Below, piece by piece: positions 1 to 64,000 of a stretch of DNA of 64,000 nt. Source of the stretch: Rhodoferax sp. (GTDB taxonomy: Bacteria > Pseudomonadota > Gammaproteobacteria > Burkholderiales > Burkholderiaceae_C); the NCBI RefSeq assembly GCF_013297935.1, contig NZ_JAAFIX010000001.1:248001-312000 (forward strand), in the 5' to 3' direction. The notes below the pieces were generated by a model. The model was not told the origin of the DNA, searched no databases, and saw nothing but the letters and a program-made list of their open reading frames with translations. The number at the start of each line of letters is the position of its first letter. Positions within the stretch are counted from its first letter, which is position 1. Position numbers and translations under genes: made by a program.

Positions 1-1571
1 TGGAGGAACGCCGCGTACTCGGGGACCTGACCCGTGAATACCGCATTGAACTCCTCCCTGTAGCGGTCGAATTGCTCTTTGCGGCTCAACGTATGGAATA
101 TCCGCAGCAAGTCCAGGTAAACCAAAGGGTTGAGATCCAGTGAGTCACTTGCGTGCCCCTCCAAAAGGGAAATGGCCTCGTCGTATTGCCCCAGCGTCAT
201 GAAAAATTCTGCCTGCTGGCGGACATCGATCATTTCCTGAGTGTTCACCGCCCGCAAACTACCCGACATGCTGGGCGAGAAGTCCCTCATTCCTGTCGGT
301 CGTGAATGTCGTTCTTCGTCATGACTGCCGAAGGCAGAAGCCATTTTCGCGGCTGGACTTGCGGCACTTTGCTCATAGCCTGCTGACAAATCGAGGTCTA
401 GATCAATATCCACGCCTTGATGATCGGCGCTTTGATTGGCATGGCCCGGCTTCACGACCAGATTGGGTGTCGTTGCGTCAGGGTTGAACACAGGCTGATC
501 CAACGCCACAGTAGCCCCAAGGAGAGGGTCCGAAGGCGTACGCTGGTCAACAGCTTCGCCAACCCCGTCAGCCCGCCACCACGTACCCTCAGCACTGCTA
601 TTGCGCGACTGCCGCAAAATGAACCACGCTCCTCCGCCAATCAGCAAAAGGACAAGGCCACCGAGACCATAGACCACTGGATTGTGGTACCGCTCACTTT
701 CAGCCTGGGTAATACGACCCAACAACTCTTGCAGTTGACGTTGGTTGGCGCCTGCAGCTCCATTGAGCTTCTGGATGTCTGATTCCATGGCCTGGAGCCG
801 CGCGGCATCTTTCAGCACATCTTCCGGGGACAGGTTCAACGCTCGCCAGAGTGCTGCTGCTTCCAGCCGCTTCTGGGAATCTTCAACAGGCGCGCTTAAA
901 AGCTCAGGGGTTGTCCTTAAGGCAGGGTCTCGCTCCACCGACAGGTCAATAGGCGCTAACTTGAGGCGTGGCTTGCTTTTCTCGGCTTTTTCAACCGGCG
1001 AAGTTGGCAGCTGGGTTGAACGTTTCGCTGCTGGCTTTGCGGCGCCGCTCGTGGATTTAGTGCCCGGGATAGCTGCAGCACTGACAGCCGATGCATCTGC
1101 CGCAGGCCGCGCAGCCAGAGGTTCAACGCGTGCTGGCACGACGGGCGCTTGAGGCAAAGAGGTCAGGGCATTTATAGGAACGGCATCTGACGCCACATCT
1201 GCCAGCAGCACAAAACGCCGCGAGCTTTTACTTACGCATGTTGACCGCAAATAAACGGTGACGACTGGCTCATCTACCGGCAAGCGTGAGGCTATTCGCA
1301 CTTGCCAGGTCTGTCCGGCAACGGGTTTATCGGTAGTGAGTGTTACTCGACTTCCCTCGACCTTGTTTTCTCCATAAAAAACGTCCGCCTCAAAGCACAC
1401 CTCGCTCACATCCTCATCCGCCGCGGCGGTGACGGAAATGGAGAGATTCAGTGGTTGCGCGATCAACGCCGCACCGCGGGCTCGCCCAAGAGTTAAAGCT
1501 CCGCTGCTCATTGACACGGCAAGCAAGAGCGCACCCAAGGCAACGCTTTTAAGTTTAAAAACAGAATTCAT
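1..1571 (-). CDS. FimV-like exported/membrane protein, C-terminus cut by window edge
   Basis: A minus-strand frame stays open from an ATG at 1571 to the left edge, so at least 523 residues are visible and the C-terminus is missing. The N-terminus is a signal peptide (MNSVFKLKSVALGALLLAVS), followed by a beta-rich region of the kind seen at the start of FimV proteins (LGRARGAALIAQPLNL, then VTVYLRSTC). Residues about 130-280 are Ala/Pro-rich linker and short coiled coil. A membrane segment lies near residues 298-316. The visible C-terminal part (DVRQQAEFFMTLGQYDEAI) resembles the TPR-like helices of FimV/HubP. Such proteins organise cell poles and type IV pili. The family call rests on architecture. 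The gene is divergent from the Crp-type regulator at 1732. Confidence 0.65.
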   Translation of the reverse strand, partial: MNSVFKLKSVALGALLLAVSMSSGALTLGRARGAALIAQPLNLSISVTAAADEDVSEVCFEADVFYGENKVEGSRVTLTTDKPVAGQTWQVRIASRLPVDEPVVTVYLRSTCVSKSSRRFVLLADVASDAVPINALTSLPQAPVVPARVEPLAARPAADASAVSAAAIPGTKSTSGAAKPAAKRSTQLPTSPVEKAEKSKPRLKLAPIDLSVERDPALRTTPELLSAPVEDSQKRLEAAALWRALNLSPEDVLKDAARLQAMESDIQKLNGAAGANQRQLQELLGRITQAESERYHNPVVYGLGGLVLLLIGGGAWFILRQSRNSSAEGTWWRADGVGEAVDQRTPSDPLLGATVALDQPVFNPDATTPNLVVKPGHANQSADHQGVDIDLDLDLSAGYEQSAASPAAKMASAFGSHDEERHSRPTGMRDFSPSMSGSLRAVNTQEMIDVRQQAEFFMTLGQYDEAISLLEGHASDSLDLNPLVYLDLLRIFHTLSRKEQFDRYREEFNAVFTGQVPEYAAFL

Positions 1572-1731
1572 TGTTACAAATCATTCTCTCACAAGTCATC
1601 AGCAAGGTTCGCGCCAGCAACTATCGCCCTGCGGCACAGACACACAGGAGACAACCCCAAGCCAAAGACCTACCGTGTAGCCCCACAATCTCATCAACGC
1701 GACTGCACACCAGCCAACGTATCAGCATCCC

Positions 1732-2451
1732 ATGGACGAACCTATCCTAACCATTGAAGAGCGCTCTGCGATTAACGGGGGCCGCTGGTTTTCAACCCTA
1801 TCCCCCTCATTGCGGCATGACATTCTGCGTTGTGCCTATGTGAAACGTTACCGTGATGGCGATCTGATTGCTGCACGCGGCGAGCCGCCCGAGGAGTGGA
1901 TTGCCTGCGCCAAAGGGGCCGTTCGCGTGAGCTCCACCTCGATTTCCGGCAAACAAATTACCCTCACCTATGTAGAGCCGGGCATTTGGTTCGGCGACGT
2001 ATCTATTTTTGACGGCGACCGCCGCACCCATGATGCGTATGCCCATGGGGACAGTACCGTCCTGTGCGTAGCTAAAGCCGATTTTAAAAAAATCCTGGCA
2101 ACCCATGTCGAGCTGTATGAAGCCATGCTGCGACTGCATGCCCGTCGCATCCGTCAACTATACGGCTTGGTGGAAGACCTGAACACGCTTCCTCTGCGCG
2201 CGCGACTGGCCAAGCAACTACTTCACTTGGTGCGCAGCTACGGTGTTCCCTCTCTGAGTGATGGGAGTGAGGTCCGGATCGGACTCCAACTGGCACAAGA
2301 AGAGTTGGCCCAATTGCTCGGCGCATCGCGTCAGCGCGTGAACCAAGAGCTTAAAGCGATGGAACGTGAGGACACTATCAGGATCGAGCCCGGCGGCTTG
2401 GTGATTCGTGACCGCGCCGCCTTGATGCGTGTCATTGAGTCAGATATCTAA
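1732..2451 (+). CDS. Crp/Fnr-family transcriptional regulator
   Basis: The 239-residue protein has the two-domain layout of Crp/Fnr regulators. An N-terminal cyclic-nucleotide-binding-type beta barrel spans about residues 20-130 (RDGDLIAARGEPPEEW, then PGIWFGDVSIFDGDRRTH). A long dimer helix leads to a winged helix-turn-helix at about 185-215 (QEELAQLLGASRQRVNQEL). I see no N-terminal Fnr cysteine cluster, so an iron-sulphur oxygen sensor is unlikely. The effector is unknown. The gene ends 21 bp before a phosphotransferase/acyl-CoA dehydrogenase pair on the same strand, so it may control that pair; this is inferred from position only. Confidence 0.85.
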   Translation: MDEPILTIEERSAINGGRWFSTLSPSLRHDILRCAYVKRYRDGDLIAARGEPPEEWIACAKGAVRVSSTSISGKQITLTYVEPGIWFGDVSIFDGDRRTHDAYAHGDSTVLCVAKADFKKILATHVELYEAMLRLHARRIRQLYGLVEDLNTLPLRARLAKQLLHLVRSYGVPSLSDGSEVRIGLQLAQEELAQLLGASRQRVNQELKAMEREDTIRIEPGGLVIRDRAALMRVIESDI

Positions 2452-2472
2452 ACAAAAGAGCCCGCAACCCCA

Positions 2473-3558
2473 ATGACCCCATTCGACCAATTTATCGGCA
2501 CTCGGAGCGTGGGCGCTGCCCATGCCATGGACGAAGTCGCTCTCGAAGCCTGGCTGAATAGCAACGTCCCGGGCTACCAGGGTCCCCTGAGTATTGAAAT
2601 GTTCAAAGGCGGGCAGTCCAATCCGACTTTTAAGCTGAACACACCGTCCCGTAGCTATGTCATGCGGGCGAAACCCGGGCCTGTGGCGAAATTGCTTCCA
2701 TCTGCCCATGCGATCGAGCGTGAATTTCTGGTGATGCGAGGACTCAAGGGCAGCGGTGTTCCTGTGCCTGAAATGCTCTCTCTTTGCGAAGATGAGTCAG
2801 TGATCGGCAGGGCGTTTTATGTCATGGAATACATGCAGGGACGGGTCCTGTGGGACCAATCTTTACCGGGCATGACTCCGACGGAACGTGCTTCAATTTA
2901 CGACGAAATGAACCGGGTCATTGCGGAGTTGCACACGGTGCGATTTCAAGATTGCGGCTTGGCCTCTTATGGGAAACCCGGCAACTACTTTGACCGGCAG
3001 ATCGCACGCTGGAGCAAGCAGTATCTGGCTTCGGTAACCCAAGCCATTCCAGAGATGGAAAAGCTGATTGAGTGGCTGCCGGCCCATATTCCAGCAATGG
3101 CTCGCAACGACAGCCTGGTAAGCGTTGTACACGGTGATTACCGCCTGGACAACCTCATGTTTGCCCCGGATGCACCAAAGGTCATTGGAGTGCTCGATTG
3201 GGAACTGTCAACGCTAGGCCACCCCTTGGCAGACTTCAGCTATCACTGCATGGCTTGGCATATTCCCCCGGGGGACTTTAGAGGCATACACGGTCTTGAT
3301 TTGTCTGCGCTGGGGATCCCCTCAGAAGAAGAGTACATCTCAAAGTATTGCGAAAGAACCGGCCTCGCCAGTCCGGATCAATTGCGAGAAGACTGGAACT
3401 TTTACATGGCATACAACATGTTTCGGATCGCTGCGATCTTGCAGGGCATCGCCAAACGCATTGAGGCCGGCACGGCCTCTAGCGCACAAGCTCTGGCATC
3501 CGCAGCCGGAGCGCGCCCACTCGCACGCTTGGCGTGGGAATTTGCCAACCGCACTTGA
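2473..3558 (+). CDS. Phosphotransferase (aminoglycoside-kinase fold), ACAD10/11-kinase-like
   Basis: The 361-residue protein has the APH/choline-kinase fold. The catalytic loop is VVHGDYRLDNLMF near residues 218-230, and the metal-binding Asp follows in GVLDWELSTLGHPLADF near 241. Relatives of this family are fused or adjacent to acyl-CoA dehydrogenases (the kinase half of ACAD10/11, and the 4-hydroxyacyl-CoA kinase of levulinate degradation), where they phosphorylate a hydroxyacyl-CoA. The next gene is such a dehydrogenase, 30 bp downstream, so the two probably act in sequence on hydroxy-fatty acids. The substrate is inferred from context. MTPFDQF at 2473 is the first start after the regulator. 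Confidence 0.85.
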   Translation: MTPFDQFIGTRSVGAAHAMDEVALEAWLNSNVPGYQGPLSIEMFKGGQSNPTFKLNTPSRSYVMRAKPGPVAKLLPSAHAIEREFLVMRGLKGSGVPVPEMLSLCEDESVIGRAFYVMEYMQGRVLWDQSLPGMTPTERASIYDEMNRVIAELHTVRFQDCGLASYGKPGNYFDRQIARWSKQYLASVTQAIPEMEKLIEWLPAHIPAMARNDSLVSVVHGDYRLDNLMFAPDAPKVIGVLDWELSTLGHPLADFSYHCMAWHIPPGDFRGIHGLDLSALGIPSEEEYISKYCERTGLASPDQLREDWNFYMAYNMFRIAAILQGIAKRIEAGTASSAQALASAAGARPLARLAWEFANRT

Positions 3559-3588
3559 AGCCTCTGACTTTAACCCCACGGAGATCCC

Positions 3589-4863
3589 ATGGACTTTGAC
3601 TATTCACCCAAAACGCAAGCCTTGCAAAAACGTCTTCTTCAGTTCATGGAGGATCACATTTATCCGGCTGAAAGTGCTTATCAAAAAGAGATCGAAAGCA
3701 ACACTGCGGCAGGTAAGCGATGGACGCCCTTGCAGACTATTGAATCACTGAAAGTGAAAGCCAAAGAGGCAGGGCTGTGGAACCTATTCCTGCCGGTTGA
3801 CAGTGCTGAAGCAGCAGGCTTCCATGGGGCCGGGCTGACAAATCAAGAGTACGCGCCGCTCGCCGAGATCATGGGGCGCGTCATGTGGTCCAGCGAAGTA
3901 TTCAATTGCTCCGCACCCGACACAGGCAACATGGAAACCATTGCACGTTACGGCTCCGAAGAAGCCAAGCAACGTTGGCTGAAACCACTGCTGGCTGGCG
4001 AAATTCGATCAGCCTTCGCGATGACCGAGCCTGCCGTCGCCTCAAGTGATGCGACCAATATTGAAACAAAAATCGAACGTGATGGTGACGACTATGTTAT
4101 CAATGGTCGCAAATGGTGGATTTCAGGGGCCGGTGACCCGCGCTGCGCGGTCTACATCACCATGGGGAAAACAGACCCTACGGCAGCGCGGCATTCGCAG
4201 CAAAGCATGGCGCTCGTACCTGCCGACACACCCGGCATTCGAATCATCAGGCCACTGAACGTGTTTGGTTATGACGATGCGCCGCACGGACATATGGAAA
4301 TGATCTTCGACAATGTACGTGTTCCGGCCTCCAATATCCTTTTGGGCGAGGGGCGCGGCTTTGAAATCGCACAGGGCCGACTTGGTCCGGGGCGCATTCA
4401 TCACTGCATGAGACTCATTGGTCTTGCAGAGCGTGCGCTAGAACTCATGTGCAAGCGGGCGAGCGCTCGCGTGACCTTCGGCAAACCGATAGCGGCGCAG
4501 ACAGTCACCCAAGAACGCGTTGCCGAAGCCCGCTGCAAAATTGACATGGCCCGCCTCCTGACCCTCAAGGCCGCTTGGATGATGGATGTAGGTGGCAACA
4601 AATTTGCGAAAACCGAAATCGCGATGATCAAGGTGGTGGCCCCCAACATGGCATGCGACGTCATTGACTGGGCGATGCAAGCTCACGGCGGTGGCGGAAT
4701 GTGCGATGACTTTCCGCTCGCATACGCTTATACCTGTGCGCGCACATTGCGGTTTGCCGATGGCCCCGATGAAGTCCACCGCAATGCGATTGCAAAAATG
4801 GAGCTGGGGAAGTACGCCGCTGCTGCGCAGCCAGTCGAAATGCCGGTCACACGCGGCTGCTGA
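3589..4863 (+). CDS. Acyl-CoA dehydrogenase (ACAD11-like)
   Basis: The 424-residue flavoprotein has the three acyl-CoA dehydrogenase domains: an N-terminal helical domain, a central beta domain ([18 protein letters not shown], with [11 protein letters not shown]) and a C-terminal helical domain. The segment [15 protein letters not shown] near residues 387-401 is the region that carries the catalytic acid in the ACAD10/11 branch. GGAG precedes the ATG. Its pairing with the upstream phosphotransferase supports a role in breaking down hydroxylated acyl-CoAs. The natural chain length cannot be told from sequence. Confidence 0.9.
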
Positions 4864-4899
4864 TCACACAACGGGGCTCAATGCCCCCGCCTATGACAC

Positions 4900-6129
4900 T
4901 TAGCGTGGAATACCTGACCAGAGTTCGTCCAGGTCTGAGAATTTCCATTTAGCAGGATCTTCGCGACCTACTATTTTTTCCACCGTACCCGGGCGCGACA
5001 AATCGACCACTTCGGGAACAATCCGCATTTCCGACTTGGTCGAATAAAAGACTTTTACACTGGGCGTGGTGAGTGACTTGGCAGTCTGCTCAATCACGAC
5101 ACCCAACCGTCCGGAGCTCAGGCGCACCAAGGATCCGATGGGGTATATCCCCAAGCTCTTCACGAAGGCTTGAAATACTTTTCCATCGAAATGGCCACTC
5201 GCCCACTCCGCCATTTTTCGCAAGGACTCGGCAGGGTCCCATCCAGCCTTGTAAGGCCGGTTAGAAGTGATTGCATCGTAGACATCGCACACGGCCCCCA
5301 TTTTGGCAAAAAGGCTGATCTCATCACCCTTAAGTCCCTTCGGGTAACCTGAACCATCTATTTTCTCGTGGTGGTGAAGGCAAACATCCATCACCATAGG
5401 ATCGACTCCGGAGCCCCCCTCTAAAAGTCGATAGCCTTCCACCGGGTGAGTTTTGATAATGGCAAACTCGGCATCGGTTAACTTACCGGGCTTGTTCAAT
5501 ACATCCATGGGCATAGCAGCCTTGCCGAGGTCGTGCATCAAGCCGGCTACACCCGCTGAGCGGGTGGCTTCTTCACTCAAACCCAGCTGTTTCCCGAGTG
5601 CTACCATCATTGCGCATACGGCAACAGAATGCATGTAGGTGTAATCGTCTGCTGTTTTGAGGCGGGCCAAACTGATCAACGCGCCGGGGTTGCGGGAGAC
5701 CGAGTCGGCAATCTCTTGAACCAGCTGCTTGGCCCCACCTGCGTCGACCGTCTTGCCCATTCTGGCCTCTTCAAACATCGACATGACGGCCTGCCGTGAC
5801 TGATTACAGATTTTGGCAGCACGGGCCAGCTCCTCACTTACAGAAACTGGTGACACATCCCTTTGGGTCGCAACCGCTTCCCGAAGCTCGGCCTCAACTA
5901 AGTCATCAGACTCTGATTCGGAAACCGCTGTTTCACCAGCCGGTACATCGAGCCCTTTGCTGCAATCAATCCAGACTTCGCGAATCGCACTTGCGCGAAT
6001 GGTGACCAAATCTTTCGGGTCTGTAATCACGAAGCCGGAACGCCAGAACGGATGCTCCATCCAAGAGCCACAAAATTCCTTGAGATGCATGCCGAGGACA
6101 AGTTGATCAACGGTGATTTTTTTGAGCAT
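4900..6129 (-). CDS. HD-GYP domain protein, DUF3391 N-terminus (cyclic-di-GMP phosphodiesterase)
   Basis: The 409-residue protein starts at the ATG at 6129 (AGG five bases upstream); a TTG four codons earlier is less likely. Residues about 1-130 form the DUF3391 module (KITVDQLVLGMHL). An HD-GYP domain follows, with HDLGK near residue 199, a second metal-binding stretch HHHEKIDGSGYP near 250-261 and the NRPYKA segment after it. All signature residues are present, so cyclic-di-GMP hydrolysis is expected. There is no membrane segment, so it is cytoplasmic. It is convergent with the acyl-CoA dehydrogenase 36 bp away and appears to be transcribed alone. Confidence 0.9.
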   Translation of the reverse strand: MLKKITVDQLVLGMHLKEFCGSWMEHPFWRSGFVITDPKDLVTIRASAIREVWIDCSKGLDVPAGETAVSESESDDLVEAELREAVATQRDVSPVSVSEELARAAKICNQSRQAVMSMFEEARMGKTVDAGGAKQLVQEIADSVSRNPGALISLARLKTADDYTYMHSVAVCAMMVALGKQLGLSEEATRSAGVAGLMHDLGKAAMPMDVLNKPGKLTDAEFAIIKTHPVEGYRLLEGGSGVDPMVMDVCLHHHEKIDGSGYPKGLKGDEISLFAKMGAVCDVYDAITSNRPYKAGWDPAESLRKMAEWASGHFDGKVFQAFVKSLGIYPIGSLVRLSSGRLGVVIEQTAKSLTTPSVKVFYSTKSEMRIVPEVVDLSRPGTVEKIVGREDPAKWKFSDLDELWSGIPR

Positions 6130-6240
6130 GACAACCTGCAAAAAGGGCCTATACCAACTAACCGAAGAATCAACTTTTAAAGACTTACACGTTGATTTCA
6201 GTATAGGACAAATGGCGATTTTGAGCGCAAGAATGAGCTT

Positions 6241-6867
6241 TCAATGCAGGTGCCGGGGCTTGCGTCCCCCGCCATGTCCCGACGCTGGGCCACCCGATCC
6301 GCGCGGTGGTTTACCAATCTCCAAAGAGTTCACCAGATCATCAAACCGCTGGGAAAACAACTTGTCAATTTCCGCAACTACGCCACCCAATTCGGCGCCG
6401 TCGAAATGACGCTCCATCAGGTTCACCATATCCTGTACAAGGATGTCACGCTGCACCTGCATGATGGCTGCCGGGTCAGGACCCACAAACAACATCACAA
6501 AATCGTCCCGTGACTCAGTACCGGGCGAGGCATCTTCTTCGTCGAACTCAGCGTCATAGAAGGTGACTTCAATCGCGGCACCGGCGGAGGCTAAGTCATT
6601 CAAATTCATGCAAACCTCGTCCAAGGCTTGCCTGAAGTCATCCTCTCCGGGGACGGTCCAGCACATCTGGAGAATGTGTTCGTGCGGATTGAGGTGGATC
6701 CCGGGCTCGTCCTCATAGCTGCTCTTGGCGGCATCGGCTAGAGACTTAGAGCCGGCGTAGCGCCAGAGCGGCTTCAAGGCTTCCTGAATTTGGAGATAAG
6801 TAACCTCCTGCCGCAACACGACTTGGCCGTGTACGTGAATTTCGAACGAGGCGTTGAATCGTGACAT
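6241..6867 (-). CDS. Conserved-looking hypothetical protein with Gly/His-rich tail
   Basis: I do not recognise this 208-residue family. The protein is soluble and strongly acidic in the middle (TFYDAEFDEEDASPG), and begins MSRFNASFEIHVHGQVV, which looks like a beta-strand-rich fold. The last 25 residues are Gly/Pro/Arg/His-rich (GSGGPASGHGGGRKPRHLH) and probably disordered; a metal-binding tail is possible but unproven. It lies just upstream of the HD-GYP gene on the same strand (gap 111 bp) and directly downstream of the tRNA-Leu gene, so it may be reached by read-through from the tRNA transcript. Codon use matches its neighbours. Confidence 0.7.
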   Translation of the reverse strand: MSRFNASFEIHVHGQVVLRQEVTYLQIQEALKPLWRYAGSKSLADAAKSSYEDEPGIHLNPHEHILQMCWTVPGEDDFRQALDEVCMNLNDLASAGAAIEVTFYDAEFDEEDASPGTESRDDFVMLFVGPDPAAIMQVQRDILVQDMVNLMERHFDGAELGGVVAEIDKLFSQRFDDLVNSLEIGKPPRGSGGPASGHGGGRKPRHLH

Positions 6868-6882
6868 AAGACTAGAAAAAAA

Positions 6883-6975
6883 TGGTGCCTGAGACCGGAA
6901 TCGAACCGGTACGCCCGTTATTCACGAAGCGGCGGATTTTAAGTCCGATGTGTCTACCTATTTCACCACTCAGGC
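6883..6975 (-). tRNA. tRNA-Leu (anticodon TAA)
   Basis: A class II tRNA with a long variable arm, 93 nt including an encoded 3' CCA. The acceptor stem GCCTGAG pairs with CTCAGGC, the T loop reads GGTTCGATTCC and the anticodon loop is CTTAAAA, giving TAA, which reads TTA and TTG codons. It is the last of three tRNA genes on the minus strand (Gly, Cys, Leu). Confidence 0.95.
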
Positions 6976-6997
6976 ACGGGTGTCTATTGTCAAACAA

Positions 6998-7031
6998 AAA
7001 TGCCCTATCAACCGAGGCCGACAGGGCATTT
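6998..7031 (-). terminator. Hairpin between tRNA-Cys and tRNA-Leu
   Basis: AAATGCCCT pairs with AGGGCATTT (6998-7006 with 7023-7031) around a 16-nt loop. On the minus strand it is followed by TTGTTTG. It may terminate or attenuate transcription after tRNA-Cys, or serve as a processing structure. Confidence 0.5.
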
Positions 7032-7045
7032 AAACCAGATAAATC

Positions 7046-7119
7046 TGGAGGCGCGGTCCGGAGTCGAACCGGACTAACCGGATTTGCAATCCGGGGCATA
7101 ACCGCTTTGCTACCGCGCC
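7046..7119 (-). tRNA. tRNA-Cys (anticodon GCA)
   Basis: 74 nt including an encoded CCA. The acceptor stem is GGCGCGG with CCGCGCC, the T arm is GTCCGGTTCGACTCCGGAC, and the anticodon in GATTGCAAAT is GCA. It sits between hairpins that separate it from tRNA-Gly and tRNA-Leu. Confidence 0.95.
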
Positions 7120-7151
7120 ACTAACCGAGTCCACAGATTACCTGCAGAATG

Positions 7152-7179
7152 AAAAAGGGAAGCTTTTGCTTCCCTTTTT
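7152..7179 (-). terminator. Strong symmetrical terminator after tRNA-Gly
   Basis: A perfect 12-bp stem (7152-7163 with 7168-7179) around a TTTT loop, with A and T runs at the outer ends so that it can work on either strand. It follows tRNA-Gly on the minus strand and lies upstream of tRNA-Cys. Confidence 0.7.
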
Positions 7180-7185
7180 CGGAAT

Positions 7186-7261
7186 TGGAGCGGGAAAAGA
7201 GTCTCGAACTCTCGACCTCAACCTTGGCAAGGTTGCGCTCTACCAACTGAGCTATTCCCGC
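7186..7261 (-). tRNA. tRNA-Gly (anticodon GCC)
   Basis: 76 nt including CCA. The acceptor stem is GCGGGAA with TTCCCGC, the D arm reads AGCTCAGTTGGTAGAGC, the T loop is GTTCGAGAC, and the anticodon in CTTGCCAAG is GCC. It is the first tRNA of the minus-strand trio, 75 bp downstream of the lon stop codon. Confidence 0.95.
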
Positions 7262-7275
7262 GTTCTAAGCCTCAA

Positions 7276-7281
7276 ATTATA
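7276..7281 (-). promoter_or_regulatory. -10 box for the tRNA-Gly/Cys/Leu genes
   Basis: A perfect TATAAT on the minus strand lies 14 bp before the 5' end of tRNA-Gly. It sits inside a weak inverted repeat (GCCTCAAA with TTTGAGGC, 7269-7296). A good -35 box at the right distance is not evident, which is why confidence is moderate. Confidence 0.45.
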
Positions 7282-7336
7282 GCGTCTTTTTGAGGCGCAA
7301 TTTCGAAGGCGTAGTTTTTTTCCTAAGGCTTTCCGT

Positions 7337-9772
7337 TCAATGCTTGACGGGTGAAGAGACAACATCCTTTGGCACTTCAGACACAGCCGGAGTTGCAGGC
7401 TCTTCATCAGGCAGCGCCACAGGCTGCGACTCCAATGCAAGCTCAAGTACCTTGTCAATCCAACGCACTGGCACGATCTCGAGTCCATTCTTCACGTTTT
7501 CAGGAATATCCTGCAGGTCCTTTGCATTTTGCTCGGGGATCAACACCGTCTTGATCCCACCACGCAATGCCGCCAAGAGTTTTTCCTTAAGTCCGCCGAT
7601 CTCGGTCACCTCCCCTCGGAGCGTGATTTCTCCGGTCATGGCAACGTCGCCCCGCACAGGTATTCCCGTCAAGGCAGAAACAAAGGCTGTTGCCATGGCC
7701 GCACCTGCACTAGGTCCGTCTTTAGGAGTCGCCCCATCAGGAACGTGGATGTGGATATCTTTTTTCTCAAAGATCTCATCCTTGATACCCAGGCGACGTG
7801 CGCGACTGCGTACCACCGTACGGGCAGCTTCAACCGACTCCTTCATCACGTCACCAAGTGAACCGGTACGGGTAATGACACCCTTACCTGGTGTCAATGC
7901 GGCTTCAATAGTGAGCAAATCTCCACCCACCTCGGTCCAGGCCAACCCTACAACTTGTCCCACTTGGTTTTGCTGCTCTGCGCGGCCGTAGGTATAGCGC
8001 CTCACACCCAAGAAGTCGTTCAGGTTGTCTGCTGTCACCACAACCTGGGCTTGCATTTTCTTCAGCAAGAGCCCTTTCACGACCTTCCGGCATATCTTGG
8101 ACAGCTCACGCTCCAAGGAACGCACGCCCGCCTCCCGGGTGTAATAGCGGACGATGTCTCTTACCGCATCTTCCGTCACCGATAGCTCAGAATCCTTTAC
8201 ACCATTGTTCTTCATCTGCTTTGGCAGCAAATAAGTGATTGCAATGTTCGTCTTCTCGTCCTCTGTATAACCGGAAAGGCGAATTACCTCCATACGGTCC
8301 AACAAAGCCGGAGGAATATTCATTGAATTCGATGTCGCAACAAACATGACATCGCTCAAGTCGTAGTCCACTTCTACGTAGTGGTCACCAAACTTGCTGT
8401 TTTGCTCGGGATCTAAGACCTCCAGCAATGCGCTGCTCGGGTCGCCGCGGAAGTCTGTGCCCAACTTATCGATTTCGTCCAGCAAAAATAGCGGGTTGCG
8501 GGTACCGACTTTCGACAAACTTTGCAGGACCTTACCCGGCATGGCTCCAATGTAGGTACGACGGTGACCCCTGATTTCCGCCTCATCCCGCATGCCCCCT
8601 AAGGCCATGCGAACGTATTTGCGTCCGGTGGCTTTTGCGATGCTTTGCCCCAATGACGTCTTACCCACACCCGGTGGCCCCACCAGGCACAGGATCGGAG
8701 CCTTTACCTTGTCCACCCTTTGTTGAACCGCAAGATATTCGAGGATTCGGTCTTTAACTTTATCGAGACCATAGTGGTCTTCATTCAACACATTTTCAGC
8801 ATTGAGTAAGTTGTGCTTGATCTTGGTCTTGGCTGCCCAAGGTAGACCCGTTAACACTTCTATGTAGTTGCGAACGACCGTAGCTTCGGCCGACATCGGA
8901 GACATCAGCTTGAGCTTTTTGAGCTCCGCCTCAGCCTTCTTCAAAGCTTCTTTCGGCATCTTGGCCGATTTGATCTTTTTCTCTATTTCTTCGATATCAG
9001 CGCCATCTTCACCCTCGCCAAGCTCTTTCTGAATGGCTTTAACCTGCTCATTCAAATAAAAGTCTCGCTGGTTTTTCTCCATCTGACGCTTCACACGGCC
9101 ACGGATCTTCTTGTCGACATTCAGGATGTCAACTTCGTGCTCAATTTGCTCAAACAGGCTCTCCAAACGGTCCTTGACCTCAGGAAGGCTCAAGATGGCT
9201 TGTTTGCTGTCGAGCTTCAGGGGAAGGTGGGCGGCAATGGTGTCGGCAAGACGGCCCGGATCATCAATACTGGAGATGGATGTCAAAATTTCCGGCGGAA
9301 TTTTTTTGTTCAATTTGACGTACTGATCAAACTGCTGCATCACAGCACGGCGCAACGCTTCCACCTCACTGCCCGCCTTGCGCCCGGCGTCGCCTGCAGC
9401 CGAAAGCACCTCAATCGGGGTGATATTCGCCGTAAAGTGAGACTCGCCTTCGGCAATACTGTTTACCTTGGCACGCTGATGACCTTCAACCAGAACCTTC
9501 ACGGTCCCGTCGGGAAGCTTCAACATTTGAAGAATGGTGGACACGCAGCCCACATCAAACATATCGGTCACCAAGGGATCGTCTTTGGCGGCTGCTTTCT
9601 GTGCCACCAGCATGATGCGGCGTTCAGCCTCCATCGCGGCTTCCAGAGCCTTGATGCTCTTGGGGCGGCCGACAAACAATGGAATCACCATGTGCGGAAA
9701 CACAACGACATCCCGCAGAGGCAACAAAGGAAGATCTAAGGGGGAGGCAGGCAAGGGAATATGGCCAGACAT
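7337..9772 (-). CDS. lon: ATP-dependent protease Lon
   Basis: An 811-residue LonA protease, the usual length. The N-terminal LON substrate-binding domain begins at PLPLLPLRDVVVFPHMVIPL (starting within the first 20 residues). The AAA+ module carries Walker A GPPGVGKTSLGQ and Walker B LFLLDEIDK. The C-terminal protease domain has the Ser-Lys dyad at Ser688 (KDGPSAGAAM) and Lys731 (GGLKEKLL). Lon degrades misfolded and regulatory proteins in the cytoplasm. It is the last gene of the tig-clpP-clpX-lon block and has its own heat-shock-like promoter upstream. Confidence 0.97.
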   Translation of the reverse strand: MSGHIPLPASPLDLPLLPLRDVVVFPHMVIPLFVGRPKSIKALEAAMEAERRIMLVAQKAAAKDDPLVTDMFDVGCVSTILQMLKLPDGTVKVLVEGHQRAKVNSIAEGESHFTANITPIEVLSAAGDAGRKAGSEVEALRRAVMQQFDQYVKLNKKIPPEILTSISSIDDPGRLADTIAAHLPLKLDSKQAILSLPEVKDRLESLFEQIEHEVDILNVDKKIRGRVKRQMEKNQRDFYLNEQVKAIQKELGEGEDGADIEEIEKKIKSAKMPKEALKKAEAELKKLKLMSPMSAEATVVRNYIEVLTGLPWAAKTKIKHNLLNAENVLNEDHYGLDKVKDRILEYLAVQQRVDKVKAPILCLVGPPGVGKTSLGQSIAKATGRKYVRMALGGMRDEAEIRGHRRTYIGAMPGKVLQSLSKVGTRNPLFLLDEIDKLGTDFRGDPSSALLEVLDPEQNSKFGDHYVEVDYDLSDVMFVATSNSMNIPPALLDRMEVIRLSGYTEDEKTNIAITYLLPKQMKNNGVKDSELSVTEDAVRDIVRYYTREAGVRSLERELSKICRKVVKGLLLKKMQAQVVVTADNLNDFLGVRRYTYGRAEQQNQVGQVVGLAWTEVGGDLLTIEAALTPGKGVITRTGSLGDVMKESVEAARTVVRSRARRLGIKDEIFEKKDIHIHVPDGATPKDGPSAGAAMATAFVSALTGIPVRGDVAMTGEITLRGEVTEIGGLKEKLLAALRGGIKTVLIPEQNAKDLQDIPENVKNGLEIVPVRWIDKVLELALESQPVALPDEEPATPAVSEVPKDVVSSPVKH

Positions 9773-9797
9773 AGGAAAACCTTTACGTTACCTGTTG

Positions 9798-9826
9798 AAT
9801 ATGGACCGGGTTGCCCGGATTACAAG
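9798..9826 (-). promoter_or_regulatory. Putative sigma-32 (heat-shock) promoter of lon
   Basis: On the minus strand CTTGTAA (9820-9826) and TCCATATT (9798-9805) are separated by 14 bp. This resembles the sigma-32 pattern CTTGAAA, 12-14 bp, CCCCATnT, and lies 26 bp upstream of the lon start. Lon is a classical heat-shock gene, which fits. The match is imperfect and is an inference. Confidence 0.4.
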
Positions 9827-9871
9827 TACGAGCCCATTATGAAAAAACAAAGCTCACAGTAAGCTGACTTG

Positions 9872-9913
9872 AATGCCCCCAAACACCGTGCTTATCGGGT
9901 GAATGGGGGTATT
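9872..9913 (-). terminator. Hairpin directly after clpX
   Basis: AATGCCCCC pairs with GGGGGTATT (one G-T pair) starting 7 bp after the clpX stop codon. No T run follows on the minus strand, so it may be an mRNA-stabilising or weak terminator structure between clpX and lon. Confidence 0.35.
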
Positions 9914-9919
9914 GAGGTT

Positions 9920-11185
9920 TTAGGCCTTCTTGGCAGACTCGCGATAAACCATCAAGGGGGGCTTGTTTTCTTCAATGGTGGACTCATCCACCACGACACG
10001 CTCCACGTTGCCGGCGTTGGGCAGCTCGTACATCGTGTCAATCAAAGACTGCTCAAGAATGGAACGCAGACCACGGGCACCGGTTTTGCGGACCAAGGCC
10101 CGCTTGGCGATAGCCTTCAGGGCAGCAGGCCTGATTTCAAGCTCAGCTCCCTCCATAGCCAGCAGCTTGGCATATTGCTTCACCAGCGCGTTCTTTGGCT
10201 CAGTCAAAATCTGAACCAAAGCGTCTTCCGTCAGCTCGGCGAGGGTAGCGACCACCGGCATACGACCCACCAGCTCGGGAATAAGTCCGAATTTAATCAA
10301 ATCTTCAGGCTCAACTTCCTTGAACACTTCCGTCAAAGACCGCTGCTGTTTGCTCTTCACGGCAGCGCCAAAACCGATGCCCGAAGACTCGGTCCTGTTA
10401 CCGATTACCTTCTCCAAGCCTGCGAACGCTCCGCCGCAAATAAACAGAATGTTGGTGGTATCGATTTGCACGAAATCCTGGTTCGGATGCTTGCGTCCGC
10501 CTTGGGGGGGAACGCTCGCCATCGTGCCTTCTATGAGCTTGAGCAAGGCCTGCTGAACGCCCTCGCCGGACACATCACGAGTGATGGATGGGTTGTCAGA
10601 CTTACGAGAAATTTTGTCAATTTCATCGATGTAGACAATTCCGCGCTGTGCACGGTCTACGTCGTAGTTGCAGCTCTGCAGCAGCTTCAACACGATGTTT
10701 TCGACGTCTTCGCCGACATAACCCGCTTCAGTCAATGTAGTGGCGTCGGCCATCACAAAAGGCACGTCCAACATTCGAGCCAGTGTCTGGGCTAGAAGCG
10801 TCTTGCCGGAGCCTGTCGGCCCGATCAACAAAATGTTGCTCTTGGCGAGCTCCACATCGTCTTTCTTGGCTTTTTCTTTGTGCTTGAGGCGCTTGTAATG
10901 GTTGTAAACCGCCACAGCCAACGTACGCTTGGCCGGCTCTTGGCCGATCACATAGTTGTCGAGATTGGCCTTGATGTCTGCCGGAGTCGGCAGGTCCGAT
11001 TTGGACTCTTTATTTTCAGTCGTTGCAGGCAACTCATCGCGGATGATTTCGTTGCACAAATCAATGCACTCGTCACACACAAAAACGGACGGTCCAGCAA
11101 TGAGCTTCTTCACCTCGTGCTGACTCTTTCCACAAAAAGAGCAATACAGGGTTTTTTCGCTGGTTGAGCCTTTTTTCTCGGCCAT
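9920..11185 (-). CDS. clpX: ClpX, ATPase subunit of the ClpXP protease
   Basis: A 421-residue AAA+ unfoldase. The N-terminal zinc-binding domain has Cys15, Cys18, Cys37 and Cys40 (CSFC and CDEC). Walker A is [12 protein letters not shown] and Walker B is IVYIDEIDK. The C-terminal small domain contains the sensor-2 segment [11 protein letters not shown]. ClpX recognises tagged substrates and threads them into ClpP. It lies 102 bp downstream of clpP on the same strand, separated by a hairpin. Confidence 0.97.
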
Positions 11186-11231
11186 GGATGAGTGCCTTTT
11201 TTCGCTAAGTTAAGCAATGATAACCAAATGA

Positions 11232-11264
11232 AAACGGTGCATCTCCGCAGGAGAGGCACCGTTT
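11232..11264 (-). terminator. Hairpin between clpP and clpX
   Basis: A 15-bp stem with one mismatch (11232-11246 with 11250-11264) and a 3-nt loop. On the minus strand it is followed by TCATTTGG. It is likely a partial terminator that sets clpX expression below clpP. Confidence 0.55.
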
Positions 11265-11287
11265 CGGAGGGGCCCGGGCCCGTCAAC

Positions 11288-11917
11288 TCAAGGGCGCTTG
11301 GCGATCACTTGATCCACCAGGCCATACTCTTTCGCTTCATCAGCAGAAAGGTAGTAATCGCGCTCGGTATCCCGCTCGATCTTTTCCAGGGGCTGACCGG
11401 TGCGTTCCGCCAGAATCTTATTCAGCTGCTCACGGGTCTTCAAAATCTCGCGGGCATGAATTTCGATTTCTGTGGCCTGGCCTTGGGTTCCACCCAAAGG
11501 CTGGTGGATCATGACCTTGGAGTTAGGCAAAGAGAATCGCTTGCCTTTGGCACCCGCTGCCAACAAAAAGGCTCCCATGCTTGCGGCCATGCCGGTGCAC
11601 AGCGTCGAGACATCGGGCTTGATGAAGTTCATGGTGTCATAAATGGCCATGCCGGCACTTACGGAGCCGCCCGGGGAATTGATGTAGAACGAGATGTCCT
11701 TATCAGGGTTTTCGCTCTCCAAGAACAGCAACTGAGCCACCACCAAATTGGCGGTCTGGTCATTCACGGGCCCCACCAGAAAGATAACGCGCTCTTTCAA
11801 GAGCCGGGAGTAGATGTCGTACGAACGCTCACCACGACCCGATTGCTCGATGACCATGGGCACCATTCCCAAAGCCTGGGTTTCCATTGCGCCGGACATT
11901 CCGTATTTCACGTTCAT
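11288..11917 (-). CDS. clpP: ClpP, proteolytic subunit of ClpXP
   Basis: A 209-residue serine protease. The catalytic triad is Ser113 (GMAASMGAF), His138 (VMIHQPLGG) and Asp187 ([10 protein letters not shown]), with the same spacing as in the E. coli enzyme. It forms the double-heptamer chamber that degrades substrates delivered by ClpX. TTGGAGAG six bases before the ATG is a good ribosome-binding site. The first 10-15 residues are probably an autoprocessed propeptide. Confidence 0.97.
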
Positions 11918-11971
11918 AAACTCTCCAAGATGTAGGGTGTAACTTTACCGAAAAAGACAAGGCCAAAATGC

Positions 11972-12018
11972 AAATGGGGCTTAGACGCTGGACTGCAAGT
12001 CCCGCGCAAGCCCCATTT
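11972..12018 (-). terminator. Hairpin between tig and clpP
   Basis: AAATGGGGCTT pairs perfectly with AAGCCCCATTT (11972-11982 with 12008-12018) around a 25-nt loop that may fold further. On the minus strand it lies 34 bp after the tig stop codon and is followed by GCATTTTGG. Confidence 0.5.
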
Positions 12019-12052
12019 CACGAAGACGCAAAGAATGCGCCCGCTCGATGCT

Positions 12053-13363
12053 TTAGTTCTGACCCATCAGTTCGTCGAAGGACACAGCCTTGTCAGAGAC
12101 CTTGGCCTTGCCCAAGATGAATTCGGTCACGTTGTTTTCAATCACAACAGCCTCCACCTCGGCCATGCGACGGTTGTCGCCGTAGTACCAACGGATCACG
12201 TCAGCAGGCTTCTCGTAGCTGGCAGCCAGCTCTTCGACGTGGGCTTTGATTTGCTCCGGCTTGGCCGCGAGGTCGTTCGAACGAACCAACTCTGCAACCA
12301 CCAGGCCCAAGCGCACACGGCGCTCAGCTTGGGGACGGAAGATGTCGTCGGGGATAGGCGCTTTGTCAGCGTCCTTGATACCACGTTGCTTGAGGTCGGC
12401 GCGAGCGCTCTCCACCATGCGGTCCAACTCAGCTTGCACGCTGGACTTCGGCAGGTCAAGCTCAGCCTTGGCAACCAATGCGTCCATGGCAGCTTGCTTG
12501 TTACGAGCCAGCAAGCGGTGCTTCACTTCGCGCTCCAAGTTCTTGCGAATGTCTGCGCGCAAAGCCTCAACGGTGCCTTCGGCAATACCCAAGGACTTCG
12601 CCAAGTCTGCATTGACTTCGGGCAAGTTGGCGGCTTCGAGCTTCTTCAGAGTCACCATGAAATCAGCAGTCTTACCTGCCACGTCTTTGCCGTGGTAGTC
12701 AGCGGGGAACGCCAAGGGGAAAGTCTTGCTTTCGCCGAACTTCATGCCGCGGGTTGCGTCTTCGAATTCCTTGAGCATTTGGCCGTCACCCAGGATGAAC
12801 TGGAAATCAGAGGCCTTGCCACCGGCGAAAGTTTCGCCGTCAATCTTGCCTTCGAAATCCACAGTCACACGGTCAGTGTCCTGCGCGGCGGCGTCTTGGG
12901 CGCGCTGAGCAAAGGTCCGACGCTGCTTGCGCAGGATTTCGATGGTCTTGTCGATGGCTTCTTCTGTCACATCGGCGGTGAGTTTTTCAACTTCGGCGCC
13001 GGCCAGGTCTGCGATCTTAACTTCCGGGAAAACTTCGAAAATCGCATCAAAAGCCATTTGACCTTCGGGTGCTGTTTCGTTTTCGGAAATCTTTGGCTGG
13101 CCTGCAACGCGCAGCTTGGCTTCGTTGGCGGCAGTGGCAAAAGCCTCGCCCACCTTGTCGTTCATAACTTCGTAATGAACCGAGTAGCCATAACGCTGGG
13201 CAACCACATTCATGGGCACCTTACCGGGACGGAAACCGTCCATCTTGACGGTGCGCGCCAACTTGCGCAGACGGCTGTCAACTTCGGTCTGGATCACGCC
13301 CACGGGCAGTGTCAAAGTGATCTTGCGCTCCAGCTTTTCCAGAGTTTCTACAGTAACGGCCAT
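12053..13363 (-). CDS. tig: Trigger factor, ribosome-associated chaperone and prolyl isomerase
   Basis: A 436-residue protein of normal length. The N-terminal ribosome-binding domain contains the signature GFRPGKVPMNVVAQRYG near residue 45. The FKBP-type isomerase domain lies at about 160-245 (DRVTVDFEGKIDGETFAGG). The C-terminal helical chaperone domain completes it. Trigger factor shields nascent chains at the ribosome exit. It heads the tig-clpP-clpX-lon block, and tRNA-Leu(TAG) lies 66 bp upstream on the same strand. Confidence 0.97.
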   Translation of the reverse strand: MAVTVETLEKLERKITLTLPVGVIQTEVDSRLRKLARTVKMDGFRPGKVPMNVVAQRYGYSVHYEVMNDKVGEAFATAANEAKLRVAGQPKISENETAPEGQMAFDAIFEVFPEVKIADLAGAEVEKLTADVTEEAIDKTIEILRKQRRTFAQRAQDAAAQDTDRVTVDFEGKIDGETFAGGKASDFQFILGDGQMLKEFEDATRGMKFGESKTFPLAFPADYHGKDVAGKTADFMVTLKKLEAANLPEVNADLAKSLGIAEGTVEALRADIRKNLEREVKHRLLARNKQAAMDALVAKAELDLPKSSVQAELDRMVESARADLKQRGIKDADKAPIPDDIFRPQAERRVRLGLVVAELVRSNDLAAKPEQIKAHVEELAASYEKPADVIRWYYGDNRRMAEVEAVVIENNVTEFILGKAKVSDKAVSFDELMGQN

Positions 13364-13429
13364 CGTCTACTCCTAATGATTGAATGGCAGGACTTTCACC
13401 TGCGGCATCGCATCGATGCTTAGTAAGGT

Positions 13430-13516
13430 TGGTGCGCGGGGGGGGACTCGAACCCCCACAGTGTTGCCACCGTCAGGACCTAAACCTGGTGCGTCTACCA
13501 ATTTCGCCACCCGCGC
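13430..13516 (-). tRNA. tRNA-Leu (anticodon TAG)
   Basis: A class II tRNA of 87 nt including CCA. The acceptor stem is GCGCGGG with CCCGCGC, the T arm reads GGGGGTTCGAGTCCCCC, and the anticodon in TTTAGGT is TAG, which reads CTA and CTN codons. It lies just upstream of tig. Confidence 0.95.
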
Positions 13517-13627
13517 AAAAAACAAAACACGGGAGCCTGAAGCTTCGCAAGACTCGCTTGCATCAACCCAGACTTCCCGTTTGAAATCGGTCAGCCCGCT
13601 ATTTTAACCTGCAAGCGGGCCCCTCTT

Positions 13628-16600
13628 TTAAGTCAGCGCAGGATTCTCGCGTTTTACCCTGAACCAGGCCGCATACATGGCGGGCAAAGCCAGCAAGGTC
13701 AGCACCGTGGCAACGATCAGTCCGCCCATGATGGCGACCGCCATCGGGCCCCAGAAAACTGAGCGCGACAGGGGAATCATGGCCAGCACCGCGGCCGCAG
13801 CCGTCAGCACAATCGGCCGCAAGCGGCGCACTGCCGACTCCACAATGGCCTCCCAGGCTGGCACACCGGCAGCACGGTCCTGCTCAATCTGGTCAATCAG
13901 AATCACCGAATTGCGCTGAATCATGCCCATGAGCGCGATCACCCCGAGCAAAGCTACAAAGCCAAAGGGTCGTCCCAGCAGAATCAAGGCGCCCGCCACA
14001 CCGGCGATACCGAGTGGCCCGGTAATAAACACCAGCACCGACCGGCTGAAACTCTGCAGTTGCAGCATCAACAGCGTGAAGGTCAGGAACAACATGACCG
14101 GCACACCCGCCACGATAGACGCAGAGCCTTTGGAGCTCTCCTCCACCGCGCCTGCGACCTCAATGCGGTAGCCATTGATGCCCTTGGCCGCCCACTGCGC
14201 CTCCAGCTCTTTCATTTTGGGCTGGAGCTCGGCTGTTACGGTGGCACCCTGCAGGCCTTCCACGATGTCGCTTTGCACCGTAATGGCGTAATCACGGTTT
14301 TCGCGCCACATCACGCCCGGCTCCCAAGTGAACACCGGTTTCGCGATCTGGGTAATCGGGATCGACTTGCCGCTACTGGTTGGCAGGTAGGCATTGGCGA
14401 TATCGGTGATGGCGTTCCGCTCGTCGAGCGGCTGGCGCAGCACGATGTCGATCAGCTTGTCACCCTCACGGTACTGCCCCACGGTGGTTCCGGTAGAGAG
14501 CGTCTTGGCGGCTTGCGCAATGCTCTGGCTGCTGACCCCCAAGGCACGTGCCTTGTCTTGGTCCACTTCCAAGCGAAGCACTTTGACCGACTCATTCCAG
14601 TTGTCATTAACACCCCGGGTGTTGCTGCTCTGGCGCATGGCGGCCTTTACCTCGTCCGCGCGGTCGCGCAGCACCAGCGGGTCGGAGCCCACCACCCGGA
14701 ACTGCACCGGGTACGGCACCGGTGGCCCGTTAGGCAAGAGCTTCACCCGCCCCCGCACCTCAGGAAACTCCGCAGCTAACAGCGCCGGGAGCTTCACACG
14801 CAATGACTCGCGCACCTTCAAGTCCACCGGCATGATGATGAACTGCGACACGTTGGTCTGCGGGAACACCTGGTCCAGGGGCAAATAGAAGCGGGGCACG
14901 CCCGATCCGATCCAGGTGCTCACGGCAGACACCCCTGGCTCCTGCATCAAGCGGGCTTCTACCCGCTGGGTGACCGCCTGGTTGTTGGCAAACGAAGTGC
15001 CCTCTGGGAACCAGATATCGACCAAGACCTCCGGACGGCTGGAATCCGGAAAGAACTGCTGCTGCACTTTGCCCATGCCCACAATGCCCAGCGCAAACAC
15101 CAGAATGGTTCCGCCAATGGTAATCCAACGGTGCTGCACACACCAGTTCACCATGCGGCGGAAGGTGTTGTAGAACGGCGTATCAAAGTGTTCCTGGTGT
15201 GCGGACTCGCCCCCGTGGTGGTCGCGGCTCTTGAGGAGCAGGGTGCCCAAGTAAGGCACAAAGTACACCGATACAAACCAACTCAAAATCAGGGCCAGCA
15301 CCGTTACCGCAAAAATCGCATAGGTGTATTCACCCGTCACCGACTTGGCCATGCCGATAGGCAAAAAGCCGACTGCGGTAATCAAGGTCCCGGTCAGCAT
15401 GGGCATGGCGGTCACTTCGTAGGCGAAGGTAGCAGCGCGCACCTTGTCGTAGCCCTCTTCCATTTTGCGCACCATCATCTCTACCGCAATGATGGCGTCG
15501 TCCACCAGGAGGCCCAGCGCAATGATGAGCGAGCCCAGCGAGATCTTGTGCAGGCCGATGCCCCAGTAGTACATGCCCAGAAAGGTCACCGCCAGCACCA
15601 GTGGAATGGTGATGCCCACCACCAGCCCCGGGCGCACATCCAGCGTCCAGCGCTTCCAGAAAGGTTGCCCTGCTTTGGTGTGGAGACCCAGCGCAATAAA
15701 ACTGACTGCCAACACGATCACGACCGCCTCGATCAGCACCTTCACGAACTCGTTGACCGAGGTCGATACCGATTTGGGCTGGTCCTGCAACTGCACAAGT
15801 TTGATACCGGCGGGGAGCGTTTTCTCGACACCCACAAACGTCTTCTCCAGCGCGTGCCCCAGCGCAATGATGTCGCCGCCCTTGGCCATAGAGACCCCGA
15901 GTGCAATCACCTCCTTGCCCTGGTGGTGCACCTTGACCGAGGGCGGATCTACGTAGCCCTTGCCGATGGTGGCAATGTCTTTCAGGCGGAACTGGTTACC
16001 GCTGGCACCGCGAATCGGCATGTCGGCAAGCTGCTGCACGGCATTGAACTGGCCGCCCACCCGCACCTGCACCACGTCCAGTGGGGTTTGCACCGCGCCG
16101 GCAGACTCCACCGCGTTCTGCTGGCCCAACTGGGCCAACACCTGGTTGAAGTCCAGGCCCAGCTGGGCCAGGCGCTTTTGTGAAATTTCGATGTAGAGTT
16201 TTTCGTCTTGCGCGCCGAACAGCTCGACCTTGGCCACATCGGGCACCCGCAGTAGGCGCTGGCGCACATCGTCCGCCAGGGTTTTGAGCTCCGCGTAGCT
16301 GAAGCCCTCGCCTTCCAGCGCGTAGATCACGCCATACACATCGCCGAAGTCGTCATTGAAAAACGGGCCCACCACGCCTTGGGGCAAGGTGCCCCGCATG
16401 TCGCCGATCTTTTTGCGCACGCTGTACCAGACGTTAGGGACCTCGCTACCCTTGCTGGAGTCTTTGATCTGAAAAATGATCTGCGACTCACCCGGCTTGG
16501 AGTAGCTGCGGATTTTGTCGGCGTATTGCACCTCCTGCAGGGTGCGCTCCAGTTTGTCGGTGACCTGCTCGGCCACCTGCTGGGCGGTAGCGCCCGGCCA

Positions 16601-16774
16601 ATAGGTGCGCACCACCATGGCGCGGAAGGTGAAGGGCGGATCTTCATCCTGCCCGAGCTGGAAGTAAGCTGCAGCCCCCAAGAGCATGAGCACGATCATC
16701 AGATAACGGGTCAGCGCCGAATGCTCCAGCGCCCATTTGGAGAGGTTAAACCCCTTGCTTGGTTCTTGCATCAT
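13628..16774 (-). CDS. RND efflux pump inner-membrane transporter (AcrB-like)
   Basis: A 1048-residue HAE1/AcrB-type transporter with about twelve membrane segments and two large periplasmic loops. Typical features are the first segment after ALTRYLMIVLMLLGAAAY, the TM4 motif GLLVDDAIIAVEMMV with paired Asp residues for proton relay, and the C-terminal duplicate IALMGMIQRNSVILIDQI. The start is placed at 16774: the ATG is preceded by a GAGACGAG ribosome-binding site that overlaps the stop codon of the adaptor gene. A longer start at 16801 would overlap the adaptor. With the adaptor it forms a two-gene operon. The outer-membrane channel is not encoded nearby. The substrate is unknown. Confidence 0.92.
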   Translation of the reverse strand: MMQEPSKGFNLSKWALEHSALTRYLMIVLMLLGAAAYFQLGQDEDPPFTFRAMVVRTYWPGATAQQVAEQVTDKLERTLQEVQYADKIRSYSKPGESQIIFQIKDSSKGSEVPNVWYSVRKKIGDMRGTLPQGVVGPFFNDDFGDVYGVIYALEGEGFSYAELKTLADDVRQRLLRVPDVAKVELFGAQDEKLYIEISQKRLAQLGLDFNQVLAQLGQQNAVESAGAVQTPLDVVQVRVGGQFNAVQQLADMPIRGASGNQFRLKDIATIGKGYVDPPSVKVHHQGKEVIALGVSMAKGGDIIALGHALEKTFVGVEKTLPAGIKLVQLQDQPKSVSTSVNEFVKVLIEAVVIVLAVSFIALGLHTKAGQPFWKRWTLDVRPGLVVGITIPLVLAVTFLGMYYWGIGLHKISLGSLIIALGLLVDDAIIAVEMMVRKMEEGYDKVRAATFAYEVTAMPMLTGTLITAVGFLPIGMAKSVTGEYTYAIFAVTVLALILSWFVSVYFVPYLGTLLLKSRDHHGGESAHQEHFDTPFYNTFRRMVNWCVQHRWITIGGTILVFALGIVGMGKVQQQFFPDSSRPEVLVDIWFPEGTSFANNQAVTQRVEARLMQEPGVSAVSTWIGSGVPRFYLPLDQVFPQTNVSQFIIMPVDLKVRESLRVKLPALLAAEFPEVRGRVKLLPNGPPVPYPVQFRVVGSDPLVLRDRADEVKAAMRQSSNTRGVNDNWNESVKVLRLEVDQDKARALGVSSQSIAQAAKTLSTGTTVGQYREGDKLIDIVLRQPLDERNAITDIANAYLPTSSGKSIPITQIAKPVFTWEPGVMWRENRDYAITVQSDIVEGLQGATVTAELQPKMKELEAQWAAKGINGYRIEVAGAVEESSKGSASIVAGVPVMLFLTFTLLMLQLQSFSRSVLVFITGPLGIAGVAGALILLGRPFGFVALLGVIALMGMIQRNSVILIDQIEQDRAAGVPAWEAIVESAVRRLRPIVLTAAAAVLAMIPLSRSVFWGPMAVAIMGGLIVATVLTLLALPAMYAAWFRVKRENPALT

Positions 16775-16781
16775 GCTCGTC

Positions 16782-17948
16782 TCACTGGGCCGCAGGGGCA
16801 CTGGCGGCTGCGGCTGGCGCTACGGAATCCATAGCGGAAGGTGCAGAGGATACGGGGGCTTGTGCACCTTTTTCCTTATAAACACTCACTTTTTGCCCGG
16901 GCGACAGCACATGGACACCGGCCACCACCACCTGCATGCCCGGCGTGAGGCCCTGCGTAATCACCGCGTCATTGCCGTCCGCGGTGGCCACCACCACAGC
17001 CTGCTGCTTGACGGTCATGCTGGCGGTGTCGAGCACCCAGACACTGCTACCGGCACCGGCCTTGAGCAAGGCGGTCGTCGGCAATTTAATGACCTGCACC
17101 GCGCCGCGGTCCAAGGCTTTGGGCACCACCGACACCGTGGTGCCCAGTGGCAAGACGTCTTTTGCCTCCAGCGCCACCTTGACCGTGAAAGTGCGCGTCA
17201 CGGGGTCGGCACTTGCAGCCACTTCACGCACGGTCCCCTCCAAGGTTGTTTTGCTGGCCCAGACCCGCACATCCACCTTGGAGCCCGGCTTGATGACCGC
17301 CACTTTGTCTTCCGGCACCGCAAACACCACATCCCGCGGGCCGGCTTGGGCGATTTGCACCACCGGCGTACCGGCTGCAACGACCTGGCCGACCTCGGCG
17401 CTCACGGCAGTCACTACACCGGACACGTCGGCCACCAAGGTGGTGTAGCCAGCCTGGTTGCCTTGGCTGTTGAGCTGGGCTTGCGCCTGCTCCAGCTGGG
17501 CCTGGGCCGCTTTGAGCGCGGTATCCCGGCGCTCCAGCTCCGCCCCGCTGATGAAGTTTTGATCGCGCAACTCTTTGTAGCGCTTGTAGTCGGCCGCGGC
17601 GAGGTCGCGGTTGGTTTGCGCTGCAGCCACCTGGGCGCGGGCAGCTTCGGTTGCGAGCTTGTAGTCCTGGGGGTCGAGCTGGGCAATCACCTGCCCGGCC
17701 TTCACGGTTTGCCCCAGCTCCACGGCCCGGCGCACCAGCTTGCCGCCCACCCGGAATCCGAGGCGGGATTCCACGCGCGCCCGCACATCGGCAGAAAACT
17801 CCAGGCTGGACTGCATGCTCCCCGCCCCCACCGTCATCAACTTGACGGCGCGGATGGGCTCCTCGGGCGGTGCCGGTTTGGAGCAGGCGGCCAGCAGCAC
17901 GACGCTGAGCAGAAGCGGCGTCGCAATCAGGATTTTGTGTGGGGACAT
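16782..17948 (-). CDS. RND efflux periplasmic adaptor lipoprotein (AcrA/MexA-like)
   Basis: A 388-residue membrane-fusion protein starting at the ATG at 17948. The signal peptide ends in the lipobox LLAAC (Cys22), so it is a lipoprotein. A split lipoyl domain (SRLGFRVGGKLVRRAVELGQ, then VVAAGTPVV) brackets a coiled-coil hairpin at about residues 100-165 (Gln/Ala-rich, AAAQTNRDLAAADYKRYKEL). A beta-barrel domain follows. It bridges the RND transporter to an outer-membrane channel. The gene is upstream of and coupled to the transporter gene, and divergent from hpnC. Confidence 0.9.
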   Translation of the reverse strand: MSPHKILIATPLLLSVVLLAACSKPAPPEEPIRAVKLMTVGAGSMQSSLEFSADVRARVESRLGFRVGGKLVRRAVELGQTVKAGQVIAQLDPQDYKLATEAARAQVAAAQTNRDLAAADYKRYKELRDQNFISGAELERRDTALKAAQAQLEQAQAQLNSQGNQAGYTTLVADVSGVVTAVSAEVGQVVAAGTPVVQIAQAGPRDVVFAVPEDKVAVIKPGSKVDVRVWASKTTLEGTVREVAASADPVTRTFTVKVALEAKDVLPLGTTVSVVPKALDRGAVQVIKLPTTALLKAGAGSSVWVLDTASMTVKQQAVVVATADGNDAVITQGLTPGMQVVVAGVHVLSPGQKVSVYKEKGAQAPVSSAPSAMDSVAPAAAASAPAAQ

Positions 17949-17998
17949 GGTGACAGGGCGTGAAGTTGAATAGGTAGGCCCCAACCCCGCAAACGAAG

Positions 17999-18020
17999 TT
18001 AATGACCAGTTGGTTAGTAA
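17999..18020. promoter_or_regulatory. Putative TetR-type operator upstream of the RND operon
   Basis: An imperfect inverted repeat: TTAATGACC, 4 bp, GGTTAGTAA (7 of 9 positions symmetrical). It lies 51 bp upstream of the adaptor ATG and 77 bp upstream of hpnC. The length and ACC...GGT core resemble sites of TetR/AcrR repressors that control RND pumps. No TetR gene is present in the window. Confidence 0.4.
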
Positions 18021-18096
18021 TTTAAGCGCCGCACTGATCTTTGTCAAGCCGGAGCCCTGTTGCCGGACGCTGGCGCCAGTGCGCCGGGCAGGCACA

Positions 18097-18972
18097 ATGC
18101 CGCCCATGCCTTCCCAGCCCGCCCCGACCGCCGCCGCGCCCGATGTCGCCGTTCCTATCACCCACTACGAGAACTTTCCGGTGGCCTCGGTGCTCTGCCC
18201 CCCGCACCTGCGTGCACCCATCGCGGCGATTTACCACTTTGCCCGCACTGCCGATGACATTGCCGACGAAGGCAACGCCAGCCCCGAAGAGCGCCTGGCC
18301 GAACTCGCGCTGTTTCGCTCCGGTTTAGCAGCAGAGCCCGCCGCCCTCGCCCGCTGGCCGCAGGTATTTGGCCCCTTGCGAACCCAGCGCCAGGCCCATG
18401 GACTGCCGGACGCTCTCTTGCACGCCCTTCTGGACGCGTTTGTTCAAGACATTGAAAAAACCCGCGCCGCCACTGGCTACCGCAACCATGCGGAGCTGCT
18501 GGACTATTGCAGCCGCTCGGCCAACCCGGTGGGCCGCCTGTTGTTGCACCTCTATGGCGTGCAAGACGCCGAGTCGCTGGCCATGAGCGACCACATTTGC
18601 TCTGCGCTGCAACTCATCAATTTCTGGCAAGACCTGAGCACCGACATCCCGCGCGGCCGCTTCTACCTGCCGCAAGACGAATGTGCGCGCTTCAACGTCA
18701 CCCAAGACGATGTGCTGACCCAAAAAGACACTTCATCCACTATCAAATTAATAGCTGCTTGCGCAGACACCGCGAGGGCTCACATGCAAAGAGGTGCTGA
18801 ACTCGTGCACCGCCTGCCGGGCCGCGCCGGCTGGGAGCTGCGCCTGGTGGTGCAAGGCGGCCTGCGGATTCTGGACAAAATTGCCGCCATGGACCACCGC
18901 ACCCTGGAACGCCGCCCCAAGCTGTATGTATGGGACTACGGGGTGATGATCTGGCGGGCTTTGTGGATGTGA
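18097..18972 (+). CDS. hpnC: Squalene synthase HpnC (hopanoid pathway)
   Basis: A protein of about 291 residues of the squalene/phytoene synthase family. The first Asp-rich motif is FARTADDIADEG and the second is NFWQDLSTDIPRGRFYLP. In bacteria with hpnCDE, HpnC converts presqualene diphosphate to hydroxysqualene, which HpnE reduces to squalene. ATG codons at 18097 and 18106 are both possible; upstream codons lie in the promoter region. Residues about 215-228 (IKLIAACADTARA) are encoded by a copy of the window's 40-nt dispersed element, where relatives have an ordinary helix. hpnD follows after 221 bp. Confidence 0.88.
   Translation: MPPMPSQPAPTAAAPDVAVPITHYENFPVASVLCPPHLRAPIAAIYHFARTADDIADEGNASPEERLAELALFRSGLAAEPAALARWPQVFGPLRTQRQAHGLPDALLHALLDAFVQDIEKTRAATGYRNHAELLDYCSRSANPVGRLLLHLYGVQDAESLAMSDHICSALQLINFWQDLSTDIPRGRFYLPQDECARFNVTQDDVLTQKDTSSTIKLIAACADTARAHMQRGAELVHRLPGRAGWELRLVVQGGLRILDKIAAMDHRTLERRPKLYVWDYGVMIWRALWM
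18741..18780 (+). repeat. 40-nt dispersed element, copy A (inside hpnC, sense)
   Basis: The core runs from TATCAAATT through ATAGCTGCTTGCGCA to AGGGCT, exactly 40 nt. It is read through in hpnC, with codons starting at core position 2. It is one of the copies closest to the consensus. Confidence 0.85.
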
Positions 18973-19019
18973 ATGCAAGGCAATATTGCAGCTGCTGACT
19001 GCCACCTATGAACGCCCAT

Positions 19020-19119
19020 GCTGACAAGGGGCGGGCTGTGCGTTTTGCGTAGGTCAAGGAGGAGCCCGCGCAGCGGGCGGGGGACACGAAGCAAAGCGCA
19101 TTGCCCGCCTGTTGTCAGC
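19020..19119. repeat. Long inverted repeat between hpnC and hpnD
   Basis: Two 29-nt arms (19020-19048 and 19091-19119) are complementary at about 23 positions, sharing GCTGACAA, GGCGGGC and TTTGC blocks. Between them sits a smaller perfect hairpin, GCCCGC with GCGGGC (19064-19078). The whole can fold into a large cruciform or RNA stem in the 221-bp gap between hpnC and hpnD. It may be a REP-like element or an expression-control structure. Confidence 0.7.
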
Positions 19120-19193
19120 GCCACGTTATGAGCCGGAGAAGGGCACTCGCTGCGTCCAAAAACCAAAGCTCTGCCTCAACGACAATACCCACC

Positions 19194-20033
19194 ATGACTC
19201 CAGAGCAATACGTCCAGGACAAAGCCGCCGCCTCCGGCAGCAGCTTTTACTACGCCTTTCTTTTCCTGCCCGCGCCGCGCCGGGCTGCCATTACCGCCTT
19301 TTATGCCTTCTGCCGGGAGGTCGATGACGTGGTGGACGACATGGTCGACGCCGGAGTGGCCGCCACCAAGCTTGCCTGGTGGCGCAACGAGGTGCAGCAA
19401 TCCTTCAAGGGCAGCCCCACCCACCCGGTGATGAAGGCGCTGATACCGCACGCCAGCACCTACACCATCGAAGCCCGCCACCTGCTGGCGGTGATTGACG
19501 GCTGCCAGATGGACCTGGAGCAAACCCGTTACCTCGACTACCCCGGCCTGCAGCGCTACTGCCATCTGGTGGCCGGCGTGGTGGGCGAGGTGGCCGCCGG
19601 CATCTTCGGCCAGACGGACCCGCAAACCACCGCCTATGCCCACAAGCTGGGCCAAGCCCTGCAGCTCACCAACATCTTGCGCGATGTGGGCGAAGACGCC
19701 ATGCGCGGGCGCATCTACCTGCCCGTCAATGAGCTGCAGCAGTTTGATGTGAAGGCCCATGAGATTTTGAAGCGCACCTACTCCGACCGCTTTGTCGCGC
19801 TCATGTGCTTTCAGGCCCAGCGCGCGCAAGGCTTGTACGACGAAGCCCTGGCCCTGCTCCCCGCCGCAGACCGCCGCGCCCAAAAGCCCGGGCTGATGAT
19901 GGCCAGCATCTACCGCGCCCTGCTCACCGAAATTGAGCGCGACAACTTTCAGGTGCTGCACCAGCGCGTCAGCCTCACCCCGCTGCGCAAATTCTGGTTG
20001 GCGTGGAAGGTGCAGGCGCTGGGTCGTCTGTGA
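19194..20033 (+). CDS. hpnD: Presqualene diphosphate synthase HpnD
   Basis: A 279-residue squalene/phytoene synthase homologue. Motifs are CREVDDVVDDMVD (first Asp-rich) and LRDVGEDAMRGRIYLP (second Asp-rich). HpnD condenses two farnesyl diphosphates to presqualene diphosphate, the first committed step towards squalene and hopanoids. The start MTPEQYVQDKA at 19194 matches the usual family N-terminus. hpnE follows, with a dispersed repeat in the gap. Confidence 0.92.
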   Translation: MTPEQYVQDKAAASGSSFYYAFLFLPAPRRAAITAFYAFCREVDDVVDDMVDAGVAATKLAWWRNEVQQSFKGSPTHPVMKALIPHASTYTIEARHLLAVIDGCQMDLEQTRYLDYPGLQRYCHLVAGVVGEVAAGIFGQTDPQTTAYAHKLGQALQLTNILRDVGEDAMRGRIYLPVNELQQFDVKAHEILKRTYSDRFVALMCFQAQRAQGLYDEALALLPAADRRAQKPGLMMASIYRALLTEIERDNFQVLHQRVSLTPLRKFWLAWKVQALGRL

Positions 20034-20038
20034 ACATG

Positions 20039-20115
20039 GCCCCCACGCTCCACCGCTTCGCGGGTCGCTGCCCCCCAAGGGGGTGCGGCTCTCACCTCGA
20101 GGCGGCCCTGCGGTG
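20039..20115 (+). repeat. Dispersed GC-rich repeat, family 2, copy 1
   Basis: A 33-nt block (CCCCCACGCTCC, CCGCT, CGCGGGTCGCTGCCCCCC) starts 6 bp after the hpnD stop codon. It recurs with two substitutions at 52730, where it again follows a stop codon. Looser similarity continues through a GGCGGCCC stretch. Confidence 0.8.
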
Positions 20116-20160
20116 GAGCCCGGCCACCACGCCCCGCGGCGCTACGGCTATCGCTGGCCC

Positions 20161-21477
20161 ATGCGCGTAGCCATCGTCGGCGCCGGCTGGGCCGGCATGG
20201 CTGCGGCGGTTCGCGCAACGCAAGCCGGGCATCGCGCTATTGTTTTTGAAGCAGCCCGCGCAGTCGGGGGGCGGGCTAGAGCCCTCAACAGCACCTTACC
20301 CGATGGCAGACCGGTAGTGCTGGACAACGGCCAGCACATTTTGATCGGCGCCTACACCCGCACGCTAGAGCTCATGCGCACCGTAGGCGCAGACCCGGCC
20401 AGCCACCTGTTGCGCTTGCCGTTGGATTTGCGTTTTCCCGATGGCGAGGGCCTGTACCTCCCTGCGTGGCCCAGCCCGCTCGACGCACTGGCCGGCATGG
20501 CCACAGCACAAGGCTGGAACGGGCGCGACCGGTGGAGCCTGTTGCGCGCCTCGGTGGGCTGGCAACTCGCGGGTTTCCGGTGCGTGCCGGGCACCAGCGT
20601 GGCGACGTTGTGCCGCAGCCTCAGCCCCACCGTTATCGCCAGCCTGATTGACCCCCTGTGCGTGTCGGCCCTCAACACCCCGGCGGAGAGGGCCTGCGGT
20701 CAGGTCTTTTTGACCGTGTTGCGCGACTCGCTGTTCGGTGGCCGCGGCAGTTCCAACCTGCTGTTGCCCACCACCGATCTGGCCACCTTGTTTCCGGCCA
20801 CGGCAGCCCAGTGGCTGCACGCCCGGGGTGCAGAGCTGCGCACTGGGGCACGGGTGGCAGCCTTGCAAGTCGACGACACCGGTGGCCCCAACGGGCCACG
20901 CTGGCACGTCGATGGCGAAGCCTTTGACGCAGTGATTTGGGCCACTTCATGCTCCAATGCGGCGTCAGCCCTTACAGGTTCTTCGCAAGACGCTCCTGAA
21001 ACCATAGCAAACTCATTGCGTGCATGGGCCGGCACCGCCTCGGCCCTGCAGTTTGAGGCCATCGCCACGGTCTACGCCTACGCCCCGACTGCCGCTTTGC
21101 CCCGCCCCATGGTGGCTTTGCGCAGCGACGCGGCCCACCCCGCCCAGTTCGTGTTTGACCGGGGCCGGCTGGACGGCCAGCACGGCCTGCTGGCTTTTGT
21201 GGTGAGTGCCAGTGAAGGCGACAAAAGCGCCCTGGAGCACCAGGTGCTGAACCAGGCCCGCACCCAGCTGGGCCTGGAACTGGTGCCAGTGCAAACCGTG
21301 GTGGAAAAGCGCGCCACCTTCGCCTGCACGCCTGCAGTGCAGCGCCCGCCGCTGGCAATTGCGCCCGGACTGTGGGCCTGTGGCGACTATGTAGCAGGCC
21401 CCTACCCAGCCACCCTCGAAGGTGCGGTTCGCAGCGGCACAGATGCGGCAGCGCAATTAGGCAAGGCCGTGCACTGA
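20161..21477 (+). CDS. hpnE: Hydroxysqualene dehydroxylase HpnE (FAD-dependent)
   Basis: A 438-residue amine-oxidase/phytoene-desaturase-type flavoprotein. The N-terminal FAD site is VAIVGAGWAGMAAAVRATQAG, followed by VGGRARAL; the C-terminal FAD motif ends WACGDYVAGPYPATLEGAVRSG. HpnE reduces hydroxysqualene to squalene. The ATG at 20161 directly precedes the nucleotide-binding strand, as in the family. Residues about 269-282 (ALTGSSQDAPETIAN) come from an antisense copy of the 40-nt element and appear to be an insertion before the conserved ASALQFEAIATVY stretch. Confidence 0.9.
   Translation: MRVAIVGAGWAGMAAAVRATQAGHRAIVFEAARAVGGRARALNSTLPDGRPVVLDNGQHILIGAYTRTLELMRTVGADPASHLLRLPLDLRFPDGEGLYLPAWPSPLDALAGMATAQGWNGRDRWSLLRASVGWQLAGFRCVPGTSVATLCRSLSPTVIASLIDPLCVSALNTPAERACGQVFLTVLRDSLFGGRGSSNLLLPTTDLATLFPATAAQWLHARGAELRTGARVAALQVDDTGGPNGPRWHVDGEAFDAVIWATSCSNAASALTGSSQDAPETIANSLRAWAGTASALQFEAIATVYAYAPTAALPRPMVALRSDAAHPAQFVFDRGRLDGQHGLLAFVVSASEGDKSALEHQVLNQARTQLGLELVPVQTVVEKRATFACTPAVQRPPLAIAPGLWACGDYVAGPYPATLEGAVRSGTDAAAQLGKAVH
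20967..21006 (-). repeat. 40-nt dispersed element, copy B (inside hpnE, antisense)
   Basis: On the minus strand the core runs TATGGTTTC, AGCGTCTTGCG and AAGGGCT, 40 nt. It is read on the opposite strand by hpnE, with codons that are complements of core triplets 1-3, 4-6 and so on. Confidence 0.75.
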
Positions 21478-21567
21478 GCTCAGGCGCCCGGGAGACAAAT
21501 TGCGGGAAAACAGCAAGGCGCCGCGCTAGACTGATCACCGCGGTATTTGGAGACGATCTTGAAACTC

Positions 21568-23958
21568 ATGTTGAAACTCATAGGCGGCCTGCTGGCCCTG
21601 GTATTGCTGGCCGCTGGAGGTGTAGGCGGCTGGTACCTCTACCAAAAGCAACCTGTGCGCAGCGGCGTTATTGAGCTCCAGCGGCTCCAGGGCAAAGTCA
21701 CGGTGCGCTACGACGAGCGCGGGGTTCCCCATATCAGCGCCGACAACGAGGCCGACCTGTACCGTGCCCTGGGCTATGTCCATGCCCAGGACCGTTTATT
21801 TCAAATGGAGATGGTGCGGCGCTTGGCCAACGGTGAATTGGCCGAAGTGCTGGGCCCCAAGCTGCTGGAAGTGGACAAGCTGTTCCGCACCCTCGGCCTG
21901 CGTGAGTACGCCAAGAAAGTCGTTGCTGCTATGGACCGCAAAGCGCCTGAAAACCAGGCCATGCTCAACTACCTGGACGGGGTGAACCAGTGGCAAGACA
22001 GCCACCGGGCCCCGCTGGAGTTCGATGTGCTGGGCATTTCCCAGCAACCCTTCACCGCTGAAGACACCTACGCAGTGGGCGGCTACCTCGCGTACAGCTT
22101 TGCCACCGCACTCCGCACCGATCCGTTGATGACCTTCATCCGCGACAAACTGGGTGCCGACTACCTGCGCGCTTTTGACATCGATTGGCACCCCGAGGGC
22201 GTCATGACACCACTGGCCGGCATGGGCTCCAGCGACTGGGACAGCCTCCAGCGCATCGCCACGGCCAGTCTGCAAGCCACCGAGTTGGGCGGAATCCCGC
22301 TGATCGAAGGCAGCAACGCCTGGGCTGTATCGGGCAAGCGCAGCGCCTCGGGTAGCCCGATGCTGGCGGGCGACCCGCACATCTCTTTCTCGGCACCGGC
22401 GGTATGGTACGAGGCGCACCTGAGTGCGCCGGGGTTTGAGATATTCGGGCATTTCCAGGCCCTCAATCCTATGGCGTTTCTGGGGCATAACCACGATTTC
22501 GGCTGGAGCATGACCATGTTCCAGAACGACGACATGGACCTGATCGCCGAGCAGTTGAACCCGGCGAACCCGCAACAAGTCTGGCACGAGGGAAAGTGGG
22601 TGGACATGGTCACCCGCTCCGAACTCATTCAAGTCAAAGGGGCGGCACCCCAGCGCATTCAGCTGCGCAGCACCCCACAGGGCCCGGTGATCAATGACGC
22701 GTTCAAAGACAGCCTGGGAACGCGCCCCATTTCCCTGTGGTGGGCTTTTTACGCCACCGAAAACACCACCTTGCGCGGCTTGTACGAGCTCAACCGGGCG
22801 GACACGCTGGCCAAAGCCCGGGACGCCGCCACCCTGATTCACGCACCGGGGCTCAACGTGGTCTGGGCGAATGCTGAGGGCGACATCGGCTGGTGGGCTG
22901 CGGCCCAACTGCCGCAGCGCCCACTGGGTGTCAACCCTGTGTTTATTCTGGACGCAGCCAAAGGCGAGGCCGAGAAACCGGGGTTTTATGCCTTCCGCTT
23001 CAACCCGCAGGAGGAAAACCCCGCCCGGGGCTACATCCTCTCAGCCAACCACCAGCCCCAGCCCAAAAGCGGCGTGCCGGTCCCCGGCTACTACAACCTG
23101 CCGGATCGGGCCCAGCGGCTGGACGCCTTGCTGAACGCGCCCGATGTGAAATGGACCAGCGTGGACACCCGCAAGCTCCAGCTCGATGTGGCCAACAACT
23201 TTGCCCCCCGCATCCTGCGCAACTTGATTCCGGTGATGGCGGCAGTCGTCACCGACCCTAACGAAAAGGCATTCATGGAGCCCCTCACCAAGTGGGACAG
23301 TGCCTACACCGAGGACAGCATTGCCGCCACGCTCTTCACGCAAATGATGTATGAGCTGTCCAAAGCCGCTTTTGCCGACGAACTGGGCCCGGTTCAGTTT
23401 GAGAACTTGGCGAAATCCCGCGCGCTGGATTTCGCCTTGCCCCTGCTGGTGGCAGACCCCCTATCACCGTGGTGGGACGATGTCAGCACCCCGGCCAAAG
23501 AGAGCCACTTTGAGACGGTGCGCATAGCGTGGTCCAACACGCTCAAGCACTTGCAGGGCCTCTACGGCACCAGCCTGCTGGACTGGCGCTGGGGCGTGGC
23601 CCACACCCTGACGCAAGGGCATCCGCTGGGCCGGCAAAAGCCCTTGGACAAAATTTTTGATGTGGGGCCGTTTCCGGTGCCCGGCGGGCGTGAAACGCCC
23701 AACAATTTCTCCAGCCCCTGGGGACCGGCGCCGTGGGCGGTGACCTATGGACCGTCCACCCGCCGCGTTATCGACTTCGCGGATGCGGGCAAGGCCGTGG
23801 GCATTAACCCCCTCGGGCAGAGCGGAGTCTGGCCCGACAAACACTATGCCGATCAGACCGAGAAATACGTCAAAGGCGAGTACGTGCGCATGTGGCTCGA
23901 CGAGGCCGACGTGGCCGCCCGCACCGAGAGCACCCTCACCCTCAGGCCGGCGCGTTAA
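21568..23958 (+). CDS. Penicillin acylase family N-terminal-nucleophile hydrolase
   Basis: About 796 residues, the normal precursor length. An N-terminal membrane or signal segment (LIGGLLALVLLAAGGVGGWY) is followed by the alpha subunit (ERGVPHISADNEADLYRALG). The processing site lies before the nucleophile Ser near residue 249 in EGSNAWAVSG, and the beta subunit continues with DPHISFSAPAVWYEAHL. The precursor is cut autocatalytically into two chains in the periplasm. Natural substrates of such enzymes include acyl-homoserine lactones and N-acyl amino acids; penicillin is unlikely to be physiological. GGAGA at 21548 favours a TTG start at 21559; the ATG at 21568 is the alternative used here. 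It lies 90 bp after hpnE. Confidence 0.88.
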   Translation: MLKLIGGLLALVLLAAGGVGGWYLYQKQPVRSGVIELQRLQGKVTVRYDERGVPHISADNEADLYRALGYVHAQDRLFQMEMVRRLANGELAEVLGPKLLEVDKLFRTLGLREYAKKVVAAMDRKAPENQAMLNYLDGVNQWQDSHRAPLEFDVLGISQQPFTAEDTYAVGGYLAYSFATALRTDPLMTFIRDKLGADYLRAFDIDWHPEGVMTPLAGMGSSDWDSLQRIATASLQATELGGIPLIEGSNAWAVSGKRSASGSPMLAGDPHISFSAPAVWYEAHLSAPGFEIFGHFQALNPMAFLGHNHDFGWSMTMFQNDDMDLIAEQLNPANPQQVWHEGKWVDMVTRSELIQVKGAAPQRIQLRSTPQGPVINDAFKDSLGTRPISLWWAFYATENTTLRGLYELNRADTLAKARDAATLIHAPGLNVVWANAEGDIGWWAAAQLPQRPLGVNPVFILDAAKGEAEKPGFYAFRFNPQEENPARGYILSANHQPQPKSGVPVPGYYNLPDRAQRLDALLNAPDVKWTSVDTRKLQLDVANNFAPRILRNLIPVMAAVVTDPNEKAFMEPLTKWDSAYTEDSIAATLFTQMMYELSKAAFADELGPVQFENLAKSRALDFALPLLVADPLSPWWDDVSTPAKESHFETVRIAWSNTLKHLQGLYGTSLLDWRWGVAHTLTQGHPLGRQKPLDKIFDVGPFPVPGGRETPNNFSSPWGPAPWAVTYGPSTRRVIDFADAGKAVGINPLGQSGVWPDKHYADQTEKYVKGEYVRMWLDEADVAARTESTLTLRPAR

Positions 23959-24643
23959 GCAGGTCCTGCAGCTCCTTCAGGCTGGCCACGGTGGCATGGG
24001 GGTGTTGCGGGAAGGTCCACAGGTGCTCCTCCCGGTTCACCCACACGGTTTGCATGCCCACCCCGAGCGCCCCCAGCACATCGAGCGCGGCGTCATCCCC
24101 GATGTGCAGCACCTCACTCGGTTGGACGTTAACCGCCGCGCAGGCGGCCTCAAAAATCCGCGGGTCGGGCTTGCCGACACCGGCATCCCGGGCGCTGACG
24201 CTGGCCGCGAAATAGCGGCCGATCCCCACGCGGTGCACATCCGCATTGCCGTTGCTGACCGCCACCACCGGCCATTTGGACGACAAAGCTTGCAAGAGCG
24301 CAATCGCATCCTCGAACAGGTCGACCTGCATGCGGGCGTCAAAAAACACCTCAAAGGCGGGCTCGGCCAGTTCCGCTGGCTCCCCGCTGCGTTGCAAGGC
24401 CAGCCGGATGGACTCGCGGCGCAGCACGCTCAGGTCGTGGGCATGGGCCGCCCACTGGGCTTCGGTGTCGGCACGCAATATCTGGCGCTGGTGCGGGTCG
24501 GCGTACAGCAGAGCTGTCCGGGGCGCGTGGGCGAGCAGCCAGGCGTGCAACAGGTCTTCAGCCCGGTGAATGGCCGGCCACACCGGCCACAGGGTGTCGT
24601 CCAGATCCAGGGTAATGGCGCGAATGCAGTTCAAATTCAGCAT
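23942..24643 (-). CDS. HAD-superfamily hydrolase
   Basis: A 233-residue haloacid-dehalogenase-type phosphatase. Motif I is TLDLDDTLW, motif II is VAVSNGN, motif III is GVGKPDPRIF and motif IV is HIGDDAALDVLGA. The cap lies between motifs I and II (C1 type). The likely activity is a small-molecule phosphatase; the substrate is not predictable. The start is set at MLNLNCIRA (24643), just before motif I. Its 3' end overlaps the penicillin-acylase gene by 17 bp in convergent orientation. Confidence 0.85.
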   Translation of the reverse strand: MLNLNCIRAITLDLDDTLWPVWPAIHRAEDLLHAWLLAHAPRTALLYADPHQRQILRADTEAQWAAHAHDLSVLRRESIRLALQRSGEPAELAEPAFEVFFDARMQVDLFEDAIALLQALSSKWPVVAVSNGNADVHRVGIGRYFAASVSARDAGVGKPDPRIFEAACAAVNVQPSEVLHIGDDAALDVLGALGVGMQTVWVNREEHLWTFPQHPHATVASLKELQDLLNAPA

Positions 24644-24772
24644 AGAGCAGTTCGCGGCCGCATGGCAGCCGCCCTCAACAACAGAGAAAGGTGTGAGGGT
24701 ACACACAAAGCGTGCCGCACCGGCGCACCCGCGCAGCTACCATCAGGCTTATTGCTTTTTTATCCAGCCCCT

Positions 24773-25075
24773 ATGCCCGCTATGACGCTCGATATGCCCA
24801 TCCCCACCGGTGAACAACTCAAGGCAGCCCGCATTGCAGCCGGCCTGAACCAGGCCCAAGCGGCCGAACTGCTGGGCTTCGCCGTGCAGACCGGAAGCCG
24901 CGGCGGCCTGCAGTCGCGGACCTGGCAAGCGCTGGAAAGCCCGACCGATGACCGAAACATGCAAGGACCGGTCTTTGCCATGTTTTTGCTGCTCACCGGC
25001 CAGCACCCTACCCTTGTGCTGCAACCTAAAACGCTGGCCGAACCCTCTTCCGGTGCAGATTCCACCGACCTCTGA
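24773..25075 (+). CDS. Small helix-turn-helix (XRE-like) DNA-binding protein
   Basis: A 100-residue protein starting [10 protein letters not shown] at 24773. Residues 15-55 look like an XRE-type helix-turn-helix ([20 protein letters not shown]). The recognition helix is interrupted by a Gly/Arg-rich loop ([13 protein letters not shown]). The C-terminal part is a hydrophobic helix ([12 protein letters not shown]). It lies 29 bp upstream of hemH on the same strand and may be cotranscribed with it. Its target is unknown. Confidence 0.65.
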
Positions 25076-25104
25076 TATCCCCTGTTCACGGACCCTTTTT
25101 CCCC

Positions 25105-26208
25105 ATGGCACTTCCCTCCCCCTTCGCTGCTGAACCCCCGTACACCCACGGCCAGGCCGCCCGCACCGCCGTGTTGCTGTGCAACCTCGGCACGCCGGAT
25201 GAGCCCACCACACCCGCGGTGCGCCGCTACCTCGCAGAGTTTTTGAGCGACCACCGCGTGGTCGAAATTCCGCGGCTGCTGTGGCTTTTGATCCTGCACG
25301 GCATCATCCTGAGGTTCCGGCCTGCCAAGTCGGCCGCCAAATACGCCAGCATCTGGACCCCCGAAGGCTCACCCCTCAAGGTCTGGACCGAAAAGCAAGC
25401 CAAGCTGCTCCAAGGCTGGCTAGGGCAACGCAACCACCACGTCAAGGTCCGCTGGGCCATGCGCTACGGCAGCACCAACATTGCCTCGCAACTCAGCGCC
25501 ATGAAGGCCGAGGGTGTGACCCGTGTGCTGGTGGTACCCGCCTACCCGCAATACAGCGCGACCACCACCGCCAGTGTGTTTGATGCCGTGTATGCCTGGG
25601 CCGCCACCACCCGCTCCATTCCCGAATTGCGGTTTGTGAACCATTACCACGACCATGGCGGCTACATCTCCGCACTGGCCGCGAGTGTGGAGCGCTATTG
25701 GCGCGCACACGGCCGGCCTGACAAGCTGGTCATGAGTTTTCATGGCGTACCCGAGCGGACTTTGCATCTGGGTGACATCTACCACTGCGAGTGCTTCAAG
25801 ACTGCCCGTCTGCTGTCCGAGGCTCTGGGGCTCCGCAAAGACCAGTTTCAGGTCACCTTCCAGTCACGGCTGGGTCGCGCCAAATGGCTGGAGCCCTACA
25901 CCGAGCCCACCTTGATTGCGATGGGCAAGGCCGGCGTGGAGCGCGTAGACGTGATCTGCCCCGGCTTTACCAGCGACTGCCTAGAAACGCTGGAAGAAAT
26001 CAACATGGAAGCGCGCGAAGCGTTTCTACATGAGGGTGGCAAAGAGTTCCATTACATCCCGTGCCTCAACGACGACCCGGAGTGGATCACCGCTCTGTGC
26101 CAGCTCACCGAAACCCACCTGAGCGGCTGGCCGATCCGACAAGCGCCGGACGCAGACGCTCTGGCAGCCTCCCGTTCGGCCGCATTGGCGCTGGGTGCCA
26201 AAAAATAA
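25105..26208 (+). CDS. hemH: Ferrochelatase
   Basis: A 367-residue protein of normal length for proteobacterial ferrochelatase. It starts with the typical [14 protein letters not shown] and contains the catalytic His in [12 protein letters not shown]. The metal/porphyrin-site region ends in [17 protein letters not shown] with its conserved Glu. It inserts ferrous iron into protoporphyrin IX at the last step of heme synthesis, on the inner face of the membrane. A short HTH gene precedes it and slyX follows 57 bp downstream. Confidence 0.96.
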
Positions 26209-26265
26209 CGAGTAAAGACAGTGTCGGTCCCCGGGTCGGCGTGCTGCATGGTGTCCAATAGCCCT

Positions 26266-26478
26266 ATGGAAACGAACGACCGCAACGACCAACGCCTGAG
26301 TGATCTGGAGATCAAGGCCAGCTACCTGGAAGACACGCTGGACCAGCTCGACGGCGTCATCATCCGCCAACAGGCCCAGATTGAGCTACTGATCCGCGAG
26401 GTCACCCACCTCAAGCAACAGACGCCGGAGTCCGGTGTTGCACGCAATCTGCGTGACGACCTGCCTCCCCACTATTGA
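26266..26478 (+). CDS. slyX: SlyX-like coiled-coil protein
   Basis: A 70-residue protein, almost entirely one coiled coil (RLSDLEIKASYLEDTLDQLD, then VIIRQQAQIELLIREVTHLK), ending in DDLPPHY. Size, heptad pattern and the PPHY tail match SlyX. The cellular function of SlyX is not established. The start METNDRND at 26266 was chosen because earlier codons are outside the family pattern. It lies between hemH and a LysE-type exporter on the same strand. Confidence 0.85.
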   Translation: METNDRNDQRLSDLEIKASYLEDTLDQLDGVIIRQQAQIELLIREVTHLKQQTPESGVARNLRDDLPPHY

Positions 26479-26492
26479 ACCCGGAGATCTTT

Positions 26493-27131
26493 ATGTCGCT
26501 TCACACCTGGTGGCTGTTTGTCATGATGACCTTCGTGGTGTCCGGCACCCCCGGCCCGAACATGTTGCTGGTGATGAGCACCAGCGCCCGCGATGGCATG
26601 CACGCAGCCATCGTGAATATGGCGGGCTGCATGACCTCTCTGATGCTGATGCTGGGCTTGTCCGCCGCAGGCCTTGGCGCCTTGCTGCAGGCCTTTCCTG
26701 CTGTTTTTGACGCCCTGCGACTGGCAGGTGCTGCCTATCTGGCGTATCTGGGGGTGCAGTGCTGGCGCGCGCCGGTCGCTGACGCGCCCCAAGAGCCGGC
26801 CCCCAGCGCGACTTCCGCTACGGCCACGAGTGGCCTTTGGAGCCAGTACCGCCAAGGCGCGCTGGTGGCCGCCAGCAACCCGAAGGCGATTTTGTTCGCA
26901 GCAGCTTTCTTCCCCCAGTTTCTGAACCCGCAAGCCGCCCAATTGCCGCAGTTTGCGATTTTGCTGAGCACGTTTGCGGTGGTCGAAGTGGCCTGGTATT
27001 TTGTGTACGCCGCCAGTGGCAAGCAATTGGCCACCTATTTGCGCCGCGCCACGGTCATGCGCGCTTTCAACCGCTTGACCGGCGGTGTGTTTGTGGGCTT
27101 TGCCGCGCTGATGGCGGCCGCCAAGAGTTAA
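26493..27131 (+). CDS. LysE/RhtB-family amino-acid exporter
   Basis: A 212-residue membrane protein with about six hydrophobic segments. The family motif VVSGTPGPNMLLVMSTSARDG follows the first segment, and SNPKAILFAAAFFPQF marks the fourth. These proteins export amino acids such as threonine, homoserine lactone or lysine. The ATG at 26493 has GGAG six bases upstream; a TTG at 26475 would overlap slyX. It is convergent with the GGDEF gene, 22 bp away. Confidence 0.9.
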   Translation: MSLHTWWLFVMMTFVVSGTPGPNMLLVMSTSARDGMHAAIVNMAGCMTSLMLMLGLSAAGLGALLQAFPAVFDALRLAGAAYLAYLGVQCWRAPVADAPQEPAPSATSATATSGLWSQYRQGALVAASNPKAILFAAAFFPQFLNPQAAQLPQFAILLSTFAVVEVAWYFVYAASGKQLATYLRRATVMRAFNRLTGGVFVGFAALMAAAKS

Positions 27132-27153
27132 GACCTTTCAGGCCGGCGAGGGC

Positions 27154-28782
27154 TCACCCCAAACCTTGCAGCCGGGAGTCTTTCTCAACATACATTTGCA
27201 GATCGCAGCGGTGCAGCCAACTCGCCAGGTTGTCACCCGCTTCCGCCAGTGCCAAGCCTGCGCTGGCGCGCACCTCCAAACCGGGGTGCAGGCCTTCCCA
27301 GTCAAACGCATTCACCGCATGGTGAATCCGTTCAGCGAGCGAGGGCACGCTCTCAGCATCCACATGGGCAAACAGGACCACGAACTCATCGCCCCCCAGG
27401 CGCACAGGTACATCTCCCTCGCGCACAAAACTGCTGAGAATCCGGGCCAGCGCCCGCAGCACCTCGTCCCCGACCCGGTGGGAAAACCGGTCGTTGATCT
27501 GCTTGAAGTGGTCTATGTCTACAAAGGCCATGGCCGGGGTACGCCGCCGTTCGGCCGCGTCGTGGAGCACGGCCGACACCTTGCGCTCCAGGTAACGGCG
27601 GTTGTACAGGCCGGTCAAGGGCTCCTGCATCGCCAACTGCTCCAGCTGGCGTGCTTTATGTTCCAGGGAACGGGTGTTCTGCCGGTCAGCACGGGCACGC
27701 AGCTGACCTTCGACGCGCTCCGCGCGGCTATGCAGGGCATCCTGGCGCAGGTGCATTTCGTGCATCTTGAGCAAACGGAGTTGCTCTTGCGCCTCGGTAC
27801 CCTTCTTCCCGGTGGCGTAAATCTGCGCCAGCAGCAGATGGGCGGTCGCCACCATATGCTCGTTTTCGGCTCGCACACTGGCTTGTTGAAGCCGCTGCGC
27901 ATGGGACTCAGCGGCCATAAAGTCGCCCTGCGCCCAAGCGATTTCGGTGCGTAGCCAGACCTCCATCAGCATGACAGCCGGCTGCTGCATGCCTTTGGCC
28001 ATAGAGGCGCACACCGTATCTGCGCGGCGGGCAGCGTCAGCGGTATCTCCGCGCCAGCAACTCTCGAAACCGTGGGTTAACTCGAGCAAGGCCCTGACTT
28101 TGCGGTAGGGGCACAGCATGGAGCGCACGCTACCCTCTTGGGCGGTCGCTTCGGCAACCGTAGTAGCTACCGCACTGAGCCGGTCCAAAGAAGTCATGGC
28201 ACCGTGGTAGTAGCGCTCAAAGAAACAGCGGTGAATTTCCGCGCTGCGCAAGTGGTAGCGGGGCAAGCACGATTCGGCCCACAAGCCCTGCGACTCCAGG
28301 GTGCGGATAGATTTGCGCAGGGCCTCGCCAGCCTGGTCAAAGCTCTGGCTGCAGGCATAGGCAATACCCAGCGCCGTGTAAGCACCCGACTGAACCAAGG
28401 GCTGCCCGGCGGGGCTGAGTTTGAGCGCGAGCAAGGCCGCCTCCACCCCATCGCCGCTATGACCCATGCAACTCAGTACATGGGCCAGGGTCGCGAGTGC
28501 TTCGGCCTCACCTGCCGCATCGGCATGCATTTGAAACATGTGCACTGCACGCTCGGCGGTCTCCCGGGCCCGGCGAAGGCGTGACATCTGCCGGTCGCCC
28601 TGAGCAAGGTACAGAAGAGCCCGCGCTTGACCGACGGGATCCCCGTGGCGCTGGGCGTGCAGCAACGCACTTTTAGACAGGGTCTGGCTGTAATCGACGT
28701 CTCCCCGCATCAAAGCCGCACAGGCTTGGTGCAGCAGCGTGATGTGGGTCGGCTCAGTGGTGAGCACAGGTGCGTCGGGCAT
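27154..28782 (-). CDS. Diguanylate cyclase with TPR-like N-terminal domain
   Basis: A 542-residue soluble protein starting MPDAPVLTT at 28782. Residues about 15-350 are helical TPR-like repeats (GDPVGQARALLYLAQGDRQM and similar). A coiled coil leads to a GGDEF domain: LTGLYNRRYLERKV, then FVDIDHFKQIND, and an intact GGDEF at 463-467. An inhibitory-site RxxD (REGD, 454-457) stands five residues before it, so product feedback is expected. The C-terminus ends early after the last helix (DLQMYVEKDSRLQGLG). The protein makes cyclic-di-GMP in response to an unknown signal read by the repeats. Confidence 0.88.
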   Translation of the reverse strand: MPDAPVLTTEPTHITLLHQACAALMRGDVDYSQTLSKSALLHAQRHGDPVGQARALLYLAQGDRQMSRLRRARETAERAVHMFQMHADAAGEAEALATLAHVLSCMGHSGDGVEAALLALKLSPAGQPLVQSGAYTALGIAYACSQSFDQAGEALRKSIRTLESQGLWAESCLPRYHLRSAEIHRCFFERYYHGAMTSLDRLSAVATTVAEATAQEGSVRSMLCPYRKVRALLELTHGFESCWRGDTADAARRADTVCASMAKGMQQPAVMLMEVWLRTEIAWAQGDFMAAESHAQRLQQASVRAENEHMVATAHLLLAQIYATGKKGTEAQEQLRLLKMHEMHLRQDALHSRAERVEGQLRARADRQNTRSLEHKARQLEQLAMQEPLTGLYNRRYLERKVSAVLHDAAERRRTPAMAFVDIDHFKQINDRFSHRVGDEVLRALARILSSFVREGDVPVRLGGDEFVVLFAHVDAESVPSLAERIHHAVNAFDWEGLHPGLEVRASAGLALAEAGDNLASWLHRCDLQMYVEKDSRLQGLG

Positions 28783-28883
28783 GAAGAATCTCAGAAAAAT
28801 CAACCCCTGAGCGTAGGCTGCGCACCTGCGTTTTGTCATCACCCGAACGGGTGAAATTTGCAAGTATTTGCTACTACCTTGAC

Positions 28884-29978
28884 CTATCGCGCCAAGGCGA
28901 CGGCCTTCACCTGGGCCCACACCTGCTGCCCCGGCTGCAGGCCCAATTGCGCCACCGCGCGCAAGGTTAAGCGCGCCCACAAAAGGGTACCCCGGGCATC
29001 GAGCCGCACCAGCGCTTGCGCCGGGTGTTCGTCGGGCTGGATGTCTATCACCGAGCACGCCACCACGTTTTGAATGCTGGTGCCCGAGGGCAGTACCGTG
29101 GCGATGCTGACATCACGCGCGAGCACACGCAGTCTGACCGCTTGACCCGGCTGCAAGCCCGTATCAGCCAGCCACAAAGTACCACCGCCGAACTCCACCT
29201 CGCTCAAGTGCCAGCGCTCATCACACGCCCGGACCCGACCCTGGATCAAACAAGATACCTCTCCGCCTACACGGATCAGTGGCGCGGTTTGGGCCAGCAC
29301 CTGCTCCACCGGGCCCGCGGCCCGCACAGCACCTTGTTCCAGCACCACGAGAAAATCGGCCAGCCGGATGACTTCGTCGCTGGCATGCGACACATAGACC
29401 ATGGGAATACGCAATTCCGCGCGAAGCTGCTCCAGCCAGGGCAACACCTCGCGGCGGCGCGCGTCATCCAAAGACGCCAAGGGTTCATCGAGTAACAAAA
29501 TCGAGGGATTGCTTGCCAGCGCACGCGCTATGGCTACCCGTTGCCGCTCTCCGCCGGAGAGGTCGGTGGTTTGGCGGTGCAGCAAGGGCCCCAAGCCGAG
29601 AATCCGGATGGCGAGGTCCGGCGTCATCAAAGGGCTGCCATCCCGGCGCGGATGGGCCCGCCGCCGCGCAAACTCGATATTGCCAGCCACACTCAGGTGG
29701 GTGAACAGGCTGGCCTCTTGAAACACATAGCCCAAAGGCCGCTGGTAAGTCGGGACGAACACACCGGCTGCGACGTCCTGCCAGACCTGGCCACACACCT
29801 CCAGCCGGGCGACTTGCGCACGCTCCAGACCTGCGAGGCAGCGCAACAAGGAGGTTTTCCCGGAGCCGGACGGCCCATAAATCACAGAAATTCCTTCTGC
29901 CGGCAGCGCCAGGTCCACGGCCAGCGAAAAAGACGCTCGTTGCACCCGCAAGGCCACGTGATGGGGTGAATGGCTCAT
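28884..29978 (-). CDS. modC: Molybdate ABC transporter ATP-binding protein ModC
   Basis: A 364-residue ABC ATPase. Walker A is GPSGSGKTSLL, the signature is LSGGERQRVAIARAL and Walker B is ILLLDEPLASLDD. The C-terminal third is the molybdate-binding TOBE/Mop domain (SIQNVVACSVIDIQPDEHPA). The ATG at 29978 overlaps the modB stop codon as ATGA, indicating translational coupling. It energises molybdate uptake with ModA and ModB. Confidence 0.95.
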   Translation of the reverse strand: MSHSPHHVALRVQRASFSLAVDLALPAEGISVIYGPSGSGKTSLLRCLAGLERAQVARLEVCGQVWQDVAAGVFVPTYQRPLGYVFQEASLFTHLSVAGNIEFARRRAHPRRDGSPLMTPDLAIRILGLGPLLHRQTTDLSGGERQRVAIARALASNPSILLLDEPLASLDDARRREVLPWLEQLRAELRIPMVYVSHASDEVIRLADFLVVLEQGAVRAAGPVEQVLAQTAPLIRVGGEVSCLIQGRVRACDERWHLSEVEFGGGTLWLADTGLQPGQAVRLRVLARDVSIATVLPSGTSIQNVVACSVIDIQPDEHPAQALVRLDARGTLLWARLTLRAVAQLGLQPGQQVWAQVKAVALAR

Positions 29979-30661
29979 GAGCGAAGGCGGCTTCCGCGCG
30001 GGTTGAACCAGCCGAGAACCAGCAGCACGGCCATGGAAAACAGCACCATGCCGGCGGACAGCCAATGGGCTTGGGTGTATTGCAGGGCCTCGACATGGCC
30101 GTAGATCTGGGTAGAGACCACCCGCGTGCTGTCCGGAATATTGCCCCCCAGCATCAACACCACGCCGAACTCGCCGATGGTGTGCGCAAACGTCAACACG
30201 GCCGCGCTAATGAAGCCCGGTTTACACAGGGGTAGCACTACATGCCAGAACGTATCCCATGGGGAAGCCCTGAGCGTGGCGGCGACCTCCAAGGGGCGGG
30301 TGCCGAGCGCTTCAAATGCATTTTGCAAAGGCTGCACCGCAAACGGCAGGGAATACACAACCGAGCCGACCACCAGCCCGGCAAACGTAAACGGCAACAA
30401 GCCTATTCCTAACCATTGGGTGAACTGCCCCCCCCACCCAAGCGGCCCCAAGCTCACCAACAAATAAAAGCCCAACACGGTGGGCGGCAAAACGAGGGGC
30501 AAGGACACCACGGCCCCCACCACCACAGCCCAGCGTGAACGGGTACGCGCAAGCCACCAGGCCAAAGGCGTGGCCAGCACCAACAGCACCAGGGTAGTTA
30601 CCGTGGCCAACTGCACGGTCAGCCCGATGGCACCCCAGTCTTCAGCGGAAATGGGCACCAC
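29975..30661 (-). CDS. modB: Molybdate ABC transporter permease ModB
   Basis: A 228-residue permease with five or six membrane helices. The cytoplasmic coupling loop EALGTRPLEVAATLRASPWD is the EAA motif that contacts ModC. LPLVLPPTVLGFYLLVSLG is typical of ModB. It lies between modA (14 bp upstream) and modC (overlapping). Confidence 0.95.
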   Translation of the reverse strand: MVPISAEDWGAIGLTVQLATVTTLVLLVLATPLAWWLARTRSRWAVVVGAVVSLPLVLPPTVLGFYLLVSLGPLGWGGQFTQWLGIGLLPFTFAGLVVGSVVYSLPFAVQPLQNAFEALGTRPLEVAATLRASPWDTFWHVVLPLCKPGFISAAVLTFAHTIGEFGVVLMLGGNIPDSTRVVSTQIYGHVEALQYTQAHWLSAGMVLFSMAVLLVLGWFNPRGSRLRS

Positions 30662-30675
30662 CAGCGCCTCCGGAG

Positions 30676-31425
30676 TTATTGGATTTCATAGCCATAGGAG
30701 CGCATCACCTGCCGGGCCGGCTCGGTGCGGAGAAAGTTTAGAAATGCCTGCGCCGCCGGCAGATCTTTACCGGCCTGCAGGAGCACTGCATCCTGCTTGA
30801 GTGCGGTGTGCCAACTCGCAGGTACCAGCCAGGCAGAACCCGTGCTGATCTTGCCGCCCACCATCACTTGCGAGAGCGCTACAAAACCGAGGTCAGCGTT
30901 ACCACTGGCCACAAACTGGTACGCCTGCCCCATGCTTTCACCCTGCACCAGCCGGCCTTGCACCGCAGCGCGCAGGCCGAGGGCGTCCAGCGTTTCAATG
31001 GCTGCTTGGCCATAGGGTGCCAGCTTGGGGTCTGCAATGGCCAAGTGCCTGAAATCTGAGCGCAGCACAGCACCTTGCCCATCCACCACCCCACTGCGGG
31101 GGCTCCAGAGCAGCAGTCGCCCGGTGGCGTAGGTGCTTTGGCTGCCCGCTAGAGCAAGACCTTCCCGGACCATGCGGCTCGGGGTTTCATCGTCAGCGGA
31201 CAGAAACACATGAAACGGCGCACCGTTCCTGACCTGGGCATACAGCTTACCGGTGGAGCCGGGTACGAGTTGGACCTTTACGCCACTGGCCGCCGAAAAT
31301 AAGGCCGATATTTTTTGCGCCGGAATACCGAAATTGGCCGCCACCGCGACCGTCACCTCGGTGGCCATCGCAGGCACCGTCATCGCGCAGAACGCCAGAA
31401 GCCGGCAAAGTGCCCGCATCGTCAT
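30676..31425 (-). CDS. modA: Periplasmic molybdate-binding protein ModA
   Basis: A 249-residue protein beginning with a signal peptide (MRALCRLLAFCAMTVPAMA) cleaved before TEVTVAVAANF. The binding-protein fold shows VQLVPGSTGKLYAQVRNGAPF and LSADDETPSRMV, both typical of ModA, and VASGNADLGFVALSQV near the C-terminus. It captures molybdate for ModBC. It is the first gene of modABC; no ModE repressor gene is seen beside it. The start is MTMRAL at 31425; two extra upstream residues are possible. Confidence 0.93.
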   Translation of the reverse strand: MTMRALCRLLAFCAMTVPAMATEVTVAVAANFGIPAQKISALFSAASGVKVQLVPGSTGKLYAQVRNGAPFHVFLSADDETPSRMVREGLALAGSQSTYATGRLLLWSPRSGVVDGQGAVLRSDFRHLAIADPKLAPYGQAAIETLDALGLRAAVQGRLVQGESMGQAYQFVASGNADLGFVALSQVMVGGKISTGSAWLVPASWHTALKQDAVLLQAGKDLPAAQAFLNFLRTEPARQVMRSYGYEIQ

Positions 31426-31583
31426 AGTCACACCCAATCGCTATCTAGAACAAGAAGGTCGTAGCTTAGCCGCACTGAAGTACTCCCGCCGGACGCCTTT
31501 GCCCGCAACCGCATTGAAAAGGACGGACCAGTGCGGCCGTTGGCATCGCCGCACCGTGGGCTTATCCGGCAGCAGACGTAAAA

Positions 31584-31609
31584 AAAGCTGTGGCTCCCGC
31601 CACAGCTTT
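31584..31609 (-). terminator. Rho-independent terminator after tctA
   Basis: A perfect 11-bp stem AAAGCTGTGGC with GCCACAGCTTT around TCCC. On the minus strand it runs into a T-rich tail, 54 bp after the tctA stop codon. It ends the tctCBA transcript and directly abuts element copy C. Confidence 0.8.
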
Positions 31610-31611
31610 GC

Positions 31612-31651
31612 TATCTTTTCAGTAGCACCCAGCGCACATTTCATATGGGCT
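31612..31651 (+). repeat. 40-nt dispersed element, copy C (intergenic, modA/tctA)
   Basis: The core runs TATCTTTTC, GTAGCACCCAGCGCA and ATGGGCT, 40 nt. It lies between the tctA stop codon and the tct terminator, so it would be carried in the 3' end of the tct mRNA. Confidence 0.75.
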
Positions 31652-31662
31652 AGGTGCTGCTT

Positions 31663-33177
31663 TTATGCCAAAGTCGCCTGCACGGCAGCCTTCTTCTGAA
31701 AATGTTTCAATACCCGTGGCAGGACCAGCACGCTGAGTACCACTGCCAGCAAAGTCACCGACATCGGGCGCTGCAGGAAGATCATGGCACTGCCCTCACC
31801 AATGGACATGGCGTTGCGCAGCTGCGCTTCCGCCAAGGGCCCCAGAATCATGCCCACGATCACTGGCGCCGTCGGGAAGCCGAAGCGCCGCATGACCAGC
31901 CCGAGTACGCCCACCACATACAGCAACACCAAGTCAAACGCGCTTTGGCGCATGCCGTAGGTACCCACCGTGGCGAAAATCAGAATACCGGCATACAGCT
32001 GCGCCTTGGGAACTTTGAGCAGCTTCACCCACAGTCCCACCATCGGCAGGTTAAGGACCAGCAGCATCACGTTACCGATGAACAGCGACGCAATCAAGGC
32101 CCAGACCAGCGCGGAGGAGCTGGTGAACAGCTGCGGTCCGGGTTGAATTCCGTAGTTCTGGAAAGCACCTAACAGCACTGCCGTGGTGTTGGACACCGGG
32201 ATACCCAGTGTGAGCAAGGGAATCAGCGCGGTGGTCACCGTAGCGTTGTTGGCGGCTTCGGGACCGGCTACCCCTTCAATCGCACCGGTGGTGCCGAATT
32301 CAGCGAGGTCGTCGCCTTTGGCCAGCTTCTTTTCTGCTGCATAGCTCAAGAAAGTCGGTATCTCCGTGCCACCAGCAGGAATACAACCGAACGGTGCACC
32401 AATTGCGGCCCCCCGGAGCCAAGCGGGAATCGAGCGCTTCCAGTCTCTGGCCGTCATGGTCACACGACTGAGCTTGTTTTCGCTCTCTTTGACCTTGCCT
32501 TCAAACAGCACGAAGTGCAAGGCCTCGGCCACCGCAAACAGACCCACGGCGACCAACACTATCTCGATGCCGTCCAGCAGTTCCGGCATATTGCCGGTGT
32601 AACGCGCCTGCCCGGTGATCTGGTCCATACCGATCAGACCGATCGACAAGCCCAGAAACAAGGCGGTCAAGCCCCGCAAGGTGCTCTGACCCAAGACCGC
32701 GCTCACTGTCGTGAAGGCCAGCAACATCAGGCAGAAGTACTCAGGCGGGCCCAGCTTGACGGCGTATTCAGCGACCAAGGGAGCAAACAAGGTCACGACC
32801 ACGGTCGCGATACTTCCGGCCACAAACGAGCCGATGGCAGCAGTGGCCAGCGCGGCCCCCGCACGACCACTCTTGGCCATCTTGTTGCCCTCCATCGCAG
32901 TCACCATGCTGGAGGTTTCTCCGGGGGTGTTCAACAGAATGGAGGTGGTGGAGCCACCATACATGGCGCCGTAATAAATACCGGCGAAAAAGATCATTGA
33001 GGCCGTGGCCTCGACCTGGGTGGTGATGGGCAGCAACATAGCCACCGCAGTGGCCGGGCCGATGCCTGGCAGCACACCGACAGCCGTGCCCAAGGCGCAG
33101 CCGACGAAGGCCCAGAGCAGGTTCACCGGCGTACCTGCCGTGGCGAACCCTTGAAGGAGTTGATTCCAGATTTCCAT
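31663..33177 (-). CDS. tctA: Tripartite tricarboxylate transporter large permease TctA
   Basis: A 504-residue protein with about 11-12 membrane segments. The duplicated family motif appears as [19 protein letters not shown] and [20 protein letters not shown], and [19 protein letters not shown] follows. It forms the channel for citrate-like acids with TctB, fed by TctC. The ATG overlaps the tctB stop codon (TAATG), showing coupled translation. Confidence 0.95.
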
Positions 33178-33686
33178 TACAGCCATCCACTTTGCGTCAA
33201 ACCTGGCAAGCTGATGGCCAGAAACTTGGTAAACATCCAGTACACCGGCGCAGCGATCAAAACGCCCACCACTGCATCATTGATCCACGACTTGCGCCCT
33301 CCGGCCGGCTGGCCCTGCGCCAGGCGAGCGCCCCGCGCTGCCAGCACAAAACAAATAGCGCAGCTGAAGATAAAACCGATGGTGGTGATCAAGGCCGCGT
33401 TGACCAGCAAGCCGACTGACATCCAGATAAATCCGGGCCAGAAGGCGGGCTGGCCGTCTTCGTCTTCTTCCATGTCGAGAAAGCCGCCCCTACGGACTTC
33501 CCACAGCATGAAGCCGCCGCACAAACACAGCGCAATAGATACCACCCACGGAAGAAAGTCAGGGCCGATACCGGCGTAACCCGCTTCCGAAGGAATAATC
33601 CACGCCCCTGCCCCCAGGCCGAGGCCCAGAAGCAGAACCCCGAAGGCGACAGCGGCTTCCTGCCGCGCTTTCACGACCTGTTGCAT
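33177..33686 (-). CDS. tctB: Tripartite tricarboxylate transporter small permease TctB
   Basis: A 169-residue protein with four predicted membrane segments (AVAFGVLLLGLGLGAGAW, LPWVVSIALCLCGGFML, then two more after an acidic cytoplasmic loop, DMEEDEDGQPAF). This layout is typical of TctB. It is coupled at both ends: its ATG overlaps the tctC stop (TGATG) and its stop overlaps the tctA start. Confidence 0.92.
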   Translation of the reverse strand: MQQVVKARQEAAVAFGVLLLGLGLGAGAWIIPSEAGYAGIGPDFLPWVVSIALCLCGGFMLWEVRRGGFLDMEEDEDGQPAFWPGFIWMSVGLLVNAALITTIGFIFSCAICFVLAARGARLAQGQPAGGRKSWINDAVVGVLIAAPVYWMFTKFLAISLPGLTQSGWL

Positions 33687-34648
33687 CACAGCATTCCGGA
33701 GAGGTGCATGATGCCGCGCAGGCTGGCGAAGTCGGCATCGACAAAGTCGTCAAATGCTTTGCCAGTCAAGAGTGCAGGTGTCCAGCCGTTCTTGTCCAAA
33801 GCCTCGGACCAACCCTTGGTCTTGGAGACCTTGACGATCAAGTCGGTCAACGCAGCGCGTTGCTCTGGGGTGATTCCGGGGGCACCGTACACACCACGCC
33901 AGTTACCCAATACGATGTCATAGCCCTGCTCTTTCATGGTCGGCACATTGGCAATACTTGGCAGGCGCTTCTCGGATGTCACGCCGATAGGGCGCATCTT
34001 GCCGGCAGAGATGTATTCGGCAAACTCGCTGTAGCCGCTGCCGCCCACCGATACGTTGCCACCCAAAATGGCCGCGGTGGCTTCACCGCCGCCACGGAAG
34101 GCGACGTAGTTCACTTTTTTAGGGTCCACGTTGACTTTGGTAGCCAACATGGAAGCACAGATGTGCTCTGTGGATCCGCGGGAACCGCCGCCCCACTTCA
34201 CGCTGCCGGGGTCTTTTTGCATTTGGGCGACTACGTCCTTCATGGTCTTGAAGGGAGAGTCAGCAGGCACCACAAAAACGTTGTATTCGCTGGTCAGGCG
34301 GGCAATGGGGGTCGCTTTGTCCAAAGCGATAGCCGGCTTGCCAGTAATGATGCCGCCCAACATGACTGCGCCCATCACCATCAGTGCGTTCGGGTCGCCT
34401 TTGGCAGAGTTCACGAACTGCGCCAAGCCGATCACGCCAGCGGCACCTCCCTTGTTGTCGTACTGCACAGTGTCAGCCAATTTGGCATCAATCAAGGCTT
34501 TGCCCAATGCGCGGCCGGTGCCATCCCACCCGCCACCGGGGTTCGCGGGGATCATCATCTTCAAGTTAGCAGAAGCACGGGCTGTCAAAGGCAGTGCACC
34601 GGCAGCCGCCATAACGGCCATAGATTTCAGAAAGGTATCACGACGCAT
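33686..34648 (-). CDS. tctC: Tricarboxylate-binding periplasmic protein TctC (Bug family)
   Basis: A 320-residue solute-binding protein. The signal peptide MRRDTFLKSMAVMAAAGALP, with RR near the start, is cleaved near ARASA and could be Sec or Tat dependent. The mature protein shows MIPANPGGGWDGTGRALGKA, the beta-loop typical of Bug proteins, then FRGGGEATAAILGGNVSVG. It delivers organic acids to TctAB. The start at 34648 follows AGGAGAC. It is divergent from tctD. Confidence 0.92.
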   Translation of the reverse strand: MRRDTFLKSMAVMAAAGALPLTARASANLKMMIPANPGGGWDGTGRALGKALIDAKLADTVQYDNKGGAAGVIGLAQFVNSAKGDPNALMVMGAVMLGGIITGKPAIALDKATPIARLTSEYNVFVVPADSPFKTMKDVVAQMQKDPGSVKWGGGSRGSTEHICASMLATKVNVDPKKVNYVAFRGGGEATAAILGGNVSVGGSGYSEFAEYISAGKMRPIGVTSEKRLPSIANVPTMKEQGYDIVLGNWRGVYGAPGITPEQRAALTDLIVKVSKTKGWSEALDKNGWTPALLTGKAFDDFVDADFASLRGIMHLSGML

Positions 34649-34714
34649 GGGAAGTCTCCTGTGGTTGTTGGTACGGCCTATGATGCGGGCCGTGGCTGTC
34701 AATCGGCTGTCCAA

Positions 34715-34728
34715 TTTCCTAGGGGAAA
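34715..34728. promoter_or_regulatory. Inverted repeat in the tctC-tctD control region
   Basis: TTTCC-TAGG-GGAAA is a perfect 5-bp palindrome around 4 bp, centred between the divergent tctC and tctD genes. It is a candidate regulator site, possibly for TctD itself, but is short enough to arise by chance. Confidence 0.25.
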
Positions 34729-34753
34729 CCCGTAACCCTTTCCTGTCTCCACC

Positions 34754-35428
34754 ATGCATTTGCTGCTGATTGAAGATGACCCCGCCCTGCACATCACCCT
34801 GCAGCGCAGCTTGGTTCGTGCGCAAATGCGGGTTGACGTGTGCCATGACGGAGCGCTTGCGCTGGATCTCTGGACCCGCCTGCAGCCCGATGTGGTGGTG
34901 CTGGACTTGAGCCTCCCGGGCATGGACGGGCTGGACGTGCTCAAGCAAGCCCGCAGCAACGGCTTGCGCACCCCGGTGCTCATCCTCACCGCGCGCGGTA
35001 CGGTCGGTGACAAGGTGCTGGGACTCAACGCCGGTGCAGATGATTACTTGCCCAAGCCCTTCGACCTGGACGAATTGGAGGCCCGCATCCGTGCCCTGCA
35101 CCGCCGCAATGCCGACAACCCTGCCCCCCAAGGCAGCGATCTGCTATTGGGCGAGCTGCGTTTAGACCGCCAAAGCGGCGCTATCTACCACCGCCACACC
35201 ATCCTGGACCTGTCACCCCGCGAGCTGACTTTGATGAACGCGCTCATGTCGCGTCCCGGGCATGCGGTCAGCAAAGAGCGTTTGTTTGAAGTTGTATTCC
35301 CCGGCCAACTGGAGGTGCAGTTCGAAGCGATTGAGGTGGTGGTGTACCGCCTGCGCAAAAAATTGGTCAACATGCGGGTGAGTCTCGTGACCCTGCGAGG
35401 TCTGGGCTACCTGCTCAAGGCGGATTGA
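34754..35428 (+). CDS. tctD: Response regulator TctD-like (OmpR family)
   Basis: A 224-residue two-domain regulator. The receiver domain has the acidic pair ED at 7-8, the phosphorylated Asp51 in VVVLDLSLPGMDG, the Thr in ILTARG and the Lys in LPKPFDLDEL. The C-terminal winged helix (DLSPRELTLMNALMSRPGHA) is of the OmpR type. It is followed one base later by the sensor kinase gene and faces tctCBA, so it most likely activates that operon in response to tricarboxylates. Confidence 0.92.
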   Translation: MHLLLIEDDPALHITLQRSLVRAQMRVDVCHDGALALDLWTRLQPDVVVLDLSLPGMDGLDVLKQARSNGLRTPVLILTARGTVGDKVLGLNAGADDYLPKPFDLDELEARIRALHRRNADNPAPQGSDLLLGELRLDRQSGAIYHRHTILDLSPRELTLMNALMSRPGHAVSKERLFEVVFPGQLEVQFEAIEVVVYRLRKKLVNMRVSLVTLRGLGYLLKAD

Positions 35429-35429
35429 T

Positions 35430-36842
35430 ATGGCTTCCGGCCACGCTGCACCCTCGCTGCGAAAGAGCCTGTTGCTGGGCATCTTGATTCCAATTTTGCT
35501 TTTCGTGCTGGTCGACACCTACAGTCTTTATCGCCAAGCACTTGCGGCCGTCAATACCGCCTATGACCGCACCTTGCTCGCCTCGGCCAAAGCCATCGGC
35601 GAGCTGCTGGATATTGAAGGGCACGGTGACAACGCACGCCTCCGGGCCCAGATTCCCTACGCAGCCCTAGAGGCCTTTGAAGCCGACAACCGCAGCCGCA
35701 TGAGCTACCGGGTGTCTGACGCGCAAGGGAATTGGGTCGATGGCGAGCAAGATATCAACTTGTGGAGAGGCCAGATTCCACAGCAAGGCCCCTATGCCGC
35801 GCTGGTGGATTTTTATGACGACACATTCCGCGGAGACGCTGTCCGGGTGGCCGTACTGTTACAACCGGTAGCCAGCGGCCGTGAACGCGCCATGGCCATG
35901 GTGCAGGTGGCCGAAACGCTGGAGCTGCGCCACACCCTGGCGCGGCAAATTCTGATCGATACCTTGCAGCGCCAACTCATCCTCATCACCGTGATCACGG
36001 TCGTCGTGCTGCTGGTGGTGGGGCGCGCTACCCGACCGGTCAGGCGGCTTAGTGAAGACCTCGAGCAACGATCTGAAGACGACCTCACCGCTCTGCCGGC
36101 CGGTGAACTACCTTTGGAGATTCAGCCCCTCGCCGTAGCCACCAACCACGTAATGCAAAAACTGCAGCATTTGCTGGACCACCAGAAGCGCTTCGTGCGG
36201 GACGCCGCTCACCAGCTCCGCACCCCGTTGGCGGTGCTCAAGGTCCAGGTGCAATCGGCACTGCGGGGCGACATTCCGGCCCGCGAAGGGCTGGAGGAGA
36301 TTGAAGCCACAGTCGACCGCGCCACCCAGTTGGCCAACCAGATGCTCTCACTCGCCAAGGTCGAGCAGGTGCGCCAACAGCAGGACTTTGCGGCCATGAA
36401 CTGGGCGGAACCGGTGCGGGCCATCGCCCTGGACCTCTCTGCGCTGGTGGGGGAAAAAGAGCTGGACTTCGAGCTCATCACCGAGCCGTGCACTGTGATG
36501 GCCCACGAATGGATGTTGCGCGAAACCGTGCGCAACCTTCTCCACAATGCAGTGCGGCTTTCTCCGGCGCAAGGCGCGCTCCTGATACGCCTAGCGAAAG
36601 ACGGGGACTGGGCGCAACTCACCATCACTGACAGCGGCCCCGGCATCAGCGATGCATTGCGCATGCAGCTCTTCCAACCGTTTGCCGCCGGCCACATGCA
36701 CTCCGGCTCCGGCCTGGGCCTGACGATCACGCGGGAAATGGTGCTCGCTCTGGGAGGCACCATCCAGCTCAACAACCGGTATTCTGGCGAACACTGCATC
36801 GGACTGGATGCTTGTGTACGATTGCCACTTCACCACGCTTAG
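35430..36842 (+). CDS. tctE: Sensor histidine kinase TctE-like
   Basis: A 470-residue membrane kinase. The first membrane segment is LLLGILIPILLFVLVDTY and the second VITVVVLLVVGRA near residue 190, enclosing a periplasmic sensor domain. After a HAMP linker the H-box is FVRDAAHQLRTPL (His261). Further motifs are the N-box ETVRNLLHNAVRLSP and the G-box SGSGLGLTITREMV. It phosphorylates TctD. The ATG is one base after the tctD stop codon. Confidence 0.92.
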   Translation: MASGHAAPSLRKSLLLGILIPILLFVLVDTYSLYRQALAAVNTAYDRTLLASAKAIGELLDIEGHGDNARLRAQIPYAALEAFEADNRSRMSYRVSDAQGNWVDGEQDINLWRGQIPQQGPYAALVDFYDDTFRGDAVRVAVLLQPVASGRERAMAMVQVAETLELRHTLARQILIDTLQRQLILITVITVVVLLVVGRATRPVRRLSEDLEQRSEDDLTALPAGELPLEIQPLAVATNHVMQKLQHLLDHQKRFVRDAAHQLRTPLAVLKVQVQSALRGDIPAREGLEEIEATVDRATQLANQMLSLAKVEQVRQQQDFAAMNWAEPVRAIALDLSALVGEKELDFELITEPCTVMAHEWMLRETVRNLLHNAVRLSPAQGALLIRLAKDGDWAQLTITDSGPGISDALRMQLFQPFAAGHMHSGSGLGLTITREMVLALGGTIQLNNRYSGEHCIGLDACVRLPLHHA

Positions 36843-36856
36843 GCACAGATTTCCGC

Positions 36857-37258
36857 ATGGACAGCACCCGGATCGACAAGTGGCTTTGGGCCGCCCGCTT
36901 TTTCAAGACCCGCTCACTGGCGACTGATGAGGTCCAGCTCGGCCGGGTGCAGTGGGAAGGCCGGGATGTCAAACCCGCCAAAGATGTCAAAGTCGGGGAC
37001 ACCCTGACCATCTGGCAGGGCAAAGTGAAAAAGACTGTCAAGATCCTGATCATCAGCGAACAACGCGGCCCCGCAACGCTAGCGCAGCAGATGTACGCGG
37101 AAACCGAAGTTAGCCTGCAACAACGACTGGCCGCCGCGGAGCAGCAGCGACTCAGCCCGGAGCCCGCCCACACGATTGCCGGGGGCCGCCCCACCAAGCG
37201 CGACCGGCGCGCCCTGCAAGGGGGCTGGAACGATCGCTGGAGCGCCTCGCTGGACTGA
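36857..37258 (+). CDS. hslR: Heat-shock protein 15 (Hsp15), S4-domain RNA-binding protein
   Basis: A 133-residue basic protein. The S4 RNA-binding domain covers about residues 4-65 (RIDKWLWAARFFKTRSLATD, then VQWEGRDVKPAKDVKVGD). The tail is rich in Arg/Lys (GGRPTKRDRRALQG). Hsp15 binds stalled 50S subunits that carry nascent chains and helps recycle them. The start MDSTRIDKW at 36857 fits the family. It lies 14 bp after tctE. Confidence 0.9.
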   Translation: MDSTRIDKWLWAARFFKTRSLATDEVQLGRVQWEGRDVKPAKDVKVGDTLTIWQGKVKKTVKILIISEQRGPATLAQQMYAETEVSLQQRLAAAEQQRLSPEPAHTIAGGRPTKRDRRALQGGWNDRWSASLD

Positions 37259-37413
37259 TGCCCCTATTGCGGCAAGCCCGCTGGAGCGAGGCATTACGCA
37301 CGGTTCGAAAGCGGCGATAATCGGGGGTTACTACTGAGGCACCGAGCATCCGGCAGGAACGCCGCACCCCTCAGGGCCCCCGCCATAGAACGACATTTGG
37401 AAAGCCCTTCTGC

Positions 37414-38529
37414 ATGACCGCCCTCACCCCCGTATCCATTTCCCCGGTTGAAGACATCGTGGCCGACATGCGCGCCGGCCGCATGGTCATTCTGGTGGAC
37501 GAAGAGGACCGTGAAAACGAAGGCGACCTGGTTCTCGCCTCGGACCATGTCACCCCCGAAGCCATCAACTTCATGGCCCGCTTCGGTCGCGGCTTGATTT
37601 GCCTGACCCTGACCCGCGAGCGTTGTGAATACCTCAAGCTGCCGCCCATGGCCGCCCGCAACGGTACGGTCTACAGCACCGCATTTACCGTCTCGATCGA
37701 GGCCGCCGAGGGTGTGACCACCGGCATCTCCGCCGCAGACCGCGCCAAAACCGTACAGGCTGCAGTGGCCAAAAACGCAGTGGCGACCGATCTGGTGCAA
37801 CCCGGCCACATTTTCCCTTTGCAGGCCGTCGATGGTGGTGTGCTCATGCGCGCCGGCCACACCGAAGCGGGTTGCGACCTCTCGGCAATGGCAGGCTGCA
37901 GCCCTTCGGCCGTGATCTGCGAGATCATGAAAGACGACGGCACCATGGCCCGCCTGCCCGACCTGCAATTGTTTGCAGCCGAACACGGCCTCAAAATCGG
38001 GACGATTGCCGACCTGATCGAACATCGCAGCCGCGTTGAATCTCTCATTGAGACCGTGGGTAGCCGCCCTATGAAAACCGCCTACGGCGAGTTCACGGCC
38101 CACGCCTTCAAAGACAGCACCGGTCAAGGTGTGCACCTTGCACTGGTCAAGGGCGAGTGGGATGCCGGCACCGTAGTGCCCGCCCGCGTACACGAACCCC
38201 TGTCCGTGCTCGATGCCCTGGAAGTCGGACGCAGCATGCACTCCTGGAGCCTTGACGCAGCCCTGGCCTACATTGCCGCCGAGGGCAAGGGCGTGGTGGT
38301 GTTGCTCAACTGTGGAGAAAGTGCTGATCAACTGCTGAGCCAATTTGAAGGCACCGCACGCGCATCGCAAGCTCCGGAGCGCGGCCGCATGGACTTGCGC
38401 ACCTACGGCATCGGCGCGCAAATCCTGCTCAAGTGCGGAGTCCAAAAGATGCAACTCATGGGAAGCCCCCGACGCATGCCCAGCATGACCGGCTTCGGCC
38501 TGGAAATCACCGGCTACATCAGCAAATAA
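37414..38529 (+). CDS. ribB: 3,4-dihydroxy-2-butanone 4-phosphate synthase with decayed GTP cyclohydrolase II half (RibBX)
   Basis: A 371-residue protein. Residues 1-205 form an intact DHBP synthase with the metal site [11 protein letters not shown], and HTEAGCDLS. The second half aligns with GTP cyclohydrolase II, but the zinc-binding Cys cluster is absent: after ARVHEP the sequence runs [17 protein letters not shown] with no Cys. Only the first activity is expected, making the four-carbon unit of riboflavin. Such ribBX genes are known in Proteobacteria. A true ribA must be elsewhere. ribH and nusB follow at once. I found no FMN riboswitch in the 155-bp leader. Confidence 0.93.
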
Positions 38530-38549
38530 CTCAAACCAAGGAACTACCC

Positions 38550-39017
38550 ATGTTTGGCGCAGACAAAGGCACCGCAGCCTCCGACCGTTTGAACGGCAAA
38601 AAACTCCACATCGGTATCGTGCAAGCCCGCTTCAATGCCGACGTCACCAACGCCTTGGCCACCGCCTGCAAAACTGAATTGCTGGCCCTGGGCGTGTCGG
38701 AAAAAGACATCGACCACGTCACCGTCCCCGGTGCATTGGAAGTGCCCTTAGCCCTGCAAGCCATGGCCGAGAAAGGCACTTACGATGCCCTGATCGCACT
38801 GGGCTGCATCATCCGCGGCGAAACCTATCACTTTGAGTTGGTCGCCAATGAATCCGGTGCTGCGGTTACCCGCGTATCACTTGACTATCAAGTCCCGATC
38901 GCCAATGCGATTCTCACGACCGAGAACCTGGAACAAGCCGTAGCCCGGCAAATCGACAAGGGCCGCGACGCAGCCCAAGTCGCCGTGGAAATGGCCAACC
39001 TGTTGGAGAGCATCTGA
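38550..39017 (+). CDS. ribH: 6,7-dimethyl-8-ribityllumazine synthase
   Basis: A 155-residue protein starting [10 protein letters not shown]. Family motifs are [29 protein letters not shown] and [15 protein letters not shown], with the catalytic His. It condenses the DHBP product of the upstream gene with the ribitylaminouracil to form lumazine, the riboflavin precursor, and assembles into capsid-like particles. Its stop codon overlaps the nusB start (TGATG). Confidence 0.96.
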
Positions 39018-39553
39018 TGAGCGACACCCCCAACACCTCTTCGGCCAAGCGCCCTCCCCGCCAGAGCCGCACCGGCCTGACCACCACCGGCGCCCGTAAA
39101 GCGGGCAGCAAATCCAACCGCACGCGGGCCCGCGAGTTTGCGCTGCAAGGCCTGTACCAGAGCATTGTGGGCCGCAATGCGGTCGACGACATCGACCCGT
39201 TCACCCGTGACCTGGCCGGCTTCAGCAAGGCCGATGCTGTGCACTTCGATGCCCTGCTGCATGGCTGTGTGGCCCAGGCTGAAGAGCTCGATGCCCTGAT
39301 TTCCCCCGCCCTCGACCGGCCCATGACCGAGATTTCCCCCGTGGAGCACGCCATCATGTGGATCGGTGCCTACGAGTTGAAACACTGCCTTGATGTGCCA
39401 TGGCGAGTGGTGCTGAACGAGTGCATCGAGCTGGCCAAAGAATTCGGCGGCACCGATGGCCACAAATACGTGAACGGCGTGCTCAACGGCATTGCCCCGC
39501 AGTTCCGCGCCGTGGAAATCGAAGCCGAACGCAACAAGAAACCTACCGCCTGA
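39017..39553 (+). CDS. nusB: Transcription antitermination factor NusB
   Basis: A 178-residue protein. A basic N-terminal extension of about 35 residues precedes the helical core ([20 protein letters not shown], then [19 protein letters not shown], and [19 protein letters not shown]). NusB binds the boxA site with NusE during rRNA transcription. The ribH-nusB order with coupled translation is widely conserved. Confidence 0.95.
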
Positions 39554-39568
39554 TCGCCCGAAGCCACG

Positions 39569-40759
39569 ATGCACATTTCCTCACGCGCACAAAACATTGA
39601 GCCGTTTTATGTGATGGTGGTTGCCAAGGCAGCTTCTGCCCTGGCCGCACAGGTGGCGCACAGCGACGCGCCCATGGTGTTCCTCAATATCGGGGAACCC
39701 GACTTCACCGCCCCTCCTCTAGTGCAAGCGGCTGCCGAGCAAGCGATCCGCAACGGTGCCACCCAATACACGGCAGCCACCGGCCTACCCGCGTTGCGCG
39801 AGCGCATCAGCGCGTGGTACGCCACCCGCTTCGGGGTTCAGGTTCCTGCCGAGCGCATCGTTATCACCGCGGGGGCTTCTGCCGCGCTGCACCTGGCTTG
39901 CATGGCACTCATTGAGCCGGGCGACGAGGTCTTGATGCCCGACCCGAGCTACCCTTGCAACCGCCACTTCGTGAGTGCGGCGGAGGGTAAAGCGGTCTTG
40001 CTGGAGACCTCGGCCGACGAGCGCTACCAACTCAGCGCTGCCAAAGTGGCTGCCGCCTGGGGACCCCGGACCCGCGGTGTGCTGCTGGCCTCGCCCTCCA
40101 ACCCCACCGGCACCTCGATCCACCCCGACGAGCTGCGCCGCATCCATGCCGTAGTGCAGGCCAAGAGTGGCATTACGCTGATTGACGAAATCTACCTCGC
40201 ACTCAGCCACGATGACCAGTTCGGCCATACCGCGCTGGCAATCGATGACCAGGTCATCAGCATCAACAGCTTCAGCAAATATTTCAACATGACGGGCTGG
40301 CGCCTGGGCTGGATGGTGGTGCCGCCCTCCTTGGTCGCCGTGATCGAGCGCTTGGCCCAGAACCTGTTCATCTGCCCCAGCACCATCGCGCAGCATGCTG
40401 CCTTGGCCTGCTTTGAGCCCGAAAGCATTTCGCTGTACGAGGCCCGACGTGCTGAATTCAAAGCGCGCCGTGACTACTTCATTCCCGCCTTGCGGGATTT
40501 AGGTTTCAGCATTCCGGTGGAGCCCGACGGTGCCTTTTATGTCTGGGCCGATTGCTCGGAACTTTGCGCGCGTCTCGGGCTCGAAAGCAGTTGGGAATTT
40601 GCCTTTGAAGTTATGCACCGTGCCCATGTCGCCATCACCCCGGGGCGGGATTTCGGCGCGGCCACCACCGCGCGGTTTGTGCGCTTCTCGACCGCCAGCT
40701 CGATGCAACAATTAGAAACAGCCATCCAGCGCTTGCGTGCGATGCTTCACCCTGTTTAA
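39569..40759 (+). CDS. Class I/II pyridoxal-phosphate aminotransferase
   Basis: A 396-residue fold-type I aminotransferase. The PLP-binding Lys is near residue 237 in SINSFSKYFNMTGWRLGW. Other family landmarks are FLNIGEPDFTAPP near the N-terminus, SPSNPTGTSI and the substrate carboxylate-binding Arg in TARFVRFSTA. The amino-acid specificity cannot be read from sequence. It lies 15 bp after nusB and 11 bp before tolQ, so it is probably in the same long operon. Confidence 0.88.
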   Translation: MHISSRAQNIEPFYVMVVAKAASALAAQVAHSDAPMVFLNIGEPDFTAPPLVQAAAEQAIRNGATQYTAATGLPALRERISAWYATRFGVQVPAERIVITAGASAALHLACMALIEPGDEVLMPDPSYPCNRHFVSAAEGKAVLLETSADERYQLSAAKVAAAWGPRTRGVLLASPSNPTGTSIHPDELRRIHAVVQAKSGITLIDEIYLALSHDDQFGHTALAIDDQVISINSFSKYFNMTGWRLGWMVVPPSLVAVIERLAQNLFICPSTIAQHAALACFEPESISLYEARRAEFKARRDYFIPALRDLGFSIPVEPDGAFYVWADCSELCARLGLESSWEFAFEVMHRAHVAITPGRDFGAATTARFVRFSTASSMQQLETAIQRLRAMLHPV

Positions 40760-40770
40760 GCCTACACACC

Positions 40771-41466
40771 ATGAACCAAGACCTTTCCATACTGCACCTC
40801 GTACTGAACGCAAGCATCGTGGTGCAGGCCGTCATGGCCCTGCTGATGCTGGTGTCCATTGCCAGCTGGGCTGCCATCTTCCGCAAACTGTTTTCCCTCA
40901 AGCGGGTAAAGACCCAGAACGAGGCTTTCGAGCGCGACTTCTGGTCCGGCTCCAGCCTCAATGATCTGTTCAACGCCGCCAGCCGCAATGCCCAGACCTG
41001 CGGCCCCATGGAGCGCATTTTTGCCAGCGGCATGCGCGAATTTCAGAAACTGCGTGAGCGCCGGGTGAGCGATGTCGGCACCCTGATGGACGGCGCTCGC
41101 CGCGCCATGCGCGCCAGCTTCCAGCGCGAAATGGACGAGGTAGAGAGCAACCTCTCTTTTCTCGCATCCGTCGGCTCCGTGTCGCCTTACGTGGGCTTGT
41201 TCGGGACCGTCTGGGGCATCATGCATGCCTTCACCGGCTTGGCATCGTTGCAGCAAGTGACCTTGTCTACCGTGGCCCCCGGCATTGCCGAAGCCTTGGT
41301 AGCCACTGCCATCGGCCTGTTTGCGGCGATTCCCGCAGTGGTGGCCTACAACCGCTTTGCCCGTGACCTGGACCGCATTGCGATCCAGCAGGAAACCTTC
41401 ATCGAAGAGTTCTCCAACATTCTGCAACGCAACGTCAGCGCCCAGCCTGCGCCGGCCGGCCGCTAG
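40771..41466 (+). CDS. tolQ: TolQ, proton-channel subunit of the Tol-Pal system
   Basis: A 231-residue MotA/TolQ/ExbB-family protein with three membrane helices. The conserved C-terminal helices contain VGSVSPYVGLFGTVWGIMHAF and APGIAEALVATAIGLFAAIPA. With TolR it converts proton flow into movement of TolA, supporting outer-membrane constriction during division. It is followed by tolR and tolA; tolB and pal are not here. Confidence 0.93.
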   Translation: MNQDLSILHLVLNASIVVQAVMALLMLVSIASWAAIFRKLFSLKRVKTQNEAFERDFWSGSSLNDLFNAASRNAQTCGPMERIFASGMREFQKLRERRVSDVGTLMDGARRAMRASFQREMDEVESNLSFLASVGSVSPYVGLFGTVWGIMHAFTGLASLQQVTLSTVAPGIAEALVATAIGLFAAIPAVVAYNRFARDLDRIAIQQETFIEEFSNILQRNVSAQPAPAGR

Positions 41467-41484
41467 GCCCAACCAGGAGTCGAC

Positions 41485-41919
41485 ATGCCTGCAGTCGCCG
41501 GACGTGGCCGTGGACGCCGCACGATCAACGAAATCAACATGGTGCCCTTCATCGATGTGATGTTGGTGCTCTTGATCATCTTCATGGTGACTGCCCCGCT
41601 GATCACCCCCAGCATGATCGACCTGCCCAGCGTGGGTAAAGCAGCGCGCCAGCCGGATCAGATCATTCAGGTCGTGCTCACCAAAACAGAGGCCCTGGAA
41701 ATCAAGGTCAAAGAAAAAACCACCTCGGTGACACTCAAAGACTTGGCTTCCACCATTCAGCAAGCGCAAGGGCCACGCGACGGCGCTGCCGCAGCAAACT
41801 CCGCAGTGGTGATCAGTGCCGACAAAAATGTGAAGTACGAGAGCGTAGTCAAGGTCATGGACACCTTGCAACGCGCAGGTATTCAGCGCGTGGGCTTGTC
41901 CGTGCAACTGGCTAACTGA
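41485..41919 (+). CDS. tolR: TolR, membrane-anchored Tol-Pal subunit
   Basis: A 144-residue ExbD/TolR protein. A basic cytoplasmic N-terminus (GRGRGRRTINEINMVPFIDV) precedes the single membrane helix with the essential Asp (FIDVMLVLLIIFMVTAPL). The periplasmic domain ends in VMDTLQRAGIQRVGLSVQ. It works with TolQ and TolA. Confidence 0.93.
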   Translation: MPAVAGRGRGRRTINEINMVPFIDVMLVLLIIFMVTAPLITPSMIDLPSVGKAARQPDQIIQVVLTKTEALEIKVKEKTTSVTLKDLASTIQQAQGPRDGAAAANSAVVISADKNVKYESVVKVMDTLQRAGIQRVGLSVQLAN

Positions 41920-41935
41920 GCGTACGCACTGCCCC

Positions 41936-42937
41936 ATGCCCGCTGCTGATACACGACAGGAATTTGCACCGCCCCACACCCCGGGCATGTTGCGTGCTCT
42001 GGTGATGGCCCTGATGGCCCACGCTGCGCTGGTCGCGGTGCTGGCTATCGGTGTCGCCTGGAAGCGCGAGCTCCCGCCGGCCACCGTCGAGGCCGAGTTG
42101 TGGTCGGCCATTCCGCAAGAAGCCGCACCACCACCGCCCCCTGAAGAGCCCGAATCGGAGCCGGAACCCGAACCAGTCCCCAAGCTTCAACCCACTCCAC
42201 CGCCGCCGGTCGTCAAGCCGCTTGCACCCGATGCGCCCAGCAAAGCCGACATCGCGCTGGCCAAAGAAAAAGAGCGTCGCGCAGAAGAAGAAAAACAAAA
42301 AGAACTGATGGCGCAGCAAGCCTTGGCCCGCAAGGCACAGGAAAAGCGGGATCAAGAGAAGCGCGAACTGGAGAAGGCGGCCAAATACAAGCAGGACAAA
42401 GCCCGCGCCCAGCGTGAGAAAGAGCTGCAGGAGAAAGAGAAGCTGGCCAAGGACAAGGCCGCCCGCGATGCCAAGGAAAAAGCCGAAAAATCCAAAGTCG
42501 CAGACGCTGCCAAACAAAAAGCGGAAAAAGCAGCCCGCGAAGAAGCCAAGCGCGCCGACGAGTTCCGCCAGCAACAAATCGCCCGCATGACCGGGCTGGC
42601 CGGAGCCAGCGGCAGCGGCGCGCCCAGCTCTAACGGCACTGCGGCCAAGAGCTCGGGCCCCGGAGCCAACTACAGCGGGCGTATTCAGGCGGCGGTCAAG
42701 CCCAACATCACATTCACCGACACGATTGTTGGCAACCCGAAAACAGAAATCGAAGTGAGCCTGAGCGCCAGCGGCGAGATCTTGAGCAAGCGCGTGATCA
42801 AACGCAGCGGAAACAAAGCGTGGGACGATGCGGCAGAAAACGCTATCGACAAAACCCGCAAATTGCCTCTGGACGATGGCAAAGTCTGGTCGCCGATGAT
42901 CATCGTCATCTCGCCGCAGACGCTGGTCGGCCCCTAG
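41936..42937 (+). CDS. tolA: TolA, periplasm-spanning Tol-Pal subunit
   Basis: A 333-residue protein with one N-terminal membrane helix (LRALVMALMAHAALVAVLAI), a Pro-rich stretch, then a long Lys/Glu/Ala-rich helical domain (about residues 100-215), and a C-terminal TonB-like domain (IEVSLSASGEILSKRVIKRS). It connects TolQR to TolB/Pal at the outer membrane. It is last in the operon and convergent with dnaE, with element copy D in the gap. Confidence 0.92.
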   Translation: MPAADTRQEFAPPHTPGMLRALVMALMAHAALVAVLAIGVAWKRELPPATVEAELWSAIPQEAAPPPPPEEPESEPEPEPVPKLQPTPPPPVVKPLAPDAPSKADIALAKEKERRAEEEKQKELMAQQALARKAQEKRDQEKRELEKAAKYKQDKARAQREKELQEKEKLAKDKAARDAKEKAEKSKVADAAKQKAEKAAREEAKRADEFRQQQIARMTGLAGASGSGAPSSNGTAAKSSGPGANYSGRIQAAVKPNITFTDTIVGNPKTEIEVSLSASGEILSKRVIKRSGNKAWDDAAENAIDKTRKLPLDDGKVWSPMIIVISPQTLVGP

Positions 42938-42942
42938 ACTGC

Positions 42943-42982
42943 TACTTTTTTGATAGCTGCTTGCGCATATATCTAGAGGGCT
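42943..42982 (+). repeat. 40-nt dispersed element, copy D (intergenic, tolA/dnaE)
   Basis: The core runs TACTTTTTTG, ATAGCTGCTTGCGCA and AGAGGGCT, 40 nt, with TGC before it and GGCGC after it. It occupies the convergent gap between tolA and dnaE. Its sense frame contains a TAG, unlike the coding copies. A small hairpin (AGAGGGC with GCGCTCT) overlaps its end. Confidence 0.85.
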
Positions 42983-43003
42983 GGCGCTCTCTTTGGTACT
43001 AAT

Positions 43004-46000
43004 TTAGTCGTAGGCAATCGCCGCCAGCCCGCCCGAAGCCTGGGCACGCCAGCTCGCCAAGGCAGCATCGGTCGGGTAAAACTTGGCAGCGTCCCCTAAG
43101 TGCAAATCGGCCCCGGCCAGCTCCGTGGTGCCACCTTCGGTGGCAGAGCACACTAGCTGCAGGCGCACAGACAGGCCCCGCACCAGCTCGCCATGTTCCG
43201 TCTCTTCCCGCACAGCCGGAAACTCCCGCACCAGCGCGGCCACATCCGGCGCACGCCCTTGGGCGTCGAGCTTCACCGGCACCCGCAAGTACTTGCCGAA
43301 CTTGCAGCGGGCCTGCTCCAGGCTCCACACCTGCTGCACGGTCAGCTGCATGCCGCCCGAGAAGCGGTCCGGCATGGCTTTGCCCTCCACGATGATGAGC
43401 TCGTCGTCTTTGAGAAATTCTTTGTAGGTGTTGAGGATGGCCTCACTGGCACGCGCCTCGATCATGGCGGACTTGTCGTCCAGCTTGAACAGGGCCAACT
43501 TGCCGCGCTGGCCGTTGATCACCCGCAGCTCGGTCACGATACCGGCCAGTAACTGGGGTTCGCGGGAGTCTTTGATTTCCTCAATCGGCCGCCGTGCGAA
43601 CTTGCGCACTTCGGTGGCCACCTCGTCAAACAAGTGGCCCGACAGGTAGAAGCCGACCGCTGTTTTCTCCTGGGTGAGGCGCTCTTTCACCCCCCACGGG
43701 GTGACCTCCACCAAATCAGGCTCCTGGGTGCTGGAGCCATGGTCATCGTCCCCGCCCATATCGAACAGGCCATGCTGGTTGGCGTTGGCAGCCGAGGCTG
43801 CGGCAAACTCAAACGCGCGGTCCATGGAGGCGACCAACTCTGCCCGGTTCAGGTGCAAGGTGTCAAAGGCGCCGGCTTTGATGAGTGCTTCCACACAGCG
43901 CTTGTTCAGTCGGCTACGGTCTACCCGGCGGGCAAAGTCAAACAGACTCTTGAACGGCCCGGCCTCCTCGGTCGGGCCCCTGCCCTCGCGGGCCGCCACA
44001 ATGGCCAGAATCGCTTGCTCGCCGGTGCCCTTGATGGCGCCCAAGCCATAGCGGATCTCTTTGTTCGATATCGGCTCAAAGCGGTAGAAACCGCGATTGA
44101 TGTTGGGCGGCTCAAAGCTCAGGCCCATTTTCTCGGCGTCTTCAAACAGCACCTTGAGCTTGTCGGTGTCGTCCATTTCCACCGTCATGTTGGCGCAGAA
44201 GAACTCCGCGGTGTAGTGCACCTTGATCCAACCGGTGTGGTACGCCAGCAAAGAGTAGGCGGCCGCGTGCGACTTGTTAAAGCCGTAGCCCGCAAACTTT
44301 TCCATCAAGTCAAAGACTTCATCGGCCTTCTCTTCGGGGATGCCGTGGGTCTTGAACGCACCGGCCCGGAAGATGCCGCGGTGCTCGTCCATTTCTTCTT
44401 TTTTCTTCTTACCCATGGCGCGGCGCAGCAAGTCGGCGCCGCCCAGTGAGTAGCCGCCCAGAATCTGGGCGGTCTGCATCACCTGCTCCTGGTACACCAT
44501 GATGCCGTAGGTCTCGGACAGCATTTCAGCCACTGCCGGGTGCGGGTACTCCACCACCTCGCGCCCGTGCTTGCGGGCCACGAAACTCGGAATCAGGTCC
44601 ATAGGGCCGGGGCGGTACAAGGCGTTCAGGGCAATCAGGTCTTCCAGTCGGCTGGGCTTGGCGTCGCGCAACATGCCCTGCATGCCCCGGCTTTCAAACT
44701 GGAACACCGCCTCGGTTTTGCCTTCGCTGAACAGCTTGTAAACCTTGGCATCGTCCAGCGGCAGGTTCTCGTAGGCAAACTTCTCTTGCCCCGGGTGCCG
44801 CTTGCGGATGAACTCGGCCGCAATTTCCAGAATGGTGAGTGTGGCCAGGCCCAAAAAGTCGAACTTCACCAAGCCGATGGCTTCCACATCGTCTTTGTCG
44901 TACTGGCTGACCGCAGACTCGCTGCCGGGCTGCTGGTAGAGCGGGCAAAAGTCGGTGAGCTTGCCCGGCGCAATCAACACGCCCCCGGCATGCATGCCGA
45001 TGTTGCGGGTCATGCCCTCGAGCTTGCGGGCCATCTCCAGCAGGGTTTTGACGTCTTCTTCTTTGGCCTCGCGCTCCGCCAGAATCGGCTCGGCCTCGGT
45101 GGCGTAGACGTATTTGTCGCTCTTCTTGCCATCGGTGGGCGGCAATTGCAGGGTCACGTTGGTGCCCGGCTTGTTGGGGATGAGCTTGCTGATGCCGTCG
45201 CAAAAGGTGTAGCTCATGTCCAGCACGCGCCCCACATCGCGCACCACGCCGCGGGCGGCCATGGTGCCGAAGGTGGCAATCTGGCTCACGGCGTCTTTGC
45301 CGTATTTGTCTTTCACATAGTCGATCACCAGGTTGCGGTTGGTCTGGCAAAAGTCGATGTCGAAGTCGGGCATGGACACCCGCTCCGGGTTCAAAAAGCG
45401 CTCAAACAGCAGGTTGTAGCGCAGGGGGTCCAAGTCGGTAATCTTGAGCGCATACGCCACCAGCGAGCCGGCACCGGAGCCGCGCCCCGGGCCCACCGGG
45501 CAACCGTTGTTCTTGGCCCAGTTGATGAAGTCGCCCACGATCAAAAAGTAACCCGGGAAACCCATCTTCAAAATGGTGCCCAGCTCAAACTCCAGCCGCT
45601 CCACATAGCGCGGCATTTCCGCCTCGCGCTCCTGCTCATTCGGGTAGAGGTGCACCATGCGCTCTTTGAGCCCCTCGAAAGAAGCGTAGCGAAAGTATTC
45701 CTCGGGCGTCATGCGCTGGCCGTCTACCAGCGGTGTCGGAAAAGCGGGTAGCTGCGGCTTGCCCAGCACCAGCGTCAGGCTGCAGCGCTTGGCAATCTCA
45801 AGGGTGTTGGCAATGGCCGACGGAATGTCGGCAAACAGCGCCTCCATTTGTTCCGCGGTTTTGAAATACTGCTCGCGGGTGAAGCGGCGCACACGCTTGG
45901 GGTTGCTCAAAATCTCGCCATCGGCAATGCAGATGCGGGCCTCGTGCGCCTCAAAGTCCTCGGGGCCGGTGAACTGAATCGGGTGGGTGGCCACCACCGG

Positions 46001-46573
46001 CAGCTTCATGCGGGCAGCCAGCTTGACGGCCGCCACCACATGCGCCTCGTCGTCGGTGCGACCGGCGCGCTGCAGCTCCATGTAGAAGCGGTGCGGAAAC
46101 ACACCCGCGAGCTGCAAAGCCACATCGTGCGCGCGGGCGGTGTCGCCCTGCACCAGGGCTTGGCCCACGGGGCCTGCCTGTGCGCCTGCGAGCGCAATCA
46201 GGCCTTCGTGAAGCTCTTTCAGCCATGCCAGCTTGACCACTGCCTGGTTTTTGACCACGTTCTGGGTAAAGGCCCGCGCAATCAGCTCCGACATATTCAG
46301 GTAACCCTGCATGTTCTGCACCAGCAGAATGATGCGGGTCACCGCCGTGGGGTCGCCACCCAGCCCTTCGAGAATGATTTCGGCCCCGATCACCGGCTTC
46401 ACCCCCTTGCCCCGGCCGCCCTTGTAAAACTTGATGGCGCCAAACAGATTGTTCAGGTCGGTGATCGCCAGCGCGGGTTGCCCGTCTTTGGCAGCCAATT
46501 TAATGACATCGTCAATACGATTGGTTCCGTCAACGACAGAAAACTCGGTGTGAAGGCGCAGGTGTACAAACAT
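43004..46573 (-). CDS. dnaE: DNA polymerase III alpha subunit
   Basis: A 1189-residue replicative polymerase starting MFVHLRLHTEFSVVDG at 46573. The N-terminal PHP domain opens with HLRLHTEFS. The polymerase catalytic Asp pair is Asp405 and Asp407 in MPDFDIDFCQ, and VGPGRGSGAGSLVAYAL lies before it. The C-terminal part holds the OB fold and tau-binding region. It synthesises chromosomal DNA within the Pol III holoenzyme. It is transcribed alone, convergent with tolA and divergent from the small gene at 46679. Confidence 0.97.
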   Translation of the reverse strand: MFVHLRLHTEFSVVDGTNRIDDVIKLAAKDGQPALAITDLNNLFGAIKFYKGGRGKGVKPVIGAEIILEGLGGDPTAVTRIILLVQNMQGYLNMSELIARAFTQNVVKNQAVVKLAWLKELHEGLIALAGAQAGPVGQALVQGDTARAHDVALQLAGVFPHRFYMELQRAGRTDDEAHVVAAVKLAARMKLPVVATHPIQFTGPEDFEAHEARICIADGEILSNPKRVRRFTREQYFKTAEQMEALFADIPSAIANTLEIAKRCSLTLVLGKPQLPAFPTPLVDGQRMTPEEYFRYASFEGLKERMVHLYPNEQEREAEMPRYVERLEFELGTILKMGFPGYFLIVGDFINWAKNNGCPVGPGRGSGAGSLVAYALKITDLDPLRYNLLFERFLNPERVSMPDFDIDFCQTNRNLVIDYVKDKYGKDAVSQIATFGTMAARGVVRDVGRVLDMSYTFCDGISKLIPNKPGTNVTLQLPPTDGKKSDKYVYATEAEPILAEREAKEEDVKTLLEMARKLEGMTRNIGMHAGGVLIAPGKLTDFCPLYQQPGSESAVSQYDKDDVEAIGLVKFDFLGLATLTILEIAAEFIRKRHPGQEKFAYENLPLDDAKVYKLFSEGKTEAVFQFESRGMQGMLRDAKPSRLEDLIALNALYRPGPMDLIPSFVARKHGREVVEYPHPAVAEMLSETYGIMVYQEQVMQTAQILGGYSLGGADLLRRAMGKKKKEEMDEHRGIFRAGAFKTHGIPEEKADEVFDLMEKFAGYGFNKSHAAAYSLLAYHTGWIKVHYTAEFFCANMTVEMDDTDKLKVLFEDAEKMGLSFEPPNINRGFYRFEPISNKEIRYGLGAIKGTGEQAILAIVAAREGRGPTEEAGPFKSLFDFARRVDRSRLNKRCVEALIKAGAFDTLHLNRAELVASMDRAFEFAAASAANANQHGLFDMGGDDDHGSSTQEPDLVEVTPWGVKERLTQEKTAVGFYLSGHLFDEVATEVRKFARRPIEEIKDSREPQLLAGIVTELRVINGQRGKLALFKLDDKSAMIEARASEAILNTYKEFLKDDELIIVEGKAMPDRFSGGMQLTVQQVWSLEQARCKFGKYLRVPVKLDAQGRAPDVAALVREFPAVREETEHGELVRGLSVRLQLVCSATEGGTTELAGADLHLGDAAKFYPTDAALASWRAQASGGLAAIAYD

Positions 46574-46678
46574 CGGTCCATTGTAGTTTTTGATTGCCGC
46601 TCGCTGGACGGGTACGGGCTCTGTCAGCGACAATCCCTCGCTGCCGCTTGCAGACCCGCCCTCCCAAAAAACCACCTT

Positions 46679-47122
46679 ATGTCACGCTTACCCTTCAGCC
46701 CCCACGGCTCGGTGCTGGTCGATGCGGAACCCGGCATGTTGGTCGTGCACATGCACGGAGACTGGAATACGGAAATGCAGACTGCGGTAGCCCGCCAGAT
46801 GCGGGCCTACGCTGCCGGTCTCAACGCCGCAGGACCCTGGGGCATCGTGAACCAGATGCACGACACCTTGGTGTACGCGCCTGAGATCTATGAAAAAACA
46901 CGCGCCAGCTACGCCCACCGGCCGGCCGGCTCCCGGCTGCAGGCCGTAGCCTTTGTGATTGCTTCCCATGTGGAAGGTGCCTCCTTGCTGCGGTCCCGGT
47001 TTGAGCGCCTGCTGGACGGAATCATTCCCTCGCAGGTCTTTGCCGACTTGCCGAGTGCCAGACTCTGGATGCACACCCAGCTGCACACGCCGCCCCACCC
47101 CGGCACACCGGCCCCGCCTTAA
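46679..47122 (+). CDS. Small soluble protein, possibly SpoIIAA/STAS-like
   Basis: A 147-residue protein starting MSRLPFSPHGSVLVDAEPGM. I do not recognise a named family. The alternation of short strands and helices (MLVVHMHGDWNTEMQTAVAR, then WGIVNQMHDTLVYAPEIYEK, and LQAVAFVIASHVEGASL) resembles the SpoIIAA/STAS-like fold. There is no signal peptide or membrane segment. It lies 9 bp upstream of trhO and divergent from dnaE, so it is probably cotranscribed with trhO. Confidence 0.65.
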   Translation: MSRLPFSPHGSVLVDAEPGMLVVHMHGDWNTEMQTAVARQMRAYAAGLNAAGPWGIVNQMHDTLVYAPEIYEKTRASYAHRPAGSRLQAVAFVIASHVEGASLLRSRFERLLDGIIPSQVFADLPSARLWMHTQLHTPPHPGTPAPP

Positions 47123-47131
47123 AATCAGGCG

Positions 47132-47887
47132 GTGAACACCGTACTGAACATCTCCACTTACAAGTTCGTCCCCCTACCGGACGCCCCGGCATTGCGTGAG
47201 CTTTTACTGGGCCGGGCCCAGGCCCTACAACTCAAAGGCACCATTTTGCTGGCCGAAGAGGGCATCAACATGTTTCTGGCCGGGCCGGCGGACGATGTGC
47301 GCAGCTTCGTGGCCCAGCTACAGCAGGATGCGCGCTTTGCGGACATCAACCCCAAAGAAAGCTGGTCGGACAGCCAGCCTTTCAAAAAAATGCTGGTCAA
47401 GGTCAAGGGTGAAATCATCCGCATGAACCACCCCACCATCAAACCAGCCGACGGACGCGCCCCCTCCGTGGCCCCCGCCACAGTCAAGCGCTGGCTCGAT
47501 CAAGGGCACGACGATGCAGGCCGCCCTGTGGTCACGCTGGACACCCGCAACGACTTTGAAGTGGACGAAGGCACGTTTGACGGCGCCATTGACTGGCGCA
47601 TCACCAAATTCACCGAGTTTCCAGATGCGCTGCGCAGCCACCTGGACGACTTGAAAGACAAAACCGTGGTGAGCTTTTGCACCGGCGGCATTCGCTGCGA
47701 AAAAGCGGCCATTCTGATGCGGGAAGAAGGCCTGGAGCACGTCTACCAGCTCGAAGGCGGCATCCTGAAGTATTTTGAAGAAACCGACGGCAGCCACTAC
47801 CAGGGCGGCTGCTTTGTGTTTGATGAGCGGCGCGCCCTGAGCGCCGACTTGCAAGCCACCGGCCTGCAGCACAGCACCGAGGCCTGA
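47132..47887 (+). CDS. trhO: tRNA uridine(34) hydroxylase TrhO (rhodanese-like)
   Basis: A 251-residue protein. The N-terminal ferredoxin-like domain ([19 protein letters not shown]) precedes a rhodanese domain with the active-site Cys183 in [17 protein letters not shown]. TrhO (YceA family) hydroxylates uridine-34 in tRNA anticodons as a step to 5-methoxyuridine derivatives. The start is a GTG at 47132. It ends 4 bp from the convergent DUF2145 gene. Confidence 0.92.
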
Positions 47888-47891
47888 GCCG

Positions 47892-48710
47892 CTAGCGCAT
47901 GACCACCGGCATGCCGCTGGCCCAGCCCGCCTTCTGAAGCCACGCAAAGACCGAGTCCACCGTGACGGTTTCAATCCGGTCTGCATAGCGCTTTTCATCC
48001 GGATGGTCGTCAAACGCCACATTGGCCTTGGTCATGCGCGCCCCCAAGCGAACCAAGGGCGTGATCGTCAGGGTTGTAGGCTGGTAGGCGGAGCGCTGCA
48101 GCCACGCTTGCGCCTGAGCGCGATCGGTCACCGGCGCGGCACTGCCGGCGGTGACGGCATAGGCCAGTGTTTCAATCGCCCACTGGTTGCTCTGCTGGTA
48201 CTTGCCGGACCACGGGTAACTCACCATGCTGTAGCGCGGATGGTGCATCGCCAGCGATTGCTGCGGGTCCTGCAACAACTTGAGCATGGCGGTCTGGGCC
48301 GGCAGGCTGAGCGGCATCCACGCCGCTTCGTACTGCCAAAGATCGTCCAGAAAAAACTCGCCAAGGCCTTGCCGGTAAATGGCGGACTCTGCCGTGCCGC
48401 ACAGGTTGAGCTTGTGCAGTACCCGCCACACATGGCTGCCATCGGACTGGTCTTGCCGGTACACAAAGCCAAGGTGCGAATAGCGCACCCCGTATTTGCT
48501 CAGGTCCTGCCCGGCGCGCGCCATGAGCACCACCTTGGCACCGCTCGCATCGAGCGCTTGCAGCGTCTTCCACGCCAGCGTCAGGGACTTGTCGACGGTT
48601 TCGGGCTTCAAGTCCTGCGGCTCGCCACAGGGGCGCCCCGCATGCGCCAGGCCCGCGGCCGCCACGCCGAGCACGAACAGCCAACGCACGCCGGAAATCG
48701 GGACACTCAC
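47892..48710 (-). CDS. DUF2145 family exported protein
   Basis: A 272-residue protein starting with a GTG at 48710 that overlaps the stop codon of the upstream gene (GTGA). The signal peptide (VRWLFVLGVAAAGLAHA) is cleaved before GRPCGEP. The mature protein contains LDASGAKVVLMARAGQDLSK, GVRYSHLGFVYRQ, and LNLCGTAESAIYRQGLGEFF, which fit my recollection of DUF2145. A His and two Cys in conserved positions suggest a papain/NlpC-like hydrolase, but that is inference. It is translationally coupled to the small exported protein upstream. Confidence 0.8.
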   Translation of the reverse strand: MSVPISGVRWLFVLGVAAAGLAHAGRPCGEPQDLKPETVDKSLTLAWKTLQALDASGAKVVLMARAGQDLSKYGVRYSHLGFVYRQDQSDGSHVWRVLHKLNLCGTAESAIYRQGLGEFFLDDLWQYEAAWMPLSLPAQTAMLKLLQDPQQSLAMHHPRYSMVSYPWSGKYQQSNQWAIETLAYAVTAGSAAPVTDRAQAQAWLQRSAYQPTTLTITPLVRLGARMTKANVAFDDHPDEKRYADRIETVTVDSVFAWLQKAGWASGMPVVMR

Positions 48711-49156
48711 CGGCTGACGCGCTCGTTGTGCAGCAGGGCTTTGCCGATCTCGTTCGGTATGAACGCAATCACCTTGCCCGCCACCGACAGCACCACACCC
48801 GTGGTGATCACGCTGACAAACACAACCGTACCCACTGCCGCAGACGCGCCCGCGGCCACCTTGCCCGAAACTTCGACGCTGGCACGCGCGCCATCCGACA
48901 TGCGCTCCAACACATAGACCGTGCCCTTGGCAGAGGCCTCCACCGTTTTCACCACTAGCACAGCACCGGCGGTAGAAAAAGCCACCGGAATGGCGATCGC
49001 GGCACCCGCGCTGGCACCCACGACCGAGGCCACCGGCATCGCGCTGATGGCACTCAAGGCCGAGGCATCGGTTTGCGAATAGGCATGAAAAGGCATTGCA
49101 GCCCCCGCCAATATTGCGCAAGAAGCTATGAATTTAGTAGCAAAGCGAGTGGTCAA
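48707..49156 (-). CDS. Small exported hypothetical protein with repeat-derived signal peptide
   Basis: A 149-residue protein. Residues 1-28 are a signal peptide ending in AMPFHAYSQ. Its hydrophobic core (FATKFIASCAILAGAAM) is encoded by a sense copy of the 40-nt element. The mature part is Ala/Val/Ser-rich with hydrophobic stretches (VVGASAGAAIAIPVAFSTAG; VGTVVFVSVITTGVVLSVAG) and no Cys, suggesting a small membrane-associated or glycine-zipper-like protein. It overlaps the DUF2145 gene and is its operon partner. Function unknown. Confidence 0.75.
   Translation of the reverse strand: MTTRFATKFIASCAILAGAAMPFHAYSQTDASALSAISAMPVASVVGASAGAAIAIPVAFSTAGAVLVVKTVEASAKGTVYVLERMSDGARASVEVSGKVAAGASAAVGTVVFVSVITTGVVLSVAGKVIAFIPNEIGKALLHNERVSR
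49100..49139 (-). repeat. 40-nt dispersed element, copy E (signal peptide of 48707-49156, sense)
   Basis: On the minus strand the core runs TACTAAATTC, ATAGCTTCTTGCGCA and GGGGGCT, 40 nt. It is read in the same phase as the sense copies in hpnC and trmB. Most of the signal-peptide core is encoded by it. Confidence 0.85.
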
Positions 49157-49217
49157 AACGAAACTCCGATGGGCTGAAAAGGCTACAGCTTACGCATACT
49201 TGGAACGGGCACAAAAA

Positions 49218-49237
49218 AAGCCCGCCGGAGCGGGCTT
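49218..49237 (-). terminator. Rho-independent terminator after the flavodoxin gene
   Basis: A perfect 8-bp GC-rich stem AAGCCCGC with GCGGGCTT around a 4-nt loop. On the minus strand it is followed by TTTTTGTG, 35 bp after the stop codon of the flavodoxin-like gene. Confidence 0.85.
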
Positions 49238-49271
49238 GTCGCTGTCAGGCCCGGAAGGCCTGTGGGCAGTC

Positions 49272-49805
49272 TTAGGCCTTGAGCTTGGCGGCAACACCTG
49301 CCACGCGTGCGCCGTAGGCTTTGGCGGTGTCCAGGTCGCCTTGGGGGATGTCTTCAGCCGGGCTGGTGGGGCCGACTTGGGCCATCACGCCGGAGTTGGA
49401 ACCGATGCGGTTGATGGTGCCGTCGTTCATGGCGGGCTGGCCCACCCAGATCATGCCGTGCTGCTGAGACAGGGTGATGAAGTACTGGATGGTGGACAGC
49501 TTGTCACCGCTGGGGCTGGCAGAAATGGTGAAGCCGCCGGCCACTTTGTCTTTCCAGGCGGAGGTGAACCAACGCTTGCTGGACGCGTCTGCAAACTTCT
49601 TGAACTGCCAGGAAGCCATGCCCATGTAGGTGGGGGAGCCGAAGATCACGGCGTCTGCTGCATCCAGAGTGGCCCACTGGGCTTCAGTGATGTCGCCATT
49701 GGCGTCGATGGTGATCAGCTCGGCGCTGGCGCCCTCCGCCACGAATTGCGCCACGCGCTGGGTGTGACCGTAACCGGAATGAAATACCACTGCTACTTTT
49801 GCCAT
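49272..49805 (-). CDS. Flavodoxin-like NAD(P)H:quinone oxidoreductase (WrbA-type)
   Basis: A 177-residue flavodoxin-fold protein. The FMN phosphate loop is VVFHSGYGHTQRVAQ, and the isoalloxazine loops are FGSPTYMGMASWQFKKF and SGDKLSTIQYFI. The family reduces quinones by two electrons and limits oxidative stress. It lies 66 bp downstream of the pirin gene on the same strand, with a terminator after it. Confidence 0.88.
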   Translation of the reverse strand: MAKVAVVFHSGYGHTQRVAQFVAEGASAELITIDANGDITEAQWATLDAADAVIFGSPTYMGMASWQFKKFADASSKRWFTSAWKDKVAGGFTISASPSGDKLSTIQYFITLSQQHGMIWVGQPAMNDGTINRIGSNSGVMAQVGPTSPAEDIPQGDLDTAKAYGARVAGVAAKLKA

Positions 49806-49871
49806 TTAGATAACTCCTAGGTAAAAAGACTCAAACAAAGATGCCCGCACCCTGCGGACACCCGAAAAAAA

Positions 49872-50573
49872 TTAAGCTTCCAGATCAAAGACCAGCACTT
49901 CTGCGTCGTGCGCCGCATCCAGCACCAGGGCACTTTCCCCGCTGAGCAAGGCAGCGTCGCCGGTCTGCAGTGGGGTGCCGTTCACCGACACGGTGCCCCG
50001 CAACACCTGCAAATAGCCCTTGCGGGCGGGGTCCAGCGTCAGCTTGGCGGCATCAGCGCCATCCAGTAAGCCGCTGTAGAGCCTGGCGTCCGCGTGAAGG
50101 AGCACGCTGCCTTCGGCACCGTCCGGCGAGGCCACCAGTTTCAACACGCCTTGTTTATCCGCGGCCGCAAACGTTTTTTGCTCGTAGCTGGGCGGAATGC
50201 CGGTCACATTGGGTTCGATCCAGATCTGGAAGAAATGGGTGGTGTCGTTGGGCGCGTGGTTGAACTCGCTGTGCATCACGCCGGTGCCCGCGCTCATGCG
50301 CTGCACATCGCCGGGGGGAATGCCTTTGACATTGCCCATGCTGTCTTTGTGCGCCAGGTTGCCCGACATGACGTAGCTGATGATCTCCATGTCGCGGTGG
50401 CCGTGCGTGCCGAAGCCGGTGCCGGGCGCGATGCGGTCTTCATTGATCACGCGCAAGTTCCCCCAGCCCATGTGCGCAGGGTCGTAGTACCCGGCGAATG
50501 AAAAGCTGTGGAAAGACTTGAGCCAGCCGTGGTCGGCGTAGCCTCTGTCCTGCGATTTGCGTACGGTCAACAT
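49872..50573 (-). CDS. Pirin family protein
   Basis: A 233-residue bicupin. The N-terminal cupin holds the metal ligands of pirins in GTHGHRDMEIISYV and GTGVMHSEFN (three His and one Glu). The C-terminal cupin is degenerate. Bacterial pirins act as quercetin dioxygenase-like or redox-linked proteins; the precise role is open. It is divergent from a LysR regulator and followed by a quinone reductase, a common quinone- or oxidative-stress arrangement. Confidence 0.92.
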   Translation of the reverse strand: MLTVRKSQDRGYADHGWLKSFHSFSFAGYYDPAHMGWGNLRVINEDRIAPGTGFGTHGHRDMEIISYVMSGNLAHKDSMGNVKGIPPGDVQRMSAGTGVMHSEFNHAPNDTTHFFQIWIEPNVTGIPPSYEQKTFAAADKQGVLKLVASPDGAEGSVLLHADARLYSGLLDGADAAKLTLDPARKGYLQVLRGTVSVNGTPLQTGDAALLSGESALVLDAAHDAEVLVFDLEA

Positions 50574-50684
50574 GTGAAGTGCCTCTGGTTTCGTATGGGT
50601 AGAACTTTAGGCTCCGGACACTCGATTTCCATCCATGCGGTTTGATGGCATCATTCAAAAAAACTCAACTTAAGGGTATCGACC

Positions 50685-51626
50685 ATGCAAACTGCACGCG
50701 ACTTCCTCACCCCCGATGCGCTCTCCATGTTGCAGACCATTGCAGAATCGGGCAGCTTCGCAGCCGCGGCCCGCGAGATGGGCATGGTGCCCAGTGCCCT
50801 GACTTACCGGGTGCGCCAGATTGAGGATGCGCTGGACGTGTTGCTCTACGACCGTAGCTCGCGCCAGGCCAAGCTCACCGTGGCAGGGGCCGAGTTGCTG
50901 CGCGAAGGCGCGCGCTTGCTGGAGGAAATTGATGCGGTTGCCAATCGCGTCAAGCGGGTGGCCACCGGCTGGGAGCCGCAGCTCACCATCGCCATCGACA
51001 CGGTGATCTCCAAACCCGTGATGATGGAGCTGTGTGAGAGCTTCTTCAGCCAGTCGCCCCCCACCCGCATCCGGCTGCGGGAAGAAACCCTGTCGGGCAC
51101 CCTGGAGGCGCTGCTCAACGGCCAGGCCGACCTCGCGCTGGGCGTAGGCCCGGACTCCGCCCGCACCGCAGGCGTGCACAGCAAGCCCCTGGGCAATATG
51201 ACGTTTGTGTATGCCGTGGCGCCCCACCACCCCCTGGCGAACGCACCCGAGCCCCTGAGCGACGACGTGATCCAAAAGCACCGCGCCGTGGCGGTGGCCG
51301 ACTCCATCCAACGCGGGGCGGGCCAGACCTACGGGCTCCTCAGTGGCCAGGATGTGTTTACCGTGCCCACCATGCACGCCAAACTCGATGCGCAGCTGCG
51401 CGGCCTGGGTGGCGGCAACTTGCCCCGCTGCATGGCCGACAGTTACATCACCACCGGGCGCCTCGTCGTCAAAAAAACAGAGCGCCCCCAGCGCACCGTG
51501 CCCTTGCATTACGCATGGCGCCTGTCCAAAACGGTGAACCAGGGCCGCGCTCTGCAATGGTGGCTCAGCCAACTGGAGAGCGAAGCCACCCGCAGCGCCC
51601 TTATCGAGGAACACCGCACCGCGTAA
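50685..51626 (+). CDS. LysR-family transcriptional regulator
   Basis: A 313-residue LysR protein. The winged helix-turn-helix is in residues 10-65 (LSMLQTIAESGSFAAAAREM, then PSALTYRVRQIEDALDVLL). The C-terminal two-lobe effector domain follows (QPQLTIAIDTV-like strand, then LLNGQADLALGVG). It is divergently transcribed from the pirin gene with a 111-bp shared control region, so the pirin/flavodoxin genes are its likely targets. Confidence 0.92.
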   Translation: MQTARDFLTPDALSMLQTIAESGSFAAAAREMGMVPSALTYRVRQIEDALDVLLYDRSSRQAKLTVAGAELLREGARLLEEIDAVANRVKRVATGWEPQLTIAIDTVISKPVMMELCESFFSQSPPTRIRLREETLSGTLEALLNGQADLALGVGPDSARTAGVHSKPLGNMTFVYAVAPHHPLANAPEPLSDDVIQKHRAVAVADSIQRGAGQTYGLLSGQDVFTVPTMHAKLDAQLRGLGGGNLPRCMADSYITTGRLVVKKTERPQRTVPLHYAWRLSKTVNQGRALQWWLSQLESEATRSALIEEHRTA

Positions 51627-51688
51627 ACCGTTTACAGCGTGCGGCAGCGTGTATAAAGAGATCATTACAACCAACGGAGACTGCGCCC

Positions 51689-52729
51689 ATGACAACATCC
51701 CGACATATTGCAATCGTGGGCGCCGGCATGGCCGCCATCGCCTGCGCGCGTACCCTGGTGCAGGCCGGTCACACGGTCACCGTGTTTGAAAAAAGCCGGG
51801 GGCCCGGCGGGCGCATGTCCACCCGTGAAAGCGCCTTCGGCACTTTTGACCATGGGGCCCAGTACTTCACCGTGCGCGATGCGCGCTTTACCCAAGCCCT
51901 GCAAACCACACCCGGCCTGTGCCGCCCCTGGAGCGCCAACACTGTGCGCGTGCTCGACTCCCACGGCCGCGTAGCCGCCGCTGCCTTGCCCGGCCGCGAC
52001 GCCCACTGGGTGCCCGCACCCGGCATGAACGCGCTGTTGCGCGCCTGGGCCAAACCGCTGATGGACGCCGGCCAGCTGCTGGCCAACACAAGGGTCACCG
52101 CCCTGGAACAAGATTCCCTGCACAAAAAGAAATGGCAGTTGCGCACCTCGGGTGAGGCTGGCACTCACCACGTCTATGGCGGTTTTGACGAAGTCATTCT
52201 GGCCATTCCCCACCCCCAAGCCCAAGAGTTGCTGGCCACTACGCCCAAGGGCGCCGCGCTGGCCAAGAAAACATCCAAAGTCTCTGTCGCCCCCTGCTGG
52301 ACCCTGATGCTGGCCTACCCCCAGGCGGTACAGCCCGGCCTCACCACCTTGGGCCCCCAATGGAACGCTGCCCGCAGCACCCACCACCGCGTGGCATGGC
52401 TGTCGCGCGAATCGAGCAAACCCGGCCGCGGCAAGGTTGAGCGCTGGACTGTGCAGGCCAGCGCCGCCTGGTCGCAGGAGCACTTGAATGACTCTTCTGA
52501 CCGCATTCAGGCCAAGCTCATCAAGGCGTTTGCCGAAATCACCGGCATCCGCGCCGAGCCCGCCCATGTGCAGGTGCACCGCTGGCTCTATGCCAAAACC
52601 GAAACCCCTTTGGGCGAGGCATTTCTCTGGGACCGCAAGTCCGGCCTCGGCGTGTGTGGCGACTGGTGCATCGGCCACCGGGTGGAAGACGCATTTATTT
52701 CGGGACTCGAACTCGCACTGGCAATTTAG
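51689..52729 (+). CDS. FAD-dependent NAD(P)-binding oxidoreductase, renalase-like
   Basis: A 346-residue flavoprotein starting [20 protein letters not shown] at 51689. The FAD dinucleotide site is followed by [16 protein letters not shown] and [12 protein letters not shown], the pattern of renalase-type amine-oxidase relatives. The C-terminal FAD motif is [20 protein letters not shown]. The substrate is unknown. It follows the LysR gene by 62 bp on the same strand, and repeat family 2 begins right after its stop codon. Confidence 0.85.
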
Positions 52730-52832
52730 CCCCCACGCTCCGCCGCTCCGCGGGTCGCTGCCCCCCGCACGGAAGGGTGCATCAGGCCCCGGGGCCTTCG
52801 CGCCTTGGGGCGGCCCGGCGGCGCTCACGCCA
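52730..52832 (+). repeat. Dispersed GC-rich repeat, family 2, copy 2
   Basis: Starting one base after the TAG of the oxidoreductase gene, 33 nt match the block at 20039 with two substitutions. Both then show a GGCGGCCC stretch further on. The segment fills the gap to gluQ. Confidence 0.8.
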
Positions 52833-52845
52833 GAATATCTTCCCC

Positions 52846-53814
52846 ATGTACAGAGGTCGTTTTGCCCCCTCTCCCACGGGCCCGTTGCATGCGGGCTCTT
52901 TGCTTGCTGCCCTTGCCAGCTGGCTGGATGCACGCGCCCACGACGGGCAATGGCTGGTGCGGATTGAAGATGTCGACACCCCGCGATGCGTGGTGGGCGG
53001 CGGCGAATTCATCCTGCACCAACTCGCCAGCGTGGGATTGCTGCCCGACGAGCCCCCGGTCTGGCAAAGCCAGCGCAGCGGCCTTTACCGCGCCGCACTG
53101 GACCACTTGACCGGCAGCGGGCTCGCCTACCCGTGTGCCTGCTCCCGAAAAGACATTGCCGAGGTACTGCAACAGCTAGGCAGTGGCAAGCCACGGCACG
53201 GGGAACTCGTCTACCCCGGCACCTGCCGCTCGGGCCTGCAGGGCCGTGAGGGACGCGCCTGGCGCTTGCGCACCGATGCCGAGAAATTAGTGCCAAAAAC
53301 CGCTCCAACCCATACAGAATATGCGTATACAGCTCCTGATTTAATAGCAAACACAGAGCAAAATGGGTGGTGGACTTGGCACGACCGCAGGCTTGGCTGG
53401 CAACAGCAGCAGCTCGCCCACGAGGTGGGCGACTTTGTGCTGCTGCGCGCTGACGGGCTGTGGGCCTACCAACTGGCCGTGGTGGTGGACGATGCGGACC
53501 AAGGCATCACCCACATCGTGCGGGGCGAAGACTTGGCCGACAACACAGCCCGCCAGATCGCCCTGCAAAGCGCCTTGGGCCTGCCCACGGTGCAGTACCT
53601 GCACACGCCCTTAGAGTTGGGCGCCAACGGCGAGAAACTCAGCAAACAAAACGGGGCCACTGCGCTGGACCTGACAGACCCGCTGGCGGCACTTCAGCGC
53701 GCCGCTACAGCATTGGGTTTGCACCGAACGGCAGGTGATGTTTCGTCATCCCTCGCGCTTTGGACCGACGCATGGCGCGACCTCTGGTGCCTGGGGACAA
53801 GGCCGGGCCGCTGA
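52846..53814 (+). CDS. gluQ: Glutamyl-Q tRNA(Asp) synthetase
   Basis: A 322-residue GluRS-like protein without an anticodon-binding domain. The HIGH-like motif is [20 protein letters not shown] at the N-terminus, the zinc site includes CACSRKD and YPGTCRSG, and the KMSKS-like motif is [10 protein letters not shown]. It attaches glutamate to queuosine at position 34 of tRNA-Asp. The start at 52846 is fixed by the N-terminal motif. Between AWRLRT and WHDRRLGW the protein carries extra residues (154-167, [17 protein letters not shown]) encoded by antisense copy F of the 40-nt element. Confidence 0.92.
53307..53346 (-). repeat. 40-nt dispersed element, copy F (inside gluQ, antisense)
   Basis: On the minus strand the core runs TATTAAATC, GAGCTGTATACGCA and TATGGGTT, 40 nt, flanked by TTTGC. 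It is read through by gluQ in the same phase as copies B and I, and is the most diverged at the GGGCT end. Confidence 0.7.
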
Positions 53815-53820
53815 GACACC

Positions 53821-54042
53821 TCATGCTGACGATGCCCGCAATCTGTGTGAGGACTCGTTGATGCCCTCCACGGTGTTCACCACGGCGGTGAGCTCTTCCA
53901 TGGAAGCCGCGGTCTGCTCCAGAGCACTGGCGTTGGACACGTTGACCGCCACCTCGCGCACGGATGACGCCGTGTGGTTCAGCCCTACCCGAATCACTTG
54001 CAAGGTGTCTTGCAACAAGCCAAAACTATCGTTAGCCCCTCG
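53821..54042 (-). pseudogene. Remnant of a methyl-accepting chemotaxis protein
   Basis: A minus-strand fragment of about 65-72 codons reads NDSFGLLQDTLQ (HAMP end), then ASALEQTAASMEELTAVVNT, which is the start of a chemoreceptor signalling domain. About 30 residues normally found after MEELTA are missing. After INESS a one-base shift would restore QIAGIVSM, the usual next stretch. The fragment then runs into the end of gluQ. It has no start or signalling tip and cannot be functional. Confidence 0.7.
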
Positions 54043-54119
54043 TGAAGAGGGACGTGGGTGGCCAGGTCAGTAGGCCGGACTGCCTACAATGCAGGCCCCG
54101 CCCACGTGTAGCCGTTGCC

Positions 54120-54920
54120 ATGACGAACCCAAACCCTTCCCTGCCCGAAAACCCCGAAACCCCTGCCACGCCTGAAGAGGCCGCCAAGCCCTTTATGCGC
54201 ACCATCAAAAGCTTTGTCAAACGCGCAGGCCGCATGGGCGGTGGGCAGGAGCGCGCCATGGCCGAGTTGGGGCCGCAATTTCTCTTGCCCTACACACCCT
54301 CTGCTATCAATTTCGAAGCTGTCTTCGCAGGCGCTGTGGGGGCTACCGGCACAAATGATGCGCCAACTCCGGCCCAGCGTCCAGTGGTACTTGAAATCGG
54401 TTTCGGCATGGGTGAAGCCACTGCGCAAATTGCTCTCACGCTGCCGGGCACCAACTTCCTGTGCTGCGAGGTGCATGAGCCGGGTGTGGGCGCGCTGCTC
54501 AAGCGCATCGGTGAGCACAACATTTCCAACATCCGCATTTGCAACCACGACGCGGTGGAGGTCATCGACCACATGCTGCCCCTGGACTGTCTGGATGGTG
54601 TGCACATCTTCTTCCCCGACCCTTGGCATAAAACCAAGCACAACAAGCGCCGCTTGATCCAGAGCCCGCTGGTGGCCAAGCTGGCCGCCCGCTTGAAACC
54701 CGGCGGCTACCTGCACGCCGCCACCGACTGGGAGCCCTATGCCCAGCAGATTCTGGAAGTGCTCAGCGCCGAGCCCAAGCTCAAAAACCGCGCCTTGGCC
54801 TCCCACCCCCAACTGGCCGGCTACGCCCCCAAACCCCACTACCGCCCGCTGACCAAGTTTGAAAACCGGGGCATCAAGCTGGGCCACGGCGTGTGGGACG
54901 TGGTGTTCGAGCGCATTTAA
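54120..54920 (+). CDS. trmB: tRNA (guanine-N7-)-methyltransferase
   Basis: A 266-residue SAM-dependent methyltransferase. The SAM-binding motif is [17 protein letters not shown] and the family signature is [18 protein letters not shown]. The C-terminal motif is [17 protein letters not shown]. It makes m7G46 in tRNA. The start MTNPNPSLP at 54120 gives the usual N-terminal extension. Residues 62-75 ([13 protein letters not shown]) come from sense copy G of the 40-nt element and lie in the loop before the first strand of the methyltransferase fold. Confidence 0.93.
54305..54344 (+). repeat. 40-nt dispersed element, copy G (inside trmB, sense)
   Basis: The core runs TATCAATTTC, GAAGCTGTCTTCGCA and GTGGGGGCT, 40 nt, preceded by CTGC. 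It is read in the same phase as copies A and E. Confidence 0.75.
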
Positions 54921-54936
54921 GCGCCGGTAAAGCCGC

Positions 54937-55851
54937 GTGCAAGCGCCCGCCCACCAGGTGTCGCCCGCCCGGCAAGGGGTACGTCCCAGCTGCGTGGTGG
55001 TGCAGGCCCACAGCGGCGCCACCCTGCTGGAGTTTTTATGCCAGCGCTTTACGGCCGTGCCTGCGGCCACCTGGCAGGCCCGACTGGAGGCCGGCGACAT
55101 CACTGACGCGCAGGGCCTGACCGCACGCGCCACTGATGCGGCCACACCGGGCCGGCGCTTGTATTACTTTCGCGATGTGCCGGACGAGACGCCCATTCCA
55201 TTCACCGAAACCGTGCTCTGGCACGACGCCCACTTGCTGGTCGTCGACAAGCCGCACTTTCTGCCCGTGGTGCCCAGCGGCAAACATGTGCGCGAAACCC
55301 TGCTGGCACGCCTGCAACACCGGTTGGCATTGCCGGAGCTGTCGCCCATCCACCGCATTGACAAAGACACAGCTGGCTTGGTCATGTTCTCAGTGCAGGC
55401 CGCCAGCCGCAATGCCTACCAGGCCCTGTTCCGCGACCGGCTGGTGCAAAAAACTTATGAGTGCATCGCCCCGTGGAACCCCGATCTGCCGTGGCCGCTG
55501 CACCGCGAAAGCCGCATCGGCGACGCTGAGCATTTCATGCAACAAGCCGAGGTGCCCGGTGCGGTAAACGCCATCACCGACATCGCCCCGCTGGAGGTGC
55601 ACGGTGCCTGGGCTCGCTACCAGCTGCGCCCGCTCACCGGCCAGCGTCACCAGCTGCGCGTGCACATGCACGCACTGGGCCTGCCGCTGCTGCATGACGG
55701 CATTTACCCGGTGCTCACCCCCGAAGGCGCCAACGACTACCGCCGCCCGCTGCAACTGCTGGCCCGCAGCCTCGCCTTCACCGACCCGCTGAGCGGCGCC
55801 CACCGCAGCTTTGAGAGCCAGCGCACCTTGCTCGCGATGGAAAATTTTTAA
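54937..55851 (+). CDS. RluA-family pseudouridine synthase
   Basis: A 304-residue protein with a GTG start at 54937. The catalytic motif is HRIDKDTAGLVMF, with Asp as nucleophile (usually HRLDRDT). Further landmarks are LLVVDKPHFLPVVPSG and LRPLTGQRHQLRVHMHALG. It isomerises uridine in rRNA or tRNA; the position is uncertain. It follows trmB by 16 bp, so the two RNA-modification genes are probably cotranscribed. Element copy H lies between it and the convergent HD-GYP gene. Confidence 0.9.
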   Translation: MQAPAHQVSPARQGVRPSCVVVQAHSGATLLEFLCQRFTAVPAATWQARLEAGDITDAQGLTARATDAATPGRRLYYFRDVPDETPIPFTETVLWHDAHLLVVDKPHFLPVVPSGKHVRETLLARLQHRLALPELSPIHRIDKDTAGLVMFSVQAASRNAYQALFRDRLVQKTYECIAPWNPDLPWPLHRESRIGDAEHFMQQAEVPGAVNAITDIAPLEVHGAWARYQLRPLTGQRHQLRVHMHALGLPLLHDGIYPVLTPEGANDYRRPLQLLARSLAFTDPLSGAHRSFESQRTLLAMENF

Positions 55852-55864
55852 GAAATAGGCCGCT

Positions 55865-55904
55865 AGCCCCTTGATATATTGGGTACCCAGCTATAGAAAC
55901 AATA
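55865..55904 (-). repeat. 40-nt dispersed element, copy H (intergenic)
   Basis: On the minus strand the core runs TATTGTTTC, ATAGCTGGGTACCCA and AAGGGGCT, then AGCGGCC. It lies in the convergent gap between the pseudouridine synthase and HD-GYP genes. Confidence 0.75.
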
Positions 55905-55910
55905 GCGGAT

Positions 55911-58823
55911 TCAGGCTGAAGCAGACGGCAGCAAGGCTTCGATGGCGGCTACATCCACTGCATCACACTGGGCGGCTTGCATAAATTGCTCGGCAAAAGT
56001 ACGCCACACACCGCTGTGCAAAAAGTAGCGGAACAAAGTCGCATCGATATGCTGGTCCTTCGCCATGAAGGCCATGATGCGCAAGGACTCCGAGAGCGTT
56101 TTGGCACTCTTGTAGGGCCGGTCGGCCGCAGTCAGGGCTTCAAAGATATCGGCAATCGCCATCACCCGATCCGGCAGGGTGAGCTGCCCGGCCGAGAGTT
56201 TGCGCGGGTAGCCCTGGCCATCCATCTTCTCGTGGTGATTGGCTGCGATATCCGGCACGCGTGCGAGGTGCTTGGGCCACGGCAGGCTGCGCAGCATGAG
56301 CAGGGTTTGGACAATGTGATCGTTGATCTTGAAACGGTCTTCCTCGGTCAGCGTGCCACGGCGGATTCCCAAGTTGTAGAGCTCGCCCATGTTCTGCGCA
56401 TGCGCCGGTAGGCGCATGTCAAAGCCATGGGTGTTGGCCGGGTTGTCTTTCTCCACCGCCGGGGTGCGCGCGCCCCAGGCCACGAGGTGCTCTGGCCCGT
56501 CACTCAGCAGACGCTCAGGTGCCGGTAGCTCGCTCCCGGCGGCCCCCATGCGCCGCAGCTCCTCACCCGAGAGACCCGCGCGCTTGTCGAAATGGCGTAC
56601 CCACACGGTTTCGCTGATCTGACGCAAACGGGCTAGGTCCGCATCGGCCATGAACTCGCCCCCCAGATTGCAACGCGCCACGAAGGCAAAATCGTCCAAC
56701 AACTGCGCGCGCGTGGTCTCCAACACCCGGGCCGCATGAGCCTCATCCGCCCCCGCGAGCACCGACTGCAGTGACGAAATCTCCGCATCACGCCACAACA
56801 CTTCAAAGCGCATGCGCACCTCGTGAATGCGGTTGTAAATCACCTCCAGCTTGGTCGCTTTATCGATGATGTGCTCGGGGCTGGTAACTTTTCCGCAGTC
56901 ATGCAACCACGCGGCAAGGTGGAATTCGTACCGCTGCTCTTCGTCGAGCACAAAGCTGGCATACGGGCCGTCCTGCTCGGCAGCCAACCGGTCCACCAGC
57001 ATGCCGGCGAGCCGCGGCACCCGCTCGCAGTGCCCTCCGGTGTAGGGGCTTTTGGCGTCAATGGCATTGGCCATCAGGCGGATGATGGCGTCGAGCAATT
57101 CCTTTTGCGATGCCAACAGTTGCCGTGTCTCAATGGCCACCGCCAGACTGCCCGAGAGCTTGCGCACGAAGTCGGTAAACGCGGGTGCGGCGTGTCGTGT
57201 GTCGCCTGCGTGCTGCACGACGAGCAGGCCTTCCAACCCGCCATTGCGACCCCGCAACTCTTGCTGAAAGACGGCGCCGCCTGAGGCCACAGGGCGCGAA
57301 GTTCCATCGGGGCTTTGACCCGGCACATAGTCCATCGACTCTTGCGCAAACCCGTCTACCGCGGCGGTGCGGGCTGCACATTCCATGCGCCCGGTGCAGG
57401 CGTCCCACAAGTACACGGCGCCACCACTGCAGCGGGTGGCATGCACCAACTGATCCAGCACGCCAGACAGCATGGCCTCCATCTGGCGCTCGGTACCCAT
57501 GGTGTGGCTCAGGTTTAAGAAGGTCTGAATAGTCTCGCCAGTGTCCTTCAAGGCGGCAGCCAGCCGGTTCACCTCCAGCACCCAGCTGTGTTGCTCCGGT
57601 CCGTCCTGAAAATCAAAGCCCACCATGCGCGCAGACTTGTGGGTCAGTTGGTCCAGGCTGCGCCCTATGGTGGCCCCGACCAGCCAGCCCACCGGCAACA
57701 AGGCTAGCACCAGCATCAAAATCAAAATCCCCAGCTTGCGACGCTTCTGACGTAAATCGCCCAGCAGATCGTCACTGGGCGCCGTGATCAGCAGACGGTG
57801 CACTTCACCATGCCAACCCTCAAAAGGCAGTACGACCCCTAGCCACTCCTGGCCCTCCACATCAAACAGCGCCACATCGCCATGGGGGGGCTGCAGGTCG
57901 AACAAGGCCGCTAACGCAGGCACTCCGATGGCATTGACGCCCGCAAACGTGAGCTGATCCCCCTCCTGGCGCACTACTTTGCCCATCTCAGGGTAGACCA
58001 GGACGGTGCCGGCTTGGTCTACCAATGCCAGCTCAGCGTGAGGCGACATGCGCAGGCTTTCCATGCCTTTTGCCAAGTCATCCAAGACCACATCAATACC
58101 CAGCACTACATCAGCGGCCGGGCTGCCCCGGCTCATGGTCAGGCCAATCTGGCGGCTGGAGAAGAAAACATACGGCAAGGACGTCTGGGTGGTGGAGCTG
58201 TTGATCGCTTCCTTGAACCAGCCGCGGGTGCGCGGATCGAACTGGTAGTCAGGCATAGGGCGGCGCTGCACTAGTTTCAACGAGGCTGTATAGAACAGAT
58301 ACTCACCCTGCACCTGCCCCGACCTGGTGCGCTGCACACTCTGCACCAGGAAATTGGACATGGGGGGGGCCTGGAAGCGTGCCCGCACTTGGGGTGCATC
58401 CAAGGGCCTGACCATGAAAAAATCCCCGCTCGCATAACCTGCATAGATCGCCGAAGTCAGTGGGTTGCTGGTTAACACCTCCACCATGGTCGGCAAGCGC
58501 TCCAGCCTCTGCTCCAAGTTGCTTGCCGTGGTGAGTGAACTGGTTGACAGCAGATTCAACGTGACCTGGGCGGGCTCTAGCAAGCGATACGACTTTTCAG
58601 TGATCAGCTTGCCTGCATCGGCTGCACTTCTGGACGCGGTATCGAGCAAGCTCTGACGTGCACCTTGCCACCCCACCGCGATGATCAGCGCCGCCAAAAT
58701 CAACATCGACAACACCACTGCGGAAGCAATGGACAAGCGTATGGGCCAGCCTCCCGGCATGCGCCCAAGCGCTGATTCAGATATCCGGGTGGTCCCGGAC
58801 TGCGTAGTTATAGAGTCCCGCAT
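55911..58823 (-). CDS. Membrane sensor with GAF-like and HD-GYP domains
   Basis: A 970-residue protein. Membrane segments near residues 27-50 (SIASAVVLSMLILAALIIAV) and 360-385 (GILILMLVLALLPVGWLVGA) enclose a periplasmic sensor of the dCache type (FDPRTRGWFKEAINS is typical). A HAMP-like linker, a GAF-like domain (about 440-570) and a C-terminal HD-GYP domain follow. The last has HDCGK and HHEKMDGQGYPRKL intact, plus an unusually long insert between them (about residues 640-800). It probably breaks down cyclic-di-GMP in response to an extracellular ligand. It is transcribed alone. Confidence 0.88.
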   Translation of the reverse strand: MRDSITTQSGTTRISESALGRMPGGWPIRLSIASAVVLSMLILAALIIAVGWQGARQSLLDTASRSAADAGKLITEKSYRLLEPAQVTLNLLSTSSLTTASNLEQRLERLPTMVEVLTSNPLTSAIYAGYASGDFFMVRPLDAPQVRARFQAPPMSNFLVQSVQRTRSGQVQGEYLFYTASLKLVQRRPMPDYQFDPRTRGWFKEAINSSTTQTSLPYVFFSSRQIGLTMSRGSPAADVVLGIDVVLDDLAKGMESLRMSPHAELALVDQAGTVLVYPEMGKVVRQEGDQLTFAGVNAIGVPALAALFDLQPPHGDVALFDVEGQEWLGVVLPFEGWHGEVHRLLITAPSDDLLGDLRQKRRKLGILILMLVLALLPVGWLVGATIGRSLDQLTHKSARMVGFDFQDGPEQHSWVLEVNRLAAALKDTGETIQTFLNLSHTMGTERQMEAMLSGVLDQLVHATRCSGGAVYLWDACTGRMECAARTAAVDGFAQESMDYVPGQSPDGTSRPVASGGAVFQQELRGRNGGLEGLLVVQHAGDTRHAAPAFTDFVRKLSGSLAVAIETRQLLASQKELLDAIIRLMANAIDAKSPYTGGHCERVPRLAGMLVDRLAAEQDGPYASFVLDEEQRYEFHLAAWLHDCGKVTSPEHIIDKATKLEVIYNRIHEVRMRFEVLWRDAEISSLQSVLAGADEAHAARVLETTRAQLLDDFAFVARCNLGGEFMADADLARLRQISETVWVRHFDKRAGLSGEELRRMGAAGSELPAPERLLSDGPEHLVAWGARTPAVEKDNPANTHGFDMRLPAHAQNMGELYNLGIRRGTLTEEDRFKINDHIVQTLLMLRSLPWPKHLARVPDIAANHHEKMDGQGYPRKLSAGQLTLPDRVMAIADIFEALTAADRPYKSAKTLSESLRIMAFMAKDQHIDATLFRYFLHSGVWRTFAEQFMQAAQCDAVDVAAIEALLPSASA

Positions 58824-58860
58824 GATTCCCCCGGCTCGCTGTTATTGAGCAAGGGTAAAT

Positions 58861-58877
58861 CATTTGTAAAACAAATG
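58861..58877. promoter_or_regulatory. Palindrome upstream of the HD-GYP sensor gene
   Basis: CATTTGT-AAA-ACAAATG is a perfect 7-bp inverted repeat, 38 bp upstream of the HD-GYP start codon and 22 bp after the rhomboid stop codon. It could be an operator or a short stem; no T run marks it as a terminator. Confidence 0.35.
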
Positions 58878-58898
58878 CTTACGTTTAAACGGTACGCG

Positions 58899-59966
58899 CT
58901 ACTCGGGTGCCGGCTCTGCGGGAGCGATTCCCCGGCGCAAGGCCTCGGCCTGCTGGCGGGCCGCTTGCGCTTTGTGGGCGGCAAGCGCCTGAAGCGCGTT
59001 CAAAGCCGCTGCCGAGGGCGCAGCGCCGCTCGGGGTGGCTAGCATCAGCGCCTCGAAACTCTGTTGATAGGGTTGCGCCACCTCGGTCTCCATGCGCCCA
59101 GCGACCGACTCAAACGACTCCCCGCTGCTGTGCGCCCCGCGCAACAGCGCGGACCAGCGCCCCGAGAGGTGCTCATCGTCGAGCATGAAGCGCTGCATCG
59201 TGGCGCGCGCTTTCAGCTCTTCGCCCAGCCGGTAGGCCGGCTCCGGCAAAGCCCATACGAGCGCGCACAGCGCCAGCACCAGGCCAGCGACCGCAACTGC
59301 CGGCCGGACTCCGCGCACCGGGCTGCCCGCTTGCCACGGCCGCAGCAACACACCGGCCCACAACATGCCCGCGATGAAGCCACCGCCATGGGCGGAGTTG
59401 TCGATACCCGGCATGAACCAGCCCAGCCCCAGCATCAAACCTGAAAACGCCAGGGCACCCCCGAACAGCCAGCGGAACTCACCCGGCTCCACCTGCCGGC
59501 GCTCTGTCCACAAAAACACCAGCAATGCGCCATAGAGCCCGAACACCGCACCCGAGGCCCCCCCCGACACCGCGCGGTTGCCCTGCACCACGAGCGACAA
59601 CAGGTTGCCGCCCACACCGGCCCCCAGGTACAGAAGCGCAAAGCGCCAGCGGCCCAGCAATTGCTCTAACAGGCGCCCGATATCCCACAGCGCCCACATA
59701 TTGAGCAGCAAGTGCCAAACACCAAAGTGAATGAACATGGCGCTGCCTAAACGCCACCACTGCCCGTCTTGCGTCGCCGGCGCGAAGTTGGCGCCCCAGT
59801 CCAGTTGCACCCCATGGGTCGCATGCCACCAGCCCCCGCCAGCCAGCGCCAGTGCCACAAACACGGCCAGGTTAAGCGCCACCAAGCCCACTGTGCCCGG
59901 CACCTGAGCCGCAGGCGCGCGCATCAGCTCGGTCAATGCCGGAGGTGTGGTTGGCTGTGTTGTCAT
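58899..59966 (-). CDS. Rhomboid-family intramembrane serine protease
   Basis: A 355-residue membrane protein starting MTTQPTTPPAL at 59966. The rhomboid core has six or seven helices: the WRLGSAMFIHFGVWHLLLNM region with its HxxxN, the catalytic Ser138 in GGASGAVFGLYG and the catalytic His193 in NSAHGGGFIAG. The last 130 residues are a soluble extension rich in Ala/Gln (AAHKAQAARQQAEALRRG). It cleaves membrane proteins within the bilayer; its target is unknown. It lies 5 bp downstream of the TIGR03790 gene in the same operon. Confidence 0.92.
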   Translation of the reverse strand: MTTQPTTPPALTELMRAPAAQVPGTVGLVALNLAVFVALALAGGGWWHATHGVQLDWGANFAPATQDGQWWRLGSAMFIHFGVWHLLLNMWALWDIGRLLEQLLGRWRFALLYLGAGVGGNLLSLVVQGNRAVSGGASGAVFGLYGALLVFLWTERRQVEPGEFRWLFGGALAFSGLMLGLGWFMPGIDNSAHGGGFIAGMLWAGVLLRPWQAGSPVRGVRPAVAVAGLVLALCALVWALPEPAYRLGEELKARATMQRFMLDDEHLSGRWSALLRGAHSSGESFESVAGRMETEVAQPYQQSFEALMLATPSGAAPSAAALNALQALAAHKAQAARQQAEALRRGIAPAEPAPE

Positions 59967-59971
59967 TCGCT

Positions 59972-61096
59972 TTATCGACCGAAGGGCGCCGCCAAAGGTT
60001 CCCCGACCACCACGCCTTGGGCGGGCCAGGCCACGCTGCGCCAGTAGGCCTCTAGCGCGGTGGCGCCTTGCAGGTAGTGGAGCATCAGCACCTGCGGGTG
60101 CGGAAACTTTTGCCAGTGGTTGCAGGGTTCGCTCACGCTGCCGTAGCTGGCGGTGGCACCGGCCTCCAGCCACTCGAGCGCGGTCATCTGGCCCGAAGTG
60201 TTGAGCAACTGCCCGCCAAACGAGGTGAGGTGGTCGGCCAGCGCACCGGGCAGCCAGTCGATGGTGGCGGGGCTATCCATGCGCACGGTGCCGGTTTGCA
60301 AGAGCACCACCCGCGCAGGCAGCGCGGCCGTGCTGTCCTGCACCCGGAGCTGCGCGCCCAGCGGCAACATCGGGTCGAGTTGGCCTGTTGCAGGCACTGG
60401 TGGGTACCAGGCTGCACGCACATTGCGGGCCGCGTCGGTGGTGCGCAGCAGCACCATGCTGGCGGGCGGCACACCGCGCTTACCTAGCTGCCGGTCGGCG
60501 GCAATGCCCCGGTCAATCAGCGCCATAGCACTCGCCACCGTGCGCCCCGCCAGCAACATGCTGGGGCGCACCCCGAAATCTGTAAACGGACGGGTGCTGG
60601 CCTGGTTAAACAGCACCGACGGCCGGCTGGGCGCACAGGTCTGGCTGCACAACTCTGGCTGGTGCCCCAGGCTCAGTGCAGCGGTAATGGCATTGCACTC
60701 CACCGCATACGGCTGGGCCCAGGCCAGTGCCAAGGCTTGCACCTGCGGACCCATGGCGGCTTTGACTTGGGCATTAAGCACCTCGAACTCGGCGGCAGTG
60801 AGCACCGGGCGCACCGGCAAGGCCACGCGCAGCACTTGCTCCGGCGGAATGCCGCGTTGTTGCACGTAATACTCCCCCACGGCCACCGACGCGGGGTCGC
60901 TGCTGTTGATCACTACGCCCAAGTCCGAGGCCACCAGGTGCCCTTGAATGCGCGGCACATTCACCCACGCCGGCTTGGCCGGTGCAAGGGTCTGCGCCCC
61001 ACTGAGCGCCGACCAGACCAGCAAGCCCAGGGCGGCCAGTGCGCGCCTGCCAGCCCATGCAGGCAGCAAGCGATGCGGCTTATGCCAACTCGGCAT
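59972..61096 (-). CDS. TIGR03790 family exported protein
   Basis: A 374-residue protein with an N-terminal signal peptide (RRALAALGLLVWSALSGAQT). The mature start HLVASDLGVVINSSDPASVA, followed by VGEYYVQQRGIP, matches what I recall of the TIGR03790 family, whose function is not established. No catalytic motif is evident. Its start overlaps the pabB-pabC gene by 17 bp, so it is translationally linked to it, and rhomboid follows 5 bp later. Confidence 0.8.
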   Translation of the reverse strand: MPSWHKPHRLLPAWAGRRALAALGLLVWSALSGAQTLAPAKPAWVNVPRIQGHLVASDLGVVINSSDPASVAVGEYYVQQRGIPPEQVLRVALPVRPVLTAAEFEVLNAQVKAAMGPQVQALALAWAQPYAVECNAITAALSLGHQPELCSQTCAPSRPSVLFNQASTRPFTDFGVRPSMLLAGRTVASAMALIDRGIAADRQLGKRGVPPASMVLLRTTDAARNVRAAWYPPVPATGQLDPMLPLGAQLRVQDSTAALPARVVLLQTGTVRMDSPATIDWLPGALADHLTSFGGQLLNTSGQMTALEWLEAGATASYGSVSEPCNHWQKFPHPQVLMLHYLQGATALEAYWRSVAWPAQGVVVGEPLAAPFGR

Positions 61097-62831
61097 CCAG
61101 CCAACCCCGCAGGCTGTTGATAAAGGCCACCGCCTGCACCTGTGGCCACTGCGCCGCCGTCACGACCTGCTCCACCACCCGGCCTTGGGCCAGTGCCACT
61201 GCACGGCCAACACCGGGCAGCAAACCGCAGTGCAGCGGAGGCGTGACCCAGCGGCCTGCCAGCAGCAGGGCGATGTTGCCCCGGGTGCACTCGGTGATTT
61301 CACCCTCGGGGTTGAACAGCACGGTGTCGAACACCGCGGCGTCTGTGGGGGTGAACGCGTCGTAATGGGCGCGCCGCGTGGTTTTAAAGCGCACAAACTC
61401 GCCGTGGGCTTCGTCCAGCGGGCGGGTCGCCAGCTGCAGGCGCACCGGCTCGGGCGTGGGGGCAAGGGCAAACGCCTGGGCTGTGAAGCGGCCATCCAGC
61501 TGCAACAGCAGGCGCACGCGCCATGCGCCGCCGGGGTGGGCCGCGCTTACCTCAGCCAGTGCCTGCAAGGCAGCGGCCTCGCTCCAGCCCCAGCCGAAGT
61601 GCGCTGCCGCAGCCGCCATGCGCTGCAAGTGCAAGGCCTGGTGCCGCACCACGCCGTCCACCAAAGCCAATGTTTCGAGCAACTCAAAGGGCTGGCTGGC
61701 GCGCTCCAGAAACATGCGTTTGCTGGCCCACTCCTGCCACTCGCCTTCGGCCTGCGCGTCAAAGGTAATGCCGCTGCCAATGCCGCAGCACGCGGTGTCG
61801 CCCCGCACTGTGACCGTGCGGATAGGCACATTGAAGGTCGCATGGCCCCCCGGCCGCACCACACCCACCGCGCCGCAATACACGCCGCGGGCATCAGGCT
61901 CCAGCGCTGTGATCTGGCGCATGGCCTGCACCTTGGGCGCACCGGTCACCGAGCCGCACGGAAACAGGGCAGCAAACACGTCCCACAAGCTGGTACCCAC
62001 GCGGGTGGTGGCCACCACGTCGGAGGTCATTTGCCACACCGTGGGTAGCGCTTCCAGGTGGAACAAGTGGGGCACCTTCACGCTGAAAGGCTCCGCCACG
62101 CGCGAGAGGTCGTTGCGGATCAAATCCACAATCATCACGTTCTCGGCCTGCTCTTTGGGGGTGCTGCGCAAGCGCTCGGCGTTGGCGCTGTCTTCGTCAG
62201 GGGTGGCGCCACGAGCGGCGGTGCCTTTCATGGGGCGGCCCAGAATCTGGTGGCCGTCCCAGTCAAAAAACAGCTCGGGCGACACCGAGAGCACCTGCTC
62301 GTCGCCGGTGTCGATAAAAGCGCCATAGCCCCGGGGCTGCGAACGCCGCAGTGCCGAAAAGTAGGCCCAGGCACTGCCCGTGACCGACGATGCAAAAGGC
62401 GCCTCCAGCTGGGCGGTGTAGTTGAGCTGGTAAAAATCGCCCGCCGCAATAGCCGCGTGGATGCGGGCCATGTTGGCGTCAAACGTGTCCCGCTGGATGC
62501 GCGGAGTCCAAGTCACCTGGGGCTCTGCGGCCAGTGACGGCGCGGTGCTCTCGGCCAAGGGCTGCGCATGCACCCCGAACCACACCAGGGGCCCCTCGGC
62601 CGGGTGCACTTGCAAGGCAGCATCGAAAGCCGGCGCCGCCTCGTAGCGCACATAACCCACACACCACAAGCCCTGGCGGCTGAGGGCGTCCACTTGCTGC
62701 AGGACTGGCTTGACTTCGTCCAACGTGCGGGCCACCAGCACCTGTTGCGGCTCGCCGAACGCGTGGCGCGTGGCGGCCCGGCCAGGGTGGTGGGGGTCCG
62801 CAAACTCCAGCAGCGCGCGGGGAATCGTCAT
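61080..62831 (-). CDS. pabB: Aminodeoxychorismate synthase component I fused to 4-amino-4-deoxychorismate lyase (PabB-PabC)
   Basis: A 583-residue fusion. Residues 1-360 are the chorismate-binding PabB part: FYQLNYTAQLEA, SPELFFDWDGHQILGRPMKG, LIRNDLSRVAEPFSVKV and PCGSVTGAPKVQAM. Residues about 370-583 are a fold-type IV PLP enzyme, PabC, with the Lys in VRFKTTRRAHYDAF and ECTRGNIALLLAGRW. Together they convert chorismate (with a PabA glutaminase, not in the window) to 4-aminobenzoate for folate. The ATG at 62831 is used; a TTG lies two codons earlier. Confidence 0.94.
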   Translation of the reverse strand: MTIPRALLEFADPHHPGRAATRHAFGEPQQVLVARTLDEVKPVLQQVDALSRQGLWCVGYVRYEAAPAFDAALQVHPAEGPLVWFGVHAQPLAESTAPSLAAEPQVTWTPRIQRDTFDANMARIHAAIAAGDFYQLNYTAQLEAPFASSVTGSAWAYFSALRRSQPRGYGAFIDTGDEQVLSVSPELFFDWDGHQILGRPMKGTAARGATPDEDSANAERLRSTPKEQAENVMIVDLIRNDLSRVAEPFSVKVPHLFHLEALPTVWQMTSDVVATTRVGTSLWDVFAALFPCGSVTGAPKVQAMRQITALEPDARGVYCGAVGVVRPGGHATFNVPIRTVTVRGDTACCGIGSGITFDAQAEGEWQEWASKRMFLERASQPFELLETLALVDGVVRHQALHLQRMAAAAAHFGWGWSEAAALQALAEVSAAHPGGAWRVRLLLQLDGRFTAQAFALAPTPEPVRLQLATRPLDEAHGEFVRFKTTRRAHYDAFTPTDAAVFDTVLFNPEGEITECTRGNIALLLAGRWVTPPLHCGLLPGVGRAVALAQGRVVEQVVTAAQWPQVQAVAFINSLRGWLDAELA

Positions 62832-62867
62832 AGGCAAGGATGGCTCAGGGGCTCGGTGGGTTCAGGC

Positions 62868-64000
62868 TCAAGCGCTTAGTTCTTTGGCGCTGATTTGGTA
62901 CTTGAAGTCGTCCGGCGCGTAAGAGTCGAGGCGACCGGCTGCGGTTTCTGCGGCGGGGTACATAAAAAAGCCCAGCTTGGGGCCGCTGGACTGGGGCAGC
63001 ACCACATCGTGGGCCACGTTGTAGGCCATCCAGTTACCTTCCCAGCCCCCAAACAGGCCCTTGTTCACCGGGGCCACCAGCGGGTTGCTGGCGGACTTGA
63101 TCCACTCTTGGGTCTCCTGGCGCATGACCTTGGCCACGTCGGCCGGGTCCATGCCCACCCAGCCGTAGCCTTTGAGGTAGACCTCGGCACGGCAGTGCTG
63201 CGCACCCTTGAGGCTGGCCGAGTTGCCGCCCAGCTCGCGGTAGCCGAAGGCGCTAGGCGCCACGCGCAGGCCATACACATCGCGCGCGGGCACGCCAACG
63301 GCGCGGCACAGGCCCACAAACAAGGCGTTCAGGTCGGCGCACTTGCCGCCCAGGTTGTTGGTCTCCAGCATGGTTTTGATGTCGCCCTCGCCGCAGCCGC
63401 GCACTTTGGGTTCGCGGAAGGTGTTGGTCACGATCCAGTCGTAAATCTTTTGCACCTTTTCCACATCGGTCTTGGCGCCACGGGTGGCCTCTTGGGCGGT
63501 GGTGCGCACAATGCCGTCCATCGGCAACAAATCGGTAGGCTGGGTCCAGAACTTCAGGGTGGCGGCGTCTTCGGCCACCGCAGTCTTCTGGCTCCAGTCC
63601 TGGGCGCGGCTGCGGGTGCGGATGCGGCTGGTCAGCTCCACAAAGGGTTTGGCCTGGTCAGCGGCAAAATCCACAAACAACATGCGGGCGCCGGTGGTGT
63701 TGTCGTCTTCCATGCGGGCGGTGCCGTTGCTGGAGTAGCTGCTCTCCAGCGACTGCTGCCAATCGCTGTTGACTGAAGGCACGGGCAACCACAGGCGGGT
63801 GCCGCCTTGGGGCTTGGCCATATCGACGCGGGTGGTGACTTCAAAGGTGCGCCATTCGGCGGGCTTGGGGCTGAACTGGCGTGTGGCCACAGGCACTGTT
63901 TGTGCAAAATTGATAGTAGGTAGCGCAGTACCTACGAGGGCTAGAGCCGAATTTCGCATAAATTTGCGGCGCGCAGACGAAGCGGTGGCGCGGGTGGCTG
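62868..64000 (-). CDS. Tat-exported transglutaminase-like protein, N-terminus cut by window edge
   Basis: The frame stays open from the right edge, so the start codon may lie outside the window; an internal ATG at 63959 is available. Upstream of that ATG the frame reads ASSARRKFMRNSALALVG, a twin-arginine signal (RRKFM), so the edge-crossing reading is preferred. The mature part has the transglutaminase-core Cys in LGGKCADLNALFVGL (207 codons after the internal ATG), His in GAQHCRAEVYLKGYGW and Asp in MDPADV. It is probably a periplasmic protease or transglutaminase-like enzyme. The signal-peptide core is encoded by element copy I. pabB-pabC follows 37 bp later. Confidence 0.85.
   Translation of the reverse strand, partial: ATRATASSARRKFMRNSALALVGTALPTINFAQTVPVATRQFSPKPAEWRTFEVTTRVDMAKPQGGTRLWLPVPSVNSDWQQSLESSYSSNGTARMEDDNTTGARMLFVDFAADQAKPFVELTSRIRTRSRAQDWSQKTAVAEDAATLKFWTQPTDLLPMDGIVRTTAQEATRGAKTDVEKVQKIYDWIVTNTFREPKVRGCGEGDIKTMLETNNLGGKCADLNALFVGLCRAVGVPARDVYGLRVAPSAFGYRELGGNSASLKGAQHCRAEVYLKGYGWVGMDPADVAKVMRQETQEWIKSASNPLVAPVNKGLFGGWEGNWMAYNVAHDVVLPQSSGPKLGFFMYPAAETAAGRLDSYAPDDFKYQISAKELSA
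63903..63942 (+). repeat. 40-nt dispersed element, copy I (signal peptide of the right-edge gene, antisense)
   Basis: The core runs TGCAAAATTG, ATAGTAGGTAGCGCA and CGAGGGCT, then AGAGCC. The gene reads its complement, giving ALALVGTALPTINFA, the hydrophobic core of a Tat signal peptide. Confidence 0.8.

Follow-up and report, generated by a model that had tools for sequence, protein, structure and literature searches.

A 69-bp DNA motif dispersed at hundreds of places in Rhodoferax genomes, with species dialects and a possible role as a self-DNA mark

REP sequences are moved by RAYT (Y1) transposases. Uptake sequences have been described for the Pasteurellaceae and Neisseriaceae (PMC7811141), and the sections of two papers drawn on here report that DUS are conserved, occupy permissive sites in the core genome, occur in dialects, and are absent from recently acquired genes (PMC2397512, PMC3630211). 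USS, according to the passages cited, are thought to accumulate by molecular drive (PMC7811141). The present study concerns a longer dispersed motif in a Rhodoferax genome, first noticed in a window of 64,000 nt, by which we mean the whole stretch of DNA that was analysed. A search of open-licence papers for the motif, its strings, and repeats or uptake sequences of the Comamonadaceae or Burkholderiales yielded no description among the titles listed, and the first-pass annotation of the window had likewise known no published name for it.

That annotation reported nine diverged copies of a rigid core, 40 nt from its first T to the end of GGGCT. Each of the nine was found in its place when the window sequence was checked, and all have the 40-nt core, with the copy at 53307 ending in GGGTT. 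The estimate of about 57 nt for the whole unit did not hold: column statistics on 34 copies show information reaching from 17 nt before to 51 nt after a central TAGCTG, so that the unit measures about 69 nt, from ATTTGCTA to TTAAAT, and 69 nt is also the commonest spacing between orthologous flanks, which bears out the rigid length. A weight matrix of 69 columns was seeded with 31 copies (starting model R1, for which L001 and two window copies were left out of the 34) and then refined with 400 kb from each of four genomes. In the window this matrix finds 11 copies, the nine reported and two others, whereas 15 Markov-simulated windows gave zero matches at 8, 10 or 12 bits. The window copies are listed below, with the first-pass position in brackets after the strand.

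16815-16883, plus strand (absent from the first-pass list): motif copy, 36.3 bits; antisense, in the 3' part of an HlyD-type gene (about 16782-17948, minus; Pfam).
18735-18803, plus strand (18741): motif copy, 49.9 bits; sense, within hpnC, in a gap-free alignment with 15 homologs.
20232-20300, plus strand (absent from the first-pass list): motif copy, 29.4 bits; sense, in the part of an hpnE-like amine oxidase gene (about 20113-21477, plus; Pfam) that encodes the FAD-binding N terminus.
20944-21012, minus strand (20967): motif copy, 42.7 bits; antisense, in the hpnE-like amine oxidase gene (about 20113-21477; Pfam).
31606-31674, plus strand (31612): motif copy, 53.4 bits; overlaps a tctA-type gene (31663-33186, minus; Pfam) by the 12 nt at its end.
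42937-43005, plus strand (42943): motif copy, 60.1 bits; fills the gap between convergent genes at 41936-42937 (plus) and 43004-46675 (minus), from open reading frames.
49077-49145, minus strand (49100): motif copy, 59.9 bits; spans the start of a DUF2145 gene (47892-49121, minus; Pfam), the frame open and signal-peptide-like.
53284-53352, minus strand (53307): motif copy, 58.5 bits; antisense to the GluQ-RS gene (52654-53814, plus), within a loop of greater length in carriers, as orthologs show.
54299-54367, plus strand (54305): motif copy, 46.3 bits; sense, within a trmB-like open reading frame (54042-54920, plus), near its N terminus and ahead of the Pfam domain.
55842-55910, minus strand (55865): motif copy, 41.1 bits; between convergent genes at 54937-55851 (plus) and 55911-58823 (minus), from open reading frames.
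63897-63965, plus strand (63903): motif copy, 41.9 bits; at the 5' end of a transglutaminase-type gene (62868-63959, minus; Pfam).

Directly ahead of the copy at 31606, a terminator-like stem lies at 31586-31607; the stem is without counterpart in relatives G007 and G034, and both have the motif. Where the motif lies over gene starts (window 49077-49145; L162-L163 region, G034 block 276975), the open frame is signal-peptide-like (IASCAILAGAA, LIAACAHSMGA), the second peptide being one that we take to resemble a lipobox, and the motif may supply secretion signals at such starts.

The motif is a dispersed 69-bp DNA sequence with hundreds of copies per genome. With at most two mismatches allowed, the core pattern (TAGCTGCTTGCGC N11 GGGCT) is found 251 times in the 3.61-Mb genome and its reversed form once; the dispersed family of the first-pass annotation is real. 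Matrix scans of 400 kb per genome returned 64, 69, 66 and 64 copies of at least 20 bits in the own genome and three relatives, while simulated DNA gave 0 matches even at 8 bits; the figure of about 580 copies per genome is an extrapolation from the 400-kb scan, and matrix scoring of genome-wide candidates took in 150 of 1596. By our arithmetic, some 13.6 bits would be enough for about 580 sites, whereas the motif holds 55.6 bits across its 69 columns, far above any uptake motif known to us.

The 64 copies in 400 kb of the own genome comprise 32 on each strand, 29 in predicted genes and 35 between genes, as called with a simple purpose-made script. Copies are spaced more evenly than random in four genomes (coefficients of variation 0.80, 0.78, 0.67 and 0.79 against 0.97-0.98 in simulations; p = 0.041, 0.024, 0/2000 and 0.029), the four tests not being independent owing to common ancestry. 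Inside genes, 24 of the 29 copies are confined to two of the six possible frames. The genes concerned, whose names we partly presume from their Pfam families, include hpnC, the hpnE-like oxidase (two copies), gluQ-RS, trmB-like, mutL (two), coaBC, argF, miaA, comEC (two) and an amidase. In comEC of the own genome (L124:4223-6724), each Pfam domain concerned has about 20 extra residues; in G020 (C257:215-1404), the first 170 and last 228 residues of comEC stand side by side, and the close relative G001 has a full-length match. MutL bears, in addition, a linker peptide at residues ~445-466 (L130), VKGEPAQRAEDTEQSAQPLSRL, which recurs in G007 block L137:14635-14700 with 82% identity over 22 residues; residues 422-519 have many short matches in several carriers, and the linker peptide is a second dispersed coding repeat.

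Sense and antisense orientations are equally frequent within genes (13 and 16 copies), which counts against the reading that the copies are hairpins in RNA or cruciform DNA, whether terminators, processing sites or REP-like targets, kept by selection on their pairing, while a slight sense bias in co-directional gaps of the own genome (15 vs 8) leans towards it, as do the imperfectly complementary arms and a core altered on both sides in the three G046 matches listed. We consider this reading highly improbable and rejected it: none of four genomes shows an outstanding covariation diagonal, the consensus fold is weak (-1.4 kcal/mol), and at the Rfam gathering score no family matches the motif in the window, where the matches are four tRNAs only. 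A RAYT transposase was also rejected as agent, in that PF01797 does not follow copy number: one weak match turned up in the own genome, none in carriers G031, G043, G051 and G060, and one or two in non-carriers, and such genes are mostly single whether the genome is a carrier or not.

Constraint on the copies was read from orthologs. Across six genome pairs, mismatch in the 14 high-information columns was 0.095, 0.061, 0.071, 0.030, 0.036 and 0.042, against 0.278, 0.244, 0.251, 0.180, 0.176 and 0.237 in the low-information columns of the same pairs (Wilcoxon p 1.2e-5 to 1.9e-3), from 14 to 28 copies per pair and 132 of 146 in all, the other 14 having been dropped for flank identity below 0.6. 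The contrast holds between genes (0.086 core, 0.265 low-information) and within them (0.067 and 0.255), both figures without the flank filter. Flanks of orthologous copies mismatch at about 0.19, and copies are kept in place while their flanks diverge. The variable loop mismatches at 0.27 between orthologs and 0.62 between unrelated copies; copies are thus not replaced wholesale, and we discarded wholesale gene conversion among them on this ground. In four genomes, all 116 in-gene copies outscore the best of 500 synonymous recodings, which places the constraint on the DNA. The suggestion that selection acts on the structure of the unit is right as to constraint, but the constraint seen lies on sequence, and the arms do not covary.

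The spelling of the motif differs between species, giving dialects. Column 42 is G in 57 of 64 own copies and C in 62 of 69 copies in G007 and 57 of 66 in G034; among orthologs of the own genome and G007 or G034, with a locus possibly counted twice, 33 of 42 pairs are G-C, four G-G, four C-C and one T-C. In G001 the column is split (27 G, 34 C), so that this genome is apparently caught mid-switch. In G026, 76% of 51 copies read T at column 27, G046 reads TTGAGC...GCTCT and G338 and G131 read TTAGGC with an altered right arm, the latter two dialects among the places listed. Polaromonas (20 copies) and Acidovorax (7 copies) have distinct consensus sequences after removal of exact search-pattern matches, as obtained from 60 of 80 loci listed.

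Core-pattern matches occur in 62 of 101 genomes searched, with high counts in same-genus genomes only: 0 to 398 in 61 genomes of the genus and at most 3 in 40 from other families. Across the family a related pattern is patchily distributed, with matches in 104 of 299 genomes and 63 of 141 genera, and exact matches among the records listed come from Rhodoferax, Polaromonas, Acidovorax, Paenacidovorax, Diaphorobacter, Ottowia, Variovorax, Giesbergeria and Curvibacter, so the first-pass statement that Comamonadaceae have similar sequences proved sound. Low pattern counts accompany clear dialects of their own in G338, G131 and G046, and near-zero counts elsewhere may therefore partly reflect unseen dialects; 20-kb pieces of G018, G032, G014 and G028 contained no copies by matrix scan. 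In a midpoint-rooted tree of one locus of about 1 kb, non-carriers fall at two places among carriers, a placement that fits repeated loss so far as this locus goes.

Copies could have been inserted or could have formed in place, and the comparison of orthologous loci bears on this directly. Per direction, 32 to 52 of the 64 to 69 copies have both flanks mappable to a relative; most sites are filled, and most mappable copies are common to orthologous positions in species about 80% identical in DNA. The first-pass annotation had proposed such a comparison to define the ends of the unit and any target duplication; no target duplication appeared among the junctions listed. Clean empty sites were set aside, several 'empty' cases among those listed being alignment shifts with the motif present, although some intergenic sites do lack the motif in one relative. 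A check for terminal repeats and target duplication showed a weak near-dyad layout and no clean junction among the sites listed.

In protein alignments, HpnC of the own genome and 15 homologs have zero gaps at the motif. MutL and CoaBC, chosen for Pfam matches without excess length, were compared with 12 relatives, namely five carriers and seven genomes with 0 to 3 pattern matches. At MutL residues 109-131, carriers score 57.1, 51.7, 45.8, 52.6 and 43.2 bits (own 54.9) and the seven non-carriers -24.2 to 13.0; the highest of these, G035 (13.0) and G004 (4.5), may be remnants or precursors of the motif. Eleven of the 12 alignments are gap-free there, and one has a single-residue gap. At CoaBC residues 254-276, carriers score 46.0 to 68.6 bits (own 56.3) and the seven non-carriers -46.5 to -28.5, with all 12 alignments gap-free. 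Thus the motif stands at the same codons in all six carriers, none of the seven near-zero-copy genomes reaches 20 bits at either site, and alignment with solved MutL and CoaBC chains shows no gap at the motif sites. MutL has another copy in its linker, found in six of six carriers and none of the seven others, with 0 to 7 gap columns, and another ungapped site scores 33.8 bits in G007, 40.2 in G001 and -5.3 in the own genome. The gapless alignments mean that the copies in MutL and CoaBC formed by substitution: the motif there arises and decays by point substitution, and repeated spread of a single unit, as first proposed, is unsupported as a general rule.

We had at first favoured insertion as the general origin, on the strength of a GluQ-RS loop about 25 residues longer in carriers, and dropped it after the gap-free results for HpnC, MutL and CoaBC. 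Insertion-like change is possible at some sites, for example this loop and the segments with excess length relative to relatives or the Pfam model (two in ComEC, and those in MiaA and a SpoU methylase). Such sites, the intergenic sites empty in one relative, and an information content beyond the need of a binding site would all suit an old mobile or palindromic unit that inserted widely, in frame in genes, with its core kept for the host and the MutL and CoaBC sites recruited later. Besides the gapless sites, this history has against it the lack of excess domain length at HpnE, ArgF (three extra residues against a solved chain) and HAD, the lack of target duplication or a clean junction among the sites listed, and the fact that no associated transposase was found, and we judge it improbable.

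The motif is likely a self-DNA mark recognised by some putative protein. In several traits the motif follows the DUS pattern: it is dense on both strands, its copies form in place and are evenly spaced, and its core is conserved while its spelling varies by dialect. On these grounds our best explanation, offered tentatively, is a mark read by a putative DNA-uptake receptor, with biased uptake and recombination as the leading candidate for the drive. One trans-acting recogniser would account for the copies, their geometry, the constraint and the dialects; biased uptake followed by homologous recombination would draw each site to the current consensus; non-carriers would have lost the recogniser, after which their sites would have eroded; and recombination with motif-carrying DNA is a possible route to length gains of the GluQ-RS type. 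We would not file the motif as a DUS or USS, the defining property of which is enhanced uptake.

The evidence against the uptake explanation is real. ComEC was found in most carriers searched, but in carrier G026, 99% complete, neither family nor protein search found it, and the ComEC of carrier G020 consists of residues 1-170 and 606-833 only; a ComEC match is retained in seven of seven non-carriers tested, and the ComP_DUS family has no association with copy number, so that we abandoned both as predictors of carriers for want of a clean association. The copies in G026 retain a clean dialect of their own, and the decay that might accompany loss of ComEC was unseen, the median being 48.7 bits, compared with 54-58 in the four genomes used to refine the matrix. 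Depletion in non-syntenic DNA was not significant, 85 kb of it having 10 copies and 315 kb of syntenic DNA 54 (p 0.36), and the excess implied by 55.6 bits and the insertion-like sites also weigh against uptake. Among database records unsorted by carrier status, one typed consensus has matches in five of 72,556 plasmid records and in none of 50,697 from phages.

The persistence of copies in G026 is better suited to the main rival, in which a chromosome-structuring or segregation protein, or a DNA-wrapping complex, would bind the motif about every 6 kb, with ordinary selection on each site and a dialect that follows changes in the protein. Even spacing, equal strands, DNA-level constraint in and outside genes and conserved blocks in a near-dyad layout all accord with such a site. 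A concerted base at most orthologous sites, as at column 42, would however demand selection on each of hundreds of them, 55.6 bits is much for one protein, and non-carriers of the same genus manage without the motif; we regard this rival as less likely than uptake. Returning to the uptake explanation, its full form, which we advance with still greater reserve than its outline, is that the motif may be a third, independently evolved bacterial self-DNA code: a 69-bp composite of more than six helical turns, with Comamonadaceae dialects, that overwrites mutL and coaBC codons and would be maintained by biased uptake and recombination via a putative receptor.

If true, a third case of uptake sequences with a far longer motif would make molecular drive and selection directly testable against each other, in a system missing from part of a single genus and apparently mid-switch in G001. 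Were the reader instead a chromosome-structuring protein, the motif would be, to our knowledge, the most information-rich dispersed site of that sort. On either reading, DNA-level constraint has reshaped codons of core genes, and in CoaBC also amino acids, which matters for the inference of protein selection in these bacteria.

Set beside the known systems, the motif resembles REP sequences in being an imperfect palindrome dispersed in hundreds of copies, and differs from them in that its arms do not covary, PF01797 is untied to copy number, and 29 of 64 copies lie in genes. The palindromic elements of Rickettsia, as described in the part of the source used here, similarly maintain an open frame within unrelated genes on either strand, but they are inserted units, whereas the motif is present in MutL and CoaBC without insertion (PMC10969869). 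The USS of the Pasteurellaceae, in the passages cited, share with it a core with conserved AT-rich neighbours at a fixed distance and hundreds to thousands of copies; they are much shorter, poorer in information with scores of about 10-12 bits, and are spaced at about 1 kb, compared with about 6 kb for the motif (PMC7811141). The likeness to the DUS of the Neisseriaceae, in the sections of the papers drawn on, extends to many copies on both strands in and between genes, conservation against diverging flanks, dialects, and permissive places in the core genome; DUS measure about 10-12 nt and are depleted in newly acquired genes, whereas the motif spans 69 nt with about 56 bits and is not significantly depleted in non-syntenic DNA (PMC3630211, PMC2397512).
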